Positions 1 to 64,000 of a stretch of 64,000 nt of DNA are shown here, one piece after another. Below the pieces are notes generated by a model. That model was not told the DNA's origin. It was given only the letters and a program-made list of their open reading frames with translations, and did no database searches. The stretch is from Stenotrophomonas indicatrix (lineage in GTDB: Bacteria > Pseudomonadota > Gammaproteobacteria > Xanthomonadales > Xanthomonadaceae). Location: the NCBI GenBank assembly GCA_041545745.1, contig CP168152.1, forward strand, positions 3,904,001 through 3,968,000. Reading direction: 5' to 3'. A program made the translations under genes and the position numbers. Each line of letters begins with the position of its first letter. The stretch's first letter is position 1.

Positions 1-85
1 CGAGCAGCGAGGGCATCGCCAGGATCTGCAGCAGGGAAACGGTCAAACGGCGCCGGCGGAAGCCGCGCGGGACGACATGGGACAT
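1..85 (-). CDS. N-terminal fragment of an exported or membrane protein, cut by window edge
   Basis: An ATG at 85 reads leftwards off the window and gives 28 residues. The first part is arginine-rich (several R between residues 7 and 13) and is followed by a hydrophobic run with several L, so it resembles a signal peptide. AGGAG lies about 7 bases upstream of the ATG. Too little is present to name a family. It is on the same strand as nagX, 330 bp downstream of it, with three SMAG palindromes between. Confidence 0.6.
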   Translation of the reverse strand, partial: MSHVVPRGFRRRRLTVSLLQILAMPSLL

Positions 86-278
86 ACAGCACTCCTGGGT
101 CGGGGATCAGGAACTGCGGATGCTCTGTACGACACTGCTGATGCAGTCTGCCCTGCCATGAATGGTTTCGGTAGGTGAACTTATCGGCAGTCGGTCACGC
201 TTTCGTTGTGAAGCCGCGAAGTACTCACACAGCCCGCATGTCGATGAACCGGTTCACCTCCATTGGCCGGCGGAGAGC

Positions 279-385
279 ATCCACGCATGGCGTGGATCTA
301 CCAAGGCCTGCTCTACAGTAGATCCACGCCATGCGTGGATGGCCCCGCAACCCATCACCACAGTAGATCCACGCCATGCGTGGAT
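279..385. repeat. Three SMAG-type palindromes (ATCCACGCATGGCGTGGAT)
   Basis: Three 19-bp palindromes lie at 279-297, 322-340 and 367-385. The first is in one orientation and the other two in the opposite orientation, and all are preceded or followed by GTAG/CTAC. The GTAG head plus hairpin is the hallmark of S. maltophilia SMAG repeats. They fill most of the gap between nagX and the next gene downstream (86-414); I see no gene in that gap. Confidence 0.85.
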
Positions 386-414
386 AAGCCGTTCACTACC
401 ATCTTTGCCCGCGC

Positions 415-1482
415 TCAGATCTTCAGATAAATGAGACGTCGGTCCAGCCACCAGGCCACGCCCCACCACAGCGTGACGAACACCAACGCCTGCAGCATCG
501 AGGCCAGCTCCAACGCCTGTGGCATCGCCGCAGCCAGTTGCTGCCAGACCCAACCCCAGGCACCGGTCGCCAACAGGATCACCGACATCACCGAGGCCCC
601 GAGATAGGCGGTGATCGCATTGACGCCGAAGCGCCGGCCCAGCGCCGGCCATCCCTTGCGGTCGATCAGCACGTGGCCCAGCCACAACGCCAGCGCGGCC
701 AGACCCCCGGTCCACAGCACGTAGCTGGGCGTCCACAGCTGCTTGTTGAGCGGCAGCACCGTCGCCAGAAGCAGGCCGAGCACGGCGGTGATCGCACCCA
801 GCGCAGCCAATGCACCGGCTCGGCCGCTGCGCAGCAGGCCACCGGCCAGCAGGCCCAGCACGGTGCTGGCCAACGCGCCGAGGCTGCTCAGCAATCCTTC
901 CGGGTCATGGCCCAGACCGGTATCGGCCTGCCATTGGTAGATCCATGGCGCGAACAAGGTGGTGTCCAGACGGCTGGCCGGATTGGTCCAGGGCGCAAGG
1001 TCACCCACGCCCAGCAGCAGCGCCGCATAACCCACCAGCAACGCCACCAGCACGGCCACCTGCATGCGCGGGCGCGCATACACCGCCAGCACGCCCACCA
1101 CGGCCGCGCACAGCGCGATGCGCTGCAGCACACCCCAGATGCGGAAGTGATGCGTGTGCAGTGCCCACCACACCAGCAGGTGCAGCAACACGCCGGCAAT
1201 GGCGATACGCAGCGCGCGTTCCAGCACGCCACGTGCAAGTGCGGGCCGTAAGGCCGGATCCAGCGCGCGCGGTGCGACGCTGAAGGCCATCGACACGCCC
1301 ACCAGGAACAGGAAGAACGGGAACACCAGGTCGGTCGGTGTGCAGCCGTGCCATTCGGAATGACGCAGCGGTGCGAACACCGCGCTCCAGTCACCGGGGT
1401 TGTTGACCAGCAGCATCGCCGCGACGGTCATGCCGCGCAGGGCGTCGATCGAGCCCAACCGGCGTGGCGGCGCGCTGCTCAT
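415..1482 (-). CDS. nagX: NagX-type inner-membrane acyltransferase-like protein
   Basis: About 355 residues and strongly hydrophobic, with roughly ten membrane segments. The N-terminal RLGSIDALRGMTVAAML and the following WHGCTPTDLVFPFFLF are typical of the DUF5009/HGSNAT-like family to which NagX belongs. Its role in GlcNAc use is inferred from conserved gene neighbourhood; a direct reaction is not established. It is the last gene of nagBAX, 2 bp after the nagA stop. I chose the ATG at 1482 over one at 1515 because the longer start would lie inside nagA. Confidence 0.85.
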   Translation of the reverse strand: MSSAPPRRLGSIDALRGMTVAAMLLVNNPGDWSAVFAPLRHSEWHGCTPTDLVFPFFLFLVGVSMAFSVAPRALDPALRPALARGVLERALRIAIAGVLLHLLVWWALHTHHFRIWGVLQRIALCAAVVGVLAVYARPRMQVAVLVALLVGYAALLLGVGDLAPWTNPASRLDTTLFAPWIYQWQADTGLGHDPEGLLSSLGALASTVLGLLAGGLLRSGRAGALAALGAITAVLGLLLATVLPLNKQLWTPSYVLWTGGLAALALWLGHVLIDRKGWPALGRRFGVNAITAYLGASVMSVILLATGAWGWVWQQLAAAMPQALELASMLQALVFVTLWWGVAWWLDRRLIYLKI

Positions 1483-1484
1483 CG

Positions 1485-2633
1485 TCAGGCCGCCTCGTAC
1501 TGGCCGGCGATCCACGTACCACGCACCTGCAGCGCGTCGTCCAGCAGCACCAGGTCGGCCTGGTAGCCCTCGGCGATGTGACCCAGGCGATCATCGACAT
1601 TGAGGAACTGCGCCGGATAGGTCGAGGCCATGCGCGCAGCCTCGGCCAGCGGCTGGTGCAGCAGCTGCACGGTGTTGCGCACGGCGGTGGCCATGTCCAG
1701 CGCCGAACCGGCCAGCGAGCCGGCGGCGTTGCGCACCACGCCGTCGATGGCAGTGATGGTTTCGCCATACAGCACGTAGCTGGGATCGTCGGCACCGACC
1801 GGCGGCATCGCATCGGTCACCAGCAGCAGACGGCCACGCGGCTTGGCTGCCAGCGCCACGCGCAGGCTGGCCGGATGCACGTGCACGCCATCGGCGATGA
1901 TGCCGATCCAGCTGTCGCGATCTTCCAGCGCCGCGCCGACCGCACCGGGCTCGCGCCCTTGCAGCGGCGACATCGCGTTGTACAGATGAGTGAAGCCACG
2001 AATGCCGGCATCGAGGCCGGCACGGATCTCTTCATAGGTACCGGCGGTGTGACCGGCGGCGACGATCACCCCGCGTTCGACCAGCGCGCGGATGGTCTCC
2101 AGCGGCACGCGCTCCGGCGCCAGGGTCAGCAGGGTCACGCCGTTGTCCAGCGACGACACCAGTTCGATCTCTTCCGCGTCCGGCACGCGGAACTTGCTGG
2201 CATCGTGCGTGCCTTTGCGCGCCGGTGCGATGTACGGCCCTTCCAGGTGGATGCCGATCACGCCCGGCACGCCCTGTGCAATGGCCTCGCGCATCGCAGC
2301 GATCGCCTCGCGCATCACACCGAGGTCATCGCTGATCAGGGTCGGCAGCATCGCGGTGGTGCCGAAGCGGCGATGCGCACGCGCAATCGTGCGCAGCGAC
2401 GCCACGTCGGGCGTGTTGTTGAACAGCGCACCACCACCGCCATTGACCTGCACATCGATGAAGCCGGGCAGCAGCCAGCCGCCGCCCAGGTCCACCTGCT
2501 CGTCGGCCGTGCCCAGCTGCGGCGCAGCGTCGGGCAGCAGCGCGCTGATGTGGCCGTCTTCCATCACCACCGCGAGATCGTCGCGGAACTCCTCGCCGGC
2601 AAGAATGCGGGCATTGCGCAGCACGGTTGCCAT
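1485..2633 (-). CDS. nagA: N-acetylglucosamine-6-phosphate deacetylase
   Basis: 382 residues, the usual NagA length. It removes acetate from GlcNAc-6-phosphate to give glucosamine-6-phosphate in the cytoplasm. Amidohydrolase motifs are present in order: the metal-binding HLEGPY, the GHT segment, the THLYNAMSPLQGREPG stretch, and LVTDAMPPVG with the catalytic Asp. Its ATG overlaps the stop of nagB by one base (TGATG), which indicates translational coupling; the start at 2633 is therefore preferred over a 57-codon longer reading. Confidence 0.96.
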   Translation of the reverse strand: MATVLRNARILAGEEFRDDLAVVMEDGHISALLPDAAPQLGTADEQVDLGGGWLLPGFIDVQVNGGGGALFNNTPDVASLRTIARAHRRFGTTAMLPTLISDDLGVMREAIAAMREAIAQGVPGVIGIHLEGPYIAPARKGTHDASKFRVPDAEEIELVSSLDNGVTLLTLAPERVPLETIRALVERGVIVAAGHTAGTYEEIRAGLDAGIRGFTHLYNAMSPLQGREPGAVGAALEDRDSWIGIIADGVHVHPASLRVALAAKPRGRLLLVTDAMPPVGADDPSYVLYGETITAIDGVVRNAAGSLAGSALDMATAVRNTVQLLHQPLAEAARMASTYPAQFLNVDDRLGHIAEGYQADLVLLDDALQVRGTWIAGQYEAA

Positions 2634-3661
2634 CACACCGTCTCCGTAACCTTGTTCAGATGCGGCGGCAGATCCGGGTTGAAGCCGCGGCGCAGCGCCA
2701 GTGCATTGATCGCGCGATAGAAGCTCTGCACCGTCAGCAGCGGCGCGCACAGCGGATGCGGCGCAGCAGCGACGGGCAGGTTGCCGCCGGCACCGGCCAG
2801 CCATACCTGGGCGCCACGTGCGGTGAATTCTTCGGCCACGGCGCGGGTGCCGGCAGCGGTTTCATCAGGCTGGGCGAAGGCCAGCACCGGGAAGCCGCGA
2901 TCGACCAGCGCCATCGGCCCGTGCTTGACCTCAGCCGAGCTGTAGGCCTCGGCGTGCAGGCTGCAGGTTTCCTTGAACTTCAGCGCCGCCTCCTGCGCTG
3001 CGCCGAGGCCAAGGCCACGGCCGAGCACGAACAGGTTGTTGGCCTCCACCAGGCCATCGGTCACTGCGCTCCAGTCGCACTGCCAGGCCTCGCGCATCGC
3101 ATCGGGCAGCAGGTCCAGCGCATTGCGCAGCGCGCTGTCCTGCTTCCAGTACGCGGCCAGCTGCAGCAGCGCGGACAACGAGGCGAGGTAACTCTTGGTC
3201 GCCGCCACGCTTTTCTCCACGCTCGCATGCAGCGGGATGACCGTGTCGGCAAGCTGTGCCAGCGGCGAATCCTCGACGTTGACCAGCGCCACCACGCGCG
3301 CGCCAGCGGCCTTGGCCGCCTCGGCATTGCGCAGCAGGTCCGGGCTCTTGCCGGACTGCGAAATGACGATGAACAACGCACCGCGCAGCTGCAGTGGTGC
3401 GGCGTAGACCGAACCCACCGACGGTGAAGCCGAAGCGACGACCAGGCCCAGCTGGGTTTCCAGCAGGTACTTGCCGTAGGTCGCAGCATGGTCGGAGCTG
3501 CCACGTGCGCAGGTCACCACGAACGGCGGCGGCGCAGCGCGCAGGCTGGCTGCCAGCGTTTCCATCACGGCATGATTGCGGGCGAACTGACGGGCAACGA
3601 CGTCGGCCGCTTCAGCGGCCTCGGCGAACATCAGGGTGGCGGTGGGGTCGGACAGCGACAT
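2633..3661 (-). CDS. Glucosamine-6-phosphate deaminase, SIS-domain (NagB-II) type
   Basis: 342 residues with two SIS domains, like the isomerase half of GlmS without the glutaminase half. Visible features are CARGSSDHAATYGKYLLE and ISQSGKSPD in the first SIS domain and the EKSVAATKSY segment. The Glu/His-containing ETCSLHAEAYSSAEVKHGP follows in the second. Context (between nagR and nagA) supports deamination/isomerisation of GlcN6P to fructose-6-phosphate rather than GlcN6P synthesis. Start at 3661 (MSLSDPT), just after the nagR stop at 3669. Confidence 0.9.
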   Translation of the reverse strand: MSLSDPTATLMFAEAAEAADVVARQFARNHAVMETLAASLRAAPPPFVVTCARGSSDHAATYGKYLLETQLGLVVASASPSVGSVYAAPLQLRGALFIVISQSGKSPDLLRNAEAAKAAGARVVALVNVEDSPLAQLADTVIPLHASVEKSVAATKSYLASLSALLQLAAYWKQDSALRNALDLLPDAMREAWQCDWSAVTDGLVEANNLFVLGRGLGLGAAQEAALKFKETCSLHAEAYSSAEVKHGPMALVDRGFPVLAFAQPDETAAGTRAVAEEFTARGAQVWLAGAGGNLPVAAAPHPLCAPLLTVQSFYRAINALALRRGFNPDLPPHLNKVTETV

Positions 3662-3668
3662 GGCAGGC

Positions 3669-4736
3669 TCAGGAAGGATCGGAAGGAAGGGGACGGGCAG
3701 CGGCAGGCCGCATCGGTGCAGTCGAGCCGCGCACCACCAGCTGTGGCACGAAGCCCTGGTTGTGCAGCGGCGCCGGCGCATCGTCGTAGGCATCACTGCG
3801 CAGCTGCGCGATCAGCAGGCGCGCGGCATGGCGGGCGATGTCTTCGGTGGCCTGCTTGGCGGTGGTCAGCGGCGGCCACGACTGGCGCGAGAACGGGCTG
3901 TCCTCGAAGCCGGCGATGGACAGATCGTAGGGCACGTTCATGCCGGCCGACTTCGCTGCGGCCAGCACGCCGGCGGCGATTTCATCGTTGGAACCGAAGA
4001 TGGCGGTGGGCGGTTCGCGCAGTGCCAGCAGGCGCCGCGCACCGCGGAAGCCGTCATCGAAGGTGTAGTCGCCCTGCACCACCAGATGCTTGTCCACGGT
4101 CATGCCGTAGTCCTTCAGCGCAGCCTCGTAACCGGCGTAGCGCTCGCCCGACGACCGGTGCGAGGTGCCACCCCAGAGGAAGCCGATGCGCTGGTGGCCC
4201 AGCTGGATCAGGTGTTCGGTGATTTCGTAGGCGGCTTCGCGGTCGTCAACGAACACGCAGGCGCCATCGGCCGGATCTTCGGTGGCCGCGATGATCCGCA
4301 CCAGCTTGATGCCACGCGCAGTGAGCGCCTGGACCAGGTCGCGACGTTCGGACATCGGCGCGGTCAGCACCAGCCCGGCCAGGCGCGAACGCTGCACCCA
4401 GTCGGCCAGTTCATCGGCCAGCAGCGGCGAACTGGAATCGCACGGATGGATCTGCAGGCCGAAGCCGGTTTCGCGGCAGGCGGCGAGCACGCCGTTCTGC
4501 ACGCCGATGATGTGGTAGGGGTTCGGGTTGTCGTACACCAGCCCGATCACGAAGGTGGTGCCGCTGCGCAGGTTGCGCGCGGAGGGATCGGGTTCGTAGT
4601 CGAGCTCGGCGATGGCACGCAGCACCCGCGCACGGGTGGCCTGCATCACCGACGGCTCGTTGTTGATCACCCGCGACACCGTCTTCAGCGAGACCTTGGC
4701 CTTTTCGGCAACGTCCTTGATGGTCGCTCTGCGCAT
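3669..4736 (-). CDS. nagR: LacI-family repressor of the GlcNAc locus
   Basis: 355 residues. A LacI helix-turn-helix (ATIKDVAEKAKVSLKTVSRV) occupies residues 4-23 and is followed by the hinge-helix region and a periplasmic-binding-protein-like effector domain. It lies between the permease and deaminase genes, so regulation of this locus is the simple reading; in Xanthomonas the homologous NagR represses nag genes. The start at 4736 is preceded by AGGAAA; an upstream ATG at 4769 is possible but has a poorer ribosome site. Confidence 0.88.
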   Translation of the reverse strand: MRRATIKDVAEKAKVSLKTVSRVINNEPSVMQATRARVLRAIAELDYEPDPSARNLRSGTTFVIGLVYDNPNPYHIIGVQNGVLAACRETGFGLQIHPCDSSSPLLADELADWVQRSRLAGLVLTAPMSERRDLVQALTARGIKLVRIIAATEDPADGACVFVDDREAAYEITEHLIQLGHQRIGFLWGGTSHRSSGERYAGYEAALKDYGMTVDKHLVVQGDYTFDDGFRGARRLLALREPPTAIFGSNDEIAAGVLAAAKSAGMNVPYDLSIAGFEDSPFSRQSWPPLTTAKQATEDIARHAARLLIAQLRSDAYDDAPAPLHNQGFVPQLVVRGSTAPMRPAAARPLPSDPS

Positions 4737-4775
4737 CGGCTTTTCCTGGGGTTGGCTGCCGTCCATCATCGCCGA

Positions 4776-6068
4776 TCAGCCCTTGTCCTGCGGCAGGCCG
4801 ACGCGATGGCCGACCACCGAGTAGAACAGGATGTACAGGTAGCACGGCACCATCAGCAGCAGGAACACCAGCTGGAAGTCGATGTGCTGCTTGAGCACGG
4901 CGAACAGCTGCGGAATGATCGCGCCGCCGGCAATGCCCATCACCAGCAGCGCCGAACCGGTTTCGGTGAAGCGGCCCAGGCCACGGATCGCCAGCGGGAA
5001 GATCGCCGGCCACATCATTGCGTTGGCAAAGCCCAGCAGGGCCACGAAGGCGACCGACACATAGCCATGGGTGAAGAAGGCGCCCAGGCAGAACACCACG
5101 CCCAGTACCGCCGAGACGGTCAGGTAGCGCGACTGCGAGACCACTCGCGGGATCAACGCCAGGCCGACCACGTAGCCGATGAGCATGGCAAACAGGGTGA
5201 CCGCAGTGAACATCTTGGTCTGGTCCAGCGGCAGGTCGAAGCCGTGACCGTAGGTACCGATGGCATCGCCGGCCATCACTTCCACGCCGACATAGACGAA
5301 CAGGCACAGCACGCCCAGCCACAGGTGCGGGAACTGGAAGATGCTGCTGCGCTCGGCCTTGCCCGGTGCGCCGGCCGGGGTGGCATTGGCCTCGGAGGCC
5401 TTGATTTCGGGCAGCGGCGAGAACAATACCGCGACCGCCAGCACCACCAGCAAGCCGGCCATGGCCAGGTATGGCGCGTGGATCTTGGCCGCGAACTGGT
5501 TGAGCAGCGTGGTCTTGGTGGCCGCATCGGCGGCCTGCACCTGCGCGTCGAGGTCACCGATGCCATGCAGCACCAGGGTACCGATCAATATCGGCGCCAG
5601 GATGCCTGCAATCTTGTTGCAGATGCCCATCATCGCGATGCGCCGTGCGGCGGTTTCGATCGGGCCGAGGATGGAGATGTACGGGTTGATCGCGGTCTGC
5701 AGCAAGGCAAGTCCACTACCGATCACGAACAGGCCACCGAGCGCGCCGGGATACCAGCGCTGGGTAGCGAATTCACCGAACAACGCGGCGCCGCCGGCCA
5801 TCACCAGCAGGCTCAGGCTCAGCCCCTTCTTCATGCCGGTGCGGCGCAGGATCCACGACGCCGGCAGGGCCAGGAAGAAGTAGGACAGGTAGAACACCAT
5901 CAGCACCAGGAAGGCGCCGACCTCGCTCAGCTCGAAGGCGAGTTTGACGAAGGTGATCAACGGGCCGTTGAGCCAGGTGAAGAAGCCGATCAGGAAAAAC
6001 AGCACGCCGACGATGGCGATGGACGAGGCCACGTTCGGGCGTGCGCTTGCAGCGGGGACGGCTGACAT
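4776..6068 (-). CDS. nagP: NagP-type MFS sugar permease (FucP family)
   Basis: 430 residues with about 12 membrane segments. The N-terminal GFFTWLNGPLITFVKLAFEL and the LNQ-type central region match the fucose/glucose-galactose permease branch of the major facilitator superfamily. It would carry GlcNAc across the inner membrane by proton symport. It is the first gene of the minus-strand nag operon. The ATG at 6068 has AGGAG 9 bases upstream. The promoter region contains palindromes at 6122 and 6357. Confidence 0.88.
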   Translation of the reverse strand: MSAVPAASARPNVASSIAIVGVLFFLIGFFTWLNGPLITFVKLAFELSEVGAFLVLMVFYLSYFFLALPASWILRRTGMKKGLSLSLLVMAGGAALFGEFATQRWYPGALGGLFVIGSGLALLQTAINPYISILGPIETAARRIAMMGICNKIAGILAPILIGTLVLHGIGDLDAQVQAADAATKTTLLNQFAAKIHAPYLAMAGLLVVLAVAVLFSPLPEIKASEANATPAGAPGKAERSSIFQFPHLWLGVLCLFVYVGVEVMAGDAIGTYGHGFDLPLDQTKMFTAVTLFAMLIGYVVGLALIPRVVSQSRYLTVSAVLGVVFCLGAFFTHGYVSVAFVALLGFANAMMWPAIFPLAIRGLGRFTETGSALLVMGIAGGAIIPQLFAVLKQHIDFQLVFLLLMVPCYLYILFYSVVGHRVGLPQDKG

Positions 6069-6121
6069 CAGGAAGGCTCCTGCGGCGACGGCCGCAGAAC
6101 ACGGCGTCGGAGAGTGGCTGG

Positions 6122-6374
6122 GAACAACGTTGTCACATTCTTTCGATGGACAGCGACCGTTTGTCAACTTCCGTGCACGGGTCACCGGACCTCATGCTGC
6201 ACTGCGCAAGCGCGTTGCACGGCCATCCGCTGAATGCGCTTGGCCCTTGAAGCCCCTTGCTGCAACGGTTCCGCCGAGGGCGCCGCATTCACGCCATGTA
6301 AACGTTTACGGCGATCTGCATTCGTTGCGGCGCAGCAACGAAAGTGTCACGAACTCGTTGACATCGTTGTCAAC
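6122..6374. promoter_or_regulatory. Divergent control region with LacI-type palindromes
   Basis: Three palindromes are visible between nagP and the kinase gene. GAACAACGTTGTCA at 6122-6135 is close to the Xanthomonas NagR-box core TGACARCGYTGTCA. GTAAACGTTTAC at 6298-6309 is a perfect 12-bp palindrome of the classical LacI-family type. GTTGACA-TCGT-TGTCAAC at 6357-6374 has perfect 7-bp arms. Two operator classes suggest either a second LacI-type regulator or two affinities for NagR. Assignment to a protein is inference. Confidence 0.65.
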
Positions 6375-6452
6375 GCGGTTACAGACTCCGCCCAATCGCC
6401 GGCTCCATCGTCGCCCTTCCCGGGGCCGGCCCCACCTGCAGCAGGAGCCCGC

Positions 6453-7469
6453 GTGACCGCCAGCCATCCCGCCCCGGCCCATGTCCTGTCCCGCGTCGCG
6501 CCCTCGTTCCTGGCTGCCGACGTTGGCGGCACCCATGTGCGTGTCGCCCGGGTCCAGGCCAGCGGCGACGATGCCCATCCGGTGCAGGTGCTCGATTACC
6601 GCAAGTACCGCAACGCCGACCATGCCGGGCTCAGCGCGATCCTTGCCGACTTCCTGGCCGAAGGCCCGCGCCCGTCGCACTGCGTGGTGGCCACCGCCGG
6701 CTATGCCCGCGAAGACGGCACGGTGATCACCGCCAACGTGCCATGGCCGTTGTCGGCCCGGCAGATCGAGGCCGACGTCGGCCTGCATCGGGTACACATC
6801 GTCAACGACTTCGAAGCTGTGGCCTATGCCGCCGCGCAGGTCGATGCCAGTGGCGTGCTGCACCTGTGTGGCCCGGACAGTGCACCGCGCGGCCCGACGC
6901 TGGTGGTCGGCCCCGGCACCGGCCTGGGTGCAGCGTTGTGGATTCCCACGGCCAACGGCCCGGTGGTCCTGGCCACCGAAGCCGGCCAGCCGACCCTGGC
7001 CGCCAGCACCGAACTGGAAATGGCGATCGTCCGCCACATGCAGCGCGACCGCGCGCATGTGTCGATCGAACATGCGATCTCCGGCCCCGGCCTGATGAAC
7101 CTGTACCGCGCGATCTGCGCCCTGCAGGACCAGGCACCGGCGCTGGCCAGCCCCGATGCGGTTACCGCCGCGGCGATGGCCGCCACCGATCCGTTGGCAC
7201 GGCAGGCGCTGGATGTCTTCTGCGGCCTGCTCGGCAGCACCATCGGCGACATGGCCCTGTTCTATGGCGCCCACGGCGGGGTTTACCTGGCCGGTGGAAT
7301 CCTGCCGCAGATCCGCGAGTACCTGCGTACCAGCACCTTCGTCGAACGCTATCTGCAGAAGGGGCCGATGGGCGAGGCGCTGGCACGCATCCCGGTGAAG
7401 GTGGTCGAACACGGACAGCTGGGCGTGATCGGCGCTGCCAGCTGGTACCTGCTCCACGCCGACGCCTGA
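6453..7469 (+). CDS. Glucokinase-family sugar kinase, probable GlcNAc/glucose kinase
   Basis: 338 residues from a GTG at 6453 that has CAGGAG 6 bases upstream. Glk-family (not ROK) features are FLAADVGGTHVRVARV at the N-terminus (phosphate loop), the HIVNDFEAVAYA segment with the catalytic Asp, and VVGPGTGLGAALW (adenosine motif). In this locus it would make GlcNAc-6-phosphate for NagA, because an MFS permease imports unphosphorylated sugar. A reading frame starting at 6234 is also open, but the ribosome site favours 6453. Confidence 0.85.
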   Translation: MTASHPAPAHVLSRVAPSFLAADVGGTHVRVARVQASGDDAHPVQVLDYRKYRNADHAGLSAILADFLAEGPRPSHCVVATAGYAREDGTVITANVPWPLSARQIEADVGLHRVHIVNDFEAVAYAAAQVDASGVLHLCGPDSAPRGPTLVVGPGTGLGAALWIPTANGPVVLATEAGQPTLAASTELEMAIVRHMQRDRAHVSIEHAISGPGLMNLYRAICALQDQAPALASPDAVTAAAMAATDPLARQALDVFCGLLGSTIGDMALFYGAHGGVYLAGGILPQIREYLRTSTFVERYLQKGPMGEALARIPVKVVEHGQLGVIGAASWYLLHADA

Positions 7470-7612
7470 ACCTGCAAACGGCTTCAACGCAATCGCAGCA
7501 CGCAGTACGTGGCACGCCACTGCCCGGGACATCGCCGCCGCCCCGCGCACGTCATCGCAACCGCAATCCCATATCGCCGCCGGCATCCAATCGAGTGATG
7601 AGGAGAGACATC

Positions 7613-10276
7613 ATGAATACCCGCAAGACCTTGCTTTCGGCCGCCATCGTCAGCTGCATCGCCTTCAGTGCGCACGCGCAGCAGGCCGCCCCGACCGCCA
7701 CCGATCTGGACACCGTCACCGTTACCGGTATCCGCGGTTCGATGGAAAAGTCGCTGGACACCAAGCGCGAAGCCAATGCGCGCGTGGAAGTGGTCACCGC
7801 CGAAGACGTGGGCAAGCTGCCGGCACACAACGTTGCCGACACCCTGCAGCGCCTGCCGGGCGTCAACATCAGCTCGTCCAGCGCCGATGAAGGCGGCTTC
7901 GACGAAGCCGACCGTGTCAGCCTGCGCGGCACCAGCCCCAGCCTCACCCAGACCCTGATCAATGGCCACACCGTCGGTTCGGCCGATTGGTTCGTGCTCA
8001 GCCAGGGCAACAACGTCGGCCGCAGCGTCAGCTACTCGCTGCTGCCGTCGGAACTGGTCAGCTCGGTGGAAGTGAACAAGTCCTCGCAGGCCAAGCTGCA
8101 GGACGGTGGCACCACCGGTACCGTCAACATCATCACCCGCAAGCCGCTGGAGTTCTCCAAGCAGTTCACTGCGGAAGGCTCGATCGGCATGGTGCGTTCG
8201 GACCAGGCCAAGTCGAACGACCCGCAGTACTCGGCATTGTTCAACTACAAGAACGATGAAGGCACCTTCGGCGTGATGGTGCAGGGCTTCAGCCAGAAGC
8301 GCGAGCTGCGCCGTGAAGCGCAGGAAATTCCGGGTGGCTTCTTCAAGATCGGCGCCGACGACCCGGTGGCCCTGACCAATCCGGACCTGGTCGGCGTCAA
8401 CGTTCCCGGCCTGCTGGGTTCGACCCTGTTCGAACAGACCCGTGAACGCAGGGGTGGCCTGGTCTCGCTGCAGTTCAAGCCGACCGACACCCTCACCCTG
8501 GGCCTGAACGGTTTCAGCTCCGAGCTGAAGGCGAACAACTACAACCGCAACTTCATGATGTTCGGCAACAACTTCGCCAAGTCGCAGGCACCGGATCCGG
8601 GCTATGTGGTGAAGGATGGCGTGCTGACCAATGCCACCTACACGGGCAGGCCGGGCACCAACTACGCCGTGTACGACATGATCTACCGCGAGTCGAAGGC
8701 CAAGTCGAGCTATGTGACCTTCGATGCCGATTGGCAGATCAGCGACAGCCTGACCGCCAAGTTCCAGGCCGGCAGCACCAAGGGCACCGGCGAAACCCCG
8801 CGCCAGTACATCGCCGAGGTGACCGTCGGCGGCGGCGGTGGCGCCAGCTGGGCTACCCATGGCGCCGGCTCGCCGATCGATTGGAACGTCGGCGGCGACC
8901 TCTCGCCCAATGGCGTCACCAGCTTCGGCACCTGGGGCAACCAGCAGGTCACCGCAGAAGACAAGGAGAAGTGGGCCACGCTCGACTTCAACCAGTACTT
9001 CAACGACGGCGGCGTGCTGAGCTCCATCGACTTCGGCCTGCGCTTCGCCGACCACAAGCGCGAAGCGCTGTCGCCGGAAGGTGCAACCCCGGGTGATATC
9101 TGGAGTGCGCTGAAGAACGGTGCCACCTCCAACTATCCGAACGGTTTCGCTGGTGATATCGGCGGCACCTTCCCGCGCAACATCTGGTACTTCACCCCGG
9201 GTGCGCTGAAGGATGCGGTGACCAACAACTCCACCTGGCTGGCGGGCAACGACGGCCCGGACGGTCGCCACAACTACGGTGCCGAGTGGCGGGTGAAGGA
9301 ACGCAACTTCGCCGGCTACGTGCAGGCCAACTTCCGCGGTGACTGGTGGAGCGGCAACCTGGGCCTGCGCTACGTCAACATCAAGCAGGACATCGATACC
9401 TACAACGCGGTCAGCAATGCTGCCGATGCAGATGTGAGCAGCCTGTTCGGCATGTGGGAACGCGTCGCGTTCCAGAACAAGCGCAACCGTGTGCTGCCCA
9501 GCGCCAACATCAAGTTCGATCTGGACGACAACCTCGTGCTGCGCGTGGCCGCTTCGCAGACCCAGACCCTGCCGGACTACTCGGCGCTGGGCGCATCGTC
9601 GTACGGTTCGGACCTGAACCGGACCGGCGGTGGCGGCAATCCGAACCTGAAGCCGACCCTGTCCACCAACCTGGATGCGAACCTGGAGTGGTACTTCATG
9701 CCGCGCGGCCTGCTGTCGGTCGGCGCTTACCACATGGACCTGAAGGACTACATCGCCTTCGACGTGGTCTCGCGCCAGCTGTACAGCGAACTGACCAACC
9801 AGCTTGAGACCTACCAGATCTCCACCCCGATCAATGCCGACGGCAAGGTCACCGGCGTGGAAGTGGCCTACGAGCAGCCGATCGGCGAGTACTTCGGCGT
9901 CAACGCCAACTACACCTACGCCAACGGCAGCACCGCGCACACCTGGTCCGATGGTTCGCACAACCTGCTGGGCACCTCGAAGAACACCTACAACGTGGGT
10001 GCGTATTTCGAGAACGAGCGCTTCGGCGCGCGGGTCAGCTACACCCACCGTTCTTCGTTCCTGATCAGCCTGTCGGGCACCAACCCGTACTACCAGGATG
10101 ACTTCGGCACGCTGTCGGCGTCGCTGAGCTTCAAGGCCACCGACTGGCTGAGCATCAGCCTGGATGGCCTGAACCTCAACAACCCGACCTACAAGTACTA
10201 CCAGACCGCAGCCATTCCGACCTCGTTCTACAGCAACGGTCGCCAGTACTACCTGAACTTCCGCTTCAAGTACTGA
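7613..10276 (+). CDS. TonB-dependent outer-membrane receptor, probable chitooligosaccharide transporter
   Basis: 887 residues. A signal peptide (residues 1-24, ending AFSAHAQ) precedes a TonB box (DTVTVTG, about residues 33-39). The plug domain follows (VVTAEDVGKLPAHNVADTL, SLRGTSPS, TGTVNIITRKP). The beta-barrel ends in ...YLNFRFKY with aromatic residues at the extreme C-terminus. AGGAGAGACATC precedes the ATG at 7613. Position between the kinase and the hexosaminidase suggests uptake of GlcNAc oligomers. The frame is open upstream to 6743, but that part is a shadow of the kinase gene. Confidence 0.93.
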   Translation: MNTRKTLLSAAIVSCIAFSAHAQQAAPTATDLDTVTVTGIRGSMEKSLDTKREANARVEVVTAEDVGKLPAHNVADTLQRLPGVNISSSSADEGGFDEADRVSLRGTSPSLTQTLINGHTVGSADWFVLSQGNNVGRSVSYSLLPSELVSSVEVNKSSQAKLQDGGTTGTVNIITRKPLEFSKQFTAEGSIGMVRSDQAKSNDPQYSALFNYKNDEGTFGVMVQGFSQKRELRREAQEIPGGFFKIGADDPVALTNPDLVGVNVPGLLGSTLFEQTRERRGGLVSLQFKPTDTLTLGLNGFSSELKANNYNRNFMMFGNNFAKSQAPDPGYVVKDGVLTNATYTGRPGTNYAVYDMIYRESKAKSSYVTFDADWQISDSLTAKFQAGSTKGTGETPRQYIAEVTVGGGGGASWATHGAGSPIDWNVGGDLSPNGVTSFGTWGNQQVTAEDKEKWATLDFNQYFNDGGVLSSIDFGLRFADHKREALSPEGATPGDIWSALKNGATSNYPNGFAGDIGGTFPRNIWYFTPGALKDAVTNNSTWLAGNDGPDGRHNYGAEWRVKERNFAGYVQANFRGDWWSGNLGLRYVNIKQDIDTYNAVSNAADADVSSLFGMWERVAFQNKRNRVLPSANIKFDLDDNLVLRVAASQTQTLPDYSALGASSYGSDLNRTGGGGNPNLKPTLSTNLDANLEWYFMPRGLLSVGAYHMDLKDYIAFDVVSRQLYSELTNQLETYQISTPINADGKVTGVEVAYEQPIGEYFGVNANYTYANGSTAHTWSDGSHNLLGTSKNTYNVGAYFENERFGARVSYTHRSSFLISLSGTNPYYQDDFGTLSASLSFKATDWLSISLDGLNLNNPTYKYYQTAAIPTSFYSNGRQYYLNFRFKY

Positions 10277-10311
10277 TCCAGCGGCAGCTTCATCGCCGAG
10301 TCGTGCACGCA

Positions 10312-10346
10312 CGCCGGGCCTGGGTCATTCCGGGCCCGGCGTTTTT
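10312..10346 (+). terminator. Intrinsic terminator after the TonB-dependent receptor
   Basis: CGCCGGGCC (10312-10320) pairs with GGCCCGGCG (10333-10341) and is followed directly by TTTTT. It separates the receptor from the hexosaminidase gene, which therefore probably has its own promoter in the next 40 bp. Confidence 0.85.
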
Positions 10347-10388
10347 CATGTATAGCGAACATCGCACCCGATCCAAGGAGTCCTTCCG

Positions 10389-12746
10389 ATGACGAAGCCC
10401 ACCCGCGCCAGGATGCGCAGCCTTCTGTTGCTGGGCAGCCTGCTGGCCGCCCTGCCCGTGCTGCCGGCGCTGGCCGCCGATGCCCCGGCACTCGATACCG
10501 GCCCCGGCCCGCAGCTGCGCGCCGGCAGCCTGATGTTGATTCCCGCACCGGCCAACGTGCAGCGCGGCAACGGCGCGGGCATCACCATCGCCGCGGGCAC
10601 CGTGCTGCATGCCGATGGCGAAGCCGCACAGCGTGTCGCCGCTCAGTTCGCCGACCTGCTGGCGCGCAGTGGTGGGCCGCGCCTGGCGGTGGCCAACGGC
10701 AAGGCCGCCGCCAAGAGCGGCAGCATCCGCTTCCAGATCGTGCCGACCTTCCGCGACAGCGGCGAGGGCTACACACTGGAAAGCACCGCGCAGGGCGTGC
10801 TGGTGCAGGCCGGCAACGAGACCGGCCTGTTCTACGGCGCCACTACGCTGGCCCAGCTCGCCACCGGCGGCAGCAACGGCGTGCTGCCGGCCGTGCAGAT
10901 CCAGGATGCGCCGCGTTTCAGCTGGCGTGGCTTCATGCTCGACTCGGCGCGCCACTTCCAGAGCCTGGACGAGATCAAGCGCGTGCTCGATGCGATGGCC
11001 GCGCACAAGCTCAACACGTTCCATTGGCACCTGACCGACGACCAGGGCTGGCGCATGGAGATCAAGCGCTACCCGAAGCTGACCGGAGTCGGCAGCTGCC
11101 GCCTGCCGGCCGGTGACGGCGGCATCGATCCGGTCAGCGGCAAGGAACATCCGTACTGCGGCTTCTACACGCAGGATCAGATCCGCGAAGTGATCGCCTA
11201 CGCCGCAAAGCTGCACATCCAGGTGATTCCGGAGATCGATGTCCCCGGCCACGCCACCGCTGCCATCGCTGCCTATCCGGAACTGGGCACGATCGACACG
11301 CCACTGAAGCCGTTGAGCGAATGGGGCGTGTTCCCGAACCTGTTCAACGTCGAGGACGGCACCGTCACTTTCCTGGAGAACGTGCTGGAAGAAGTCATCG
11401 CCCTGTTCCCGGCCAGGTACGTGCACGTGGGTGGCGACGAAGCAGTGAAGGACCAGTGGGAGGCGTCAGAACAGGTGCAGCAGCGCATGCGCGCGCTCGG
11501 CATCAAGGATGAGATGGCCATGCAGAGCCACATCATCAAGCGCCTGGAGACCTTCCTGGAAGAACACGACCGTCGCCTGATCGGCTGGGACGAAATCCTT
11601 GAAGGCGGCTTGCCGCCGCAGGCCACGGTGATGTCATGGCGCGGTACCGAAGGCGGACTGGCTGCGGCCAGCGCGGGCCATGATGTGGTGATGTCGCCGG
11701 TCAGCCACCTGTACCTGGATTACCTGCAGACCGCCTCGCCGAACGAGCCGCCGGGCCGGCCGACGCAGGTGAACCTGGCCAAGCTCTACAACTACGAACC
11801 GGTGCCGGCCGAACTGGCCGCCGACAAGCGCGGTCACATCCTCGGCCTGCAGGCCAACATGTTCACCGAGCACACGCGCACCTACGCACGTCTGCAGCAC
11901 AACCTGTTCCCGCGCCTGGCCGCCGTGGCCGAGACCGGCTGGAGCACGCCGGAGCATCGTGATTTCCGCGACTTCCTGGCCCGCCTGCCCTCGCAGCTGC
12001 AGCGCTACCGGGCCTGGGGCCTGGCGTATGCGCAGACGCCGTTCGACGTAGGCGTTGCCTACACAGATGACCGCGCGGCAAACACGGTGACCGTGTCGCT
12101 GGCCAATCCGCTGGGCTATGAAGTGCGCTACAGCAACGACGGTCAGCCGGTGACCGCGCAGTCGCCGCTGTACCAGCAGCCGTTGACGTCCACGCTTCCC
12201 GCGACGGTGCAGGCAGCTGCGTTCTACCAGGGCCAGCCCCTGGCTGCGAAACCGACGGTGGCCTCGTACAGCGCGCAGTCGCTGCTGTCGCGGCACAGCG
12301 AAGAACTGCGCAGCTGCGTGGGCGAGAAGGGCCTGGTACTGCGCCTGGAAGACGATGGTCCGCGCGATGGTGCGCGTGCGGTGTTCACCGTCGATATCTT
12401 CCAGCCGTGCTGGCGTTGGCCGCAGGCACAGCTCGATGGCATCGGCAGCCTGGAAGTGCGTGCGGGTCGCATTCCGTACTACTTCCAGCTGGCCCACGAC
12501 GAGCCGAAGCGCCGCTTCGAGAAGGCCCGGAGCGCGCACGGCGAAATGCTGATCCGCCGCGGCGACTGCACGGGCAAGGTGCTGGCGCAGGTGCCGCTGC
12601 CGGCGCAGACCGATGCCGATGGCTTCGTGACGCTGCGCGCGGTGCTGCCGAAGGGCACCTCGGGTACGGGTGATCTGTGCATCAACTTCACCGGCGACAC
12701 GCGCCCGGCGATGTGGGTGCTGGATGAGGTGACGCTGGGGAAATAA
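10389..12746 (+). CDS. Exported beta-N-acetylhexosaminidase, GH20
   Basis: 785 residues. A signal peptide of about 29 residues ends ALAADAP. Next come a GH20b N-terminal domain and the catalytic TIM barrel with SWRGFMLDSARHFQ, FHWHLTDDQGWRMEIK and HVGGDEAVKDQW; the adjacent Asp-Glu is the GH20 catalytic pair. A C-terminal beta region of about 150 residues follows. It would release GlcNAc from chitobiose and longer oligomers in the periplasm. The ATG at 10389 has AAGGAG 9 bases upstream. Confidence 0.95.
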   Translation: MTKPTRARMRSLLLLGSLLAALPVLPALAADAPALDTGPGPQLRAGSLMLIPAPANVQRGNGAGITIAAGTVLHADGEAAQRVAAQFADLLARSGGPRLAVANGKAAAKSGSIRFQIVPTFRDSGEGYTLESTAQGVLVQAGNETGLFYGATTLAQLATGGSNGVLPAVQIQDAPRFSWRGFMLDSARHFQSLDEIKRVLDAMAAHKLNTFHWHLTDDQGWRMEIKRYPKLTGVGSCRLPAGDGGIDPVSGKEHPYCGFYTQDQIREVIAYAAKLHIQVIPEIDVPGHATAAIAAYPELGTIDTPLKPLSEWGVFPNLFNVEDGTVTFLENVLEEVIALFPARYVHVGGDEAVKDQWEASEQVQQRMRALGIKDEMAMQSHIIKRLETFLEEHDRRLIGWDEILEGGLPPQATVMSWRGTEGGLAAASAGHDVVMSPVSHLYLDYLQTASPNEPPGRPTQVNLAKLYNYEPVPAELAADKRGHILGLQANMFTEHTRTYARLQHNLFPRLAAVAETGWSTPEHRDFRDFLARLPSQLQRYRAWGLAYAQTPFDVGVAYTDDRAANTVTVSLANPLGYEVRYSNDGQPVTAQSPLYQQPLTSTLPATVQAAAFYQGQPLAAKPTVASYSAQSLLSRHSEELRSCVGEKGLVLRLEDDGPRDGARAVFTVDIFQPCWRWPQAQLDGIGSLEVRAGRIPYYFQLAHDEPKRRFEKARSAHGEMLIRRGDCTGKVLAQVPLPAQTDADGFVTLRAVLPKGTSGTGDLCINFTGDTRPAMWVLDEVTLGK

Positions 12747-12769
12747 CGGCGGATCCGCCCGTTGCAGGT

Positions 12770-13061
12770 TTCATCCACGCATGGCGTGGATCTACTGGTA
12801 GGTGCCAACCTTGGTTGGCGCCGGGAAGATTCATCCACGCATGGCGTGGATCTACTGGTAGGTGCCAACCTTGGTTGGCGCCGGGGAGGTTCATCCACGC
12901 ATGGCGTGGATCTACTGGTAGGTGCCAACCTTGGTTGGCGACGGGAAGATTCATCCACGCATGGCGTGGATCTACTGGTAGGTGCCAACCTTGGTTGGCG
13001 ACGGGAAGATTCATCCACGCATGGCGTGGATCTACTGGTAGGTGCCAACCCTGGTTGGCAC
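12770..13061. repeat. Tandem array of five 60-bp units made of two SMAG hairpins
   Basis: Five units with an exact 60-bp period. Each unit holds ATCCACGCATGGCGTGGAT, a short CTACTGGTAG spacer, then GGTGCCAACC-TTGGTTGGC and a 9-10 base linker. The units differ only at a few linker positions (for example CCGGGAAGAT, CCGGGGAGGT, ACGGGAAGAT), and the last one ends CTGGTTGGCA. The array fills the 319-bp gap between the convergent hexosaminidase and VanZ-like genes. No gene is believable in it. Confidence 0.95.
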
Positions 13062-13065
13062 GCCT

Positions 13066-13458
13066 TCACCCCCGCCAGCGCAGCAGGATGTCGCGCAGCG
13101 GGGTCAACGCGGTGGCCATCCCCGCCAGCACGCCGATGGTGTTGGCCACCGCATCCATCGGATCGGCCATGCGGTTGCTGGTCAACGCGCCCTGCGCGAA
13201 TTCGATGCCGACGCCCATCAGCACCAGGCCAGCCCCCACCCATAGCAGTGGGCGGCCACGCCGGAACAACTGCACCGCGCTGCCGGCCAGGATGAAATAA
13301 GCCAGGAAATGCTCGCCCTTGTCGCTGTTTTCCGGCAGCGGAATCGGCGGCGGCGGAATCAGGCAGACCACGATCACCGCCAACACCGCCAGCACCCACA
13401 ACGCGATCCACAGGCGTGGCCGCCGCAGCGGCTTGATCACCGGCAACGCTGCACTCAC
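13066..13458 (-). CDS. VanZ-like small membrane protein
   Basis: 130 residues with four hydrophobic segments. The pattern NSDKGEHFLAYFILAG followed by GIEFAQ and SNRMADPMDAVANTIG is the VanZ-family signature (H, E, Q, D and N positions). The function in this setting is unknown; VanZ proteins of this size are common in Gram-negative bacteria and are not evidence of glycopeptide resistance. Its ATG overlaps the stop of the methyltransferase gene by 4 bp (13455-13458), so the two are translationally coupled. Confidence 0.85.
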   Translation of the reverse strand: MSAALPVIKPLRRPRLWIALWVLAVLAVIVVCLIPPPPIPLPENSDKGEHFLAYFILAGSAVQLFRRGRPLLWVGAGLVLMGVGIEFAQGALTSNRMADPMDAVANTIGVLAGMATALTPLRDILLRWRG

Positions 13459-14639
13459 AGGCGCCAGCTCAGGTCGCCCAGTTCGAAGGCCGGTTCGAAA
13501 TCAACGTCGCGCTGCAGGCCAATGGCCTGGAAACGCTCGCCCATCTCCGTTGGCAGGGTCAGCTTCTTCACCTGGTCGCGCAGCTGGATGCGGCCCACTT
13601 CATCGGTACGCTCCTCGGCCAAGGTCAGAACCTGGTCCAGGCCGTTGCCGAGCAGGAAACTGGCCTGGCTGCAGTAGCCGGCCAGCTCGAAACCGCCGTG
13701 CAGGCCGGCCTCGGCCATGGCGGTGAAATCGACCGATGCGGTGATGTCCTGCAGGCCCGGCCAACGATGTATCTCGTTGTGCACGTGGTGGCGGTAGAAC
13801 GCGCGCACGGTGCCGTCATCGCGCTCTTCCTGGTAGAACTCGCCCCGGTTGTAGCCGTAATCCACGAACAGCATCGCGCCGCGGCGCAAGCCACCGGCCA
13901 CTGCCTGCAGCCAGTACGGCAGCTGCGGCAGCACCTCGGAACGATAGCCATCGGCAAAGGGCTTTTCCAGGTAGCGCTCGATATGGCGCACCGCGCCGTT
14001 GAGCAGGACGTCGGCCGGCTGCGCGCCACGGATGAAGTTGCCCTGCCCGTCCAGTTCGACGGTTTCCTCGTACACCTCGCCGTCCTTGATGAGGAAGCGC
14101 GGTGTCGGCAGCGCGTCGATCACCTCGTTGGCGAACACCACGCCGTCCCAGTCGTCCTCGAACGGGCGATCAAGCCATTCCACCCGGCTGGCCAGTTCAG
14201 GCGGCAGGTTCTGCTGCAGACGCTCCTGCTGGCGCTGGCGCAGGTCCGCGCTGGGTTCGAGGATCGCGTAGCGGGCCGGCAACGCGTCCAGCTCGGCCAA
14301 GCGCAGCAGCACCGCCTCGGCGAAGGCACCGGTACCGCCACCCAGTTCCAGCATCCGTGCCTGCGCATCGAGCTGGCCGAACACCGGCGCCAGCGCATTG
14401 GCCACGCTGCCGGCAAACAGGCTGCCCAGCTCGGGGGCGGTGGTGAAATCGCCGCTGCCGCCGAATTTGCTGGCGCCGGCGCTGTAGTAGCCCCAGCCCG
14501 GCGTGTACAGGCACAGCTCCATGAAGCGGGAGAACGGCATCGCCCCGCCCTGTGCGAGGATCTCGGCGCGCAGGGCGGCGGCCAGTTGATCGCTGTGGGC
14601 CAAGGCATCGGCTTCGGGCAGGGGGAAGGTAGGCTGCAT
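13455..14639 (-). CDS. MidA/NDUFAF7-type SAM-dependent methyltransferase
   Basis: 394 residues. The N-terminal MPFSRFMELCLYTPGWGYYS is a strong signature of the MidA (DUF185) family. MLELGGGTGAFAEAVLLRL is the SAM-binding motif I, and FANEVIDALPTPRF and LFVDYGYNRGEFY follow as expected. The mitochondrial homologue methylates an arginine of a complex I subunit; the bacterial substrate is not established. First gene of a two-gene unit with the VanZ-like protein and divergent from the pteridine reductase. Confidence 0.88.
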   Translation of the reverse strand: MQPTFPLPEADALAHSDQLAAALRAEILAQGGAMPFSRFMELCLYTPGWGYYSAGASKFGGSGDFTTAPELGSLFAGSVANALAPVFGQLDAQARMLELGGGTGAFAEAVLLRLAELDALPARYAILEPSADLRQRQQERLQQNLPPELASRVEWLDRPFEDDWDGVVFANEVIDALPTPRFLIKDGEVYEETVELDGQGNFIRGAQPADVLLNGAVRHIERYLEKPFADGYRSEVLPQLPYWLQAVAGGLRRGAMLFVDYGYNRGEFYQEERDDGTVRAFYRHHVHNEIHRWPGLQDITASVDFTAMAEAGLHGGFELAGYCSQASFLLGNGLDQVLTLAEERTDEVGRIQLRDQVKKLTLPTEMGERFQAIGLQRDVDFEPAFELGDLSWRL

Positions 14640-14698
14640 GGCGTCTTCGAATGCGGTGACAATGGTGCACAGGATAGCCGAGCCTTGGAGGACCCTCG

Positions 14699-15436
14699 AT
14701 GAGTGACACCGCCCCCGTGGCCCTGATCACCGGCAGCGCACGCCGGATCGGCGCGGCCATCGCCCGCCAGTTCCACGCCTGTGGCTGGTCGGTGGTGCTG
14801 CACGCCAATACCTCCAGCGCCGAACTGCAGCAGGCCGCCTTCAACCTGGACAACGAGCGCCCCGGCAGCGTGCTGGCGTTGCAGGCCGACCTGCGCGACG
14901 CCGACGCCCTGGCCGATCTGGTCGAGCAGGCGGTGGCCCACTTCGGCCGCCTCGATGCGCTGGTCAACAACGCCTCCAACTTCTTCCCCACCCCGCTCGG
15001 CCAGGTCACCGCCGAGGCGATGGACGAGCTGTACGCGGTCAACGCGCGCGCCCCCCTGCTGCTGGCCCAGGCCGCCGCGCCGTACCTGCGCCGCCAGCAC
15101 GGCTGCATCGTCAACCTGACCGACCTGCACGGCACCGACCCGATGCGAGACCACATCGCCTACACCATGGCCAAGGCGGCGCTGGAAATGGCGACCCGCT
15201 CGCTGGCGCTGGAACTGGCGCCGAAGGTGCGGGTGAATGCGGTGGCGCCCGGTGCGATCCTGTGGCCGGAACAGGGCAAGGACGATTTCGCCCGCGAGGC
15301 GCTGCTGGCGCGCACGCCGCTGGCGCGGATCGGCACGGTCGAGGAAATCGCCGAAGCGGTGTACTGGCTGGCGGCCGAGGCCAGCTTCGTCACCGGCCAC
15401 ACCCTGCGTGTGGATGGTGGGCGTACGGTCAGCTGA
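14699..15436 (+). CDS. Pteridine reductase-like short-chain dehydrogenase
   Basis: 245 residues. The N-terminal TGSARRIGAAIARQF carries the TG-x3-R-x-G cofactor motif typical of pteridine reductases rather than the usual TGxxxGIG of SDRs. VNNASNFFPTPLG, AYTMAKAALEMATRSLALEL (catalytic Tyr and Lys) and the C-terminal GHTLRVDGGRT follow. It would reduce dihydropterins with NADPH. The convergent neighbour is folK, another pterin enzyme. A FolM-like role is the best reading. Confidence 0.88.
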   Translation: MSDTAPVALITGSARRIGAAIARQFHACGWSVVLHANTSSAELQQAAFNLDNERPGSVLALQADLRDADALADLVEQAVAHFGRLDALVNNASNFFPTPLGQVTAEAMDELYAVNARAPLLLAQAAAPYLRRQHGCIVNLTDLHGTDPMRDHIAYTMAKAALEMATRSLALELAPKVRVNAVAPGAILWPEQGKDDFAREALLARTPLARIGTVEEIAEAVYWLAAEASFVTGHTLRVDGGRTVS

Positions 15437-15441
15437 TCGTT

Positions 15442-15490
15442 CAGCCACCCATGGGGTGGCTCTACAGTAGAGCCACCCCATGGGTGGCTG
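15442..15490. terminator. Perfect 24-bp inverted repeat between convergent genes (SMAG dimer, possible terminator)
   Basis: The left arm begins CAGCCACCCATGGGGTGGCT and continues CTAC (15442-15465). The right arm is its exact reverse complement (15467-15490), with a single A between. Each arm itself contains a short palindrome around CCCATGGGG. It lies 5 bp after the pteridine reductase stop and 7 bp before the folK stop. No T-tract follows, so factor-independent termination is uncertain. Confidence 0.75.
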
Positions 15491-15497
15491 CGTCGGG

Positions 15498-15998
15498 TCA
15501 ATCCACCGCGTCGGGGTCCAGCTCGACCGTCTCGAACACTTCGCCATACTGCTTGTGTGCGCGCCACAGCGTGGCCAGGTCCAGGCCGCTGACCGGATCG
15601 ATGAAATCCGGGGCGATATCAGCCAGCGGCTTCAGCACGAACGCATGCTTCAGTTCCGGGCGTGGAATGCGCAGATGGCCGGGGCCTTCCACCACCAGGT
15701 CGCCATAGAACACCACATCGACGTCCAGGGTCCGGTCGGAGAAACGCGGACCGCTGCGGTCACGACCGTGCGCATCTTCCAGTGCATGCAGCCAGTCATC
15801 CAGCTCCTGCAGCGGCAGGTCGGTCTCGATGGCAACGCCGTTGTTGAGGAAGGCCGGACCCTCGAAACCGACGGCGGCGGTACGGTAGGCGGCAGACACC
15901 TGCAGCGCACCAAAGCGCTCGCGCAGGGCCGCCACCGCAGCGTGGAGGTAGCGGCGGGGGTGGACGTTGCTGCCCAGGCTCAGGAGCACGGTGGTCAT
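15498..15998 (-). CDS. folK: 6-hydroxymethyl-7,8-dihydropterin pyrophosphokinase
   Basis: 166 residues, standard FolK length. It transfers pyrophosphate from ATP to hydroxymethyldihydropterin in folate synthesis. Visible are LLSLGSNVHPRRYL at the N-terminus, the central FLNNGVAIET, and the signature RSGPRFSDRTLDVDVVFYGD with the metal-binding Asp pair, followed by IPRPELKHAFVLKPLADI. It stands alone here, without folB, folP or folE next to it. Confidence 0.95.
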   Translation of the reverse strand: MTTVLLSLGSNVHPRRYLHAAVAALRERFGALQVSAAYRTAAVGFEGPAFLNNGVAIETDLPLQELDDWLHALEDAHGRDRSGPRFSDRTLDVDVVFYGDLVVEGPGHLRIPRPELKHAFVLKPLADIAPDFIDPVSGLDLATLWRAHKQYGEVFETVELDPDAVD

Positions 15999-16091
15999 GC
16001 GGTTCCGGTGACGGCAATCAGGTGGAGCGCGGGCATGCCATCGTCACAACGGCCTGCCTACAATCCGGGACGCATATGATAGGGCACCGAC

Positions 16092-16835
16092 ATGACCTAT
16101 TGCGTTGGAATCGAGGTGGACGAGGGCCTGGTCTTCGCCGCCGACACCCGCACCAATGCTGCGCTGGACGATGTCCGCGTGCACCGCAAACTGCACGTGT
16201 TCGAATATCCCGGCCAGGCCGCCTACGTGATGATGGCTGCGGGCAACCTGGCCACAACCCAGTTGCTGGTGTCGCGGCTGAAGCGCGATGCTGACGAGCG
16301 ACGCACGCCGAACCTGCGCGACATGGCCCATCTGTTCGAGGCTGCGGCCTACGTCGGCTCCCTGCTGGTGGACAGCCAGGTGCAGAGCCAGCACACCGAA
16401 CACGGCCATGACGGGGTGAACACCCAGGCGACCCTGATCTTCGGCGGGCAGATTGCCGGCGAACAGCCCGGCCTGTACATGGTCTACCCGCTGGGCAACG
16501 CCATCGCTGCCTCGCCGGAAACGCCCTATCTGCAGATCGGTGAATCCAAGTACGGCAAGCCGATCCTGGACCGCATCGTGACGCCGTCCACGCACCTGGA
16601 AGATGCCGCGCGCACCGCGATCGTCTCTCTGGATTCGACCATCCGTTCCAACCTGTCGGTGGGCCTGCCGGTCGACCTTGCGCTGCTGCGCGCCGGCGAA
16701 CTGCGGATCAGCCAGCAGCTGCGGCTGGGCGCCGATTCACCGCTGTACGCCGACATCCACCAGAACTGGTCGCGGCGGCTGGAACAGGCCGTGGAAAGCC
16801 TGCCGCGGTTTCCATGGGAACCCGGGCAGCCGTAG
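16092..16835 (+). CDS. Anbu-type proteasome homologue (ancestral beta-subunit family)
   Basis: 247 residues beginning MTYCVGIEVDEGLVFAADTR. A Thr directly after the initiator Met, a following D-TRTNA (residue 18 onwards) and RKLHVFE (Lys33 in the proteasome-like active site) are the Anbu pattern; no propeptide is needed. Known Anbu proteins form helical ring assemblies with unclear substrates. Usually an alpha-E protein, an ATP-grasp protein and a transglutaminase-like protein are neighbours; none is present here. The stop TAG is part of the GTAG of a SMAG repeat. Confidence 0.9.
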   Translation: MTYCVGIEVDEGLVFAADTRTNAALDDVRVHRKLHVFEYPGQAAYVMMAAGNLATTQLLVSRLKRDADERRTPNLRDMAHLFEAAAYVGSLLVDSQVQSQHTEHGHDGVNTQATLIFGGQIAGEQPGLYMVYPLGNAIAASPETPYLQIGESKYGKPILDRIVTPSTHLEDAARTAIVSLDSTIRSNLSVGLPVDLALLRAGELRISQQLRLGADSPLYADIHQNWSRRLEQAVESLPRFPWEPGQP

Positions 16836-16857
16836 TGCCGGCCGCTGGCCGGCAACC
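16832..16857. repeat. SMAG repeat overlapping the Anbu stop codon
   Basis: GTAGTGCCGGCCGCTGGCCG and the following GCAACC form a single SMAG hairpin. The TAG of the GTAG head (16833-16835) is the Anbu gene's stop codon. Confidence 0.85.
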
Positions 16858-16907
16858 ACAATGATCCAATCCTGTGCGGATGCCGACCAGCGGCCGTCCC
16901 CCCTGTA

Positions 16908-18419
16908 TCAGCCGAGTGCGTCGGCCACTGCGCGGAATACCTGCTGCATCTGCAGCGGCTTGCGCAGCAGGTGCACCTCGATGCCTGCGGGGAACACATC
17001 CGCCGGCATTTCCCCGGCAGCATCTTCCAGTATCAGCGCCGGACCGCGATACCCAAGCGTGGCCATCTCGCCCAGCAACTGGCTGGCCGACAACAGCTTG
17101 GAGCCGGCATCGGCAATCACCAACGCCGGCATCGCCTCCTGCTGCATCCAGCGCAGCGCGGCCGGGCCATCGGAGGCCAGCTGCAGCTGGTAGCCCTGGC
17201 TGGACAGCGCATTGCCCAGCAGCGACAGGCGGGTAGCTTCACCATCGACCACCAGGATCGACTGGCCACTGCCCAGCGCCACCAGTTGTTCGATCGGTTC
17301 GCCGCCCTCGGCGCTGGCATGCATCGGCAAACGCAGCTCGAAGCAGGTGCCCTGCCCCAACTGGCTGTTGACGTGGATGCTGCCACCGGCGCCTTCAACG
17401 ATGCGCTTGCAGGAAATCAGGCCCAGCCCGGTGCCATTGGCCTTGGTGGTGAAGAATGGATTGAACAGATGCGACAGCGTGTCCGCATCCATGCCGGTGC
17501 CTTCATCGACCACCGCGATGCGCAGCCAGTCCTCGCCATCGCGCTGGCCACCATGGCTGGCGGTCAGGCTCAGGTTGCCACCATTGGGCATCGCCTGGAT
17601 CGCATTGAGCGCCAGGTTCAACAACACCTGCTGCAGTTCGGTGTAGTTGGCATCGACCACCAGCCCCTCATCCTCGACCACCAGGTCCAGGCGGACGCCA
17701 TCGGGCACGTTGCTGCGCAACAGCAGCGCCACGGCCTGGAACAGGTCATCGATGTGGATGCGTTCGCTGGCCTTGCGCGAACCGCGCACGAACGACAGCA
17801 TCGATTCGGCCATCTCATGGCCACGGCGACCGCACTCGGCGATCACGTCGGCCAAGTGGTGCAGTTGCGGATCCTCGGTACGCGCTTTCAGCAGGTCCGG
17901 CATGATCAGCAGCGGCTGCAGGATGTTGCGCAGATCGTGGCTCAGGCCCGCCGCCAGCAGCGACAGGCTTTCCAGCCGTTGCGCGCGCATCAGCTCGGTT
18001 TCCACCCGCGAGCGCTCGATGGCGCTGCGTGCCTCACGCACCGCGCGCGCCACGGCGGACGGCAGGCGTGCCGGCTGGTGCTTGATGATGTAATCGTTGG
18101 CCCCCTTCTGCAGGGCCGCCACCGCATTCTCCTCGCCCATGGTGCCGGAGACGAAGATGAAGGGCACTTCCGGCAACGCATCGCGCACGATGCGCAGCGC
18201 GTCGTCGCCGGAAAAGCCCGGCATGCTCAGGTCGGACAGCACGATGTCCGGCTGGAAGCGCGCCAGCGCACGGCGTAGATCGTCCGCGCTCTCGACACGC
18301 TCGAACGTGGCCTCAAGGCCCGCATCGAGCATCTGTTCGGACATCAGCTCGGCATCCTCGGGGGAATCTTCCACCAGCAGGATGCGCAATGCGTCGAGCG
18401 CGGGACCGGTCAGGGGCAT
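16908..18419 (-). CDS. Hybrid receiver-histidine kinase-receiver protein
   Basis: 503 residues, cytoplasmic. An N-terminal receiver domain (LLVEDSPEDAE, phosphoacceptor Asp in IVLSDLSMPG, conserved Lys near YIIKHQ) spans about 10-130. A histidine-kinase core follows with the H-box LSHDLRNILQPLL and ATP-binding N, G1 and G2 motifs (LNLALNAIQAM, VDEGTGMD, GTGLGLISCKRIVEGAGG). A C-terminal receiver-like domain (ILVVDGEATRLSL) has only one of the usual paired acidic residues and may be weakly active. It is 4 bp downstream of a response regulator gene. Confidence 0.88.
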   Translation of the reverse strand: MPLTGPALDALRILLVEDSPEDAELMSEQMLDAGLEATFERVESADDLRRALARFQPDIVLSDLSMPGFSGDDALRIVRDALPEVPFIFVSGTMGEENAVAALQKGANDYIIKHQPARLPSAVARAVREARSAIERSRVETELMRAQRLESLSLLAAGLSHDLRNILQPLLIMPDLLKARTEDPQLHHLADVIAECGRRGHEMAESMLSFVRGSRKASERIHIDDLFQAVALLLRSNVPDGVRLDLVVEDEGLVVDANYTELQQVLLNLALNAIQAMPNGGNLSLTASHGGQRDGEDWLRIAVVDEGTGMDADTLSHLFNPFFTTKANGTGLGLISCKRIVEGAGGSIHVNSQLGQGTCFELRLPMHASAEGGEPIEQLVALGSGQSILVVDGEATRLSLLGNALSSQGYQLQLASDGPAALRWMQQEAMPALVIADAGSKLLSASQLLGEMATLGYRGPALILEDAAGEMPADVFPAGIEVHLLRKPLQMQQVFRAVADALG

Positions 18420-18423
18420 GGGC

Positions 18424-18864
18424 TTACTCGATCTCCGGAGCTTGGTTGATCAGTGCCCAGAACTTGCCCAGGGTCTGCACTGCGCCGAAGAACTGGTCCA
18501 CGTCCACCGGCTTGACCACGTACGCGTTGACGCCCATGTCCCAGCTGCGGGCCAGGTCGCTTTCCTCGCGTGAAGAGGACAGGATCACCACCGGCAACCG
18601 CTTCAGCTCATCGTGTTCGCGGATCTGCCGCAGCACTTCCAGGCCATCCATGCGCGGCATCTTGATGTCCAGCAGCAGCACCGCCGGCAGGCCTTCTTCG
18701 CGGCTGGCGAAGGCGCCACGGCGCAGCAGGTAGTCCATCACTTCCACGCCGTCTTCGACGTGCACGATGGGATTGGCCAGGCGCGCTTCCTGCAGCGCAT
18801 CGATCGCCATTTCGGCGTCGGCCGGGCTGTCTTCGGCAAGGAGGATGGTGCGCAGCGTCGTCAT
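18424..18864 (-). CDS. Single-domain response regulator
   Basis: 146 residues, receiver domain only. LLAEDSPADAEM carries the acidic pocket, VLLLDIKMPRMDGLEV the phosphoacceptor Asp, VILSSSREESD the conserved Ser/Thr, and NAYVVKPVDVDQF the Lys. This class usually relays phosphate between a sensor kinase and another protein. Its ATG overlaps the stop of the sensor kinase by 4 bp (ATGA, 18861-18864), so I take 18864 rather than the longer open frame to 18951. Confidence 0.9.
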   Translation of the reverse strand: MTTLRTILLAEDSPADAEMAIDALQEARLANPIVHVEDGVEVMDYLLRRGAFASREEGLPAVLLLDIKMPRMDGLEVLRQIREHDELKRLPVVILSSSREESDLARSWDMGVNAYVVKPVDVDQFFGAVQTLGKFWALINQAPEIE

Positions 18865-20678
18865 GTGATGGGGCCCTGTTTGTCCGCGTCGAGCACGGGG
18901 GGAAGATAGAAGTGGAAGGTGGCGCCGGCATCCGGTGCGGCCTCGGCCCATATGCGGCCGCCGTGGCGGGTCAGCACCCTGCGCACGCTGGCCAGGCCGA
19001 TGCCGGTGCCGGGGTAGTCGCTGGCCTTGTGCAGGCGTTGGAAAACGCCGAACAACTTGCCGGCGTAGGCCATGTCAAAGCCTGCACCATTGTCGCTGAC
19101 CGTGAACTGATGACCGCCATCGGGCTGCTGCTGGTAGTCCACGCGGACCTTCGCCGGCTCGCGGTTGGCCGAGTACTTCACCGCGTTGCCCAGCAGGTTC
19201 AGCCAGACCTGGCGCAGCATGTTTTCGTCGCCCACCACGATCGGCAGCGGCGCGATGCTCCACTCCACCTGATGCGCGTGGCCGCTGCTCTCGGCTTCGC
19301 TCTGCACGTTCGCGTCGAGCATCGCGCGCGTATCGGCCACCAGCGACTGCATGTCCACGGTCTGTTGGCGCATCGCGGCGCGGCCCAGGCGCGAATAGAC
19401 CAGCAGGTCGTCGATCAACGTGGCCATGCGCCGCGCTGAACCGGAGATCACCCCCAGGTAGTGCTGGCTCTTTTCGTCGGCCGCCTCGCCCAGATGGCGC
19501 GACAGCTTGTCCGAGAAACCGGCGACATGGCGCAGCGGCGCCCGCAGGTCGTGCGACACCGAATAGCTGAATGCTTCCAGCTCACGGTTGACCTCCGAGA
19601 CCTGGGCGACCTTGCCTTCCAGCTGCCGGTTCAGCTCTTCAACGCGTGTCTGCACCGCACGCTGCACGGTCACATCGCTGATGGTCAGCAACACCACTTC
19701 GTCGTCGGTGTCAGGCAGCGGCATGCGCCGCGCGTTGAGCAGCATGTAGCGGGACATGCCATCGGCGCCGCGTTGTTCATGTTCGAAATCCCACAGCTCG
19801 CGGCCGCGCAGCAGCACATCGGCCAGACGCTGGCGAACCACCGGATCACGCCACGCGCCTTCGCCTACATTTTCCAGCAGCAGACCGTCGGCGCGCTCAT
19901 CCTGCAGCCCGTACAACTCGGAGAACGCGGGATTGTGCAGCTGCACGCGCAGCTCGCGATCCAGCAGTACGATCGGCTCGCGCACGGTCTGCAGCACCGA
20001 CGCCGCGCGCGCAGCCGCGCGCTGCGACTGCCGTTCAGCCTGCAGGCGGCGGCCGATCTGCCGTTGCAGCAGCCACAGCACCAGACCGAGCAGCGCCAGC
20101 TGCACCAACAGCGAGCTCCACGACACGAAGTTGGTCTGCCGCTTCTGTCGCTCCGCCTGGGCGGCGCGCTGGGCCAGCAGCGCTTCCTCACTGGCCTGCA
20201 GCTCTTCCACCAGGCCGCGGATCGGGTAGCGCGTGCTCAGGTCCTGCACCAGCTCGCGCTGGTCGCTGTTCGGCTCGGACCTGGCCAGCTCACGCGCAAC
20301 CCCCATACGGCCTTCCAGCATCGACTGGATGCGGCCGATGCGGATCAGCTGGTCGGGATTATCGCGAGTCATCCGGCCCAGTTCGGCCAGCCGCTCGGGG
20401 ATATCGTTGGACTTGGCCATGCGCTCGCGCAGGCCTGGCGCATCCACACCTTTGGACAGCGTCAACGCAGCCGATTCGATGTCACGCACGTCGGTCTGCA
20501 GCTGCTGCAGGGCCACGGTCACCTGCTGGGTATGGGTCACCCAGCCCATGGCCAGCTCGTTGTCCTGCTGCAGTTTGCGCAGGGTCAACCACGGGACCAC
20601 GATGATGGCTGCCGCTGCCAATGCCAGAGCAGGCAGTCGCCAGCGATCCCAGATGTCATCACTGAAAACCAGCGCCAT
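18861..20678 (-). CDS. Membrane sensor histidine kinase with CHASE3-like and PAS domains
   Basis: 605 residues. A first membrane segment at about 15-33, a helical extracytoplasmic region of about 150 residues with CHASE3 character and a second membrane segment near 190-205 are visible. A PAS domain follows at about 230-345 (REPIVLLDRELRVQLHNPAF). After a coiled linker comes the kinase core: FSYSVSHDLRAPLRHVAGFS with the phosphorylated His, LLGNAVKYS, DNGAGFDMAYAGKLF and GTGIGLASVRRVL. It starts the three-gene unit with the response regulator and hybrid kinase. Confidence 0.9.
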   Translation of the reverse strand: MALVFSDDIWDRWRLPALALAAAAIIVVPWLTLRKLQQDNELAMGWVTHTQQVTVALQQLQTDVRDIESAALTLSKGVDAPGLRERMAKSNDIPERLAELGRMTRDNPDQLIRIGRIQSMLEGRMGVARELARSEPNSDQRELVQDLSTRYPIRGLVEELQASEEALLAQRAAQAERQKRQTNFVSWSSLLVQLALLGLVLWLLQRQIGRRLQAERQSQRAAARAASVLQTVREPIVLLDRELRVQLHNPAFSELYGLQDERADGLLLENVGEGAWRDPVVRQRLADVLLRGRELWDFEHEQRGADGMSRYMLLNARRMPLPDTDDEVVLLTISDVTVQRAVQTRVEELNRQLEGKVAQVSEVNRELEAFSYSVSHDLRAPLRHVAGFSDKLSRHLGEAADEKSQHYLGVISGSARRMATLIDDLLVYSRLGRAAMRQQTVDMQSLVADTRAMLDANVQSEAESSGHAHQVEWSIAPLPIVVGDENMLRQVWLNLLGNAVKYSANREPAKVRVDYQQQPDGGHQFTVSDNGAGFDMAYAGKLFGVFQRLHKASDYPGTGIGLASVRRVLTRHGGRIWAEAAPDAGATFHFYLPPVLDADKQGPIT

Positions 20679-20828
20679 AGTTCCTCGTCAGCTCAGCTGC
20701 GGGAGTGCGATCCGGACAGGATCGGCCGCAGCGGAACCGGCAATATAGCGCAGCCGGTCACACCTCTGGGGTAATCGGTCCATCAGGCGGGCCGTCCACC
20801 AGTACGCGTCGAGCAGGCCCGACACCAC

Positions 20829-20859
20829 AAAACAGGGGCACCCCATGGGAGCGCCCCTG
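20829..20859 (-). terminator. Terminator after the BON-domain gene
   Basis: On the minus strand CAGGGGC and GCCCCTG (20853-20859 and 20833-20839) form a stem followed by GTTTTGTG. A longer outer pairing (GACACCACA at 20821 with TGTGGTGTC ending 20877) encloses it. Confidence 0.7.
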
Positions 20860-20879
20860 CTGGCAACCTGTGGTGTCGA

Positions 20880-21263
20880 TCAACGCTTGGCGGCACTGAC
20901 CTTCAGCGCGGAAGCATCAACGCGGGTCACACCCTTGATGCCCTTGGCGGTGGCGACAGCCTTGTCGTGCTCGGCCTGGGTAGCGACGGTGCCGCTCAGG
21001 CTGACCACGCCATTGACCGTTTCCACCTTCACTTCGGTACCCGGCACATTGCTGCTGGTGAGCAGATCGGCCTTGACCTTGGTGGTGATCCAGCTGTCTG
21101 TGACCGGCTCGTTGGAATCATGGCGGTCCGCATGGGTCATCGCCGAATGATCGGTTTTCGGCGGGCTCTTCGCTGCGGTGTCCTGGGCGAATGCGGCCGA
21201 GGAGGACAGCGCCAGGCCCAGGGTGAGGGCGGAAGCCAACAGCGTACGGGTCGTGGTGCTCAT
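20880..21263 (-). CDS. Periplasmic BON-domain protein
   Basis: 127 residues. The signal peptide (about 1-26, ending SSAAFAQD) is followed by a short His- and Asp-rich linker (residues 36-50) and one BON domain (DSWITTKVKADLLTSSNVPG, then VVSLSGTVATQAEHDKAV and KGVTRVDASAL). BON proteins of this OsmY-like type bind phospholipid surfaces and are often stress induced. Single gene with its own terminator. Confidence 0.9.
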   Translation of the reverse strand: MSTTTRTLLASALTLGLALSSSAAFAQDTAAKSPPKTDHSAMTHADRHDSNEPVTDSWITTKVKADLLTSSNVPGTEVKVETVNGVVSLSGTVATQAEHDKAVATAKGIKGVTRVDASALKVSAAKR

Positions 21264-21451
21264 CGTCTGGTTCTCCTACTGGTGGGTGCGCCCAGTGTCG
21301 CCAAGTGCTTGTAGTGCAGACGTGGCGCTGCGGTCATGCTCACGTGAATGGGCGCAGCAGCGGCGGCAATGGTTCAGCTTCCGGGCGCGTAGTCATCTCG
21401 TTTACCCTGAGGTTCCTGTCCTGCACTTCACGATCTGCGCGGAGTCCTCCC

Positions 21452-22495
21452 ATGCGCCCTGAGCTGCAACTGGCCCTGATCGGCTACGGCCTTGCCGGCC
21501 GCGTCTTCCACGCCCCGCTGATCCAGCACACGCCGGGGCTGGCCCTGCACAGCGTGGTCAGTTCGCAGCGCGATACGCTGCTGCGCACCTTCACCGACGT
21601 CCACGTACGCGCTACCGCGCAGGAGGTCTTCGATGACCCTGCAGTGGATGCGGTGGTCATCGCCACCCCGAACGAACAGCACGCGCCGTTGGCGATCGCC
21701 GCGCTGGCCGCTGGCAAGCACGTACTGGTGGACAAACCGTTCGCGGTGAACGTTGACGAAGCCGAGCAGGTGCTGGCTGCAGCGCGCAGCGCCGAACGCA
21801 TCGTCACCGTGTTCCAGAACCGGCGCTTCGATGCGGACTTCCTGACCCTGCAGGCACTGCGTGCCGACGACACACTCGGTGACATCGCCGAATGCCACGC
21901 GCATTTCGACCGCTATCGTCCGCAGGTGCGCGAACGCTGGCGCGAGCAGGATGGGCCGGGCAGCGGCCTGTGGTACGACCTGGGGCCGCACCTGCTGGAC
22001 CAGATGCTGGTGCTGTTCGGCTGCCCGCAGGCGATCGATGCGGACCTTGCCGTGCAGCGCGAAGGCGGCAGCGGCGTCGACTATTTCCACGCGGTACTGC
22101 ACTACCCGCGCCATCGCGCGATCGTGCATGCCGGTTCACTGGTCGCTGCGCCTGCACCTCGTTTCGCCGTGCATGGCACCCGCGCAAGCTGGATCAAGCA
22201 CGGCCTGGACGTGCAGGAGGCGCAGCTGCGTCGCGGCGTCGCGCCAGGCGCACCGGGATGGGGCGTCGATCCGCGCCACGGCGAACTGCTGCACTGCGAT
22301 GCGGAGGACAACGTCGAGCGCAGCACCGTGGACAACCTGCCCGGTGACTACCGGCGCCTGTATGCCGACTTCGCAGCGGCGATGCAGGGCGAAGGCGCGC
22401 CGACGGTCAGTGCGCAGCAGGCGCTGCAGGTGATGCGGTTGTTGCAGGCGGGGATGGACAGTGCGCGCGAAGGGCGGCGAGTGCAGGTGGGGTGA
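21452..22495 (+). CDS. Gfo/Idh/MocA-family NAD(P)-dependent oxidoreductase
   Basis: 347 residues. The N-terminal Rossmann fold shows LALIGYGLAGRVFHAPLI, and ATPNEQHAPLAIAALAAGKHVLVDKPF carries the family motif, here with DKP in place of EKP. The C-terminal dehydrogenase domain includes WYDLGPHLLDQMLVLFG with the catalytic-type Asp and His. It resembles the YdgJ/inositol dehydrogenase branch; the substrate cannot be read from sequence. GGAG sits 8 bases before the ATG at 21452. Divergent from the BON gene. Confidence 0.88.
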   Translation: MRPELQLALIGYGLAGRVFHAPLIQHTPGLALHSVVSSQRDTLLRTFTDVHVRATAQEVFDDPAVDAVVIATPNEQHAPLAIAALAAGKHVLVDKPFAVNVDEAEQVLAAARSAERIVTVFQNRRFDADFLTLQALRADDTLGDIAECHAHFDRYRPQVRERWREQDGPGSGLWYDLGPHLLDQMLVLFGCPQAIDADLAVQREGGSGVDYFHAVLHYPRHRAIVHAGSLVAAPAPRFAVHGTRASWIKHGLDVQEAQLRRGVAPGAPGWGVDPRHGELLHCDAEDNVERSTVDNLPGDYRRLYADFAAAMQGEGAPTVSAQQALQVMRLLQAGMDSAREGRRVQVG

Positions 22496-22524
22496 TCGGC
22501 AGGGCTGCACCCTGCACCTGCCGA

Positions 22525-22572
22525 ATCAACGTCAACGTCAACGTCAACGTCAACGTCAACGTCAACGTCAAA
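22525..22572. repeat. Hexanucleotide microsatellite (GTCAAC)n
   Basis: Six exact GTCAAC units (22531-22566) are flanked by one imperfect unit on each side (ATCAAC, GTCAAA), making eight in total. It begins 30 bp after the oxidoreductase stop. Confidence 0.95.
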
Positions 22573-22591
22573 AGCTGGGCTGCTGAGGGAT

Positions 22592-22693
22592 GGCGGGGTG
22601 GGTCCGGTTGCGGGGGACGCTGCAAGTACGTCCATGTAAGCTCGGTCGCCGCATCCATGCGGCTCACGCCCCCGCAACCGGACCCACCCCGCC
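22592..22693. repeat. Structured stem-loop element A
   Basis: The outer stem is a perfect 25-bp inverted repeat (22592-22616 with 22669-22693). The 52-nt interior holds two small hairpins: TAC-GTCCAT-GTA (22627-22638) and GCCGCA-TCCA-TGCGGC (22648-22663). The same interior occurs at 36113 and, inverted, at 40047, with different but still complementary outer stems. The gap 22496-22905 holds only repeats and this element. Confidence 0.85.
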
Positions 22694-22714
22694 TTCGACA
22701 GGTTCACGCGGCTG

Positions 22715-22890
22715 TTGGTGGGTGTCGACCTTGGTCGACACGGCATTGCCTGCTCTTGGTGGGTGTCGACCTTGGTCGACACGGCATTGCCTGCTTTTGG
22801 TGGGTGTCGACCTTGGTCGACACGGCATTGCCTGCTTTTGGTGGGTGTCGACCTTGGTCGACACAGTAGATCCACGCCATGCGTGGATCC
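22715..22890. repeat. Four 41-bp direct repeats with TGTCGACC-TTGGTCGACA hairpins, plus one SMAG palindrome
   Basis: The palindrome begins at 22723, 22764, 22805 and 22846, an exact 41-bp period. The linker CGGCATTGCCTGCTTTTGGT is nearly invariant (the first copy has CTCTTGGT). A GATCCACGCCATGCGTGGAT palindrome follows at 22869-22889, just before gnd ends. Confidence 0.93.
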
Positions 22891-22905
22891 ACGTCAAACC
22901 GGTGC

Positions 22906-23811
22906 TTACGACTTCTTGATGGCGTGGCCGCCGAATTCGTTGCGCATCGCCGACAGCAGGCGGTCGGTGAACGAGTTCGACTCGCGCGAACGCAGGCGTT
23001 CGAGCAGCGACAGGGTGATCACCGGGGCCGGTACGTCCAGCGCAATCGCTTCGGCGACGGTCCAGCGGCCTTCGCCGGAATCCTCCACGTACGGTGCGAT
23101 GCCATCCAGCGAGGGATTGCGCTTGAGCGCTTCGGTGCTGAGGTCCAGCAGCCACGAACGCACCACGCTGCCGTGGCGCCAGACTTCGGCCACCTTGGCC
23201 AGGTCCAGCTCCATTTCCTTCTTGCGCTCCATCAGCGCGAAGCCTTCGGCGTAGGCCTGCATCATTCCGTACTCGATGCCGTTGTGGACCATCTTGGTGA
23301 AGTGGCCTGCGCCGGACGGGCCCACGCGCGCCCAGCCACGGTCTTCGGCCGGTGCCAGCGTGCGCAGCAGCGGTGCGATCTGCTCGACCACCGCGGCATC
23401 GCCACCTACCATCAGGCTGTAGCCTTCCTGTAGGCCCCACACGCCACCGCTGGTGCCGCAGTCGACGTAGCCCAGGTCGTCTTCGGCCAGCGCCTTGGCG
23501 CGACGGATCGAGTCCTGGTAGTTGGAGTTGCCACCGTCGATGACGACGTCACCTTCGGCCAGGTGCGGGTTCAACTGGCCCAGCGTCTGGTCCACGGTCT
23601 CGCCAGCCGGCACCATCAGCCACACTACGCGCGGCACCGGCAGCGCCGCCACTGCGGCGGCCAGCGAATCAACCACTTCCAGGCCGGCTTCAGCGGCGCG
23701 CTGGCGGGCACCCTCGCCCGGGTCGTAGCCGACCACGCGGTGGCCGCCTCGGTGCAGGCGCTGGGCCATGTTGGCGCCCATGCGGCCGAGGCCGATCATT
23801 GCAATATCCAT
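22906..23811 (-). CDS. gnd: 6-phosphogluconate dehydrogenase, decarboxylating (short form)
   Basis: 301 residues, the length of the short bacterial 6PGDH class. The N-terminal Rossmann motif IAMIGLGRMGANMAQRL is followed by VIDGGNSNYQDSIRRAKAL (substrate binding), CGTSGGVWGLQEGYSLMVGG, and GHFTKMVHNGIEYGMMQAYAEG with the catalytic Lys and following Asn. It converts 6-phosphogluconate to ribulose-5-phosphate. It is 10 bp downstream of the exported protein gene at 23822, so probably cotranscribed. Confidence 0.93.
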   Translation of the reverse strand: MDIAMIGLGRMGANMAQRLHRGGHRVVGYDPGEGARQRAAEAGLEVVDSLAAAVAALPVPRVVWLMVPAGETVDQTLGQLNPHLAEGDVVIDGGNSNYQDSIRRAKALAEDDLGYVDCGTSGGVWGLQEGYSLMVGGDAAVVEQIAPLLRTLAPAEDRGWARVGPSGAGHFTKMVHNGIEYGMMQAYAEGFALMERKKEMELDLAKVAEVWRHGSVVRSWLLDLSTEALKRNPSLDGIAPYVEDSGEGRWTVAEAIALDVPAPVITLSLLERLRSRESNSFTDRLLSAMRNEFGGHAIKKS

Positions 23812-23821
23812 TGTTTCACCT

Positions 23822-25075
23822 TCAGTTGTTGTCGGAAGTCAGACTGCCTGGCTGGCCCGTCGTCGCGCAGTGGCGCAACTGCGCCTCGCGCCAACGCCGG
23901 TAGAGCGTGGTATGCAGATTGTGCAACGCCAGGTCGATGGAAAACGGCGTCCGCGGATTCCGGTCGAGCAGGCGGATGATGTGATAGCCGACAGGACGTA
24001 TACCGCGTGGGTGCGCGTAGATCACGAACTGCTGGTAGAACGCATCGTCCAGCAACTGGTCCATCTGCTGCACGATTTCACGATAGCGCGGGGCCAACTG
24101 CTCACGCAGGGCCGGATCACGCTCGTACAGCAGCCGCTCGAAGTAGCGCTGGCCGACGCGCGGAATACCCTGCGCCAGCTGCCACAGCGCACGATTGCGC
24201 TGGTCGTACCAGGCCAGGCCGCCGTGCGCGGCCAGCGCCTGCGCGGCGCCCTCGCCCACCTCCACCACGACGAAGTTCTCCGCCTGGTTGCTGAGATCGT
24301 CCAAGGTGCCTTTGTCGAAGACGTGTTCGATGAAGCCCGGCAGTCCGACAAAGGCCTGCCGCCCCATCGCCGACGTGCGCACGGCCTTGCCGTCGGCCAT
24401 GAACTGGCCTGCCTGCGCACCCAACAGGATGCTGTCGGTGTCGTGCAGGCCAAGGAACGTGCCGATGGACAGTTCGGCGGGCGCGAATTCCGTATCGAAG
24501 GCCGCATCGCCGTACAGCTCGCGTTGCGTGGCCAGCTGCGCGACCTGGCGGCCGACACCGCACTCGGCGCGCACGTGGCCCGTATAGAACGCATCCAGTG
24601 CGCGGCTGTTGCTGGCGGCCGGTACATAGCCGCGGCCGAAGCTGCGTACCCGCTGCCACCCCTGTGCCTGGGCACCACGAGCGCCAAAGCCTATCCAACC
24701 CAGCTGCACACCGGTGAAGCGGAAGGTTTCATTGTCCTGCAGTGCCTGCGTGGCACGTTGCACGGCCGTGCCCAGTTCAAACGCGTAGGCGCAGACCGTG
24801 GCCGGGTCGTCCAGCAGCTGCTGCAACAGGGCCTGCCGGTCGGCCTCAGCCAGCGTATCCGGCCAGCGCACACGCAGATCACCGGCCGCCTGCGCCTCGG
24901 CCAGCGAGGCACGCGTGCACACCGGCCCATCCTGCACCTGCGGTGCGCTGATCGCGGTGGTTTCGAAGCGCCATCCCAGCCGCTGCAGCAGGCCTTGGGT
25001 GCACTCGGCCGTAGCGGCCAGTGCGCTCAGCGGCCAGCCCAGCAGCAGGGCCCAGGCCATCACCCTGCCACGCAC
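23822..25075 (-). CDS. Exported protein of unknown function, possibly transglutaminase (Tgl)-like
   Basis: 417 residues with a signal peptide of about 20 residues (ending LSALAA). I do not recognise a firm family. The segment around E171-C172 (HVRAECGVGRQVAQLATQRE) and the later AENFVVVEVGEGAAQALAAH (E266, H284) resemble, in order and spacing, the Cys and Glu/His neighbourhoods of Bacillus Tgl protein-glutamine transferase. That resemblance is from memory and is inference only. The C-terminal third contains RGIRPVGYHIIRLLDRN. It lies between a lipoprotein gene (2 bp upstream) and gnd (10 bp downstream). Confidence 0.6.
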   Translation of the reverse strand: MRGRVMAWALLLGWPLSALAATAECTQGLLQRLGWRFETTAISAPQVQDGPVCTRASLAEAQAAGDLRVRWPDTLAEADRQALLQQLLDDPATVCAYAFELGTAVQRATQALQDNETFRFTGVQLGWIGFGARGAQAQGWQRVRSFGRGYVPAASNSRALDAFYTGHVRAECGVGRQVAQLATQRELYGDAAFDTEFAPAELSIGTFLGLHDTDSILLGAQAGQFMADGKAVRTSAMGRQAFVGLPGFIEHVFDKGTLDDLSNQAENFVVVEVGEGAAQALAAHGGLAWYDQRNRALWQLAQGIPRVGQRYFERLLYERDPALREQLAPRYREIVQQMDQLLDDAFYQQFVIYAHPRGIRPVGYHIIRLLDRNPRTPFSIDLALHNLHTTLYRRWREAQLRHCATTGQPGSLTSDNN

Positions 25076-25077
25076 GT

Positions 25078-25701
25078 TCAGCCCTGGTCCGTTGCTGCCG
25101 GCGCTGGTTCGGGCTCAGGCCCGGCGGGGGGCGGCGGCAGCGCAGCCGGTTGCGGTTGCGGTTGCGGCTCTGCTTTCACTGCCGCCGGCAGGTACTGCTG
25201 CAGGCGCTGGAAGAAGCGCCGATAGAATTCGGCATCGGTGATCGTGCTGCTGGCCACTTTCACCAGCGAGTCGTCATTGCTGCCGAACGGCAGCGACACC
25301 GAGCCCAACGCGCCCACGCCGACACTGGCCGAGGTCGGGCTCTTCTTCAGCGCATAGCGGTCCTGCACGGCGCTGACGAACACCAGCGCCTGGCTGCCAC
25401 GCGGCGCGCACGAGATACGCAGCACCAGCTGTTCGTGGTCATCCTCGCGCGGCTGGAAATTCTTGTTGCCTTCCACCTGCGCGTCGTCCGACCGTGCGAT
25501 GGCATAGCCCTGGCTGAGCAGCGTGCGCCGTGCCGCCTCGCAGGCTTCGGCCGGACGGCCATCGACGGTGCGCGAGAAGGTGTCGCCGGAGTCGAAGGAC
25601 TCCCGCAACAGACTGCTGTCGGCGGCACGACCGCCACAGGCGGACAATGCCAAGGCACTGATGGCAGCCAGCAGGGAAGCAGAAAGAAGGGAGGCCCGCA
25701 T
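25078..25701 (-). CDS. DUF2242-family lipoprotein
   Basis: 207 residues from the ATG at 25701. The signal sequence ends ALALSAC-GG, a lipobox with Cys near residue 22. The body (LLRESFDSGDTFSRTVDGRP, then ACEAARRTLLSQGYAI and EFYRRFFQRLQQYLP) matches my memory of the DUF2242 pattern, whose function is unknown. The C-terminus is a Pro/Glu/Gln-rich tail. An upstream in-frame ATG at 25728 would give a weaker signal peptide. Confidence 0.75.
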   Translation of the reverse strand: MRASLLSASLLAAISALALSACGGRAADSSLLRESFDSGDTFSRTVDGRPAEACEAARRTLLSQGYAIARSDDAQVEGNKNFQPREDDHEQLVLRISCAPRGSQALVFVSAVQDRYALKKSPTSASVGVGALGSVSLPFGSNDDSLVKVASSTITDAEFYRRFFQRLQQYLPAAVKAEPQPQPQPAALPPPPAGPEPEPAPAATDQG

Positions 25702-25804
25702 GGGTACTCCTGCGAAGACGGTAATCACGAGGGTAGCCCCCTGGCCGTGTGCGCCGGGTCGAAAACACCGGGCCCGTCCCCCACCGTTGTACCCGGTTCA
25801 TGCA

Positions 25805-25871
25805 AAAAAGGGGACGGAGGGGATTAAGTCGTTTGTGTCACTAACGACTTAATCCCCTCCGTCCCCTTTTT
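25805..25871. terminator. Bidirectional terminator, perfect 29-bp inverted repeat
   Basis: The left arm (25805-25833) begins AAAAAGGGGACGGAGGGGAT and the right arm (25843-25871) is its exact reverse complement, with a 9-nt loop. The ends are A5 and T5, so it can terminate in both directions. It sits just downstream of prc (stop at 25879). The arm is longer than usual for a simple terminator and may be a dispersed repeat. Confidence 0.88.
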
Positions 25872-25878
25872 CAGTCAA

Positions 25879-28056
25879 TCAGTCGGCCCAGCGGCCTGCG
25901 GCGGTGGACTGCGGCAGCACCTGCGCCGACAGCGGACGGTCGGCCTCCAGCAGGTTCACCGCGTCGGCCAGGATCGAGGCCGATTCACGCAGCAACGGAT
26001 CCGGGCGCTTCTCGGCGGCCTTCTCGCGGGCGGCATCCTTGACGATGTCGCGCTCGTTGCCGGTCAGGCCGTCATCGCTGCTGTCATCGGCCAGCGGGTC
26101 CAGGGCCAGGCCCAGTTCCTTGCGCACGATCTGGCGCTGCTTGCGCTGGGTGTCCTGGCGCTCGCGCTCGGCACGACGGGTCGCTTCATTCAGCGAAACG
26201 TACTTCTTCGCTGCTTCAGTACGGAACTGCTCCACGTCCTCGTTCCACCACTGGAATTCCTTGTCGGTGGCGATACGCGAGTCATGGCGCGTTTCCAGCT
26301 TCGGCAGCAGCGGCGCGAAGTTGCCGTACTGGGTGTGCGGCACCGCGGCGATGCGGGTCCACGGCAGCGCATTGTCGTAGGTGCTCTCGCCGAACTCGGT
26401 GGCATCGACGCTGGCCGGGAACGCCAGGTCCGGCACCACACCCTTGTGCTGGGTGCTGCTGCCGCTGATGCGGAAGAACTGGGCGATGGTCAGCTTCACT
26501 TGGCCAAAGCGCTGGGATTCGCCACTCGGCCAACGGTCCAGGTCGACGATGTTCTGCACCGTGCCCTTGCCGAAACTGGTTTCACCGATGACCAGGCCAC
26601 GACCGTAGTCCTGGATGGCACCGGCAAAGATCTCCGATGCCGACGCCGAACCACGGTTGATCAGTACGGCCAGCGGACCGTCCCATGCCACGCCCTGGTT
26701 GCGGTCACTGTTGACGGTGACACGGCCACCGGATTCGCGCACCTGCACCACCGGACCCTGCTCGATGAACAGACCGGTCAGCTCGATGGCTTCATCCAGC
26801 GAACCACCACCGTTGTTGCGCAGATCCAGCACCACGCCGTCCAGCTTGTCGGTCTTGAAACCGGCCAGCAGCTTGGCCACGTCGCGGGTGGCCGAAGCGT
26901 AGTCAGCGGCGTTGCGACGACGGCCTTCGAAGTCCTGGTAGAAGGTCGGCAGCTTGATCACACCAACCTTGCGTGCCGGCTCGCCATTGGCGGACGGGAT
27001 GGTCATGGTCTCGCCCTTGGCGGCCTGTTCGGCCAGGCGCACCTTCTGCCGGGTCAGCACCAGCGTGTGGTGCTTGCCGTCAACGCCGGCTTCGGCAGGA
27101 ATGAATTCCAGCTTGACATCGGTGTCCTTGGCGCCACGGATCTTGGCCACCACATCATCGATGCGCCAGCCGATCACATCTTCCACCAGCCCGGACTTGC
27201 CTTGGCCGACACCCACAATGCGGTCCCCCGGCTTCAGCGTGCCATCCACGGCAGCCGGACCACCGGCGATGATCTCGCGGATCACCACCACGTCGTCCTG
27301 GCGCTGCAGCTGCGCGCCGATGCCTTCCAGCGACAGCGACATCGCCTGGTTGAAGTTCTCGGCGGTACGCGGAGTGAAGTAATCGGTGTGCGGATCAACC
27401 GCGCTGGTGTAGGCGTTCATGAAGAACTGGAAGGTGTCTTCGCCCTTCAGCTCGTTGACCGACTTTTCCAGGGTGGCGTAACGCTTGTCCAGCGTCTTGC
27501 GGATGTCATCGGACTTCTTGCCGGCCAGCTTCAGGCGCAGCCAATCGTTCTTCACCGACTTGCGCCACAGCTCGTCGAGCTCGGCATTGGACGCCGCCCA
27601 CGGCACGTCCTTGCGGTCGTACTCGAAGCGCTCATCGGTGGTGAAATCCGGTTCCTGCTTGAGCAGCTTGCGCGCATAGGCCACCCGCTCGCCGACGCGC
27701 TGCTTGTAGATCGCGAACACCTGGAAGGCCGGCTCCAGTTCGCCGCCGCGGATGGCATTGGCAATGCCGGCCTGGAACGGCGCGAAGCGGGTGATGTCGG
27801 CCTGGGTGAAGTACTGCTTGCCGCCGTCCAGCGTCTCCAGGTAGCGCTTGAACACATCCTTGGAGGTGGCTTCATCGAGCGCACGCGGGCGATAGGCGTA
27901 GCGGCTGTCGGACAACAGGCCGTACACCAGCTTGGAGGTGGTCACCTGATCGGCGGTGGAGGCAGCCGGCAACGCCGGCGAGTCGGCCTTGGCCGCCAGC
28001 GCCAGCGGCGCGACCAGCGCCAGGGCCATCAGGAATGCGGGGGCTTTGAATTTCAT
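25879..28056 (-). CDS. prc: Carboxy-terminal processing (tail-specific) protease, S41A
   Basis: 725 residues with a signal peptide (1-21). An N-terminal helical domain (TSKLVYGLLSDSRYAYRP) and a PDZ domain (about 245-330) precede the S41 core. The core has the catalytic Ser in NRGSASASEIFAGAIQDYGR and the Lys in GETSFGKGTVQ. A C-terminal DUF3340-type domain follows. It degrades or trims periplasmic proteins; in other proteobacteria it controls peptidoglycan hydrolases and processes PBP3. Monocistronic with its own terminator. Confidence 0.95.
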   Translation of the reverse strand: MKFKAPAFLMALALVAPLALAAKADSPALPAASTADQVTTSKLVYGLLSDSRYAYRPRALDEATSKDVFKRYLETLDGGKQYFTQADITRFAPFQAGIANAIRGGELEPAFQVFAIYKQRVGERVAYARKLLKQEPDFTTDERFEYDRKDVPWAASNAELDELWRKSVKNDWLRLKLAGKKSDDIRKTLDKRYATLEKSVNELKGEDTFQFFMNAYTSAVDPHTDYFTPRTAENFNQAMSLSLEGIGAQLQRQDDVVVIREIIAGGPAAVDGTLKPGDRIVGVGQGKSGLVEDVIGWRIDDVVAKIRGAKDTDVKLEFIPAEAGVDGKHHTLVLTRQKVRLAEQAAKGETMTIPSANGEPARKVGVIKLPTFYQDFEGRRRNAADYASATRDVAKLLAGFKTDKLDGVVLDLRNNGGGSLDEAIELTGLFIEQGPVVQVRESGGRVTVNSDRNQGVAWDGPLAVLINRGSASASEIFAGAIQDYGRGLVIGETSFGKGTVQNIVDLDRWPSGESQRFGQVKLTIAQFFRISGSSTQHKGVVPDLAFPASVDATEFGESTYDNALPWTRIAAVPHTQYGNFAPLLPKLETRHDSRIATDKEFQWWNEDVEQFRTEAAKKYVSLNEATRRAERERQDTQRKQRQIVRKELGLALDPLADDSSDDGLTGNERDIVKDAAREKAAEKRPDPLLRESASILADAVNLLEADRPLSAQVLPQSTAAGRWAD

Positions 28057-28245
28057 TGACGTGCTCGAAGGCGCCTTGCCAAGGGGGAGACTGCAGGGTG
28101 TTCAGACACCGCGACAGTGCCGAAAGTTGCCGGGTTTGTCACCCGCCCACGTTCGGTGGAAAACCAGCCTAGCGGGGCCGGTGTAGCAAATTGTGAATGC
28201 AGGCGAAGGCGTGCGGACCAACGGTCCGCACCCACCGGCGGAGCG

Positions 28246-29256
28246 TCAGGAAACGCCGGCGCCCTTGGCCTGTACGTCGGCGTGGTACGACGAGCGCACC
28301 ATCGGGCCGGAGGCCACGTGGCTGAAGCCCAGCTCGTAACCGTAGACTTCCAGCGCCTTGTAGTCTTCCGGGGTCCAGTACTTCAGCACCGGGTGATGAT
28401 GCGCGGTCGGCTGCAGGTACTGGCCGATGGTGATCATGTCCACGTTGTGCGCACGCAGGTCGCGCATGGTGGCCTTGATCTGTTCGAAGTCTTCGCCCAG
28501 GCCCAGCATGATGCCCGACTTGGTCGGCACGTCAGGGTGCTGTGCCTTGAAGTTCTTCAGCAGGTTCAACGACCACTGGTAATCGGCACCCGGGCGCACG
28601 TTGCGGTACAGGTCCGGAACGGTTTCGATGTTGTGGTTGAACACATCCGGCGGGTTCTGCGCGAGGATCTCCAGCGCGCGCTCCATGCGGCCCTTGCCGC
28701 GAAAGTCCGGGGTCAGCACTTCAATGCGGGTGCCCGGCGACTTCTCGCGGATGGCGGTGATGCAGTCGACAAAGTGCTGGGCACCGCCGTCGCGCAGGTC
28801 ATCGCGGTCGACGCTGGTCACCACCACGTACTTCAGACCCATGTCGGCCACGGTCTGGCCCAGGCTGGCCGGCTCGTTGGCATCGGGCGGCTTCGGCCGG
28901 CCGTGTGCCACGTCGCAGAACGAGCAGCGACGGGTGCAGACCTCGCCCAGGATCATGAAGGTGGCGGTGCCGTGGCTGAAGCATTCGTGGATGTTCGGGC
29001 AGCTGGCCTCTTCGCACACAGTCACCAGGCGGTTCTCGCGCAGTTTGGCTTTCAGGTTCTGCACGGCATTGCCCGAAGGAATGCGCACGCGGATCCAGGA
29101 GGGCTTGCGCAGCACCGGCACGTCGGCGAACTGCACCGGCGAACGGTTGATCTTGTCCCCACCCATCTGCTTGACCCCGGCCTGCAACGGCGCGGTGGAC
29201 GGAAGCTCGGCCTGCACGATCTGCAGGGGAATGGTGCGGGCAGTGGTTTCAGTCAT
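28246..29256 (-). CDS. lipA: Lipoyl synthase
   Basis: 336 residues. A radical-SAM enzyme that inserts two sulfurs into octanoyl groups. The auxiliary cluster motif C-x4-C-x5-C ([12 protein letters not shown]) and the radical-SAM motif C-x3-C-x2-C (CTRRCSFC) are both intact, and the C-terminal [10 protein letters not shown] supplies the conserved RSSYHA. It lies 17 bp downstream of lipB. The 190 bp between lipA and prc hold no gene. Confidence 0.97.
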
Positions 29257-29273
29257 GGCGTTTCCGGGGGCGG

Positions 29274-29987
29274 TCAGGCGGCCGCAGAGAGATCAGGCAG
29301 TTCAGGCACGGGCTGCAGCAGCAGGCCGAACTGGCGGGCCAGGTGGTCCAGCAGCACCGGCTTGACGGCGTCCATCCCGGACGGACCGCCCAAGTCTAGC
29401 ACCGTGGTCACCTGCAACCCCTCGTAACCACAGGGGTTGATGCGATGGAAAGGGTCAAGGTCCATGGCCACGTTGAAGGCCAGGCCATGGAAGGTGCAGC
29501 CGCGGCGCACGCGGATGCCGAGCGCGGCGATCTTGGCGCCACCGACATAGACGCCCGGGGCGCCGTCGAGCCGTTCGGCACCGATGTTCCACTCGGCCAG
29601 CGTGTCGATGATGGCCTGCTCGATGCGGCACACGTAGTCGCGCACGCCGATGCCCAGCCGCGGCAGACGCAGCAGCGGGTAGATCACGATCTGGCCGGGG
29701 CCGTGGTAGGTCACCTGGCCGCCGCGATCGACGTGGACCACCGGGATCTCACCCGGCGCCAGCACGTGCTCGACCTTGCCGGCCTGGCCCAGGGTGAACA
29801 CCGGATCGTGCTCGACCACCCACAGTTCGTCGAGCGTGTCGTCGTCGCGCTGGTCGGTGAAACGCTGCATGGCGTGCCAGACCGGTTCGTAGGGCTGGCG
29901 CCCCAGGTCACGGACCACCGCCGGGCGCGGCGGACGCGCCTCGGGGGCCGCCACTTCGGCAGGGCAGCTGACGGCTACACCGTCCAC
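29274..29987 (-). CDS. lipB: Octanoyltransferase
   Basis: 237 residues. Transfers octanoate from acyl carrier protein to lipoyl domains, preceding Lip[21 protein letters not shown] is the conserved acyl-binding region. [18 protein letters not shown] carries the catalytic Lys and [11 protein letters not shown] the catalytic Cys. The start at 29987 overlaps the ybeD-like gene by 13 bp. The N-terminal 20 residues before VRDLG are Pro/Ala-rich, so a shorter start is possible. Confidence 0.95.
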
Positions 29988-30253
29988 TTCACTTCCGGGT
30001 GGTCGCGCAGGGCCTGGTGGGCCACGTCGTACTGTTCACGGTTCTCGGCCCGGAAGACCAGGCGCACCGAGACGTACTTGCCGTTGGACGAATGCTTCCA
30101 GCTGATGCGCTCGTTCACCACGTCAACGCCAGCAGCCAGCAGCAGGCGGGGGAGTTCATGCTCCAGGCCGCGGTTGGCCGGGCCCATCGCGCTGAGCTCG
30201 AACTGACCGGGGAACTGGAAGCCGTGTTCGGGATTGTCGGACTTGATTTCCAT
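29975..30253 (-). CDS. ybeD: YbeD/DUF493 family protein
   Basis: 92 residues. A small ACT-like fold protein ([33 protein letters not shown], then HPEVKWTV at the C-terminus). Its conserved position next to lipB matches E. coli ybeD-lipB. Function unknown. I took the ATG at 30253 (MEIKSDNPE) since the additional 32 codons upstream do not look like the family. Confidence 0.9.
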
Positions 30254-30533
30254 GCGCCCATTATCGGGCCGCAGGGCAACAAACCCAAGAGTATTCACAT
30301 AGGCCGGCGGCACCGCAGGCGGGCCGCTGCGTTGCAGCTGAACGTCCATTCAGGCCCGGATCCAACTCCGAGGGGCCCGCCCCCGTCCCCTCGGCTCCGC
30401 CTGCGGTAACCAATTGTATCGATCAGACAATGTTGTTTTCGGAACAGACAAGTGATCCCAGCGCGCTCGTTCCGTCACGGCACCGGGAGTAACGTGTCGT
30501 TGCATAAAACGACAAACAAAAGCCCCCTTCCCG

Positions 30534-31607
30534 ATGATCATCCCATCCATGCGTCACCTCGCAGCTTTCGGGCTGTCCGGCCTGCTGGCCACCGCCCTTC
30601 CCCTTTCCGCCCAGGCGGCCGAACAATGCGGCCCGGACGCGATGCGCGAGCATCCACCGCAGGTCAATTTCCGCGTCGACAACGACCTGTTCGGCGGCCG
30701 CCACCAGGACCAGGGCTATACCAATGGCGCCCAGCTGACCCTGGTTTCGCCCAACCTGGTCGACTACACCGATGACCCCTGCCTGCCGCGCCTGGCGCGC
30801 TGGGTGAACAGCCACCTGGAGGCACTGCACCCGGGCAAGTTCGAACAGCAGAACATGATTTTCAGCATGGCCCAGGGCATCTTCACCCCTACCGACCCGA
30901 CCCGCAGCGACCTGATCGAGGATGACCGGCCGTATGCCGGCGTGCTGCTGGTCAGTTTCGGCTTCAACGCGCGCAGTGGCGATCGCCTGCAGACCACCCA
31001 GCTGTCGCTGGGCGTGGTCGGGCCGTGGGCGCAGGGCAAGCAGGTGCAGGACGCCGTGCACAGCGTGCTGGGCGATGAGAAGTTCAAGGGTTGGGACAAC
31101 CAGTTGCACAACGAACCGGTGTTCATGCTGACCCACGAACGCATGCGCCGCTGGCCGGGCGATGCCAGCGTCAATGCCGACGGCTGGGGCTGGGATGCGA
31201 TCAGCCACTACGGCGGTTCGATCGGCAACCTGGAAACCAAGGCGAACATCGGCGGCGAAGTGCGCTTCGGCTGGAAGCTGCCGGACGATTTCGGCAGCAC
31301 CCCGCTGCGCCCGGCCGGCGAGAACACCGCACCAACCCGGGGTAGCAAGCCCAGCGGCTGGTCGTGGCACCTGTTTGCCACCACCGATGCGGCGTGGGTG
31401 ATCCGCGATATCACCCTGGATGGCAACACGTTCCGCAACAGCCACAGCGTGGACAAGCGTCATGTGGTCGCCCAAGGCGGTTATGGCATCGCGGTGATGC
31501 GCGGCCGCTGGAAGTTCGCGATGGCGCGCTACCACAGCACCCGCGAATTCGATGGCCAGCGGCAGTCGCCGGTGTTTGGCAGTTTCACCATCAGCCGCTC
31601 GCTGTAA
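30534..31607 (+). CDS. LpxR-family (DUF2219) outer-membrane lipid A deacylase-like protein
   Basis: 357 residues. A signal peptide ends AQAAEQCG. The mature part has NFRVDNDLFGGRHQDQGYTNG, RPYAGVLLVSFG and a C-terminal RYHSTREFDGQRQ...GSFTISRSL, the pattern of LpxR barrels that remove 3'-acyl chains from lipid A. Activity is inferred from family. Two ATGs (30534, 30549) are close together with no clear ribosome site; I give the first. The gene is inserted on the opposite strand within the dacC-ybeD-lipB series. Confidence 0.82.
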   Translation: MIIPSMRHLAAFGLSGLLATALPLSAQAAEQCGPDAMREHPPQVNFRVDNDLFGGRHQDQGYTNGAQLTLVSPNLVDYTDDPCLPRLARWVNSHLEALHPGKFEQQNMIFSMAQGIFTPTDPTRSDLIEDDRPYAGVLLVSFGFNARSGDRLQTTQLSLGVVGPWAQGKQVQDAVHSVLGDEKFKGWDNQLHNEPVFMLTHERMRRWPGDASVNADGWGWDAISHYGGSIGNLETKANIGGEVRFGWKLPDDFGSTPLRPAGENTAPTRGSKPSGWSWHLFATTDAAWVIRDITLDGNTFRNSHSVDKRHVVAQGGYGIAVMRGRWKFAMARYHSTREFDGQRQSPVFGSFTISRSL

Positions 31608-31623
31608 GCGATCGGGCTGAGGG

Positions 31624-31813
31624 TGGTAGTGCCGGCCGCTGGCCGGCTCCAGGCATAGCCGGATGGGCCGGTGGTAGTGCCGGCCGCTGGCCGGCTCCAG
31701 GTATAGCCGGATGGGCTCATGGGGAGCCGGCCAGCGGCCGGCACTACCCGTATCCGGGCGGCATCATGAGCGGCCGGCATTACCGGCATCCGGACGGGCT
31801 CATGCAGAGCCGG
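31624..31813. repeat. Cluster of SMAG repeats after lpxR
   Basis: Two direct copies of GGTAGTGCCGGCCGCTGGCC plus GGCTCCAGG(C/T)ATAGCCGGATGGG start at 31624 and 31673 (49-bp period). An inverted copy follows at 31720-31749, and then two degenerate copies to about 31813. Confidence 0.88.
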
Positions 31814-31825
31814 CTCCCGAAACAG

Positions 31826-31851
31826 AAAAGGCCGGCATTCGCCGGCCTTTT
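31826..31851. terminator. Bidirectional terminator between lpxR and dacC
   Basis: AAAAGGCCGGC (31826-31836) pairs perfectly with GCCGGCCTTTT (31841-31851) around a 4-nt loop, giving A4 and T4 tails for the two convergent genes. Confidence 0.9.
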
Positions 31852-31875
31852 CCGTTCACCGCAGCAGGCTGCGGA

Positions 31876-33093
31876 TCATTCCGATTCCCACCACATCCAG
31901 AAGCTGTCCCACAGGCGCTTGAAGAAGCCGGCCTGCTCGACCGCTGCCACGGCCACCAGCGGCGCTTCGGCCACCAGCTTGCCATCCAGGGTGACCTTGA
32001 CGGTGCCGATCTGCTGGCCAGCGGTGAACGGTGCTTCCAGGGTCTTGGGCACGTCGATGCTCGGCTTCAGGTCGTTGTAGCGACCGCGTGGCACGCTGAC
32101 CAGCATCGGCTGCGCCACGCCCAGCTGCACCTTGTCGGTGGTGCCCTTCCATACCTTGTGCTCGGCCACGGCCTTGCCCGGCTCGTACAAGCGGTGGGTC
32201 TCGAAGAAGCGGAAGCCCCAGTTCAACAGGGCCAGGCTGTCATCGGCGCGCTGCTTTTCAGACTCGCCGCCCAGCACCACCGCGACCAGACGCTGGTCAC
32301 CGCGCTGGGCCGAGCTCATCAGGCAGTAGCCGGCTTCGGAGGTGTGGCCGGTCTTGATGCCGTCCACGCTGCCATCGCGCCACAACAGCAGGTTGCGGTT
32401 CGGCTGCTTGATGTTGCCGACCTGGAATTCCTTGATCTTGTTGTACGCGTAGGTTTCCGGGTAGTCGCGCACCATCGCGCGGCCGAGCAGGGCCAGGTCG
32501 TAGGCGCTGCTGTGATGGCCCGGGGCGGTCAGGCCATGGGCGTTCACGAAGTGCGAGTTCTTCATGCCGATCTTGGCGGCGTAGCTGTTCATCAGCGAAG
32601 CGAAGGCTTCTTCGCTGCCTGCCACGTGCTCGGCCAGGGCGATCGCGGCGTCATTGCCGGACTGGATCGCCATGCCCTTTTCCATGTCTTCCAGGCGTGC
32701 AGTCTGGTTGACCGGGAAGCCGCTGTAGCTGCCGTCGGTGCCAGCACCACCTTCGCGCCAGGCGCGTTCGCTCATCATCACCTGGTCGTCCGGACGGACC
32801 TTGCCGTTCTTGACCTCGGCGGCGATCACGTAGGACGTCATCACCTTGGTGATGCTGGCCGGGGCCAGCTGTTCATTGACGTTCTCACCTGCCAGTACCT
32901 GGCCGGTGGCGTAGTCCATCAGCACCCAGGCCTTGGACACGCGGGGTGCGGGCGCCGGCGGCGTGGCCACGGTGGCGGGGGCAGCAGCAGCGGCAGGCGT
33001 CGGGGTGGCCGGGGTCGGCAGCGGCGTCTGGGCGGAGGCCAGGCCCACCACCAGGGTGGCGGCCAGGGCAGTGGCGGCGGAACGGAAATTCAT
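31876..33093 (-). CDS. dacC: D-alanyl-D-alanine carboxypeptidase (PBP5/6 class)
   Basis: 405 residues with a signal peptide of about 22 and a Pro/Ala-rich linker. The three penicillin-binding motifs are in order: SITK (in PASITKVMTSYVIA), SGN (SGNDAAIALAEH) and KTG (KTGHTSEAGYC). A PBP5-type C-terminal domain and a terminal amphipathic helix (FKRLWDSFWMWWES) for membrane attachment follow. It trims peptidoglycan pentapeptides. It is the third gene of the mltB-rlpA-dacC series. The dacA/dacC choice of name is arbitrary. Confidence 0.93.
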   Translation of the reverse strand: MNFRSAATALAATLVVGLASAQTPLPTPATPTPAAAAAPATVATPPAPAPRVSKAWVLMDYATGQVLAGENVNEQLAPASITKVMTSYVIAAEVKNGKVRPDDQVMMSERAWREGGAGTDGSYSGFPVNQTARLEDMEKGMAIQSGNDAAIALAEHVAGSEEAFASLMNSYAAKIGMKNSHFVNAHGLTAPGHHSSAYDLALLGRAMVRDYPETYAYNKIKEFQVGNIKQPNRNLLLWRDGSVDGIKTGHTSEAGYCLMSSAQRGDQRLVAVVLGGESEKQRADDSLALLNWGFRFFETHRLYEPGKAVAEHKVWKGTTDKVQLGVAQPMLVSVPRGRYNDLKPSIDVPKTLEAPFTAGQQIGTVKVTLDGKLVAEAPLVAVAAVEQAGFFKRLWDSFWMWWESE

Positions 33094-33195
33094 GGGACAG
33101 CAGGCTCCAGGGGACGGCCGGAAAATGAAGGATGGGGCGAGGTGACCATTGTAAGGCCGGGGTGGCAAGGGCCGGCAGCACCGGCCCGGGCGGAA

Positions 33196-34440
33196 TCAGT
33201 CCTTGACGATCTGTGGCGAGCCAAAGCCCAGACCCGAGATGCGCCCGGCAAGTTCCGCCGCGCTGGCATGGTCGCTGGCGGGAACCCGCAGGCGCCACAG
33301 GGTACGACCACCGGCAGCGATGTCGCTGATGGTGGCACCGACGATGCCGGCGGCGTTGAGCTGGCCCATCGCCCGGTTGGCGTTGTCGCGGTTGGAGAAG
33401 CTGGCGACCTGCAGCATCACCGCGCCCACCACCTTCTGCGACAGGCTGGGGCTGCTGGCCGGGGCCGGGCCGCGCGGCACGGCGGTGGCCACGACCGGCG
33501 CTGCGGGGCGCGACGCGGGTGCGCTGGGCGGTAGGCTGCTGACCGCCACCTCCGGCATCGTACTGACCGCGGCCTGGGTGGTAGCCGGCTGCCCACGCTC
33601 GGGCGCGGCGTCGGCCGGCAGGCGCTTGACCAGGCGATCGATGTCACTGTCGGCGACCGCGCGTGCAGCAGGTGCGGGGCGGGCGCTGGCGACGGCAGCG
33701 GTGGCCGCAGCCGCTTCAGCAGCACGGCGCTCGCGGCGCGACGGCTTCTGCGCCATCAGGTTGGTTTCACCCGGTTGCACCGCGCGCACTTCCACGTTGC
33801 CGGTACCGCGCTGGGTGATGCCCAAGCGCACGGCGGCGGCATAGCTGAGATCGACCACGCGGCCATCGTGGAACGGACCACGATCATTGACGCGCACGAT
33901 CACCGATTCGCCATTGTCCAGGTTGGTCACGCGGGCGAAGCTGGGCAGCGGCAAGGTCTTGTGCGCAGCGGTGAACTGGTACATGTCGTAGACCTCGCGG
34001 TTCGAGGTCAGGCGGCCGTGGAACTTGGCGCCATAGTACGAAGCAGTGCCACGCTCGACGTAGTTGCGGGTGTCGTCGAGCACCTTGTACTGCTTGCCCA
34101 GCACCACGTAGGGCGATTTGTTGCCGATCGCCGATCGGTCCTCATTGGTGACCAGCGGCTCGGGAATGCAGGCCACGTTGGGCACGTAACTGGGCGTGGT
34201 GTCTTTCACACCGGGCTTGTACAGGCCACCGGCGGTGTAGTTGCCACGCGTGGACATGTCCTCGGTGGCGGCCGCGTACGGCGAGCCCTCCGGACAATGC
34301 GCCGGACGCCCGCCCTTGCCCTGCACCACCGTGCTGGACGTCTTGCCACCGTGGCCGGCGGTCGCCGGCTTCTTCGGCGCGCTGCTGCAGGCGGCCAGCG
34401 CGAGGACGATCAATCCAGGGACCAGCCATCTGATGTTCAT
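33196..34440 (-). CDS. rlpA: Septal-ring lytic transglycosylase RlpA
   Basis: 414 residues. The lipobox ALAAC gives a lipoprotein with Cys18. The double-psi beta-barrel domain (RGTASYYGAKFHGRLTSNRE ... VRVNDRGPFHDGRVVDLSYAAA) contains the usual Glu and Asp. After an Ala/Pro-rich linker of about 100 residues comes a C-terminal SPOR domain (VMLQVASFSNRDNANRAMGQL) that binds denuded glycan strands at the septum. Its ATG overlaps the mltB stop by 4 bp. Confidence 0.95.
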   Translation of the reverse strand: MNIRWLVPGLIVLALAACSSAPKKPATAGHGGKTSSTVVQGKGGRPAHCPEGSPYAAATEDMSTRGNYTAGGLYKPGVKDTTPSYVPNVACIPEPLVTNEDRSAIGNKSPYVVLGKQYKVLDDTRNYVERGTASYYGAKFHGRLTSNREVYDMYQFTAAHKTLPLPSFARVTNLDNGESVIVRVNDRGPFHDGRVVDLSYAAAVRLGITQRGTGNVEVRAVQPGETNLMAQKPSRRERRAAEAAAATAAVASARPAPAARAVADSDIDRLVKRLPADAAPERGQPATTQAAVSTMPEVAVSSLPPSAPASRPAAPVVATAVPRGPAPASSPSLSQKVVGAVMLQVASFSNRDNANRAMGQLNAAGIVGATISDIAAGGRTLWRLRVPASDHASAAELAGRISGLGFGSPQIVKD

Positions 34441-35585
34441 GCCGGGGGCAGCTCCTGTCCGGCAATGGCCTGCGACAACTGGAACACGGCCATCGCGTAC
34501 ATCTTCGAGAGGTTGTAGCGGGTGATTGCGTAGTAGTTCTGGAAGCCCAGCCAGTACTGCTTGCCGGTGCTGCCTTCAAGGGTGATCGGGGTGGCCGTGG
34601 CACCCGGCTGCACCGGCGCACTGGGCTGGTAGCCGCGCTGGGCCAGGTCGGCCAGCGACCAGGTGGGCATCCACTCGGTCGGGTTGAACTCCTCGCGGTC
34701 GGCGGCGAGCGTGGCCGGCACGGCAACCTGGCCGCCACGCACCCAACCGCCCTTCTTCACGAAGTAGTTGGCGATGGAGGAGAACACGTCGTCGTAGCTG
34801 GTGAACAAGTCACGGCGACCATCGCCGTTGCCGTCCACCGCGTAATCCAGATAGCTGGAGGGCATGAACTGGCCCATGCCCATCGCGCCGGCATAGCTGC
34901 CCTTGAGCGTGGTGATGTCCAGCTTTTCCTCGCGACCGAGTTCGAACAGCTTGGCCAGTTCATCGCGGAAGAACAGCTCGCGGCGCACTTCGCGCTCCAG
35001 CTTGGTCGGGTCGCCACTGCGCGGGTAATAGAAGGCCAACGTATACAAGGCGTCGAGCACGCGATGGCTGCCGGCATTCTTGCCGTAGCTGGTTTCCACG
35101 CCGATGATCGCCACGATCACTTCCGCCGGCACGCCGGTGCGCTGCTGCACACGGTCCAGTTCGGCGCGATGCTGGGCAAGAAACGCCTTGCCGCCATCGA
35201 TGCGTGCCTTGCTGATGAACATCGGCCGGTATTCGTTCCACGGCTTGACCCGCTCTGCCGGCCGCGACATGGCGGCGATGATCGGCTGGCGCACCTGCGC
35301 CTGGTCGAGCACGTTGCGGATCTCGTCGGGCTTGAGGCCGTAGCGCTTGGCAGTGTCGGCAATGAATCTGGCGCGCGCGGTTTCGAACGGCACCGGGGTG
35401 AGATCGACCGGCGTTGCCGTAGCGGCTGGCGCTTCAGGCGCGGCTTCGGCCGGGGCCTGAGGCTTGGCCGCCGGGTGGCGCGGCGTACTGCTGGCCTGGG
35501 GCGAAGTCGGTGGGGACGTCGGCTGGGTCGCACAGGCGACCAGGCCGAGGGTGAGCATGCAGGCCAGAGAACGTCGAATCATCAC
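34437..35585 (-). CDS. mltB: Membrane-bound lytic murein transglycosylase B
   Basis: 382 residues. The lipobox GLVAC places the acylated Cys at residue 18. After a Pro/Ala-rich linker the SLT domain begins (AKRYGLKPDEIRNVLDQAQV). VAIIGVETSYGKNAGSHRVLD carries the catalytic Glu, and KGSYAGAMGMGQFMPSSYLDY and DGNGDGRRDLFTSYDD follow as in MltB. It cleaves the MurNAc-GlcNAc bond with 1,6-anhydro formation. First gene of mltB-rlpA-dacC. Confidence 0.95.
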   Translation of the reverse strand: MMIRRSLACMLTLGLVACATQPTSPPTSPQASSTPRHPAAKPQAPAEAAPEAPAATATPVDLTPVPFETARARFIADTAKRYGLKPDEIRNVLDQAQVRQPIIAAMSRPAERVKPWNEYRPMFISKARIDGGKAFLAQHRAELDRVQQRTGVPAEVIVAIIGVETSYGKNAGSHRVLDALYTLAFYYPRSGDPTKLEREVRRELFFRDELAKLFELGREEKLDITTLKGSYAGAMGMGQFMPSSYLDYAVDGNGDGRRDLFTSYDDVFSSIANYFVKKGGWVRGGQVAVPATLAADREEFNPTEWMPTWSLADLAQRGYQPSAPVQPGATATPITLEGSTGKQYWLGFQNYYAITRYNLSKMYAMAVFQLSQAIAGQELPPA

Positions 35586-36056
35586 CGCAGGTTAGCAGGT
35601 CATGGATGAATTAAAACCCCTAAGGCCATGAATCACAACGATTTGCTCGCGTTCAGCATGAAATGTGAAGGCGTCGTGATTGACCTACCCCATTCAGGTA
35701 GAGGTTGCCGGTTGCGTCCCCATCCCCGCAGACGCAACCGGCCACCGGACCCGGTCGGTACCTGCGCGGCTGCCGCTCCCCAGTGGCAGTGCTCCGCGCT
35801 CCTTGTACCTGTTGGATCAGTACTGCTTTCCCATCCGACGCCCCTCGCGCTGCATCAAAGACGGCGCGCCATGCCGAACGGGCCGCCATTGTGCAGGCCG
35901 ATTGCGACAAGTCCATTGATCAGGATCAACGCGGCGTCAAAATGTGAATTGGCGCCCACTTTTAATGGAACTTCGTCAGCGGCCATGCTGCTGTGCGGCG
36001 TTGTGGGAACGATTACAGAAATGCGCTTGCGCAGATTCATGTGTGCATCGGCGGCG
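35586..36056. other. Intergenic stretch upstream of mltB, no confident gene
   Basis: The first 100 bases are A/T-richer than the surroundings and probably hold the mltB promoter. A weak hairpin (GGTTGCCGGTTGCGT with ACGCAACCGGCC) lies near 35702-35743. A minus-strand frame of about 60 codons ends at 35855 (MNLRKRISVI... FDAALILINGLVAIGL) and may be a remnant gene, but nothing identifies it. Confidence 0.5.
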
Positions 36057-36342
36057 AAGGTCGGCGAACGGCGCAGCCCCTCGTGGGTGGCCGCGAAGCG
36101 ATTCATGGGGAGGGCCGGGTAGATGGGCTGCGCAGGGGCCGCTGCAAGTACGTCCCTGTAAGCTCGGTCGCCGCATCCATGCGGCTCACGCCCCTGCGCA
36201 ACCCATCTACCCGGCCACGGACACGTTCCTGTGGCGTCCACCCACGCAAAGAGAAAAGAAGAGCGAAGAGCAACAGCGGGTCGCTTCGCTCTGAGCCGAG
36301 CGCGGGCTCGGCTCTACTGGAAGCGCGGGCAACCGGCCATGC
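36057..36342. repeat. Structured repeat module B, containing stem-loop 36113-36216
   Basis: The stem-loop has a 27-bp outer stem with one mismatch (36113-36139 with 36190-36216). Its inner hairpins are TAC-GTCCCT-GTA (36149-36160) and GCCGCA-TCCA-TGCGGC (36170-36185). Conserved flanks are GGCGCAGCCCCTCGTGGGTG on the left. On the right are a CGTCCACCCACGCAAAGAGA segment, a GCGGGTCGCTTCGCTCT segment and the AGCCGAGC...GCTCGGCT hairpin ending near 36336. It is inverted relative to modules C and D. Confidence 0.85.
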
Positions 36343-36344
36343 TG

Positions 36345-36564
36345 CTTTTGCTTTTGATCTTTTTTCTTCTTGCGTGGGTGGACGCCGCAGGAAACCGTCA
36401 GAGGCCGGGCGGGTTGGGTTCGCGGGGGTGTCCGCGCCATGGATGGCGCGGCCAAGCCTCCATGGACGGATTCACGGCGTCCCCCGCGAACCCAACCCGC
36501 CCGGCCCAATCGATGAATCGCATTGAGCGGCCACCCGCGAGGGGCTGCGCCGTTGGCTGGAAAC
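36345..36564. repeat. Structured repeat module D, containing stem-loop 36403-36506
   Basis: The perfect 26-bp outer stem is 36403-36428 with 36481-36506. The inner hairpins are CCGCGCCA-TGGA-TGGCGCGG (36432-36451) and TCC-ATGGAC-GGA (36459-36470). The left flank has TTGCGTGGGTGG and CCGCAGGAAAC; the right flank has CCACCCGCGAGGGGCTGCGC and runs directly into the rodA2 stop. Modules B and D face each other across about 36340. Confidence 0.85.
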
Positions 36565-37641
36565 CTACGCGTGTACCGGCCGATGCCCACGCACGGCCAT
36601 CACCAGGCCGATCCCCGCCAGCAACGACACCGCCGAAGTGCCGCCGTAGCTGATCAGCGGCATCGGAATGCCCACCACCGGCAGCAAGCCGGAAATCATC
36701 CCGCCGTTGACCAGCACGTACACGAAGAACGCCAGGCCGAGGCTGCCGGCCAACAACCGCGCGTGCGTGTCGCGTGCCTGCACCGCGATCGACAGGCAAC
36801 GCCCGACCACGAACAGATACAAGGCGAACACCGTCACCACGCCGATCCAGCCGAATTCCTCGGCCAACACCGAGAACGCGAAATCGGTGGTGTACTCGGG
36901 CAGGAAATCCAACGTGGCCTGTGTGCCGTGGCCCCAGCCGCGCCCCTGCATGCCACCGGAGCCGATGGCGATGCGCGACTGCAGGATGTTCCAACCGGTG
37001 CCCAAGGGATCGGCGGCCGGATCCAGGAAGGTGAGCACGCGGTTCTTCTGGTACTGCCGCAGCAGCCCGAACCACGCCAGTGGCGCAGCCACCGATACCG
37101 CAGTCAAGCCGGCCACCACCCAGCGCCATTGCAGCCCAGCCAGCAGCAATGCAAACACGCCGCTGGCCGTCACCAGGGTGGCAGTGCCGAGATTGGGCTG
37201 CATCAGGATCAGCAGCGCTGGCACCCCGATCAGCACTGCGGCCGTCAGCACCGTGCGCGGCGATGGCGGCAACGGCTGGCGGTGCAGATACCAGGCCATC
37301 ATCAACGGCAGGCTGAGCTTGAGCAGTTCCGAGGGCTGCAGGTAGAACACGCCGAGGTTGAGCCAGCGCTGCCCGTATTTGCCGGTGCCGATCACGTACA
37401 CCGCCATCAGCGGCAGCATCGACAGTGCATAGATCGCCGGCGTCCACGCGCGCAGGCGCAGCAGCGAAACCCGCGACAGCAGCCACATCGCCACCAGGCC
37501 ACCGGCGAAGCGCATCGCCTGCCCATGCACCGGCCCGTTCACGCTGTGCAGCACCGCCAGGCCCGCGCCCATCAGGATCAACAACGCGATCAGCAACGGC
37601 AGATCGATCGTGCGGACCGCCTCACGGCAGCCGCCAAGCAT
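36565..37641 (-). CDS. Second RodA-type SEDS peptidoglycan polymerase (rodA copy 2)
   Basis: 358 residues from an ATG at 37641, about ten membrane segments. It is colinear with the rodA next to mrdA (40210-41322) and nearly identical in the last 60 residues (AFFVYVLVNGGMISGLLPVV, PMPLISYGGTSAVSLLAG). The extracellular segment FLDPAADPLGTGWNILQSRI keeps the Asp and the downstream QS of active SEDS enzymes. YQKNR replaces YQKDR of copy 1. The open frame continues to 37779, but that extension has no homology to copy 1. Divergent from hipBA. Confidence 0.88.
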   Translation of the reverse strand: MLGGCREAVRTIDLPLLIALLILMGAGLAVLHSVNGPVHGQAMRFAGGLVAMWLLSRVSLLRLRAWTPAIYALSMLPLMAVYVIGTGKYGQRWLNLGVFYLQPSELLKLSLPLMMAWYLHRQPLPPSPRTVLTAAVLIGVPALLILMQPNLGTATLVTASGVFALLLAGLQWRWVVAGLTAVSVAAPLAWFGLLRQYQKNRVLTFLDPAADPLGTGWNILQSRIAIGSGGMQGRGWGHGTQATLDFLPEYTTDFAFSVLAEEFGWIGVVTVFALYLFVVGRCLSIAVQARDTHARLLAGSLGLAFFVYVLVNGGMISGLLPVVGIPMPLISYGGTSAVSLLAGIGLVMAVRGHRPVHA

Positions 37642-37778
37642 TCGTTTCCATTTCACCCGCGGCACGGTAGCAACCGGCGCTTTCGTGAAGCTGTCAGCTA
37701 CAGCGGGCGTGTTCGGCCGGGCGCATGCTGTGCTGTCTTTCGCGGAGTGCCTTCCAACCAAACGGGCGCCGCCACGCA

Positions 37779-37975
37779 ATTAGACGTACTCGTCGAATAC
37801 TCGGTGAAATGCCATAAAATTAGACGAATCAATCTAATTTCCACGCGACCAAGGTGGCAGGGCGCTCCCGAAGAGACATCCACGGGCTGAATGCCAACAC
37901 CATTTTTACTTGAATATTAGACTAATACATCTAATATTCGCACTCAATCTCAATAATTAGACTTATTCATCTAAT
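37779..37975. promoter_or_regulatory. Four operator-like palindromes ATTAGA-N8-TCTAAT upstream of hipB
   Basis: Sites are at 37779-37798 (right half TCGAAT, one mismatch), 37819-37838, 37916-37935 and 37956-37975. Three have perfect 6-bp arms with an 8-bp spacer; the third extends to 10-bp arms. Start-to-start distances are 40, 97 and 40 bp. The last overlaps the first two bases of the hipB start codon. E. coli HipB operators have the same half-site-N8-half-site form with four sites, so HipB autoregulation is the likely role. Confidence 0.82.
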
Positions 37976-38231
37976 GCAGACTCTCGCCGAACTTGGCTTG
38001 GCGGTGGCCGAGCGCCGCCGGGCGCTGGGCATGACCCAGATTGAAGTCGCCGCGCAAGCCGGGGTGGCGTCCGATACGTTGTCCCGTTTCGAACTGGGCA
38101 AGGCCACCGACTTTGGTGCCCGCAAGCTGCTGGCGGTGCTGGCCGTGCTGGGCATGGAGATGCAGTACAGCATGGAAGGCCATAGCGGCTCGTTGGAGTC
38201 GCTTGCCCGTGAGCATGGGCTGCGGCGATGA
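37974..38231 (+). CDS. hipB: HipB-type antitoxin, XRE helix-turn-helix
   Basis: 85 residues. The helix-turn-helix (GMTQIEVAAQAGVASDTLSR) lies at about 19-38, followed by FELGKATDFGARKLLAVLAVLG, the usual dimer and second half of the XRE fold. It would repress its own operon and neutralise HipA. Its stop overlaps the hipA start (ATGA). The upstream 200 bp is AT-rich compared with the neighbours, consistent with acquisition by transfer. Confidence 0.9.
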   Translation: MQTLAELGLAVAERRRALGMTQIEVAAQAGVASDTLSRFELGKATDFGARKLLAVLAVLGMEMQYSMEGHSGSLESLAREHGLRR

Positions 38232-39541
38232 CACTCTCTGTGTATGTCGCCGGGCGTGAGGTGGCGATGCTGGAAAGCCTCGACAGTTTCAACTGCCGTC
38301 TCCTGTACAACGCCGATGTCGTGCCCGACGATCTGGTGTCGCTGACCATGCCGGTACGGCGCGAGCCGTGGGACTGGAACGATCAGCTGCAACCGTTCTT
38401 TCAGATGAACCTGCCCGAAGGCTATCTGCTGAAAGTGCTGCAGGAGCAGTTCGGTCCCTTGATCGGTGGTGGCCCGATGAACCTGCTATCGGTCATCGGT
38501 CGCAACATGATCGGCCGGGTGCAAGTGGTGCCGCGCGGCGCGCCGCTGGATGAGCCGACCCGGGCAGTGGACGTGGCGCAGCTGCTGCAGGGCGACAACT
38601 CGGTAGAGGCCTTCGAGGAACTGGTACGCCAGCATGCCACGAGCGGTGTATCCGGCATGGTGCCCAAGTTTCTCGACCAGCGCGAGGTCAGCGGCCAGGA
38701 CCCGCGCAGGAAGGTCACCCTGTTCACCCGCCAGCACATCATCAAGGGCTCGGCGACCAACCTGCCGTTTATTGCGCTCAACGAGCACCTCACCATGCAG
38801 GTGGCGGCAAGGGTGCTGCCAACCGCGCGTACCGAGGTCTCCCGTGACGGGCAGGCGCTGGTGGTGCATCGCTTCGATGTAGATGAAGCCGGCCAGCTCA
38901 AGTACGGCATGGAAGATTTCTGTGCGCTGCTGGGCATGCGCCCGGCAGAGAAGTACGAGACAACCTGGGAGCGCATCGCCAAGGCAGTGCGCGATCACGT
39001 ACGGGGTCCCGGGCGGCAGCTGGCGCTGCAGCATCTGGCCACGCAGTTGCTGCTGACCCACGGGCTGCGCAACGCCGATTGCCATGCCAAGAACATCGCA
39101 CTGCTGTACACAGGCCGCGACGATGCGCAGGTCACACCGGTGTACGACATGCTGACGACGGCAGCCTATCCCGACTACGCACGCAATCCTCCGGCGATCA
39201 GCCTGGGCGGGCGCAAGACCTGGGAGCCCGGCAGGCTTCTGGAGCGGACGCTGCTTTCGGTGTTCAACGTTACCGCCCGTGACCAGCGCGCCATCGTCGA
39301 GAAGATCGGCCAGGCCATCGACGAAGTCGCCCCTGCGGTGCGCGAGGCCATGGCGCAGCATGAAGGTTTTCATGTAATCGGCAAGCGCATGTTGCTGGCC
39401 TGGCAGCAGGGCATGCAGACCCTGCGCGGCAAGCCGGTGTACGGCATGGATAGCCCGGCGCTGGGCGAATCCTTCCAGGACCTGTCCGACCCCGAGCCGG
39501 TGAAAAAGCCCGACGCGAACTCATTGGCCGCTCCGACCTGA
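38228..39541 (+). CDS. hipA: HipA-type serine/threonine kinase toxin
   Basis: 437 residues. An N-terminal Couple_hipA-like region (FQMNLPEGYLLKVLQEQFG) is followed by the kinase core. HIIKGSATNLPFIALNE carries the glycine/serine-type loop, VVHRFD the hinge region, GLRNADCHAKNIALLYT the catalytic Asp and the following Asn, and VTPVYDMLTT the metal-binding Asp. E. coli HipA phosphorylates glutamyl-tRNA synthetase; here the target is unknown. ADCHAKN stands where many relatives have NxDxHxKN, so activity is likely kept. Confidence 0.9.
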   Translation: MTLSVYVAGREVAMLESLDSFNCRLLYNADVVPDDLVSLTMPVRREPWDWNDQLQPFFQMNLPEGYLLKVLQEQFGPLIGGGPMNLLSVIGRNMIGRVQVVPRGAPLDEPTRAVDVAQLLQGDNSVEAFEELVRQHATSGVSGMVPKFLDQREVSGQDPRRKVTLFTRQHIIKGSATNLPFIALNEHLTMQVAARVLPTARTEVSRDGQALVVHRFDVDEAGQLKYGMEDFCALLGMRPAEKYETTWERIAKAVRDHVRGPGRQLALQHLATQLLLTHGLRNADCHAKNIALLYTGRDDAQVTPVYDMLTTAAYPDYARNPPAISLGGRKTWEPGRLLERTLLSVFNVTARDQRAIVEKIGQAIDEVAPAVREAMAQHEGFHVIGKRMLLAWQQGMQTLRGKPVYGMDSPALGESFQDLSDPEPVKKPDANSLAAPT

Positions 39542-39623
39542 CCCGAGACGATCCCATGGGCTGAGCCGTTAGGTCGCGCACGGCTACGGCGCTGTTTGTC
39601 GCTATCGACCCCTCGTCTGATGA

Positions 39624-39932
39624 ATGCCCTTGGCGTACGCGCCCGACGGCCCTACCCTGCTGGACTGCCTGCAGCACATCCGCCAAGTGGAAGCAGCAGA
39701 TGGTCAGCCGTGGCCACACAAGGGGCGAACGCAGGCGCCGTGCATGGCGATGGCGCGCATCGACCGCGCCAACGCCGGGCTGACCTTCCTGCTGGAACTA
39801 CTGCACGCCAGCGAACGCGTGCGCGTGGACGGCGACGACACGCAGCACCTGGACGACGACGCCCGCGAAGGTCTGCTGCTGGCCTGCCGAGGCCTGTCGG
39901 AGTATGTGGATGTGCAGCTGCAGGCTGCGTGA
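39624..39932 (+). CDS. Small hypothetical protein
   Basis: 102 residues (MPLAYAPDGPTLLDCLQHIR start), with no signal peptide or membrane segment. The middle GLTFLLELLHASERVRVDGD and the ending DVQLQAA look like a real soluble alpha-helical protein, with an acidic patch (DGDDTQHLDDDA). I do not recognise the family. It lies between hipA and repeat module C, with no clear ribosome site; the first ATG is taken. Confidence 0.5.
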   Translation: MPLAYAPDGPTLLDCLQHIRQVEAADGQPWPHKGRTQAPCMAMARIDRANAGLTFLLELLHASERVRVDGDDTQHLDDDAREGLLLACRGLSEYVDVQLQAA

Positions 39933-39943
39933 TGCGCACATTC

Positions 39944-40209
39944 CAGAAGAGCCGAGCATGGCTCGGCACTACAAAGAGCGAAGCGACCCGCTTCTGCTCT
40001 GCTTTATTTCTCTTTGCCTGGGTGGCCACCGCAGGAAACTGTCAGAGGCCGGGCGGGGTGGGCTGCGCAGGGGCGTGAGCCGCATGGATGCGGCGACCGA
40101 GCTTACATGGACGTACTTGCAGCGTCCCCTGCGCAGTCCACCCCGCCCGGCCAACCACGGCTGTTGCTTTCAGCAACCACCCACGGGGGGCTGCGCCGAT
40201 GGCTGGAAA
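39944..40209. repeat. Structured repeat module C, containing stem-loop 40047-40152
   Basis: The outer stem is 28 bp (40047-40074 with 40125-40152), with one G-T wobble and one unpaired inner end. Inner hairpins are GCCGCA-TGGA-TGCGGC (40079-40094) and TAC-ATGGAC-GTA (40104-40115). The left flank contains the AGCCGAGCATGGCTCGGC hairpin, GAGCGAAGCGACCCGCT, and TTTCTCTTTGCCTGGGTGG. The right flank CCACCCACGGGGGGCTGCGC leads straight into the rodA stop. Confidence 0.85.
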
Positions 40210-41322
40210 CTACCCGTAACCGCCATGCACCGGATTGTGACGACGCACCGCCATCACCAACCCGAACCCCGCCAGCAGCGACACCGCCGACGTACCGCCG
40301 TAACTGATCAGCGGCATCGGCACGCCCACCACCGGCAGCAGGCCCGAGATCATCCCGCCGTTCACCAGCACATAGACGAAGAACGCCAGGCCCGTGGCAC
40401 CGGCCAGCAACCGCGAGTACGAATCGCGCGACTGGCTGGCGATCCACAGGCAACGCCCGATCACCACCAGATACAGCGTCAACACCAGCGCCACGCCGAT
40501 CCAGCCGAACTCCTCGCTCAGCACCGAGAACGCGAAGTCGGTGGTCTGCTCGGGAATGAAATTCAGGTGCGACTGCGAGCCTTCGCCCCAGCCCTTGCCA
40601 TCGAAACCGCCGGAACCAATGGCGATCTTCGACTGGATGATGTTCCAGCCCGCACCCAGCGCATCCATTTCCGGGTCGAGGAACATCATGATGCGGTCCT
40701 TCTGGTACGGCCGCAGCAACCAGAACCAGGCCACCGGCGCCACCGCTGCCACGCCGCCCACACCCAGCCCCACCCACCACCACGGCAGGCCAGCCAGCAG
40801 CAGCACGAACACACCACTGGCGGCAATCAGCACGCCGGTACCGAAGTCCGGCTGCAGCATCACCAGCCCGGTCGGTACGCCGATGATCAGCATCGCCACC
40901 AGCACTGTGTTGAAGCGCGGCGGCAACGGCATCTTGTGCAGATACCAGGCCACCATCATCGGCAGGCTGACCTTGAGCAGTTCGGCCGGCTGCAGGTAGA
41001 AGAACTTCAGGTCCAGCCACTGCCGGCCGTATTTGCCCGTGCCCAGCACGAACACCGCCAGCAACGGAATCATCGAGATGGCGTAGATCAGTGGCGTCGC
41101 CGAGCGGATGCGCAGGATCGGTACCCGCGAGATGCCCCACATCGCCGCCAGGCCCACGGCAAAACGCACGCCCTGCGCCATCACCAGGCTGTCGCCGCCA
41201 GCACTCTTCAGCGTGGCCAGGCCGATCACCATCAGCGCGCCCAGAGCCAGGCACAGCACCCAGTCGAGGCTGCTGAAGAACCGCTGCAGCATTTCCCCGG
41301 CCCAACGCAGGAACGCGCTCAT
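40210..41322 (-). CDS. rodA: Rod-shape-determining SEDS peptidoglycan glycosyltransferase RodA
   Basis: 370 residues, ten predicted membrane segments. It polymerises glycan strands together with PBP2. RPYQKDRIMMFLDPEMDALG carries the extracellular catalytic-type Asp, followed by WNIIQSKIAIGSGG and EQTTDFAFSVLSEEFGW. The C-terminal PMPLISYGGTSAVSLLAGFG is classical. Start overlaps the mrdA stop by 4 bp (41319-41322). This is the canonical copy of the mre-mrd operon. Confidence 0.96.
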   Translation of the reverse strand: MSAFLRWAGEMLQRFFSSLDWVLCLALGALMVIGLATLKSAGGDSLVMAQGVRFAVGLAAMWGISRVPILRIRSATPLIYAISMIPLLAVFVLGTGKYGRQWLDLKFFYLQPAELLKVSLPMMVAWYLHKMPLPPRFNTVLVAMLIIGVPTGLVMLQPDFGTGVLIAASGVFVLLLAGLPWWWVGLGVGGVAAVAPVAWFWLLRPYQKDRIMMFLDPEMDALGAGWNIIQSKIAIGSGGFDGKGWGEGSQSHLNFIPEQTTDFAFSVLSEEFGWIGVALVLTLYLVVIGRCLWIASQSRDSYSRLLAGATGLAFFVYVLVNGGMISGLLPVVGVPMPLISYGGTSAVSLLAGFGLVMAVRRHNPVHGGYG

Positions 41323-43391
41323 CGGGCCGCCTCCGCAGCAACCGTGGAACGTGGCGTGGCCGGCAGTGCTGCCGAGGGCTGCGGCGCCGGAGCAGGTGTC
41401 GGTGCCGGCAGCGGTACGCCGACCACCACCGCATGCTCACCGAGCTGCGCCGCAGCCGCGTCGCCGGCCTGGCGCGCGCCCACGTCTTCGTTGTCGAACG
41501 CGGTGGCGCCAATGGCGGTCGTGCCGCGTTCGCTGTCCAGCGGCTGCATGCCTTCAGGCATCTTGCCCAGCAGCCAGGCATCGAACACCTTGCGCGCGAT
41601 CGGCGCAGCTGCCGAACCACCGTAGCCGCCGCCTTCCACCGCGATCGCAACGGCGATGACCGGGTTGTCGGCCGGTGCGAAGCCGACGAACAGCGCGCGG
41701 TGGCGCAGGTGCATCGGCAGGCTCCTCGGGTTCACCGCCGCGGTGCCGCGGCGGCTGATCACCTGTGCGGTACCGGTCTTGCCTGCCATCACATACGGTG
41801 CGCCGGCAGCGGCACGCGCGCCGCTGCCACCGGGCTGCATGGTGCCCATCATGCCCTCGCGCACGGCCTGCAGGTTGCTCGCAGTCGGGCTGATCGGCTT
41901 GCTCTCACCCTGCGGCACGGGCGTCCAGTCCGCATCGAAGCCGGCGCGCTGCTGCATCACCAGATGCGGCTGGCGCAGTTGCCCATTGGCAATGCCTGCC
42001 ACGCCGTGCACCAGCTGCAGCGGGGTGACCTTCCAGTCGCCCTGGCCGATGCTGGCGTTGACGGTGTCGCCGGGGTACCAGCGCTCCTTGCGCGATTTGT
42101 ACTTCGATGCCGGCGAGGGCAGGATGCCGCCGATCTCGCCGGTCAGATCGATACCGGTCGGCTGGCCGAAGCCGTAATAACCCATGTAGTGGTCGAAGCG
42201 CTCGATGCCCATGTCCAGGGCCAGCTTGTAGTAGTACGTGTTGACCGACTGGGTGATCGACTTGCGCAGATCGGTCCAGCCATGGCCGCCACGGTTGGCA
42301 TCGCCCCAGCCACGCGAGGTGCCGGGCAGGTAGAACATGCCGGTGGAGAGAATCTTGTCTTCGGGCCGGCGCACCCCGCTGTCCAGGCCGGCCAGGCCGA
42401 TCAGCGGCTTGATGGTCGAACCGGGGGCGACGCCACCCAGCACCAGGCGGTTGAACTGCGGCCGCGAGGGATTCTCGTTGAGCGCCTTGAAGTCGGCGTG
42501 CGAGATGCCGTTGACGAACAGGTTGGCGTCATACGACGGCAGGCTGACCATCGCCAGCACTTCACCGGTGCGCGGGTCCATCGCCACCGCCGCGCCTTCG
42601 AACTCGCCGAAAGCGGCCACCATCGCTCGCTGCAGGTCGGCATCGATCGACAGCCGCAGGTCGGCGCCGGATTGTGCCGCGACACGGCCGATGGTGCGGA
42701 TCGCGCGGCCCTGCACGTTGGTCTCGACCTGTTCGTAGCCGACCTTGCCGCGCAGCTCCTGCTCGTAATAGCGCTCCAGGCCGGACTTGCCGATGTGGGT
42801 CAGCGCGGCATTGCCCTCGCCGAGGATCTCCAGATCCTTGTCGTCGACCCGGCCGACGTAGCCGATGATGTGCGCGAACAGGTCGCCATAGGGATAGCGA
42901 CGGGTCAGGTACGGTTCCAGCTCGACGCCGGGAAAGCGCCAGCGGTCCACTGCGAAGCGCGCCATTTCCTCATCGCTCATGCGCAGCTTCAGCGTGACCG
43001 GCAGGAACTTGCGGCGCGCCTTGCGCGACTTGTTGAACGCTTCCAGTTCTTCCGGACTGATCTGGATGATCTTCGCCAGCCCTTCCAAGGTGGCATCCAT
43101 GTCCTTGACCTTGTCCGGGGTTACATCCAGACGGAACGCCGGTACGTTCTCAGCCAGCAACCGACCGTTGCGGTCATAGATCATGCCGCGCCCGGGCACT
43201 ACCGGCCGCGGCTTGATGCGGTTGGCTTCGGATCGGGTGGCGTAGATGTCGTGGTCCAGCACCTGCAGCTTGAAGTACCAGCCGCCCAGGCCCAGCAGGC
43301 AGACCAGCACGCCGAAGAAGCCCAGCGCCGCGCGGCGCCGGAACTGTTCAGCTTCGGCGTGCGGATTCTTGACCTGGCGGCGCGGCAGCAT
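41319..43391 (-). CDS. mrdA: Penicillin-binding protein 2 (elongation transpeptidase)
   Basis: 690 residues. A membrane anchor (ALGFFGVLVCLLGLGGWYF) near residue 30 is followed by the pedestal domain (GRGMIYDRNGRLLAENVPAF). The transpeptidase domain has STIK in VAPGSTIKPLIGLAG, the SVN motif in QSVNTYYYKLALDMG, and KTGTAQVISRRG. The C-terminus after residue 640 is an Ala/Pro-rich tail. It is 3 bp downstream of mreD and coupled to rodA. Confidence 0.96.
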   Translation of the reverse strand: MLPRRQVKNPHAEAEQFRRRAALGFFGVLVCLLGLGGWYFKLQVLDHDIYATRSEANRIKPRPVVPGRGMIYDRNGRLLAENVPAFRLDVTPDKVKDMDATLEGLAKIIQISPEELEAFNKSRKARRKFLPVTLKLRMSDEEMARFAVDRWRFPGVELEPYLTRRYPYGDLFAHIIGYVGRVDDKDLEILGEGNAALTHIGKSGLERYYEQELRGKVGYEQVETNVQGRAIRTIGRVAAQSGADLRLSIDADLQRAMVAAFGEFEGAAVAMDPRTGEVLAMVSLPSYDANLFVNGISHADFKALNENPSRPQFNRLVLGGVAPGSTIKPLIGLAGLDSGVRRPEDKILSTGMFYLPGTSRGWGDANRGGHGWTDLRKSITQSVNTYYYKLALDMGIERFDHYMGYYGFGQPTGIDLTGEIGGILPSPASKYKSRKERWYPGDTVNASIGQGDWKVTPLQLVHGVAGIANGQLRQPHLVMQQRAGFDADWTPVPQGESKPISPTASNLQAVREGMMGTMQPGGSGARAAAGAPYVMAGKTGTAQVISRRGTAAVNPRSLPMHLRHRALFVGFAPADNPVIAVAIAVEGGGYGGSAAAPIARKVFDAWLLGKMPEGMQPLDSERGTTAIGATAFDNEDVGARQAGDAAAAQLGEHAVVVGVPLPAPTPAPAPQPSAALPATPRSTVAAEAAR

Positions 43392-43394
43392 GGC

Positions 43395-43880
43395 TCAGCG
43401 CCCGCGCTTGCCGAAGCGCACCGCATCCAGCAGCACGAACACCAGCGGCCACAGGCCCATGCCGAGCAGCGGTGCCCACCAGTACGACCACGGCAGGGTC
43501 GGCTCGCCCACCAGGATGTGGACCAGCGCGCTGACGATGCGGTCGTTGAACAGCAGGCCGCCGATGGCCAGCATCTGCTGCGACATCGGGAAGAAGCGGA
43601 TGCGCGCGCGGAAGCGCTGCAGGATGAAGGCCAGCATCACCAGCCGCAGCGCCTGTTCGCCCAGCACCCCGCCATACAGCAGGTCGGCGACGACGCCGCT
43701 GGCGAAGGCAATGCCGAGGCCGACGCGCTCGGGCGCTTCAATCACCCAGTACGCCAGCACCAGTGCCAGCCAATACGGACGCAGCGGCTGCAGCAGCGCC
43801 GGCAACGGCAGCAGGCCCAGCAACAGGGCCACCACCACGCTGGCCGGCAGCACCCAGCGGTTGTCGCGAAGGCGGCTCAT
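43395..43880 (-). CDS. mreD: Rod-shape-determining protein MreD
   Basis: 161 residues with about five membrane segments (RWVLPASVVVALLLGLLPLP, YWLALVLAYWVI, GLGIAFASGVVADLLYGGVLGEQAL). Typical MreD length and placement between mreC and mrdA. Its start overlaps the mreC stop by 4 bp (43877-43880). Confidence 0.93.
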   Translation of the reverse strand: MSRLRDNRWVLPASVVVALLLGLLPLPALLQPLRPYWLALVLAYWVIEAPERVGLGIAFASGVVADLLYGGVLGEQALRLVMLAFILQRFRARIRFFPMSQQMLAIGGLLFNDRIVSALVHILVGEPTLPWSYWWAPLLGMGLWPLVFVLLDAVRFGKRGR

Positions 43881-44929
43881 CGTTGTGCCTCCGGCGTGGC
43901 CGGCTGCGGTTGAGTTTGCTGAGGTTGCCGGCCAGCGGCCGGCACTACCGTGGACCCGGCTGAGGGAGAACCTCCCTCTTGTTGAGGGGGGCGCGCCGAA
44001 GGCGCGGGGGTAAGGTGGGATGCCCCCCCGGCAGTCTGGTTTGCCGAAGGCAAACCTGGCTGAAGCAATTCGCTGGCCGCAGGCAAGCGAATTGCGGCGC
44101 CGGGGCGCAGCAGCAGCACATCGCGGCCACGATCAAGCTGCGCGGCCGGCTTCAGTTCGCCCACCAGGAAGGCATGCGTATCGTCCGGGCGCAGGGCGGT
44201 GATGGTGCCGACCGGGAATCCGGCCGGGAACCGGCCACCAAGACCGGACGTGACGATCTCGTCGCCCACTTCCACGCCGGCACTGAGCGGGATGTCGCGC
44301 AGTTCCAGCTTGTCGCCACGCCCGTAGACGATCAGGCGCACGCCATTGCGGGCCACGGTCACCGGCACAGCGTGGTCCGGGTCGGTCAGCAACAGCACGG
44401 TGGAGGTGCCACCGGTCACGCTGATCACCTGGCCCATCAGGCCACCGGCATCGATCACCGCCTGGCCGACATGCACGCCTTCGCGGCTGCCGGCGTCGAG
44501 CACCAGGCGCTGTTTGACCGGGTCCAGGTCGATGTCCAGGATCGGCGCCAGCTGCACGTCCAGGCCACTGCGCTCGGCCACGTTCAGCAGTTCGCGCAGC
44601 TGGGCATTGTCCAGCGCGGCGGTCTGCAGGCGGGTCAGGCGGGCGTTGGCCAGCAGCAGCTGGTTGCGCAGCTCGCGGTTTTCGGTCACCAGCTGGCCGT
44701 GGCTGGCGGCGGTATCCCGCACCTGCCCGCCGAGCTTGCCGGGCAGACCGGCCAGGGCCCACACCGGCTGCACCAGGCTGTTGGCCTGCTCGCGCAGACG
44801 CGCCAGCCAGCCGGCCTGGTCGTCGAGGACGATCAGGGTGATTGCCAGTGCGAGATAGGCCAGCAGCCGCAGCGGGCTGGCGGCATCACCGGATCGGGAA
44901 GCGACGGGAGGTCCGGCGTAGGGCGGCAC
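43877..44929 (-). CDS. mreC: Rod-shape-determining protein MreC with a repeat-derived C-terminal tail
   Basis: 350 residues. A single membrane segment (LRLLAYLALAITLIVL, about 21-36), a coiled coil to about residue 115 (TENRELRNQLLLANARLTRL), then the two beta-barrel domains (VLDAGSREGVHVGQAVIDAG, GRGDKLELRDIPLSAGVEVG, LGGRFPAGFPVGTITALRPD). After residue 280 the sequence is low complexity. Part of it (STVVPAAGRQPQ) is translated from a SMAG repeat, and another part from a GCGCGCCGAAGGCGCGG repeat. The family fold is complete before this tail. Confidence 0.93.
   Translation of the reverse strand: MPPYAGPPVASRSGDAASPLRLLAYLALAITLIVLDDQAGWLARLREQANSLVQPVWALAGLPGKLGGQVRDTAASHGQLVTENRELRNQLLLANARLTRLQTAALDNAQLRELLNVAERSGLDVQLAPILDIDLDPVKQRLVLDAGSREGVHVGQAVIDAGGLMGQVISVTGGTSTVLLLTDPDHAVPVTVARNGVRLIVYGRGDKLELRDIPLSAGVEVGDEIVTSGLGGRFPAGFPVGTITALRPDDTHAFLVGELKPAAQLDRGRDVLLLRPGAAIRLPAASELLQPGLPSANQTAGGASHLTPAPSARPPQQEGGSPSAGSTVVPAAGRQPQQTQPQPATPEAQR
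43924..44016. repeat. Two dispersed repeats inside the 3' end of mreC
   Basis: 43924-43949 is a SMAG hairpin (GTTGCCGGCCAGCGGCCGGC then ACTACC). 43975-44016 is a second repeat with a TTGTTGAGGGGGGCGCGCCG hairpin whose reverse complement recurs at about 47343-47388. Both are within the translated frame. Confidence 0.85.
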
Positions 44930-45050
44930 GGCAGCGATTCAACTGGCAGAAGGCGGAAGGGAAACACGCGGGCGCCCCGCCGGTGCCGACCCGCCAACGT
45001 AGCGGGCCGCACCCCGGAGGGGCGCTGCGGGCGCAGGCAGCCGGGACGGC

Positions 45051-46358
<1,308 letters not shown>

Positions 46359-46379
46359 TCACCGCATAGGCTTACATCG

Positions 46380-47318
46380 ATGTCCGCTCTGATCTGTGGT
46401 TCTCTTGCCTTCGACACCATCATGGTGTTCCCGGACCAGTTCAAGAATCACATCCTGCCGGACAAGGTGCACATCCTGAACGTGTCGTTCCTGGTGCCGC
46501 GCATGCGCCGCGAGTTCGGCGGCTGCGCCGGCAACATCGCCTACAACCTGCACCTGCTGGGTGGCGATCCGATCCCGATGGGCACGGTGGGTTCGGACTT
46601 CGGCCCGTACCGCGAGCACTTCGATGCCCTGGGCATCGACCTCACCCGCGTGCGCGTGATCGATGAGCTGTTCACCCCGCAGGCGTTCATCACCACCGAC
46701 CACGACAACAACCAGATCACCGCCTTCCACCCGGGCGCGATGATGCGCTCCTACGAAAACCACGTGCGCGACGTGCCGGGCGTCAGCCTCGGCCTGGTCG
46801 GCCCGGACGGCCGCGAAGGCATGATCCAGAACGCGCTGGAATTCCACGAAGACGGCGTTCCGTTCATCTTCGACCCGGGCCAGGCGATGCCGCTGTTCAA
46901 TGGCCCGGAACTGCGCGAGTTCATCGAACAGGCCGATTACGTGGTGGTCAACGACTATGAGTCGAACCTGCTGCAGGAACGCACCGGCTGGAACGAAAAA
47001 GAGATCGTCAGCCGGGTCAAGGCCTACATCACCACCCGCGGCCCGAAGGGCGCGGTGATCCACACCCCGGAAAAGAGCTACGACATCCCGCCGGCGCACG
47101 AGCGCCGCGTGGTCGATCCGACCGGCTGCGGCGACGCCTTCCGCGCCGGCCTGATCTACGGCATCCAGAAGGGCTTCGACTGGCTGACCATCGGCCGCAT
47201 GGGCAACCTGATGGGCGCGCTGAAGGTCGAGCACCCGGGCACCCAGAACCAGCGCTTCACCTTCGATGAGTTCAACGAGCAGTTCAAGCAGCAGTTCGGT
47301 TACGCGTTGAACGCGTAA
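46380..47318 (+). CDS. PfkB-family carbohydrate/nucleoside kinase
   Basis: 312 residues. ALICGSLAFDTIMVFPDQFK at the start, GGCAGNIAYNLHLLGG (PfkB signature 1), AMMRSY and the C-terminal DPTGCGDAFRAGLIYG (signature 2 with catalytic Asp and anion hole) show a ribokinase-type enzyme. Members of this close group are annotated as adenosine kinase or sugar kinase; the substrate cannot be decided here. Divergent from mreB with 282 bp between and no visible partner gene. Confidence 0.88.
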   Translation: MSALICGSLAFDTIMVFPDQFKNHILPDKVHILNVSFLVPRMRREFGGCAGNIAYNLHLLGGDPIPMGTVGSDFGPYREHFDALGIDLTRVRVIDELFTPQAFITTDHDNNQITAFHPGAMMRSYENHVRDVPGVSLGLVGPDGREGMIQNALEFHEDGVPFIFDPGQAMPLFNGPELREFIEQADYVVVNDYESNLLQERTGWNEKEIVSRVKAYITTRGPKGAVIHTPEKSYDIPPAHERRVVDPTGCGDAFRAGLIYGIQKGFDWLTIGRMGNLMGALKVEHPGTQNQRFTFDEFNEQFKQQFGYALNA

Positions 47319-47339
47319 ACGAACTGCCCGCGCATTTCT

Positions 47340-47485
47340 CCTTATCCCCGCGCCTTCGGCGCGCCCCCTTGAACAACAAGGGGGCTGTCCACCCGAGGCG
47401 CTATCGGGAATGCTTCTGGCGGGAATGCCTCTGGTAGGTGTCGACCTTGGTCGACACTGCCGGCCAGCGGCCGGCACCGCATCGC
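47340..47485. repeat. GCGCGCC hairpin repeat and two SMAG hairpins
   Basis: 47343-47388: CCGCGCCTTCGGCGCG then CCCCCTT-GAACAAC-AAGGGGG, the same family as the repeat in mreC. 47434-47457: GTAGGTGTCGACCTTGGTCG palindrome (SMAG, same type as 22723). 47458-47479: TGCCGGCCAGCGGCCGGCA. All lie between the kinase and the convergent LTA-synthase-like gene. Confidence 0.85.
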
Positions 47486-47502
47486 CGCCCCGCCCTTCCG
47501 GC

Positions 47503-49476
47503 TCAGGGCTTGGCCTTCTCCGGCAAGCGGTACAGCTCTTTTTCGTAGGCCAGCGTGCCCCACATCGCGTAGGCATGTGCGCGCCGTGCCAGTTCCGGCC
47601 GCAGCGGCTGCGGCTGCAGCTGGTCGCTGGCCGGGTCGTAGCGGAAGCCCTGCGCGGGCTTGTCCGGCTGCAGGATGGCCACATCGTTGCCCTCCATCCA
47701 CGCCAGATTGCGGTCGTACTGCATCAGCGCGCGTCCGGGCTGCAGCCGCTGCAGGTCGGTCAGGTCCTGTCCCACCGCCGGGGTGGCATCGGCAATGCCC
47801 AGCAGTGACAGCAGGGTCGGCGGCAGATCGATCTGGCTGACGATGCGGGTATCACGGCGCGCCTCGATGCCGCCGCCGAGGATCAACCCGGGAATATGGA
47901 AGTTGCCGATCGGCACCATGTTCTTGCCGAACACCCGCGAATCATGGTCAGCCACCACCAGGAACACGGTGTCCTCCCAGTAAGGTGACGCCATCGCCTT
48001 GCGGAAGAACTCGCCCAGCGCGTAGTCGGCGTACTTGGCGGCATTGTCGCGGGTCTGTTTCGGTTGCTCGTACAGGTCGATGCGGCCGTCCGGGAACTCG
48101 AACGGATCATGGTTGCTGGAGGTGAACACCAGGCCGAAGAACGGCTTGCCCTGCGCTTTCAGCTGCCGGAACTGCTGGTCGGCACGGCCGAACAGGTCTT
48201 CGTCAGACGCACCCCAGGAGCCAACAAATGCCGGCTTGCGGTAATCCTTGCGGTCCACGATGCGGTTGAAGCCGTTGGCGAGGAAGAACTCGCGCATGTT
48301 GTCGAAATGGCTTTCGCCACCGTAATAGAAACCAGTGTCGTAGCCATGCCGTCCCAGCACATCGGCCAGGGTGAAAAAGCGCTGGCGGCTGGCGGGCAGT
48401 TTTACCACCGATTCGGCCGGGGTCGGCGGGAACCCGGTCAGTACCGCCTCGATGCCGCGGACCGACCGCGTGCCGGTCGCATATAGGCGCTCGAACGCCC
48501 AACCCTGTCTGCTCAGGCGGTCGTAGTTGGGTGACAACGGCCGTCCGCCGAGACTGCCGATGAACTGCGCGCCCAGGCTTTCTTCCAGCACGATCACCAG
48601 ATTGCGCGGCTTGCCCTGGTACTGCGGCGGACGCAGCGCCAGGCTCGGCAATGCCTCGGAGACATATGCCGATGCCGGCAGGCCGCTGCTGGCGCGCAGT
48701 TCGCTGACCACCTCGGCCAGCGGCAGGTCACCGTAGACACGCGAGGTTTCGCTGCGGCTCGCCAGTTGCCGCGCGGCATAGCCGACGGTGTACAGCGAGT
48801 TCAGCGGCAAGGCGTTGATGGTCGGGTCGGTGGAAAATGCCACCAGTGCCGGGTTCAAGGGCCGATGGCCCAGACTGGAACGCACGCCCAGCGCCGCCAG
48901 CAGCAGCACCAGGAACGCCAATGGCAGCCGCCACAGCCATCCGGCTTCGACTGCGCCCCGCGGGCTGTTGCCGACCCAGCGCCGTGACCCACGCAGCAGC
49001 ACCCAGAACAGCACGATCACTGCGGCGACTTCGATCACCACGGCCAGCAGATGGCCGCGCAGCAGCGTCATCCCGACTTCTTCGGGATAGATGAGATATT
49101 CCAGGAACAGGCGATTGGGGCGCAGGCCGTACTCGGCCATGAAGCTCGGCGTCGCCAGCTCCATGAACACCAGCAGCAGGCTCACCAGGATCAGCCACCA
49201 CCGCAGCAGATGACGCCACGCGCGGCCCACGCGTCCTTCCTGCGGCAACAGCAGTGCCAGCACCGCCGGGATGCCGTACAGCAGGCACAGGGTCGACACA
49301 TCCACCCGCAGCCCCTGCAGGAACACCGTGGCCCAGCCGTCAGCAGCACTGACCCGTACGGCGTGCCACAGCGCCAACCCCAGTCGCGACAACGACAGGG
49401 CTACCAGGCCAAACAGGGAAAATGCGGCAATCGGACACAGACGCCGGTACAGCGACACCCACACAGTTCGGAGCAT
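47503..49476 (-). CDS. LTA-synthase-family membrane sulfatase/phosphotransferase
   Basis: 657 residues from an ATG at 49476. Five membrane segments in the first 200 residues (for example CPIAAFSLFGLVALSLSRLG and WWLILVSLLLVFMELATPSF) precede a periplasmic alkaline-phosphatase-fold domain. LVIVLEESLGAQFIGSLGG supplies the metal-binding Glu, LYATGTRSVRGIEAVLTGFP the nucleophilic Thr, and VFLVVADHDSRVFGKN the Asp-His pair. In Gram-negatives such enzymes transfer phosphoglycerol or phosphoethanolamine to glucans or lipid A; which of these applies is not visible. Confidence 0.85.
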   Translation of the reverse strand: MLRTVWVSLYRRLCPIAAFSLFGLVALSLSRLGLALWHAVRVSAADGWATVFLQGLRVDVSTLCLLYGIPAVLALLLPQEGRVGRAWRHLLRWWLILVSLLLVFMELATPSFMAEYGLRPNRLFLEYLIYPEEVGMTLLRGHLLAVVIEVAAVIVLFWVLLRGSRRWVGNSPRGAVEAGWLWRLPLAFLVLLLAALGVRSSLGHRPLNPALVAFSTDPTINALPLNSLYTVGYAARQLASRSETSRVYGDLPLAEVVSELRASSGLPASAYVSEALPSLALRPPQYQGKPRNLVIVLEESLGAQFIGSLGGRPLSPNYDRLSRQGWAFERLYATGTRSVRGIEAVLTGFPPTPAESVVKLPASRQRFFTLADVLGRHGYDTGFYYGGESHFDNMREFFLANGFNRIVDRKDYRKPAFVGSWGASDEDLFGRADQQFRQLKAQGKPFFGLVFTSSNHDPFEFPDGRIDLYEQPKQTRDNAAKYADYALGEFFRKAMASPYWEDTVFLVVADHDSRVFGKNMVPIGNFHIPGLILGGGIEARRDTRIVSQIDLPPTLLSLLGIADATPAVGQDLTDLQRLQPGRALMQYDRNLAWMEGNDVAILQPDKPAQGFRYDPASDQLQPQPLRPELARRAHAYAMWGTLAYEKELYRLPEKAKP

Positions 49477-49782
49477 GAAAGGAATCCAGAAATGGAGCCA
49501 AGGACACCCATGCCCCATCCTTGGCAGCGGGCCACACCGGACAACGTGTTACCCGACGCCACCACCAGTGCAGCGAAACCACCCGCCGGCACCTTCAACG
49601 CCCACCGCGGCTTCGATCAGGCCGCGGCACTGAGCAGCGATGGTTCCCCAACCGCCTCCGCTTCAACCCCGGCCGGTCATTCGAAGAACGTCCAGCCGGC
49701 CTCGCACAATACACTGTGATGACAGTCGGCAGTTGACCGCAGGCGCTCTCCTGGTCCCCGCCACAGCGCAGAGGGCGCCGCG
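49477..49782. other. Intergenic, promoter region of the LTA-synthase-like gene
   Basis: 306 bp between the LTA-synthase-like gene's start and the stop of the HAD phosphatase. I see no repeat, clear hairpin or believable gene in it; the short open frames in both directions are GC-rich shadows. Confidence 0.5.
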
Positions 49783-50409
49783 CTAGCCTCGCCAGCGCTC
49801 CAGCACCGCCGCGCAATCGGCCAGGTGCCAACAGGCCATGCCCGGCCATGGGTTGTCCGGGGCATTGACCAGCAGCGTGCGGCTGCCCGCCGCACGGCCG
49901 CATTCCAGATCGAAGCGGTAATCGCCCACCATCACCACCTGCGTGGGGGCCACCTGCCAGCGCTGCTGGAAGTACTGCAGCCCGGCAGGTGAGGGCTTCG
50001 GCTCGGCCTCGTCGCGACCGATGATGTCGTCTTCGGCAAATACGTCGCCCAGTCCGATGGCCTGCAGGGTGACCTGCGCCAGACTGCGCACGTTGCGGGT
50101 CAGGATGCCCAGCCGGCAGCCGGTGTCCTGCAGCGCGCGCACCAGCGCCACCGCCCCCGTCGCCGGCTGGGACGCAGCGGCCAGCGCACGCTCGTGCGCC
50201 AGCAGCCAGGCGTGCTTTGCGCTGGCCTCCGCGGCCGGCAACCCGGCCAGGTGGGTGAGGATATCGTCCTCCTGCGGAATCGCCAGTTCGCGCTTGATCC
50301 GCGCGAAATCATGCACCGCCACGGTCAGCGTACCATCCATGTCGAACACCCAGTGGCGGATCGTCGACAGTGCCGGCGCAGCCACGGGTGCATCCACGGT
50401 CAATGCCAC
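49783..50409 (-). CDS. HAD-superfamily phosphatase (phosphoglycolate-phosphatase-like)
   Basis: 208 residues if it starts at the GTG at 50409; a second in-frame GTG at 50397 is equally possible. The HAD motifs are in order: HWVFDMDGTLT (nucleophile and acid/base Asp), ILTRNVRSLAQ (motif II Thr), EAEPKPSPAGLQYF (motif III Lys), and VVMVGDYRFDLECGRAAG (motif IV Asp pair). A helical cap lies between motifs I and II. It overlaps the upstream lipoprotein gene by up to 10 bp, indicating coupled translation. Confidence 0.85.
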   Translation of the reverse strand: MALTVDAPVAAPALSTIRHWVFDMDGTLTVAVHDFARIKRELAIPQEDDILTHLAGLPAAEASAKHAWLLAHERALAAASQPATGAVALVRALQDTGCRLGILTRNVRSLAQVTLQAIGLGDVFAEDDIIGRDEAEPKPSPAGLQYFQQRWQVAPTQVVMVGDYRFDLECGRAAGSRTLLVNAPDNPWPGMACWHLADCAAVLERWRG

Positions 50410-51131
50410 CACGCCGGCATCCGGCTGGCATCCACGCCACCGGTCTCGAACACCGCCGTGCGCGTGCCACCGGCCTTGACCGGGAACTCGATGCTGATCG
50501 ACTTGCCCTTGGCTGCCAGCTTCCACAACGCCTTCTGGTCGGTGATGAACAGGGCGATCGCCTCGTCGGTCTTCGGCCGCCAGGCCGCCATGGAGATCGG
50601 CTTGCCACCGTCCACCGTAACCTTGACCGTGCACTGCGGGCAGCGGAAATCGCCGGCCTGCAGCACCAGGTAGGCATGACGCTTCCATTCGGGGTGGTCG
50701 CGGAATACCAGCTGCACCGGCTTGGCGCCGCTGCCATCCACATCCACCCGCTCCTTGCTGAAGATCTGCGCCGACACCTGGTTGCCCTTGCTGCCGACCG
50801 GAATCTGGTTGTACTGCCACAGCGCCTGCATGCGGCGCAGGTCGCGCGCGGCATCGCCCTTGGCCTTGACCTCGTCGAAGCCGGCGGCGATGCGCTCGGC
50901 GGCGGCGGTGTCCTTGTACTGGTCCAGCAGCGAGGCGCCATGCAGGCGCGCGCGCTCCCAGTCCTGCGCGGCCACGGCCATGTCGTACTGCTTGGCAACG
51001 TCTTCGGCCTTGGCTTCCTTCTGCGCCTGCACGGCGGCAGCGGCGGCTTCCTGCGCCTTGCGTTCTTCCTCGGGGTTGCTGCAGGCAGCCAGGGCCAGGG
51101 TGCAGGCGGTGAGCAGGATCAGTCGTTTCAT
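50400..51131 (-). CDS. Lipoprotein of unknown function
   Basis: 243 residues. The lipobox LALAAC puts the acylated Cys at residue 17. A charged helix rich in Ala, Glu and Lys (about 22-60) leads into a beta-rich domain with two closely spaced cysteines (GDFRCPQCTVKVTVDGG) that could form a disulfide or bind a metal. I do not recognise the family. First gene of a two-gene unit with the HAD phosphatase. Confidence 0.8.
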   Translation of the reverse strand: MKRLILLTACTLALAACSNPEEERKAQEAAAAAVQAQKEAKAEDVAKQYDMAVAAQDWERARLHGASLLDQYKDTAAAERIAAGFDEVKAKGDAARDLRRMQALWQYNQIPVGSKGNQVSAQIFSKERVDVDGSGAKPVQLVFRDHPEWKRHAYLVLQAGDFRCPQCTVKVTVDGGKPISMAAWRPKTDEAIALFITDQKALWKLAAKGKSISIEFPVKAGGTRTAVFETGGVDASRMPAWWH

Positions 51132-51187
51132 GGCGGAGTCCTTTACGGGTGCATGCCGATTCTATCGGCAGCGAAAAGCGGATACAG

Positions 51188-51256
51188 CAACGGCGGGTTT
51201 CCCCGCCGTTGCCGGTGAAGCAGTGCCTGGGTTGCCGGCCAGCGACCGGCACTACC
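51188..51256. repeat. Stem-loop and SMAG repeat between the M1 peptidase and the lipoprotein gene
   Basis: CAACGGCGGG (51188-51197) pairs with CCCGCCGTTG (51202-51211) without a T-tract. A SMAG hairpin (GTTGCCGGCCAGCGACCGGC then ACTACC) follows at 51231-51256, 3 bp before the peptidase stop. Confidence 0.75.
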
Positions 51257-51258
51257 GT

Positions 51259-53187
51259 TTACTTCGCTTCAGCCTTGGCCAGCATGTCCTGCACCGAGGC
51301 GGTGGTGATCGGGTGGTAGCCCGGCTTGGCCTTCTCGAACGCCTGCTTGGCCAGCTCCAGCCCCTTCGGGGTCTTCACCAGTTCAGCGTAGATCGGCAGG
51401 ATCAGCTTGCGACGACCGACACGCTCGATGAACGCAGCGGCCGCTTCATTGGCCTGCTCGTAACCGCTGCGGATGGTCAGCGGGTACCAGCGCATGGCGA
51501 TCTCGCCATTCGGGGTGCCGGTGAAGTGGAAGGCCTTGTCCAGCGTGGCCAGCTTGTCCAGCGGCTGGGTGGCGCCCAGGCCGTCGATGAAGCGGACCCA
51601 CTCCTGGGTGCTCCACTCGGCGATCACCTGGCTGCTCGGCACGGTGCCGGCGCTGGCGAAGGCGATACGCGCGGTATCCACGCTGCTGAAGTTGCGCGAC
51701 TGTGCCTTGGCTGCAAACGCCGGAATGCCCGGCTCGTCCAGCCACGCCTTCAGTTCGGCTTCGGTGACCGCCGACGGATTCTTCGGCAGCAGGTTCTTCT
51801 TCAGGTACTCGACGAACTGGTCGGTATTCGCGCTCTGGAAGGCGTGGTCATCGAACCAGCCGCGCAGGAACGGGTCGAAGGTTTCGCGGCCGAAACGCTG
51901 TTCCAGGAATTCCAGGAACCACGAACCCTTGACGTAGGCCACCTGGCTCAGGGCTTCGTCCGGGTCACGTTCGTTCAGCGGCGGCAGCGCCAGCGCCTGG
52001 TCGGCCGGGCTCATGTCCTTCACTTCGGCCAGCAGATCGGTCTGGTCGATCTGCTTTTCCATCTCGGCCATCTCCTTGCCGTACAGGGCTTCGGTGATGC
52101 GGCCCTGGACGTAGGTGGTGAAGCCTTCGTTGAGCCAGATGTCCTTCCAGCTGGCGTTGGTCACCAGGTTGCCCGACCAGCTGTGCGCCAGTTCATGGGC
52201 GACCAGCGAGACCAGCGACTTGTCGCCGACGATCACGGTCGGCGTGGCGAAGGTCAGGCGCGGGTTTTCCATGCCGCCGAACGGGAACGACGGCGGCAGC
52301 ACCAGCATGTCGTAGCGGCCCCAGCGGTATTCGCCGTACAGCTTTTCGGCGGCACCGATCATCTTCTCGGTGTCTTCGAATTCCTTGGCGGCCTTGTTGA
52401 CCATGGTCGGCTCGGCCCAGACGCCGGAGCGGCCGGAGATCGGCTCGAACACCAGGTCGCCGGCCGCGATGGCCAGCAGGTAGGACGGAATCGGCTGCGG
52501 CATCTTGAAGGTGTAGTCACCGTCACGCGCGGCCTTGGGGTCGTTGTCGGCGCTCATCAGCACCATTACGTCCGGGCGCGAGACCACGTGCGCGCTGTAG
52601 GTGAAGCGCACGCTCGGGGTGTCCTGCAGCGGCACCCAGGAACGGGCGTGGATCGCCTGCGACTGGCTGAACATGAAGGGCAGCTTCTTGCCTTCGGTCA
52701 TCGACGGCGCCAGCCACTGCAGGCCCGAGGCGGTCGGTGCGGTGTGGTAGGTCACCTCGACCTTGGCCGGCTGTTCCGGGGTTTCGATGGTCAGCTTGCT
52801 GCCGAACACCTTGTCCACCGGGGCCAGCACGAACTGCAGCGGGCTGCGCGCGCCATCAGCGGCGATCGCTTCAACCTTGGCGATGCTCAGCTCGCGGGTG
52901 TCCAGCACCAGTTGCTTGGCATCCTTCTGCTTCCATTCCAGGGTGTAGATGGCGGTGCCGCCGATCTGCTTCTGGTCGAAGTCCAGCTTCAGATCCAGCG
53001 CGATGTCCTTGACGACGACCTTGTCCGGCTCGGCGTACGAGCTTTCATCGTGGCTGCGGTTTTCGGCGTTCACGGGGGCGGCGGGAGCCTTCTGGGCAGT
53101 CGGGGCGGCGGCGGGTGCGGCCGCCTCCTGGGAGCAGCCGGCGGCCAGGGCCACGGCCAGCGGAAGGAGCATCAGCGGATTGCGCAT
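51259..53187 (-). CDS. M1-family aminopeptidase lipoprotein
   Basis: 642 residues. The lipobox ALAAGC at about residue 18 is followed by an Ala/Pro-rich spacer. PFGGMENPRLTFATP is the substrate-binding GGMEN-type motif. HELAHSWSGNLVTNASWKDIWLNEGFTTYV is present in full (HExxH with the downstream zinc-ligand Glu, in two parts: VAHELAHSWSG and WLNEGFTTYV). The C-terminal domain resembles leukotriene-A4-hydrolase-like enzymes. Anchored in the envelope, it would trim peptides. Monocistronic. Confidence 0.92.
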   Translation of the reverse strand: MRNPLMLLPLAVALAAGCSQEAAAPAAAPTAQKAPAAPVNAENRSHDESSYAEPDKVVVKDIALDLKLDFDQKQIGGTAIYTLEWKQKDAKQLVLDTRELSIAKVEAIAADGARSPLQFVLAPVDKVFGSKLTIETPEQPAKVEVTYHTAPTASGLQWLAPSMTEGKKLPFMFSQSQAIHARSWVPLQDTPSVRFTYSAHVVSRPDVMVLMSADNDPKAARDGDYTFKMPQPIPSYLLAIAAGDLVFEPISGRSGVWAEPTMVNKAAKEFEDTEKMIGAAEKLYGEYRWGRYDMLVLPPSFPFGGMENPRLTFATPTVIVGDKSLVSLVAHELAHSWSGNLVTNASWKDIWLNEGFTTYVQGRITEALYGKEMAEMEKQIDQTDLLAEVKDMSPADQALALPPLNERDPDEALSQVAYVKGSWFLEFLEQRFGRETFDPFLRGWFDDHAFQSANTDQFVEYLKKNLLPKNPSAVTEAELKAWLDEPGIPAFAAKAQSRNFSSVDTARIAFASAGTVPSSQVIAEWSTQEWVRFIDGLGATQPLDKLATLDKAFHFTGTPNGEIAMRWYPLTIRSGYEQANEAAAAFIERVGRRKLILPIYAELVKTPKGLELAKQAFEKAKPGYHPITTASVQDMLAKAEAK

Positions 53188-53289
53188 GAATCGGGACCGT
53201 TACGGGGATCAAACCCCAATGGTACCTCTCCCCCGGCCGGGAAGCGTTGCGCGGTGCGGGGTAATGGCGGCGGGCGCGCGGTGGGGGCC

Positions 53290-53392
53290 TATGCCGACCA
53301 AGGTCGGCATCTACAGGTAGGTGCCAACCTTGGTTGGCACGGATACATCATCGCTCGCGGCGGGCGTGTGCCAACCAAGGTTGGCACCTACC
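53290..53392. repeat. SMAG hairpin plus an inverted SMAG dimer
   Basis: A TGCCGACCAAGGTCGGCA palindrome (53292-53309) is followed by a dimer. GGTAGGTGCCAACCTTGGTT plus GGCAC (53316-53340) and its exact reverse complement (53368-53392) enclose a 27-nt loop. It sits 10 bp from the ubiE stop. Confidence 0.9.
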
Positions 53393-53402
53393 AAAGCGAG
53401 GC

Positions 53403-54164
53403 TTACAGCTTGTAGCCGGAGTGGATCGAGACGATGCCGCCGGTCAGGTTCTTGTAGTGGCAGCGCTCGAAGCCCGCCTGCCCCATCATCGCCTTCAGTT
53501 CTTCCTGCGGCGGATGCTTGCGGATGCTCTCGGCCAGATACTGGTAGCTGTCCGAATCATTGGCGAACAGCTTGCCCAGCTTCGGCAGGATCTTGAACGA
53601 GTGGAAGTCGTAGATCGGCTTGAACCAGTCGGCGGTGACTTCGGAGAACTCCAGCACACGGGCCTGGCCGCCCACCTTCAGCACGCGGAACATCTCGCGC
53701 AGGCCGGCGTCCTTGTCGGTCACGTTGCGCAGACCGAAGGCGATGGTCACCAGGTCGAAGCTGTTGTCCGGGAACGGCAGGGCCTCGGCGTTGCACTGCA
53801 CGTAGTCCAGGCCGAGCACCAGGCCGCGGTTGGTCAGGCGGTCACGGCCGACCGACAGCATGCCGGCGTTGATGTCGCCCAGCACCACCGAGCCCTCGGC
53901 ACCGACGCGCTCCTTCAGCAGCGCGGCGATATCGCCGGTGCCACCGGCCAGGTCGAGCACGCGGTCACCCGGCTTCACCTGCGCGGTGGCTACGTAGTAG
54001 CGCTTCCATGCCCGGTGCACGCCCATGCTCATCAGGTCGTTCATCAGGTCGTAGTTGCGCGCGACCGACGTGAACACCTGGCCGACCAGCTTCTGCTTGT
54101 CCTTGGCGTCAACGTCGCGGAACCCGAAATGGGTGGTACCGGATTTGTAGGGGGATTCGCTCAT
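53403..54164 (-). CDS. ubiE: Ubiquinone/menaquinone biosynthesis C-methyltransferase
   Basis: 253 residues. THFGFRDVDAKDKQKLVGQV and FTSVARNYDLMNDLMSMGVH are UbiE signatures, VLDLAGGTGDIAALL is SAM motif I, and ALPFPDNSFDLVTIAFGLRN and YTYHSGYK-type endings (GIVSIHSGYKL) follow. It methylates the benzoquinol ring in ubiquinone synthesis. Start taken at MSESPYKSG (54164). Divergent from the deaminase gene. Confidence 0.96.
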   Translation of the reverse strand: MSESPYKSGTTHFGFRDVDAKDKQKLVGQVFTSVARNYDLMNDLMSMGVHRAWKRYYVATAQVKPGDRVLDLAGGTGDIAALLKERVGAEGSVVLGDINAGMLSVGRDRLTNRGLVLGLDYVQCNAEALPFPDNSFDLVTIAFGLRNVTDKDAGLREMFRVLKVGGQARVLEFSEVTADWFKPIYDFHSFKILPKLGKLFANDSDSYQYLAESIRKHPPQEELKAMMGQAGFERCHYKNLTGGIVSIHSGYKL

Positions 54165-54243
54165 GCCCTGATTATCGCACCGCCCGGCCCCTGCGGGGAA
54201 CGCTGGCCGTATCATGGCGCCCCACGACCTACCGGAGCCCCGC

Positions 54244-54696
54244 ATGATCACCACGCCCGACTACCAGGCCCTGCTGCAGACCGCCATTGCCGAAGCCCGC
54301 CAGGGGCTGGCCGAAGGCGGCGTGCCGATCGGCGCGGCGCTGTACCACAACGACGGCCGCCTGCTTGGCTGCGGGCACAACCGCCGCGTGCAGGAAGGTG
54401 ACCCGTCCGTGCATGGCGAGACCGACGCCTTCCGCAAGGCCGGCCGCCAGCGCCGCTACCAGGACACCATCATGGTCACGACCCTGGCCCCCTGCTGGTA
54501 CTGCTCGGGCCTGGTGCGGCAGTTCAACATCGGCACGGTAGTGGTCGGCGAATCGCGCACCTTCCAGGGCGGCATCGACTGGCTGCGGGAAAACGGCGTC
54601 AACGTGATCGATCTGGACAGCCAGGAATGCGTGGACCTGCTCGGCGGTTTCATTGCGCAATATCCGGAAATCTGGAACGAAGACATCGGCGAATGA
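54244..54696 (+). CDS. Cytosine/nucleoside deaminase-family protein
   Basis: 150 residues, zinc-dependent CDA fold. HGETDAF carries the zinc His and catalytic Glu, and LAPCWYCSGLV the P-C-x2-C zinc ligands. GGVPIGAALYHNDGRLLGCG precedes them, as in yeast-type cytosine deaminase. The C-terminal helix (IAQYPEIWNEDIGE) is also typical of that group. Substrate (cytosine, or a modified base) is inferred only. GGAG is 7 bases before the ATG at 54244. Confidence 0.87.
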   Translation: MITTPDYQALLQTAIAEARQGLAEGGVPIGAALYHNDGRLLGCGHNRRVQEGDPSVHGETDAFRKAGRQRRYQDTIMVTTLAPCWYCSGLVRQFNIGTVVVGESRTFQGGIDWLRENGVNVIDLDSQECVDLLGGFIAQYPEIWNEDIGE

Positions 54697-54740
54697 GCAT
54701 CCACCACGGCTGATGAGCCCGCCTTGATGAACGCTTCAGT

Positions 54741-54764
54741 GCCGGCACAGCCTTGTGCCGGCAG
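54741..54764. terminator. Hairpin after the deaminase gene
   Basis: TGCCGGCACA (54741-54750) pairs perfectly with TGTGCCGGCA (54755-54764) around a 4-nt loop. No T-run follows, so it may be a Rho-independent-like stabiliser rather than a terminator. Confidence 0.55.
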
Positions 54765-54897
54765 CGTCTGCACGTTTCAACGTGAACTGCTGCGCAGTCA
54801 GCTGCGTGCAGTCAACACGCACCACTAACATCCTGCTGCGCAGCCACGTCTAGGGTGGAATGCAACCGGGCGCCCCCGCCCCGGATTGGAGCCGACC

Positions 54898-55158
54898 ATG
54901 CAAGCGCATGCCGTACGCCCTCCCAGCGACCGGGCTCTGGCGGCGATATGGAACCGAGTGCAGCAGCAATACGCACTGCACCAGCGCAGTGCGCCGCTCT
55001 GGAGCGCCCACCAGGACATTCAGCAGGCTCTTCTGCACGACCATCCCCGCGAGCTGGTGCGCCTGTGCAATGCGATGGCCGGCATGGCCGAACGCCTGGG
55101 TGCGGTTGAATACGCACAGCTGCTGCGCCATCGCCACGCTGGCTGCACATCGCGCTGA
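54898..55158 (+). CDS. Small hypothetical protein
   Basis: 86 residues (MQAHAVRPPSDRALAAIWNR start) with GGAG 7 bases upstream of the ATG. Soluble, helical, with no signal peptide. LVRLCNAMAGMAERLGAVEY forms a clear amphipathic helix. I do not recognise it. It is followed at 75 bp by another small gene on the same strand. Confidence 0.55.
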   Translation: MQAHAVRPPSDRALAAIWNRVQQQYALHQRSAPLWSAHQDIQQALLHDHPRELVRLCNAMAGMAERLGAVEYAQLLRHRHAGCTSR

Positions 55159-55232
55159 CGCGGCATGCACCGCCGCCCGGTCCACACTGTAACGGGTCCG
55201 CACTCCCTTCACTTCCAACCGATTGGATTGTC

Positions 55233-55559
55233 ATGCACGCTGAAGTTCCCGCCATTCCCCCTGTCATCAATGTCGATGCGGAGCTGGATTACTGGCGCCG
55301 CCAGCACGCCGATGGCGCACTCGCGCATACTTCATTCGGCACCTATGTGCCATGGATCAAGTTCGCCTGTGATTCGCTGATCACCCAACCGCGCGCCAGC
55401 AATGCCCAACGCGACGAACTGTTCCAGACCCAGTACGCCCTGCAGATCATGCCGCGCCTGACCGAAGCACAGGCCCGTGAGTTCGTCGAACGCTGCTGGC
55501 AGCACGTCTATCTGGCCAGCCCCGTTCGAAGCCAGGAAGCACCGCGCCTGCGCGCCTGA
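55233..55559 (+). CDS. Small hypothetical protein
   Basis: 108 residues. Soluble and acidic N-terminus (VDAELDYWRRQHADGALAHT) followed by helices (NAQRDELFQTQYALQIMPRL, EAQAREFVERCWQHVYLA). Aromatic-rich features (DYWRRQH, CWQHVYL) suggest a real conserved domain. I do not recognise the family. Ribosome site weak (GGATTG). It lies between the 86-residue gene and the iron-permease-like gene. Confidence 0.6.
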   Translation: MHAEVPAIPPVINVDAELDYWRRQHADGALAHTSFGTYVPWIKFACDSLITQPRASNAQRDELFQTQYALQIMPRLTEAQAREFVERCWQHVYLASPVRSQEAPRLRA

Positions 55560-55632
55560 GCCCACGCTCGACTGCACGGCACCTGCACGCCCACGTGCCG
55601 ATGATCGTCGTCATTCCAGTGGAACGATAACG

Positions 55633-56055
55633 ATGAGCGCAAGGAACCTGTTCAATACGATCGCCAAGAAGGCCGCGGCCGCCACCGGCTCGCCGTGGAC
55701 CTTCCTGGCCGCAGTGGCGATCGTCGTGCTGTGGGGTATCAGCGGCCCGATATTCGGGTTCAACGATACCTGGCAGCTGGTGATCAACACCGGCACCACC
55801 ATCATCACCTTCCTGATGGTGTTCCTGATCCAGCACACGCAGAACTCGGACACGGCGGCAATGCAGATCAAGCTGGATGAACTGATCCGCGCCACCGCCG
55901 AAGCCAACAACGAGCTGCTGGACCTGGAAGAGCTGGACGAAGAGCGCCTGGAAGAAATCCGCGCCGAATACGAGAAGATGGCGCGCGAAGCCGGCGATGC
56001 GCTGACGCGGGTACGCGCCTGCCGCGCCGAGCGTCGGGATGACGAAGCGGTGTGA
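55633..56055 (+). CDS. Low-affinity iron permease-like membrane protein
   Basis: 140 residues. Two membrane segments (about 20-40, FLAAVAIVVLWGISGPIF; and 50-70, VINTGTTIITFLMVFLIQH) are followed by a charged helix (LDELIRATAEANNELLDLEE) and an Arg/Glu-rich tail. The GPIFGFNDTWQLVINTGTTI segment matches the Fet4-like PF04120 family. Transport activity is not shown for these short bacterial members. ATG at 55633 with a GGAACG upstream. Confidence 0.8.
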   Translation: MSARNLFNTIAKKAAAATGSPWTFLAAVAIVVLWGISGPIFGFNDTWQLVINTGTTIITFLMVFLIQHTQNSDTAAMQIKLDELIRATAEANNELLDLEELDEERLEEIRAEYEKMAREAGDALTRVRACRAERRDDEAV

Positions 56056-56101
56056 CGCTGGCGCTTGGCCTGACTGGCCCACGCCAATCTTGACCTGCTC
56101 C

Positions 56102-56179
56102 GGTAGGTGCCAACCTTGGTTGGCACGGATGCGTCAGCGCAGTCGGCTGGCCCTGTGCCAACCAAGGTTGGCACCTACC
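56102..56179. repeat. Inverted SMAG dimer between convergent genes
   Basis: GGTAGGTGCCAACCTTGGTT plus GGCAC (56102-56126) and its reverse complement (56155-56179). Arms are identical to the dimer at 53316-53392. It lies 11 bp before the smeF stop and 46 bp after the permease-like stop. Confidence 0.9.
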
Positions 56180-56190
56180 AGAGGCGCGGC

Positions 56191-57576
56191 TTACCCGCGC
56201 TCGTGCCAGCCGCCGCCCAGCACCTTGTACAGCGTGATGCGATTGGACTGCTGCGCCAGCTGCGTCTGCAGCTGTGTCTGCTGCGCGTTGTAGGCGGTAC
56301 GACGTGCATCCAGCAGGGTGACGAAGCTGTCCAGGCCGGCGTCATAGCGTGCCTGCGACAAGCGGTTGGCCTGCTCGGCCGCTTCCACCAGGCGCTGCTG
56401 CGAGGCGGCCTGCTCATCCAGGCTGACATTCAATGCCAGCGCATCGGCGGTTTCGCGGAAACCGCTCTGGATCGATTTTTCGTACTGCGCCAACGCGATA
56501 TCGCGATCGGCGTTGGCCACTGCCAGGTTCGCGCGCAGCTTGCCGCCCTGGAAGATCGGCAAAGTGATCTTCGGCAGGAAACTCCACATCCGCGTACCGC
56601 TGTCGAACAGGCCCGACAGTTCACCCGAGCCACTGCCGATGCTGCCGGTCAGCGAGATGCTGGGGAAGAAGGCGGCGCGTGCGGCACCGATGTTTGCATT
56701 GGCGGCCAGCAGCTGGTGTTCCGCCGCCATGATGTCCGGGCGCTGCAGCAGCACGTCGCTGGGCAGGCCAGCCGGCGGTGGTGCCAGCGCAAGTACCTGC
56801 GGCGCGATGCTGTCCGGCAGCAGCGCCGGATCCAACTGGCCACCGGCCAGCAGTGCCAGCGCGTTGCGGTCCTGGGCCAGCTGCCCACGCAGACGCGCGG
56901 CATCGGTGCGCGCAGTCTCGACCAGGGTGCGGGTCTGGGTCAGTTCCAGCGCCGAACTGCCACCACGCTCATGGCGTGCTTCGGCCAGACGCAGCGAATC
57001 CTCATAGGTCTTCACCGTTGCTTCGGCGATCGCCAGGCGCTGCTGGTCAGCACCGTAGGTCAACCAGGCGGTAGCGGTCTCGGCCACCAGGCTCAACTGC
57101 GCGTTGCGACGGTTGGCGGCTACAGCGAAGTACTGCTGCAGCGCGGCCTCGCTCAGGTTGCGCACGCGACCGAACAGGTCCAGTTCGAACTCGGCCACGC
57201 CGACGCCCGCGCTGAACTGCTCGGTCACCGGCACGTCGCCGCCGCGGCGGTCCATCTGCCCGGTCACGGCCACGCCCGGCACGCGGTCTGCGCGCTGCAC
57301 GCGGTACTGGCCACGCGCTTTTTCGACGTTGAGCACGGCCACGCGCAGATCGCGGTTGTTGTCCAGCGCCTGGCCGATCACCTGCTGCAGGCGCTCATCG
57401 GTGAAGAAGTCGCGCCAGCCGACCGCTGCCGCATCGACCACTTCGCCCTGCGCGGCTTCCGCCGGCCACTGCGATGGAATGGCCGGGGCCACTGCGGTGT
57501 TCTTCGGCGCCAGAGTGCCGCAGCCGGCAAGCGCCAGTGCCGCAGCGATGGAGAGGAACAGAGGTGCATTTTTCAT
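56191..57576 (-). CDS. smeF: SmeF, outer-membrane channel of the SmeDEF efflux pump
   Basis: 461 residues, TolC/OprM family. The lipobox LALAGC gives a lipid-anchored Cys at residue 19. The two repeated helical hairpin halves are visible (NNRDLRVAVLNVEKARGQYR; AQYEKSIQSGFRETADALA) with barrel segments between. FFPSISLTGSIGSGSGE and YDAGLDSFVTLLDARRTAYN are typical. A SMAG dimer (57613-57693) sits between it and smeE. The start at 57576 follows the predicted signal peptide; 57591 would add five residues. Confidence 0.95.
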   Translation of the reverse strand: MKNAPLFLSIAAALALAGCGTLAPKNTAVAPAIPSQWPAEAAQGEVVDAAAVGWRDFFTDERLQQVIGQALDNNRDLRVAVLNVEKARGQYRVQRADRVPGVAVTGQMDRRGGDVPVTEQFSAGVGVAEFELDLFGRVRNLSEAALQQYFAVAANRRNAQLSLVAETATAWLTYGADQQRLAIAEATVKTYEDSLRLAEARHERGGSSALELTQTRTLVETARTDAARLRGQLAQDRNALALLAGGQLDPALLPDSIAPQVLALAPPPAGLPSDVLLQRPDIMAAEHQLLAANANIGAARAAFFPSISLTGSIGSGSGELSGLFDSGTRMWSFLPKITLPIFQGGKLRANLAVANADRDIALAQYEKSIQSGFRETADALALNVSLDEQAASQQRLVEAAEQANRLSQARYDAGLDSFVTLLDARRTAYNAQQTQLQTQLAQQSNRITLYKVLGGGWHERG

Positions 57577-57612
57577 TGGAATGACTTCCATCGGTACTGC
57601 CGGATGGCAGGA

Positions 57613-57693
57613 GGTAGTGCCGGCCGCTGGTCGGCAACCTCGTTGGATTCACAGCAAGCGATCAGCAGTTGCCGGCCAGCGGCCGGCACTACC
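57613..57693. repeat. SMAG inverted dimer between smeE and smeF
   Basis: GTAGTGCCGGCCGCTGGTCG then GCAACC (57614-57639) faces GTTGCCGGCCAGCGGCCGGC then ACTACC (57668-57693) across 28 nt. It lies within the 125-bp gap of a co-transcribed pump operon. Confidence 0.9.
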
Positions 57694-57701
57694 GTTTCGA
57701 A

Positions 57702-60700
57702 TCACTCGGTGGCTTTGCGCTTCTTGAACACGCGCTGCACCACGACGAAGAACAGCGGTACGAAGAACACGCCGAGCACGGTGCCGACCACCATGCCGCC
57801 GAGCACGCCGGTGCCGATCGCCTGCTTGGCGCCGGAGCCGGCACCGCTGGAGATCGCCAGCGGCAGCACGCCCATGCCGAAGGCCAGCGAGGTCATGATG
57901 ATCGGGCGCAGACGGTCGCGGACCGCGTGCATCGTCGCTTCGATCAGCCCCGCGCCCTTCTCCAGATGCTCCTTGGCGAACTCGACGATCAGGATCGCGT
58001 TCTTGCTGGTCAGGCCCACCGTGGTCAGCATCGCCACCTGGAAATAGATGTCGCGCTCCATGCCGCGGAAGGTATTGGCCAACACCGCGCCGAGGATGCC
58101 CAGCGGCGCCACCAGCAGCACCGAGGTCGGCACGCTCCAGCTTTCATACAACGCGGCAAGGCACAGGAACACGATCATCAGCGACAGCGTGTACAGCAGC
58201 GGCGTCTGCGAGCCCGCCTGGCGTTCCTGGTAGGACATCGCCGTCCACTCGACACCGAAGCCCGCCGGCAACTGCTTGGCCAGCTGTTCGATCTCGGCCA
58301 TGGCATCACCGGACGCCACGCCCGGGGCCGGTTCGCCTTGGATTTCGGTGGCCGACACGCCGTTGTAGCGTTCCAGGCGCGGCGAGCCGTAGTCCCAATG
58401 CTTGCTGGCGAAGGCGCTGAACGGAACCATTTCGCCCTTGTCATTCTTCACCGACCAGAGATCGAAGTCCTCCGGCACCATGCGGAACGGCTGGTCAGCC
58501 TGCACGAACACGCGCTTGACGCGGCCGCGATCGATGAAGTCATCGATGTACGAGCTGCCCCATGCGGTGGCCAGGGTGGTGTTGACCTGGTCGATCGACA
58601 GGCCCAGCGAGCTGGCCTTGGCCACATCGATATCGATGCGGAACTGCGGGGTGTCTTCCTGGCCGTTCGGACGCACGTTGGCCAGCTTCTTGCTGCCGGC
58701 CGCCAGGCCCAACAGCTGGTTGCGGGCCGCAAGCAATGCGTCGTGGCCCTGGCCGCTGTTGTCCTTCAGGAAGAAGGTGTAACCGGAGGCCGTACCCAGT
58801 TCCGGAATGGCCGGCGGCGGGAAGGCAAAGATGAAGGCATCCTTGATCTGCCCCAGGGCGGCCATCGCACGTCCGGTGATCGGCATCACGCCGTTGTCGG
58901 CGTCACGATCCTTCCAGTCCTTCAGCTTGACGAAGGCCATGCCCGCGTTCTGGCCCATGCCGGCGAAGCTGAAGCCCTGCACCGAGAACACCGATTCAAC
59001 GGCACCCTTCTCGTTTTCCATGAAGTGCTTTTCGAGCGCGGCGATCGATTCCAGCGTGCGCTCCTGGGTTGCGCCCACCGGCGTCTGCACCAGCGCCATC
59101 AGCACGCCCTGGTCTTCGTTGGGCAGGAACGAGCTGGGCAGGCGCACGAACAGCACGCCCATCAGCAGGAACAGCGCGGCCACGATGCCCATGAACCGCC
59201 ACGGACGATGCAGGATGCCGCGCACGCCGCGCTGGTAGCTCTCGCTGGTGCGGTCGAAGCCACGGTTGAAGCCGTTGAAGAAGCGACCGGCGAAACCGCG
59301 GTGGGCGACATGGTGCTCGCCCTTCTTCAGCGGCTTGAGCATGGTCGCGCACAGCGCTGGCGTCAGCACGATCGCGACCAGCACCGACAACGCCATCGCT
59401 GACACGATCGTCGCCGAGAACTGCCGGTAGATCACGCCGGTGGAGCCGCTCATGAAGGCCATCGGCACGAACACCGCCGACAGCACCAGGCCGATGCCCA
59501 CCAGTGCGCCGGTGATCTGGCTCATCGACTTGCGGGTGGCTTCCAGCGGCGACAGGCCCTCTTCGGACATGATGCGCTCGACGTTCTCCACCACCACGAT
59601 GGCATCGTCCACCAGCAGGCCGATGGCCAGCACCATCGCGAACATGGTCAGCATGTTCACCGAGAAGCCCAGCACCGACAGCACGCCGAAGGTACCCAGC
59701 AGCACCACCGGTACGGCGATGGTCGGGATCAGGGTGGCGCGGAAGTTCTGCAGGAACAGGTACATCACCACGAACACCAGCACGATCGCTTCGAGCAGGG
59801 TCTGCACCACGCCCTTGATCGACACGCGCACGAACGGGGTGGTGTCGTACGGGATCTCGGCCTTCAGGCCGGCCGGGAAGAAGCCTTCCAGTTCCTTCAG
59901 CGTTTCATCGACACCGGCAGCGGTATCCAGCGCGTTGGCGCCGGTGGCCAGGGTGACCGCCAGGCCGCTGGCCGGCTGGCCGTTGTAGCGGGTGACGAAG
60001 TCGTACGACTCGGCGCCCAGCTCGACGCGGGCAACGTCGCCCAAGCGCAGTTCGGCACCATCCTGCGCACCGCGCACGATGATGTTGCGGAACTGTTCCG
60101 GGGTCTGCAGGCGCGACTGCGCGTTGATGGTGGCGTTGAGCTGCTGGCCCTTCACCGACGGCGCACCACCCAGCTGGCCAATGGCCACCTGCGCGTTCTG
60201 TGCCTTCACCGCAGCGACCACTTCCGGCACCGACATGCCGTAGGTGTGCAGCTTGTTCGGGTCCAGCCAGATGCGCATGGCGTACTTGCCACCGAAGACC
60301 TGGATGTTGCCCACGCCCGGAACACGGCTGAGACGGTCCACGACGTTGGAACCGACGTAGTCGGCGATGTCGTTGGCATCCATGCTGCCGTCTTCGGACA
60401 CGAAGGCGATGACGTTCAGGAAGCCCGAGCTGGACTTGGCCACGTTGATGCCCTGCCGCTGCACTTCCTGCGGCAGCAGCGGCATCGCCAGCTGCAGCTT
60501 GTTCTGCACCTGCACCTGGGCGATGTCGGGGTTGGTCCCGCTCTCGAAGGTCAGGGTGATGGTGGCCTGGCCGTTGGACGAGCTGTTGGAGGAGAAGTAG
60601 ATCAGGCCATCAAGGCCCTTCATGTTCTGCTCGATGATCTGCGTCACCGAGTCTTCGACCACCTTGGCCGAAGCACCCGGGTAGCTGGCGCTGATTTCCA

Positions 60701-60827
60701 CCGCCGGCGGTGCGACGTTGGGGTACATCGAGATCGGCAGCTTGAACAGGGCCAGGCCGCCGGCGAGCATGATGATGATCGCGATGACCCACGCGAAGAT
60801 GGGTCGATCGATGAAGAAACGTGCCAT
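57702..60827 (-). CDS. smeE: SmeE, RND inner-membrane drug/proton antiporter
   Basis: 1041 residues, hydrophobe/amphiphile efflux family. N-terminal [20 protein letters not shown], two large periplasmic loops and 12 membrane segments. The proton-relay Asp pair is in [20 protein letters not shown] (TM4), and the second-half Lys region is in [20 protein letters not shown]. It exports quinolones, tetracyclines and other drugs in S. maltophilia. It starts 12 bp downstream of smeD and ends before the SMAG dimer. Confidence 0.96.
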
Positions 60828-60839
60828 GGGGTTCTCCGC

Positions 60840-62021
60840 TTACTTCGCGCCTGCGGCCGCAGCTGCAGGTTGGGCGGCAGCCGGCTTGGCCGGGGCGGCG
60901 CCCTGTTCGGTGGCATTCACGGGCATGCCCGGGCCGATTTTCTGCAGGCCTTCGACGATGACCTTGTCACCGGCCTTCAGGCCGTCCTCGACCAGCCACT
61001 TGTCGCCGACGGTGCGGCTGACCTTGACCGGGCGCACTTCCACCTTGTTGTCCTTGCCGACCACCATCGCGCTGGTATCACCCTTCGGATCGCGGGCGAT
61101 GCCCTGCATCGGCACCAGCACCGCATCACTGCGCACACCGCCGCCGATCACCGCGCGCACGTACATGCCCGGCATCAGCAGGCCGTCGGGGTTGTCGACC
61201 TTGACCCGCAGAGCAAAGCTGCCGGTGGCCGGATCGACGCTCACTTCGGAGAACTCCAGCGTGCCCTTGTGTTCGAAGGTGCTGCCGTCTTCCATCAGGA
61301 TGCTGACCGGTGTCTGCTGGTTGTCCTGCAGGCGGCCGGCGGCCAGTTCGCGGCGCAGCTGCAGCAGCTCGGCCGAGGACTGGGTCAGGTCGACGTAGAT
61401 CGGATCCAGCTGCTGCACGGTTGCCAGCGCCGTGGCCTGGCCGGCGCTGACCAGCGCGCCCTGGGTGACGCTGGACTTGCCGATGCGGCCGCTGATCGGC
61501 GCGGTGATGCGCGCATACCCGAGGGTCACGTTGGCGGCATCCAGCGATGCCTTGGCGGCGCCGACATCGGCCTCGGCCTGCTTCTGCGCCGCCACGGCGT
61601 TTTCCAGATCCTGCTGGCTGACCGCGTCAACCTTGGCCAGCTCGGTGATGCGCTTGGCGCTCAGCCGCGCCGCATTGGCGGTGGCTTCGGCGCGGGCCAG
61701 CTGCGCACGTGCGCTGCTGGCCTGGGCGCGGTAGCTGGCGTCCTCGATCTGGTACAGCGGCTCGCCGGCCTTGACCATCCCACCCTCGGTGAACAGCCGC
61801 TTGGCGACGATGCCGTTGACCTGCGGGCGCACTTCGGCCACCAGGAAGGCATTGGTGCGGCCTGGCAGCTCACGGGTCAGGCCGACGGTTTCGGACTTCA
61901 GCGTGACCACGCTGACCTGGCCCGGCCCCTGTTCGGGTGCCTGGGGTTGGCCGCCACAGGCAGCGACGGTGGCAGCAATCGCCAGCGACAACGCGAAGGG
62001 TCGGATTCGGCTCAGCAACAT
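60840..62021 (-). CDS. smeD: SmeD, periplasmic adaptor (membrane fusion) protein
   Basis: 393 residues. Lipobox TVAAC after a signal peptide. The lipoyl halves (FLVAEVRPQVNGIVAKRLFT and ITAPISGRIGKSSVTQGALV) flank the coiled-coil hairpin (YRAQASSARAQLARAEATAN; QKQAEADVGAAKASLDAANV). The beta-barrel and membrane-proximal domains follow. It joins SmeE to SmeF. The start at 62021 is 228 bp from the smeT start, with the SmeT operator between. Confidence 0.96.
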   Translation of the reverse strand: MLLSRIRPFALSLAIAATVAACGGQPQAPEQGPGQVSVVTLKSETVGLTRELPGRTNAFLVAEVRPQVNGIVAKRLFTEGGMVKAGEPLYQIEDASYRAQASSARAQLARAEATANAARLSAKRITELAKVDAVSQQDLENAVAAQKQAEADVGAAKASLDAANVTLGYARITAPISGRIGKSSVTQGALVSAGQATALATVQQLDPIYVDLTQSSAELLQLRRELAAGRLQDNQQTPVSILMEDGSTFEHKGTLEFSEVSVDPATGSFALRVKVDNPDGLLMPGMYVRAVIGGGVRSDAVLVPMQGIARDPKGDTSAMVVGKDNKVEVRPVKVSRTVGDKWLVEDGLKAGDKVIVEGLQKIGPGMPVNATEQGAAPAKPAAAQPAAAAAGAK

Positions 62022-62179
62022 GATGGGAATGGCTCTTGAAGGGAGGGATCTCAGCAGGTGCTGATACGACGGACCCTCCCCTTGCAGGAGTGAAGACCGC
62101 GCGAACAGCGCCCACCCGGGTGGAGTGGGAGCCAGAACAGGCCTGCCACACACACGACGGGAATGATGGGAAGGAAATA

Positions 62180-62205
62180 TACATACATGCGCGTTTGTTT
62201 GTAAA
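62180..62205. promoter_or_regulatory. SmeT operator region
   Basis: TACATACATGCGCG and TTTGTTTGTAAA form an imperfect palindrome in the smeD-smeT intergenic region. Published work places a 28-bp pseudopalindromic SmeT operator covering the overlapping smeT and smeDEF promoters here. The sequence and position agree with that. Confidence 0.85.
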
Positions 62206-62248
62206 GCGGTACAATTCAGCCACGTTTCACCTGCACTCGTACCCGCTC

Positions 62249-62908
62249 ATGGCCCGCAAGACCAAAGAGGACACCCAGGCAACCCGCGAAGGCATCCTGG
62301 ATGCCGCCGAAGCCTGTTTCCACGAACACGGTGTGGCCCGGACCACGCTGGAGATGATCGGTGCCCGCGCCGGCTATACCCGCGGCGCCGTGTACTGGCA
62401 TTTCAAGAACAAGGGCGAGGTGCTGACCGCGATCGTCGAGCGGGTGCACCTGCCCTTCATGCAGGAGCTGGAGCGCACCTCCACCGAGCAGCGCACCACG
62501 CCGGTGCATGACCTGCGTGCGGTGATGGTCCATTCGTTCATCGAGCTGTCCGAGGATGAGCGCCTGCGCAAGACCATGGAGATCATGCTGCGCAGCGATG
62601 CCTCGGCCGACACCAGGGTGCTGACCGAACTGCAGCAGAGCGGTTTCCGCGACGCCCTGGACCGGATGGAACGTGCCCTGCGCCGTGCCCAGCAACTGGG
62701 CCAGCTGCGCGACGGCGCCGACCCGAAGATCGCCGCACGCATGCTGCATGCCACCGTACTCGGCGTACTGCACGGCGCAATGGTCGAACCGGACCTGATG
62801 GACCTCAAGCGCGATGGCATGCTGGCCCTGGACATGACCCTGGCCGCCTACGTGAAGGAAGGTGTGTTCGTACCAGGTTCGATGCCGGAACCGCTGCCGG
62901 AGCGGTAG
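62249..62908 (+). CDS. smeT: SmeT, TetR-family repressor of smeDEF
   Basis: 219 residues, exactly the known SmeT length. The TetR helix-turn-helix (TTLEMIGARAGYTRGAVYWH, about 32-51) is intact. Residue 166 is Leu, the wild-type residue; a Leu166Gln change is known to derepress the pump in a resistant strain. No frameshift or insertion is visible. The stop TAG (62906-62908) is the GTAG of a SMAG repeat. Confidence 0.96.
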   Translation: MARKTKEDTQATREGILDAAEACFHEHGVARTTLEMIGARAGYTRGAVYWHFKNKGEVLTAIVERVHLPFMQELERTSTEQRTTPVHDLRAVMVHSFIELSEDERLRKTMEIMLRSDASADTRVLTELQQSGFRDALDRMERALRRAQQLGQLRDGADPKIAARMLHATVLGVLHGAMVEPDLMDLKRDGMLALDMTLAAYVKEGVFVPGSMPEPLPER

Positions 62909-62962
62909 ATGCCGACCTTGGTCGGCATGCCCTTCGTGTGCCGACCAAGGTCGGCAACTACC
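62906..62962. repeat. SMAG dimer after smeT
   Basis: GTAGATGCCGACCTTGGTCG then GCAT (62905-62928) faces GTGCCGACCAAGGTCGGCAA then CTACC (to 62963). The GTAG supplies the smeT stop. Confidence 0.88.
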
Positions 62963-63031
62963 AGAGCGCGCCCCTCTTATGACCCGTCCTGCCATAGGTT
63001 GACACCTATGGGGTGGATGATCCGGCCGCCG

Positions 63032-63862
63032 TCAGGCGGCCAAGGACGCCCGGTGCATCGCATCGGGCGTCTGCATTTTAAGGGACAGATGGGGGCGCTC
63101 GGCGTTGTAGATCTCCACTGCCTCAGCCACCATCTGCCGAGCCTGTCCCAGGTCCCGTGGGCGACGGAGCAGAAACTCGCATTTGAGGATCCCGTTGATC
63201 CGCTCTGCCAGAGCGTTCTGATAGCAATCGTAGCCGTCGGTCATGGAGCAGGTCAGGCCGTGCTTGGCATGGATCTTCTGATAGTTGTCCGAGCAGTACT
63301 GGATGCCCCGATCCGAATGGTGGATCAGCCGTTGCCTCGTTTTCCGGGTTTTCAGGGCCATCTCCAATGCCTGCGCGGTATGTTCGGTCTGCAGCGTCTC
63401 ATTCACGCTCCAGCCTACGATCTTGCGTGACCACGCATCGGTAACAAGGCTCAGGTAAACGAACTTCCCATCTGTTGGTAGATAGGTGATGTCAGCCACC
63501 CACACCTGTTCGCAGCCACTGGGAACGATGCATCCTTCACCGGATTTGAGCAGATTGGGATGCTTGCGGAAGCGATGATGGCTATCGGTCGTCTTGTGAT
63601 ACGCGCGGCGCTGCGGCACCAGCAAGCGCGCTTCTCGGAGCACGTCAAATAAACGATCGCGCCCCAGAGCGATCCCCGCCGCCTGCAGCTTCGGCTCAAT
63701 CAGATGGTGCAGCTTGCGCGTACCCACCCGAGGCTGGCGCGCGCGGCAGTCGCTCACCAGCGACAGTGCCGTAGCATCAGCAGCGTCTCGCCGCTGATGG
63801 CGGTGACCGGCCTGATAGAACGCCTGCCGACTGATGCCGAAATGGCGGCAAGCCCTTGCCAC
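63032..63862 (-). CDS. IS3-family transposase OrfB (DDE integrase core)
   Basis: 276 residues from a GTG at 63862, but the functional protein is made as an OrfAB fusion. HTH_21-like YQAGHRH... region, then the rve core: first Asp in QVWVADITYLPTDGK, second Asp in LIHHSDRGIQYCSDNY, Glu in NALAERINGILKCEFLL. All three catalytic residues are present and the frame is uninterrupted, so it looks active. Runs on the strand opposite to smeT. Confidence 0.92.
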   Translation of the reverse strand: MARACRHFGISRQAFYQAGHRHQRRDAADATALSLVSDCRARQPRVGTRKLHHLIEPKLQAAGIALGRDRLFDVLREARLLVPQRRAYHKTTDSHHRFRKHPNLLKSGEGCIVPSGCEQVWVADITYLPTDGKFVYLSLVTDAWSRKIVGWSVNETLQTEHTAQALEMALKTRKTRQRLIHHSDRGIQYCSDNYQKIHAKHGLTCSMTDGYDCYQNALAERINGILKCEFLLRRPRDLGQARQMVAEAVEIYNAERPHLSLKMQTPDAMHRASLAA

Positions 63863-63864
63863 GC

Positions 63865-64000
63865 TTACGCCTTTGAGGCGCCCTTGCGTGAGGACTTGCC
63901 GGAAGGCTTTTTTACGATTTTTACCCCGTAATCCTCTTTGAGGACATCCACGATGGCCTCGAACAACTGCGCCTTCTCGTTTGCCTCCCGCAACTGGACC
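63865..64000 (-). CDS. IS3-family transposase OrfA, C-terminal fragment
   Basis: The last 45 residues are visible (VQLREANEKAQLFEAIVDVL, then KEDYGVKIVKKPSGK...), ending at the TAA 63865-63867. The leucine-rich REANEKAQLFEAIVDVL is the coiled coil of OrfA. The N-terminal helix-turn-helix is outside the window. Confidence 0.88.
   Translation of the reverse strand, partial: VQLREANEKAQLFEAIVDVLKEDYGVKIVKKPSGKSSRKGASKA
63907..63913 (-). promoter_or_regulatory. Programmed -1 frameshift site of the IS3 element
   Basis: On the coding strand the heptamer A-AAA-AAG falls in frame within OrfA (codons GTA AAA AAG). A -1 shift there continues as KKAFRQVLTQGRLKGVSVAR into OrfB without a stop. Confidence 0.88.

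Follow-up and report, generated by a model that had tools for sequence, protein, structure and literature searches.

A twin-hairpin repeat, dispersed in the Gammaproteobacteria and amplified by lineage, is best read as a large structured RNA family that has no match in Rfam 15. Our favored interpretation, to which we assign a probability of roughly 0.58, is that each copy offers a two-site platform for CsrA/RsmA and that it titrates this protein or marks or stabilizes the transcript that carries it. An initial annotation had described four such elements (A, B, D, and C) in the window, i.e. the whole 64,000-nucleotide stretch of Stenotrophomonas indicatrix DNA that was analyzed; the selected strand, the CsrA/RsmA-like loops, the class-wide spread, and the outward-facing pairs all go beyond that description.

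The repeat family and its fold

The four elements lie exactly where they had been placed (Table 1), and searches with BLASTN and a covariance model show that the family far exceeds four copies. The S. indicatrix genome holds at least 150 (150 of 150 scored candidates match the covariance model), 74 of the 369 genomes that we sampled from the Gammaproteobacteria contain family matches, and copy number within one genus ranges from 0 to at least 97. The copies occupy intergenic regions, many of them flanked by convergent genes and many near stop codons; 2 of 94 own-genome pattern matches fell inside called genes and were dropped before counting. For the named loci of other records, 102 of 123 matches to model R1 were used; those set aside were 12 lying on the reverse strand of a copy already listed, 7 truncated by the end of their locus, and the matches L131 and L109.

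The initial annotation recognized no described family, and in agreement with this no Rfam family was reached at gathering score in the 64-kb window. Relaxed-threshold searches of two stretches gave nothing above cut-off, the weak matches being mostly to long-hairpin microRNA models and falling well short of the thresholds of these models; one weak match, to Yersinia sRNA 224, scored 29.8 bits, its cut-off being 70. BLAST returned no match for element A in phages, for element D in plasmids, or for one 65-nt core copy in an E. coli collection, and a literature search found no published description of the repeat.

Table 1. Features of the four elements in the window. Hairpin sequences give the loop with its closing pair.
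Feature	Position	GGA strand	Sequence	Setting
Element A	22592..22693	(-)	stem subtype GGCGGGGTGGGTCC...	between convergent genes 21452-22495 (+) and 22906-23811 (-)
A hairpin 1	22652..22659	(-)	CATGGATG	
A hairpin 2	22629..22636	(-)	CATGGACG	
Element B	36113..36216	(-)		left partner of outward pair with D
B hairpin 1	36174..36181	(-)	CATGGATG	
B hairpin 2	36151..36158	(-)	CAGGGACG	
B-D spacer	36217..36402			adjoins 5' ends of both GGA strands
Element D	36403..36506	(+)		right partner of outward pair with B
D hairpin 1	36438..36445	(+)	CATGGATG	
D hairpin 2	36461..36468	(+)	CATGGACG	
Element C	40047..40152	(+)		between convergent genes 39624-39932 (+) and 40210-41322 (-)
C hairpin 1	40083..40090	(+)	CATGGATG	
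C hairpin 2	40106..40113	(+)	CATGGACG	

Each element is about 102–106 nt long and has an outer stem of 20–30 bp, nearly free in sequence, that encloses two hairpins at a fixed distance. Outer stems are common to the copies of one genome and not to different genera. We refer to the strand on which both inner hairpins read as C-G-closed ANGGAX hexaloops as the “GGA strand”; folded alone on this strand, elements A, B, D, and C had z-scores of -9.1, -11.4, -9.7, and -8.3, and each was more stable than 200 of 200 dinucleotide shuffles. Two details of the initial annotation change when the elements are read in this way. The mismatch assigned to B and the wobble assigned to C are both G-U pairs, the former looking mismatched only on the printed strand, and the inner hairpins are better described as the hexaloops ATGGAT and A[T/G/A]GGA[C/T], closed by C-G. 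In the predicted minimum-energy folds of A and C, the GGA of hairpin 2 is partly paired, and in that of D the two CCATGG-bearing loops pair together. Hairpin 2 is missing from some single-sequence folds, and covariation rather than minimum energy is the basis for assigning it.

The covariation is strong in both alignments that we built, supporting the earlier proposal of selection on folded DNA or RNA. Both sides had changed at 26 of 38 consensus pairs among 59 own-genome copies and at 21 of 25 core pairs among 62 diverse copies (61 of them taken from named loci in other records, one from the window); all of these copies were picked for both GGA loops, so the alignments test the pairing and not the loops. 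The 62-copy covariation score of 0.665 compares with a shuffled mean of 0.186, was reached by 0 of 500 shuffles, and fell to 0.10–0.18 when partners were slid. Most copies were not found to be unpaired, nor did the repeat prove to be a known transposon end devoid of covariation.

Covariation alone is no proof of selection, because exchange between copies and palindrome-templated mutation also give paired changes and could maintain matching arms with no folded RNA under selection. At locus A, a second strain retains the outer stem but differs in the inner hairpins, as exchange would give, and collapsed arms show the palindrome to be mutable. However, these processes provide no reason for G·U pairs to be favored over A·C, or for GGA loops and constant spacing across genera; they are disfavored, and as the whole explanation they are very improbable. 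Where an outer stem contains an isolated non-Watson-Crick pair, G·U outnumbers A·C by 41:6 in own copies and 58:14 in named copies (p about 2e-7 in each set). This strand asymmetry argues that it is the folded GGA strand, probably RNA, that is under selection.

Hairpin loops and the CsrA/RsmA motif

An ANGGAX hexaloop set directly on a stem is, according to PMC4005645, the high-affinity form for CsrA/RsmE, and a passage of PMC7652899 gives 10–63 nt as the range over which CsrA bridges two sites. Both features of CsrA/RsmA-binding RNA are present in the sequence of the repeat. The copies used to build models R1 and R2 were chosen for both GGA loops, and matches to these models therefore lean toward having both; with that leaning, both hairpins read C-ANGGAX-G in 71 of 76 R1 loci with full flanks (27/28, 25/27, and 19/21; 8 of 29 class-search loci cut by contig ends were excluded), and both GGA loops occur in 36 of 37 R2 loci (10 of 47 were excluded for length). 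Both loops had the C-ANGGAX-G form in 20 of 29 further copies from named loci. A search pattern that left the three bases before GGATG free found CAN there in 69 of 74 distinct named copies (N being T in 33, G in 30, A in 5, and C in 1). Position N of the loop is variable and the GGA is almost invariant. From start to start, the distance between the two motifs is 23 nt at 65 of 71 loci, 24 at 4, and 22 at 2. Against the CsrA SELEX consensus, RUACARGGAUGU as given in the cited passage, the element reads UUACAGGGACGUA. In a set of 41 genomes, csrA is present in all 23 that bear the element, which is weak evidence, as 39 of the 41 have csrA.

We propose that the two hairpins together offer a platform on which a single CsrA/RsmA dimer could span both sites. 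The copies would be transcribed by read-through from neighboring genes or from unrecognized promoters, and the element RNAs would bind CsrA/RsmA. The protein might then be titrated from many loci at once, and the repeat would plausibly serve as a decentralized sponge; alternatively, the element might mark and stabilize the transcript carrying it. The concealment of the hairpin 2 GGA in the predicted minimum-energy folds of A, C, and D counts against the platform interpretation, which also does not account for the strict outward pairing of copies.

Genomic setting and alternative explanations

This pairing is nearly invariant: 46 of 47 close pairs face outward. By eye, the pair spacers have no common sequence. 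Sigma-70-like promoters, the type scanned for, showed no excess upstream of the copies (4/92 vs. 9.1 in shuffled sequence; 10/100 vs. 15.6), and none was found in the B-D spacer. We therefore rejected divergent promoter-driven sRNA genes in the spacers. Unpaired own-genome copies between co-directional genes are oriented 9 sense to 1 antisense. The bias is limited to these, as own-genome copies with a neighboring copy are 18 sense and 19 antisense, and the named genera have no sense bias (16 sense, 23 antisense, after removal of 16 copies close to an edge, 2 that lie within a called ORF, and 1 that has no neighbor); a sense 3'UTR element was thus rejected. The orientation in other genera and the missing promoter signal speak against a simple 3'UTR sponge.

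The long stem could instead act at mRNA 3' ends, as a barrier behind genes that stops or stalls exonucleases or polymerase; the loops would then be incidental. The very stable stems and the intergenic sites, often between convergent genes or near stop codons, suit such a role. Yet on the GGA strand a T-run (at least 6 T in 10) follows the stem in none of 100 named or 92 own copies (on the other strand, in 2 of 100 and 0 of 92), and we rejected an intrinsic terminator on these counts. A 3'-end role also leaves the cross-genus conservation of the loops and the 23-nt spacing unaccounted for, and we regard it as improbable.

Mobility of some kind is likely. The repeat may be a selfish, non-autonomous REP- or MITE-like sequence mobilized as a folded DNA single strand by some enzyme whose recognition sites are the loops, their likeness to CsrA sites being coincidental or secondary. 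Outer stems shared within a genome and not between genera, the wide range of copy number, the outward-facing pairs, the lack of gene-orientation bias in other genera, and the REP-like palindromes that adjoin many copies as separate sequences are all in keeping with such an origin. At the two loci compared, A and C, neither a clean empty site nor a target duplication was seen. On the other hand, both loops, each with a free N, fit the optimal hexaloop for CsrA, and the strand is not biased by replication half. We consider a purely selfish repeat unlikely.

Known systems and biological meaning

CsrB/CsrC and RsmX/Y/Z resemble the repeat in having several ANGGA motifs in short hairpin loops at bridging distance, according to passages of PMC4005645 and PMC7652899. 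They come from one or a few dedicated sRNA genes, and each carries many hairpins, whereas the repeat has two hairpins per element, a long outer stem, at least 150 copies, and no promoter or terminator that we found; sigma-70-like promoter excess and, in the window, an Rfam match at gathering score, as marks of a CsrB/RsmZ-type gene, are both lacking. RsmU (sRX061) of Xanthomonas campestris is a 3'UTR-derived sRNA for which RsmA binding has been reported both in vitro and in vivo (PMC7694677). It is intergenic, has GGA motifs, and presumably comes from the same bacterial family; it differs in being a single locus behind comEA that is not described as a repeat (PMC7694677). In S. indicatrix, the sequence 3' of comEA contains six motifs of the CAGGATG/CAGGGATG type and no long outer stem; the comEA 3' flanks are built differently from the repeat, and membership of RsmU in the family is not supported. 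Changing all four GGA motifs of RsmU abolished neither RsmA binding nor its effect (PMC7694677, section 2.5); GGA motifs alone thus do not settle binding.

REP/SMAG GTAG-type palindromes and BIMEs are likewise dispersed, intergenic, numerous, and often oppositely paired, but REPs, as characterized in PMC3733652 and PMC12306157, are single palindromes of 20–40 bp with a tetranucleotide tag, and the repeat is about 100 nt with two inner hairpins. No GTAG tag is present in the alignment of copies, in contrast to GTAG/CGTC-tagged REPs. The ERIC sequences of enterobacteria are intergenic imperfect palindromes of about 130 bp. They presumably share a short likeness with the repeat around GAGCTTACAT; we know of no twin ANGGAX hairpins in them.

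CsrB/RsmB homologues have been reported to be missing in the bacterial family of Stenotrophomonas; RsmU has been reported since (PMC7694677). Tentatively, and with more doubt than confidence, we envisage, in many gammaproteobacteria, a decentralized layer of CsrA/RsmA control in which a self-amplifying RNA repeat puts two-site platforms in tens to at least 150 intergenic regions and read-through sets free CsrA. If so, the free CsrA pool would be set by genome-wide read-through, not by one or two sRNA genes, Stenotrophomonas would gain RsmA antagonists though its family reportedly misses CsrB/RsmB homologues, and a dispersed repeat would carry binding sites for a global RNA regulator. A class-wide repeat with optimal-type CsrA hexaloops at bridging distance makes the question of a CsrA/RsmA antagonist directly testable, and loops that in sequence resemble CsrA/RsmA docking sites may point to an unrecognized mode of controlling CsrA/RsmA.

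Fold, strand and covariation of the repeat family

Four stem-loops of about 100 nt, elements A to D, had been reported in the window by the initial annotation, and sequence inspection located all of them (see the table). Each was more stable, folded alone, than 200 of 200 dinucleotide shuffles, with z between −8.3 and −11.4. The observation is correct and understated. A search of the window against Rfam 15 at its cut-offs returned no match.

Elements in the window, adjoining features and copies of special form elsewhere (L numbers are locus labels; strand is that of the GGA loops)
Feature	Position	Strand	Remark
Element A	window 22592..22693	−	
Element B	window 36113..36216	−	outward pair with D
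Element D	window 36403..36506	+	outward pair with B
Element C	window 40047..40152	+	
AACGTC run	window 22536-22577		about seven units, flanked by a stop codon (22495) and element A
Palindrome array	window 22715-22880		GTGTCGACCTTGGTCGACAC palindromes, ending in GTAGATCCACGCCATGCGTGGATC; presumably a GTAG-type REP
Paralogous gene	window 36565-37665		presumably RodA/FtsW-like; D directly behind it
Paralogous gene	window 40210-41322		presumably RodA/FtsW-like; C directly behind it
Broken copy	L061:1720-1839		broken off inside hairpin 2; the foreign sequence resembles an insertion-sequence end by eye
Methylotuvimicrobium buryatense copies	L172:4616-4769, L172:4993-5158, L122:4394-4546		insert of ~50–60 nt in hairpin 1, with one common start position in the loop
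Outward-pair member	L159:1883-1986, L170:4449-4552		~70 nt upstream of the start codon of one gene, found in both records

On the GGA strand, where both inner loops have the form ANGGAX, the outer stem spans about 25–28 bp in this genome and has several sequence subtypes, the commonest with partly conserved flanks. Hairpin 1 joins a variable stem to the loop ATGGAT; hairpin 2 pairs GC[T/C] with [A/G]GC, then TAC/GTA, TCC/GGA or CCC/GGG around A[T/G/A]GGA[C/T]; a C-G pair closes both. When A, C and D are folded as single sequences, the GGA of hairpin 2 is hidden; the case for this hairpin therefore comes from covariation, its two varying upper pairs being paired in 62 of 62 copies. TTGCTG- or TTGCCG-like runs come after many copies on the GGA strand, and repeats like the palindrome array adjoin many.

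The covariation claimed for the four elements held up in the wider family. In an alignment of 62 copies across genera, 90.8% of cells pair and 21 of 25 pairs carry both-side changes (26/38 in 59 copies from this genome). Both-side-changed cells numbered 420, vs. 122 in shuffles; the covariation score of 0.665 (0.186 in shuffles) was reached by none of 500 shuffles and fell to 0.10–0.18 with slid partners. The number of further pair types (62 vs. 61.8) showed no excess, and the closing C-G pair of both hairpins was invariant (62/62).

Part of this covariation could come from exchange between copies or from palindrome-templated mutation. A strand-symmetric process should yield G-U and A-C pairs at 1:1. 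With stem arms aligned on Watson-Crick pairs only, and isolated other pairs counted as distinct contexts, G-U exceeded A-C by 41:6 in this genome (73 distinct arms) and by 58:14 in the named genera (63 distinct arms), each with p about 2e-7, related copies not being fully independent. Selection therefore acts on the folded GGA strand. RNA is the natural reading of its form; a single DNA strand could also be what folds.

Copy number, turnover and orientation

BLASTN searches of the genome with A and D as queries returned full copies in the dozens. A pattern search of the window and of an even sample of the genome (20 stretches, each of 20 kb) gave 18 matches, 17 of them true (13 sample, 4 window). 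The covariance model R1 recovered the same 17, all at 94 bits or more. It also picked up a damaged copy scoring 77 bits, a truncated one scoring 27 bits and one interrupted by the end of a stretch. For R1, a long stem by itself can suffice for a score (up to 49 bits on reverse strands); a second model, R2, was therefore given a short stem along with diverse loops. It found at least 150 copies, matching 150 of 150 scored candidates, none closer together than 176 nt.

At the site of element A, 15 relatives had both flanks located: three carry an element (G021, G009, G022), two retain collapsed arms (G001, G005), two lack it at short repeats (G010, G011) and the remaining eight have none. The orthologous copy of G021 (L281 against L280) has an identical outer stem but inner hairpins of its own, a pattern that a swap of inner parts between copies would give. 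At the site of C, the element is confined, among 24 loci, to this genome and G021; six other loci have one at a neighboring paralogous gene. In the pairs beside the same gene in L159 and L170, loop N is changed, GGA is kept and stem changes are paired (by eye). These comparisons show turnover and exchange. A mobile-element reading, which may account for the amplification of copies, is compatible with that of an RNA element; no clean insertion was found at the sites of A (15 relatives) and C (24 loci) or in the L159/L170 pairs.

Gene context was assigned from calls by our own codon-usage script. The 94 pattern matches in this genome comprised 38 convergent, 27 co-directional sense, 20 antisense and 7 divergent copies and 2 inside called genes. 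For the 23 unpaired copies the counts were 10 convergent, 9 sense, 1 antisense and 3 divergent; for the 69 that had a neighboring copy no more than 700 nt away, 28, 18, 19 and 4; and for named loci (records of other named organisms), 18, 16, 23 and 8. A sense bias is thus limited to unpaired copies of this genome. Close pairs among the 150 were outward in 46 cases, inward in none and tandem in one, with start-to-start distances of 250–333 nt in 42/46 outward pairs. Named loci held 15 outward pairs (one with a doubtful member, L152; gaps 54–171 nt), 3 tandem and 3 inward, the last all from M. buryatense. Read-through of an outward pair from either side yields one GGA-sense copy, the distal one. 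Neither a promoter excess upstream of copies nor a T-run after the stem was found. Given its distance from the start codon, the L159/L170 copy may lie in a 5′UTR.

Distribution across bacteria

At E 0.001, R1 matched 23/41 relatives (20/25 in the genus, this genome included; 3/16 others in the order), 32/119 genomes of the family and 67/369 of the class. At E 1e-5, R2 matched 74/369 genomes and 65/271 genera of the class, and 30/398 genomes of the phylum, all 30 within the window's class or nearer. Strict filters were applied and 10–13 candidates scored per genome, so these figures give presence rather than copy number and do not prove absence. Among the matches listed were Stenotrophomonas, Luteimonas, Thermomonas, Marinobacter, Halopseudomonas, Methylotuvimicrobium, Methylomonas, Ectothiorhodospira, Thioalkalivibrio, Aquisalimonas, Rheinheimera and Yersinia ruckeri. 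In most named genera the outer stem shows no sequence relationship but still pairs, frequently along 20–40 bp; some copies have short stems only. In searches of the open PMC literature, none of the papers listed gave, by title and abstract, a description of this repeat or of a dispersed CsrA-site repeat.

Possible relation to CsrA/RsmA

Both loops read C-ANGGAX-G in 27/28, 25/27 and 19/21 loci from the model searches, figures that favor such copies because the models were built from them. Both loops did so in 20/29 extra copies of named loci; in the nine that did not, either hairpin 1 or both hairpins had insertions, deletions or changes. In a freer test, with the three bases 5′ of GGATG unspecified, these were CAN in hairpin 1 of 69/74 distinct named copies. 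Loop 1 was ATGGAT in 50/71 loci (other bases were G, A and C at N, and C, A and G at X), and loop 2 varied more. GGA-GGA spacing was 23 nt in 65/71, 24 in four and 22 in two. PMC4005645 describes the high-affinity Csr/Rsm site as an ANGGAX hexaloop that sits immediately on a stem. PMC7652899 gives RUACARGGAUGU as the SELEX consensus and 10–63 nt as the bridging range of CsrA, and states that very stable hairpins may disfavor binding.

The csrA gene (PF02599) occurs in 39/41 relatives, including 23/23 with elements, and the two relatives lacking it also lack elements; this co-occurrence is weak evidence, since csrA is so common. The RsmA of this genome reads as an ordinary family member. In Xanthomonas campestris, the RsmA-bound sRNA RsmU lies in the comEA 3′ flank and, with all four GGA motifs changed, kept RsmA binding and effect (PMC7694677). 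The corresponding flank here (L364) contains six CAGGATG/CAGGGATG-type motifs, several of which can fold into hairpins, and likely encodes a CsrB-like RNA of this species.

The sequence comparisons establish the family with its fold, selected strand, loops, spacing and spread. The best-supported reading, to which we give a probability of roughly 0.58, is that of an RNA element with two CsrA/RsmA-type hexaloops at its core, amplified many times per genome. The elements would be transcribed and their RNA bound by CsrA/RsmA, and this binding might titrate the global regulator or protect the transcripts that carry them.
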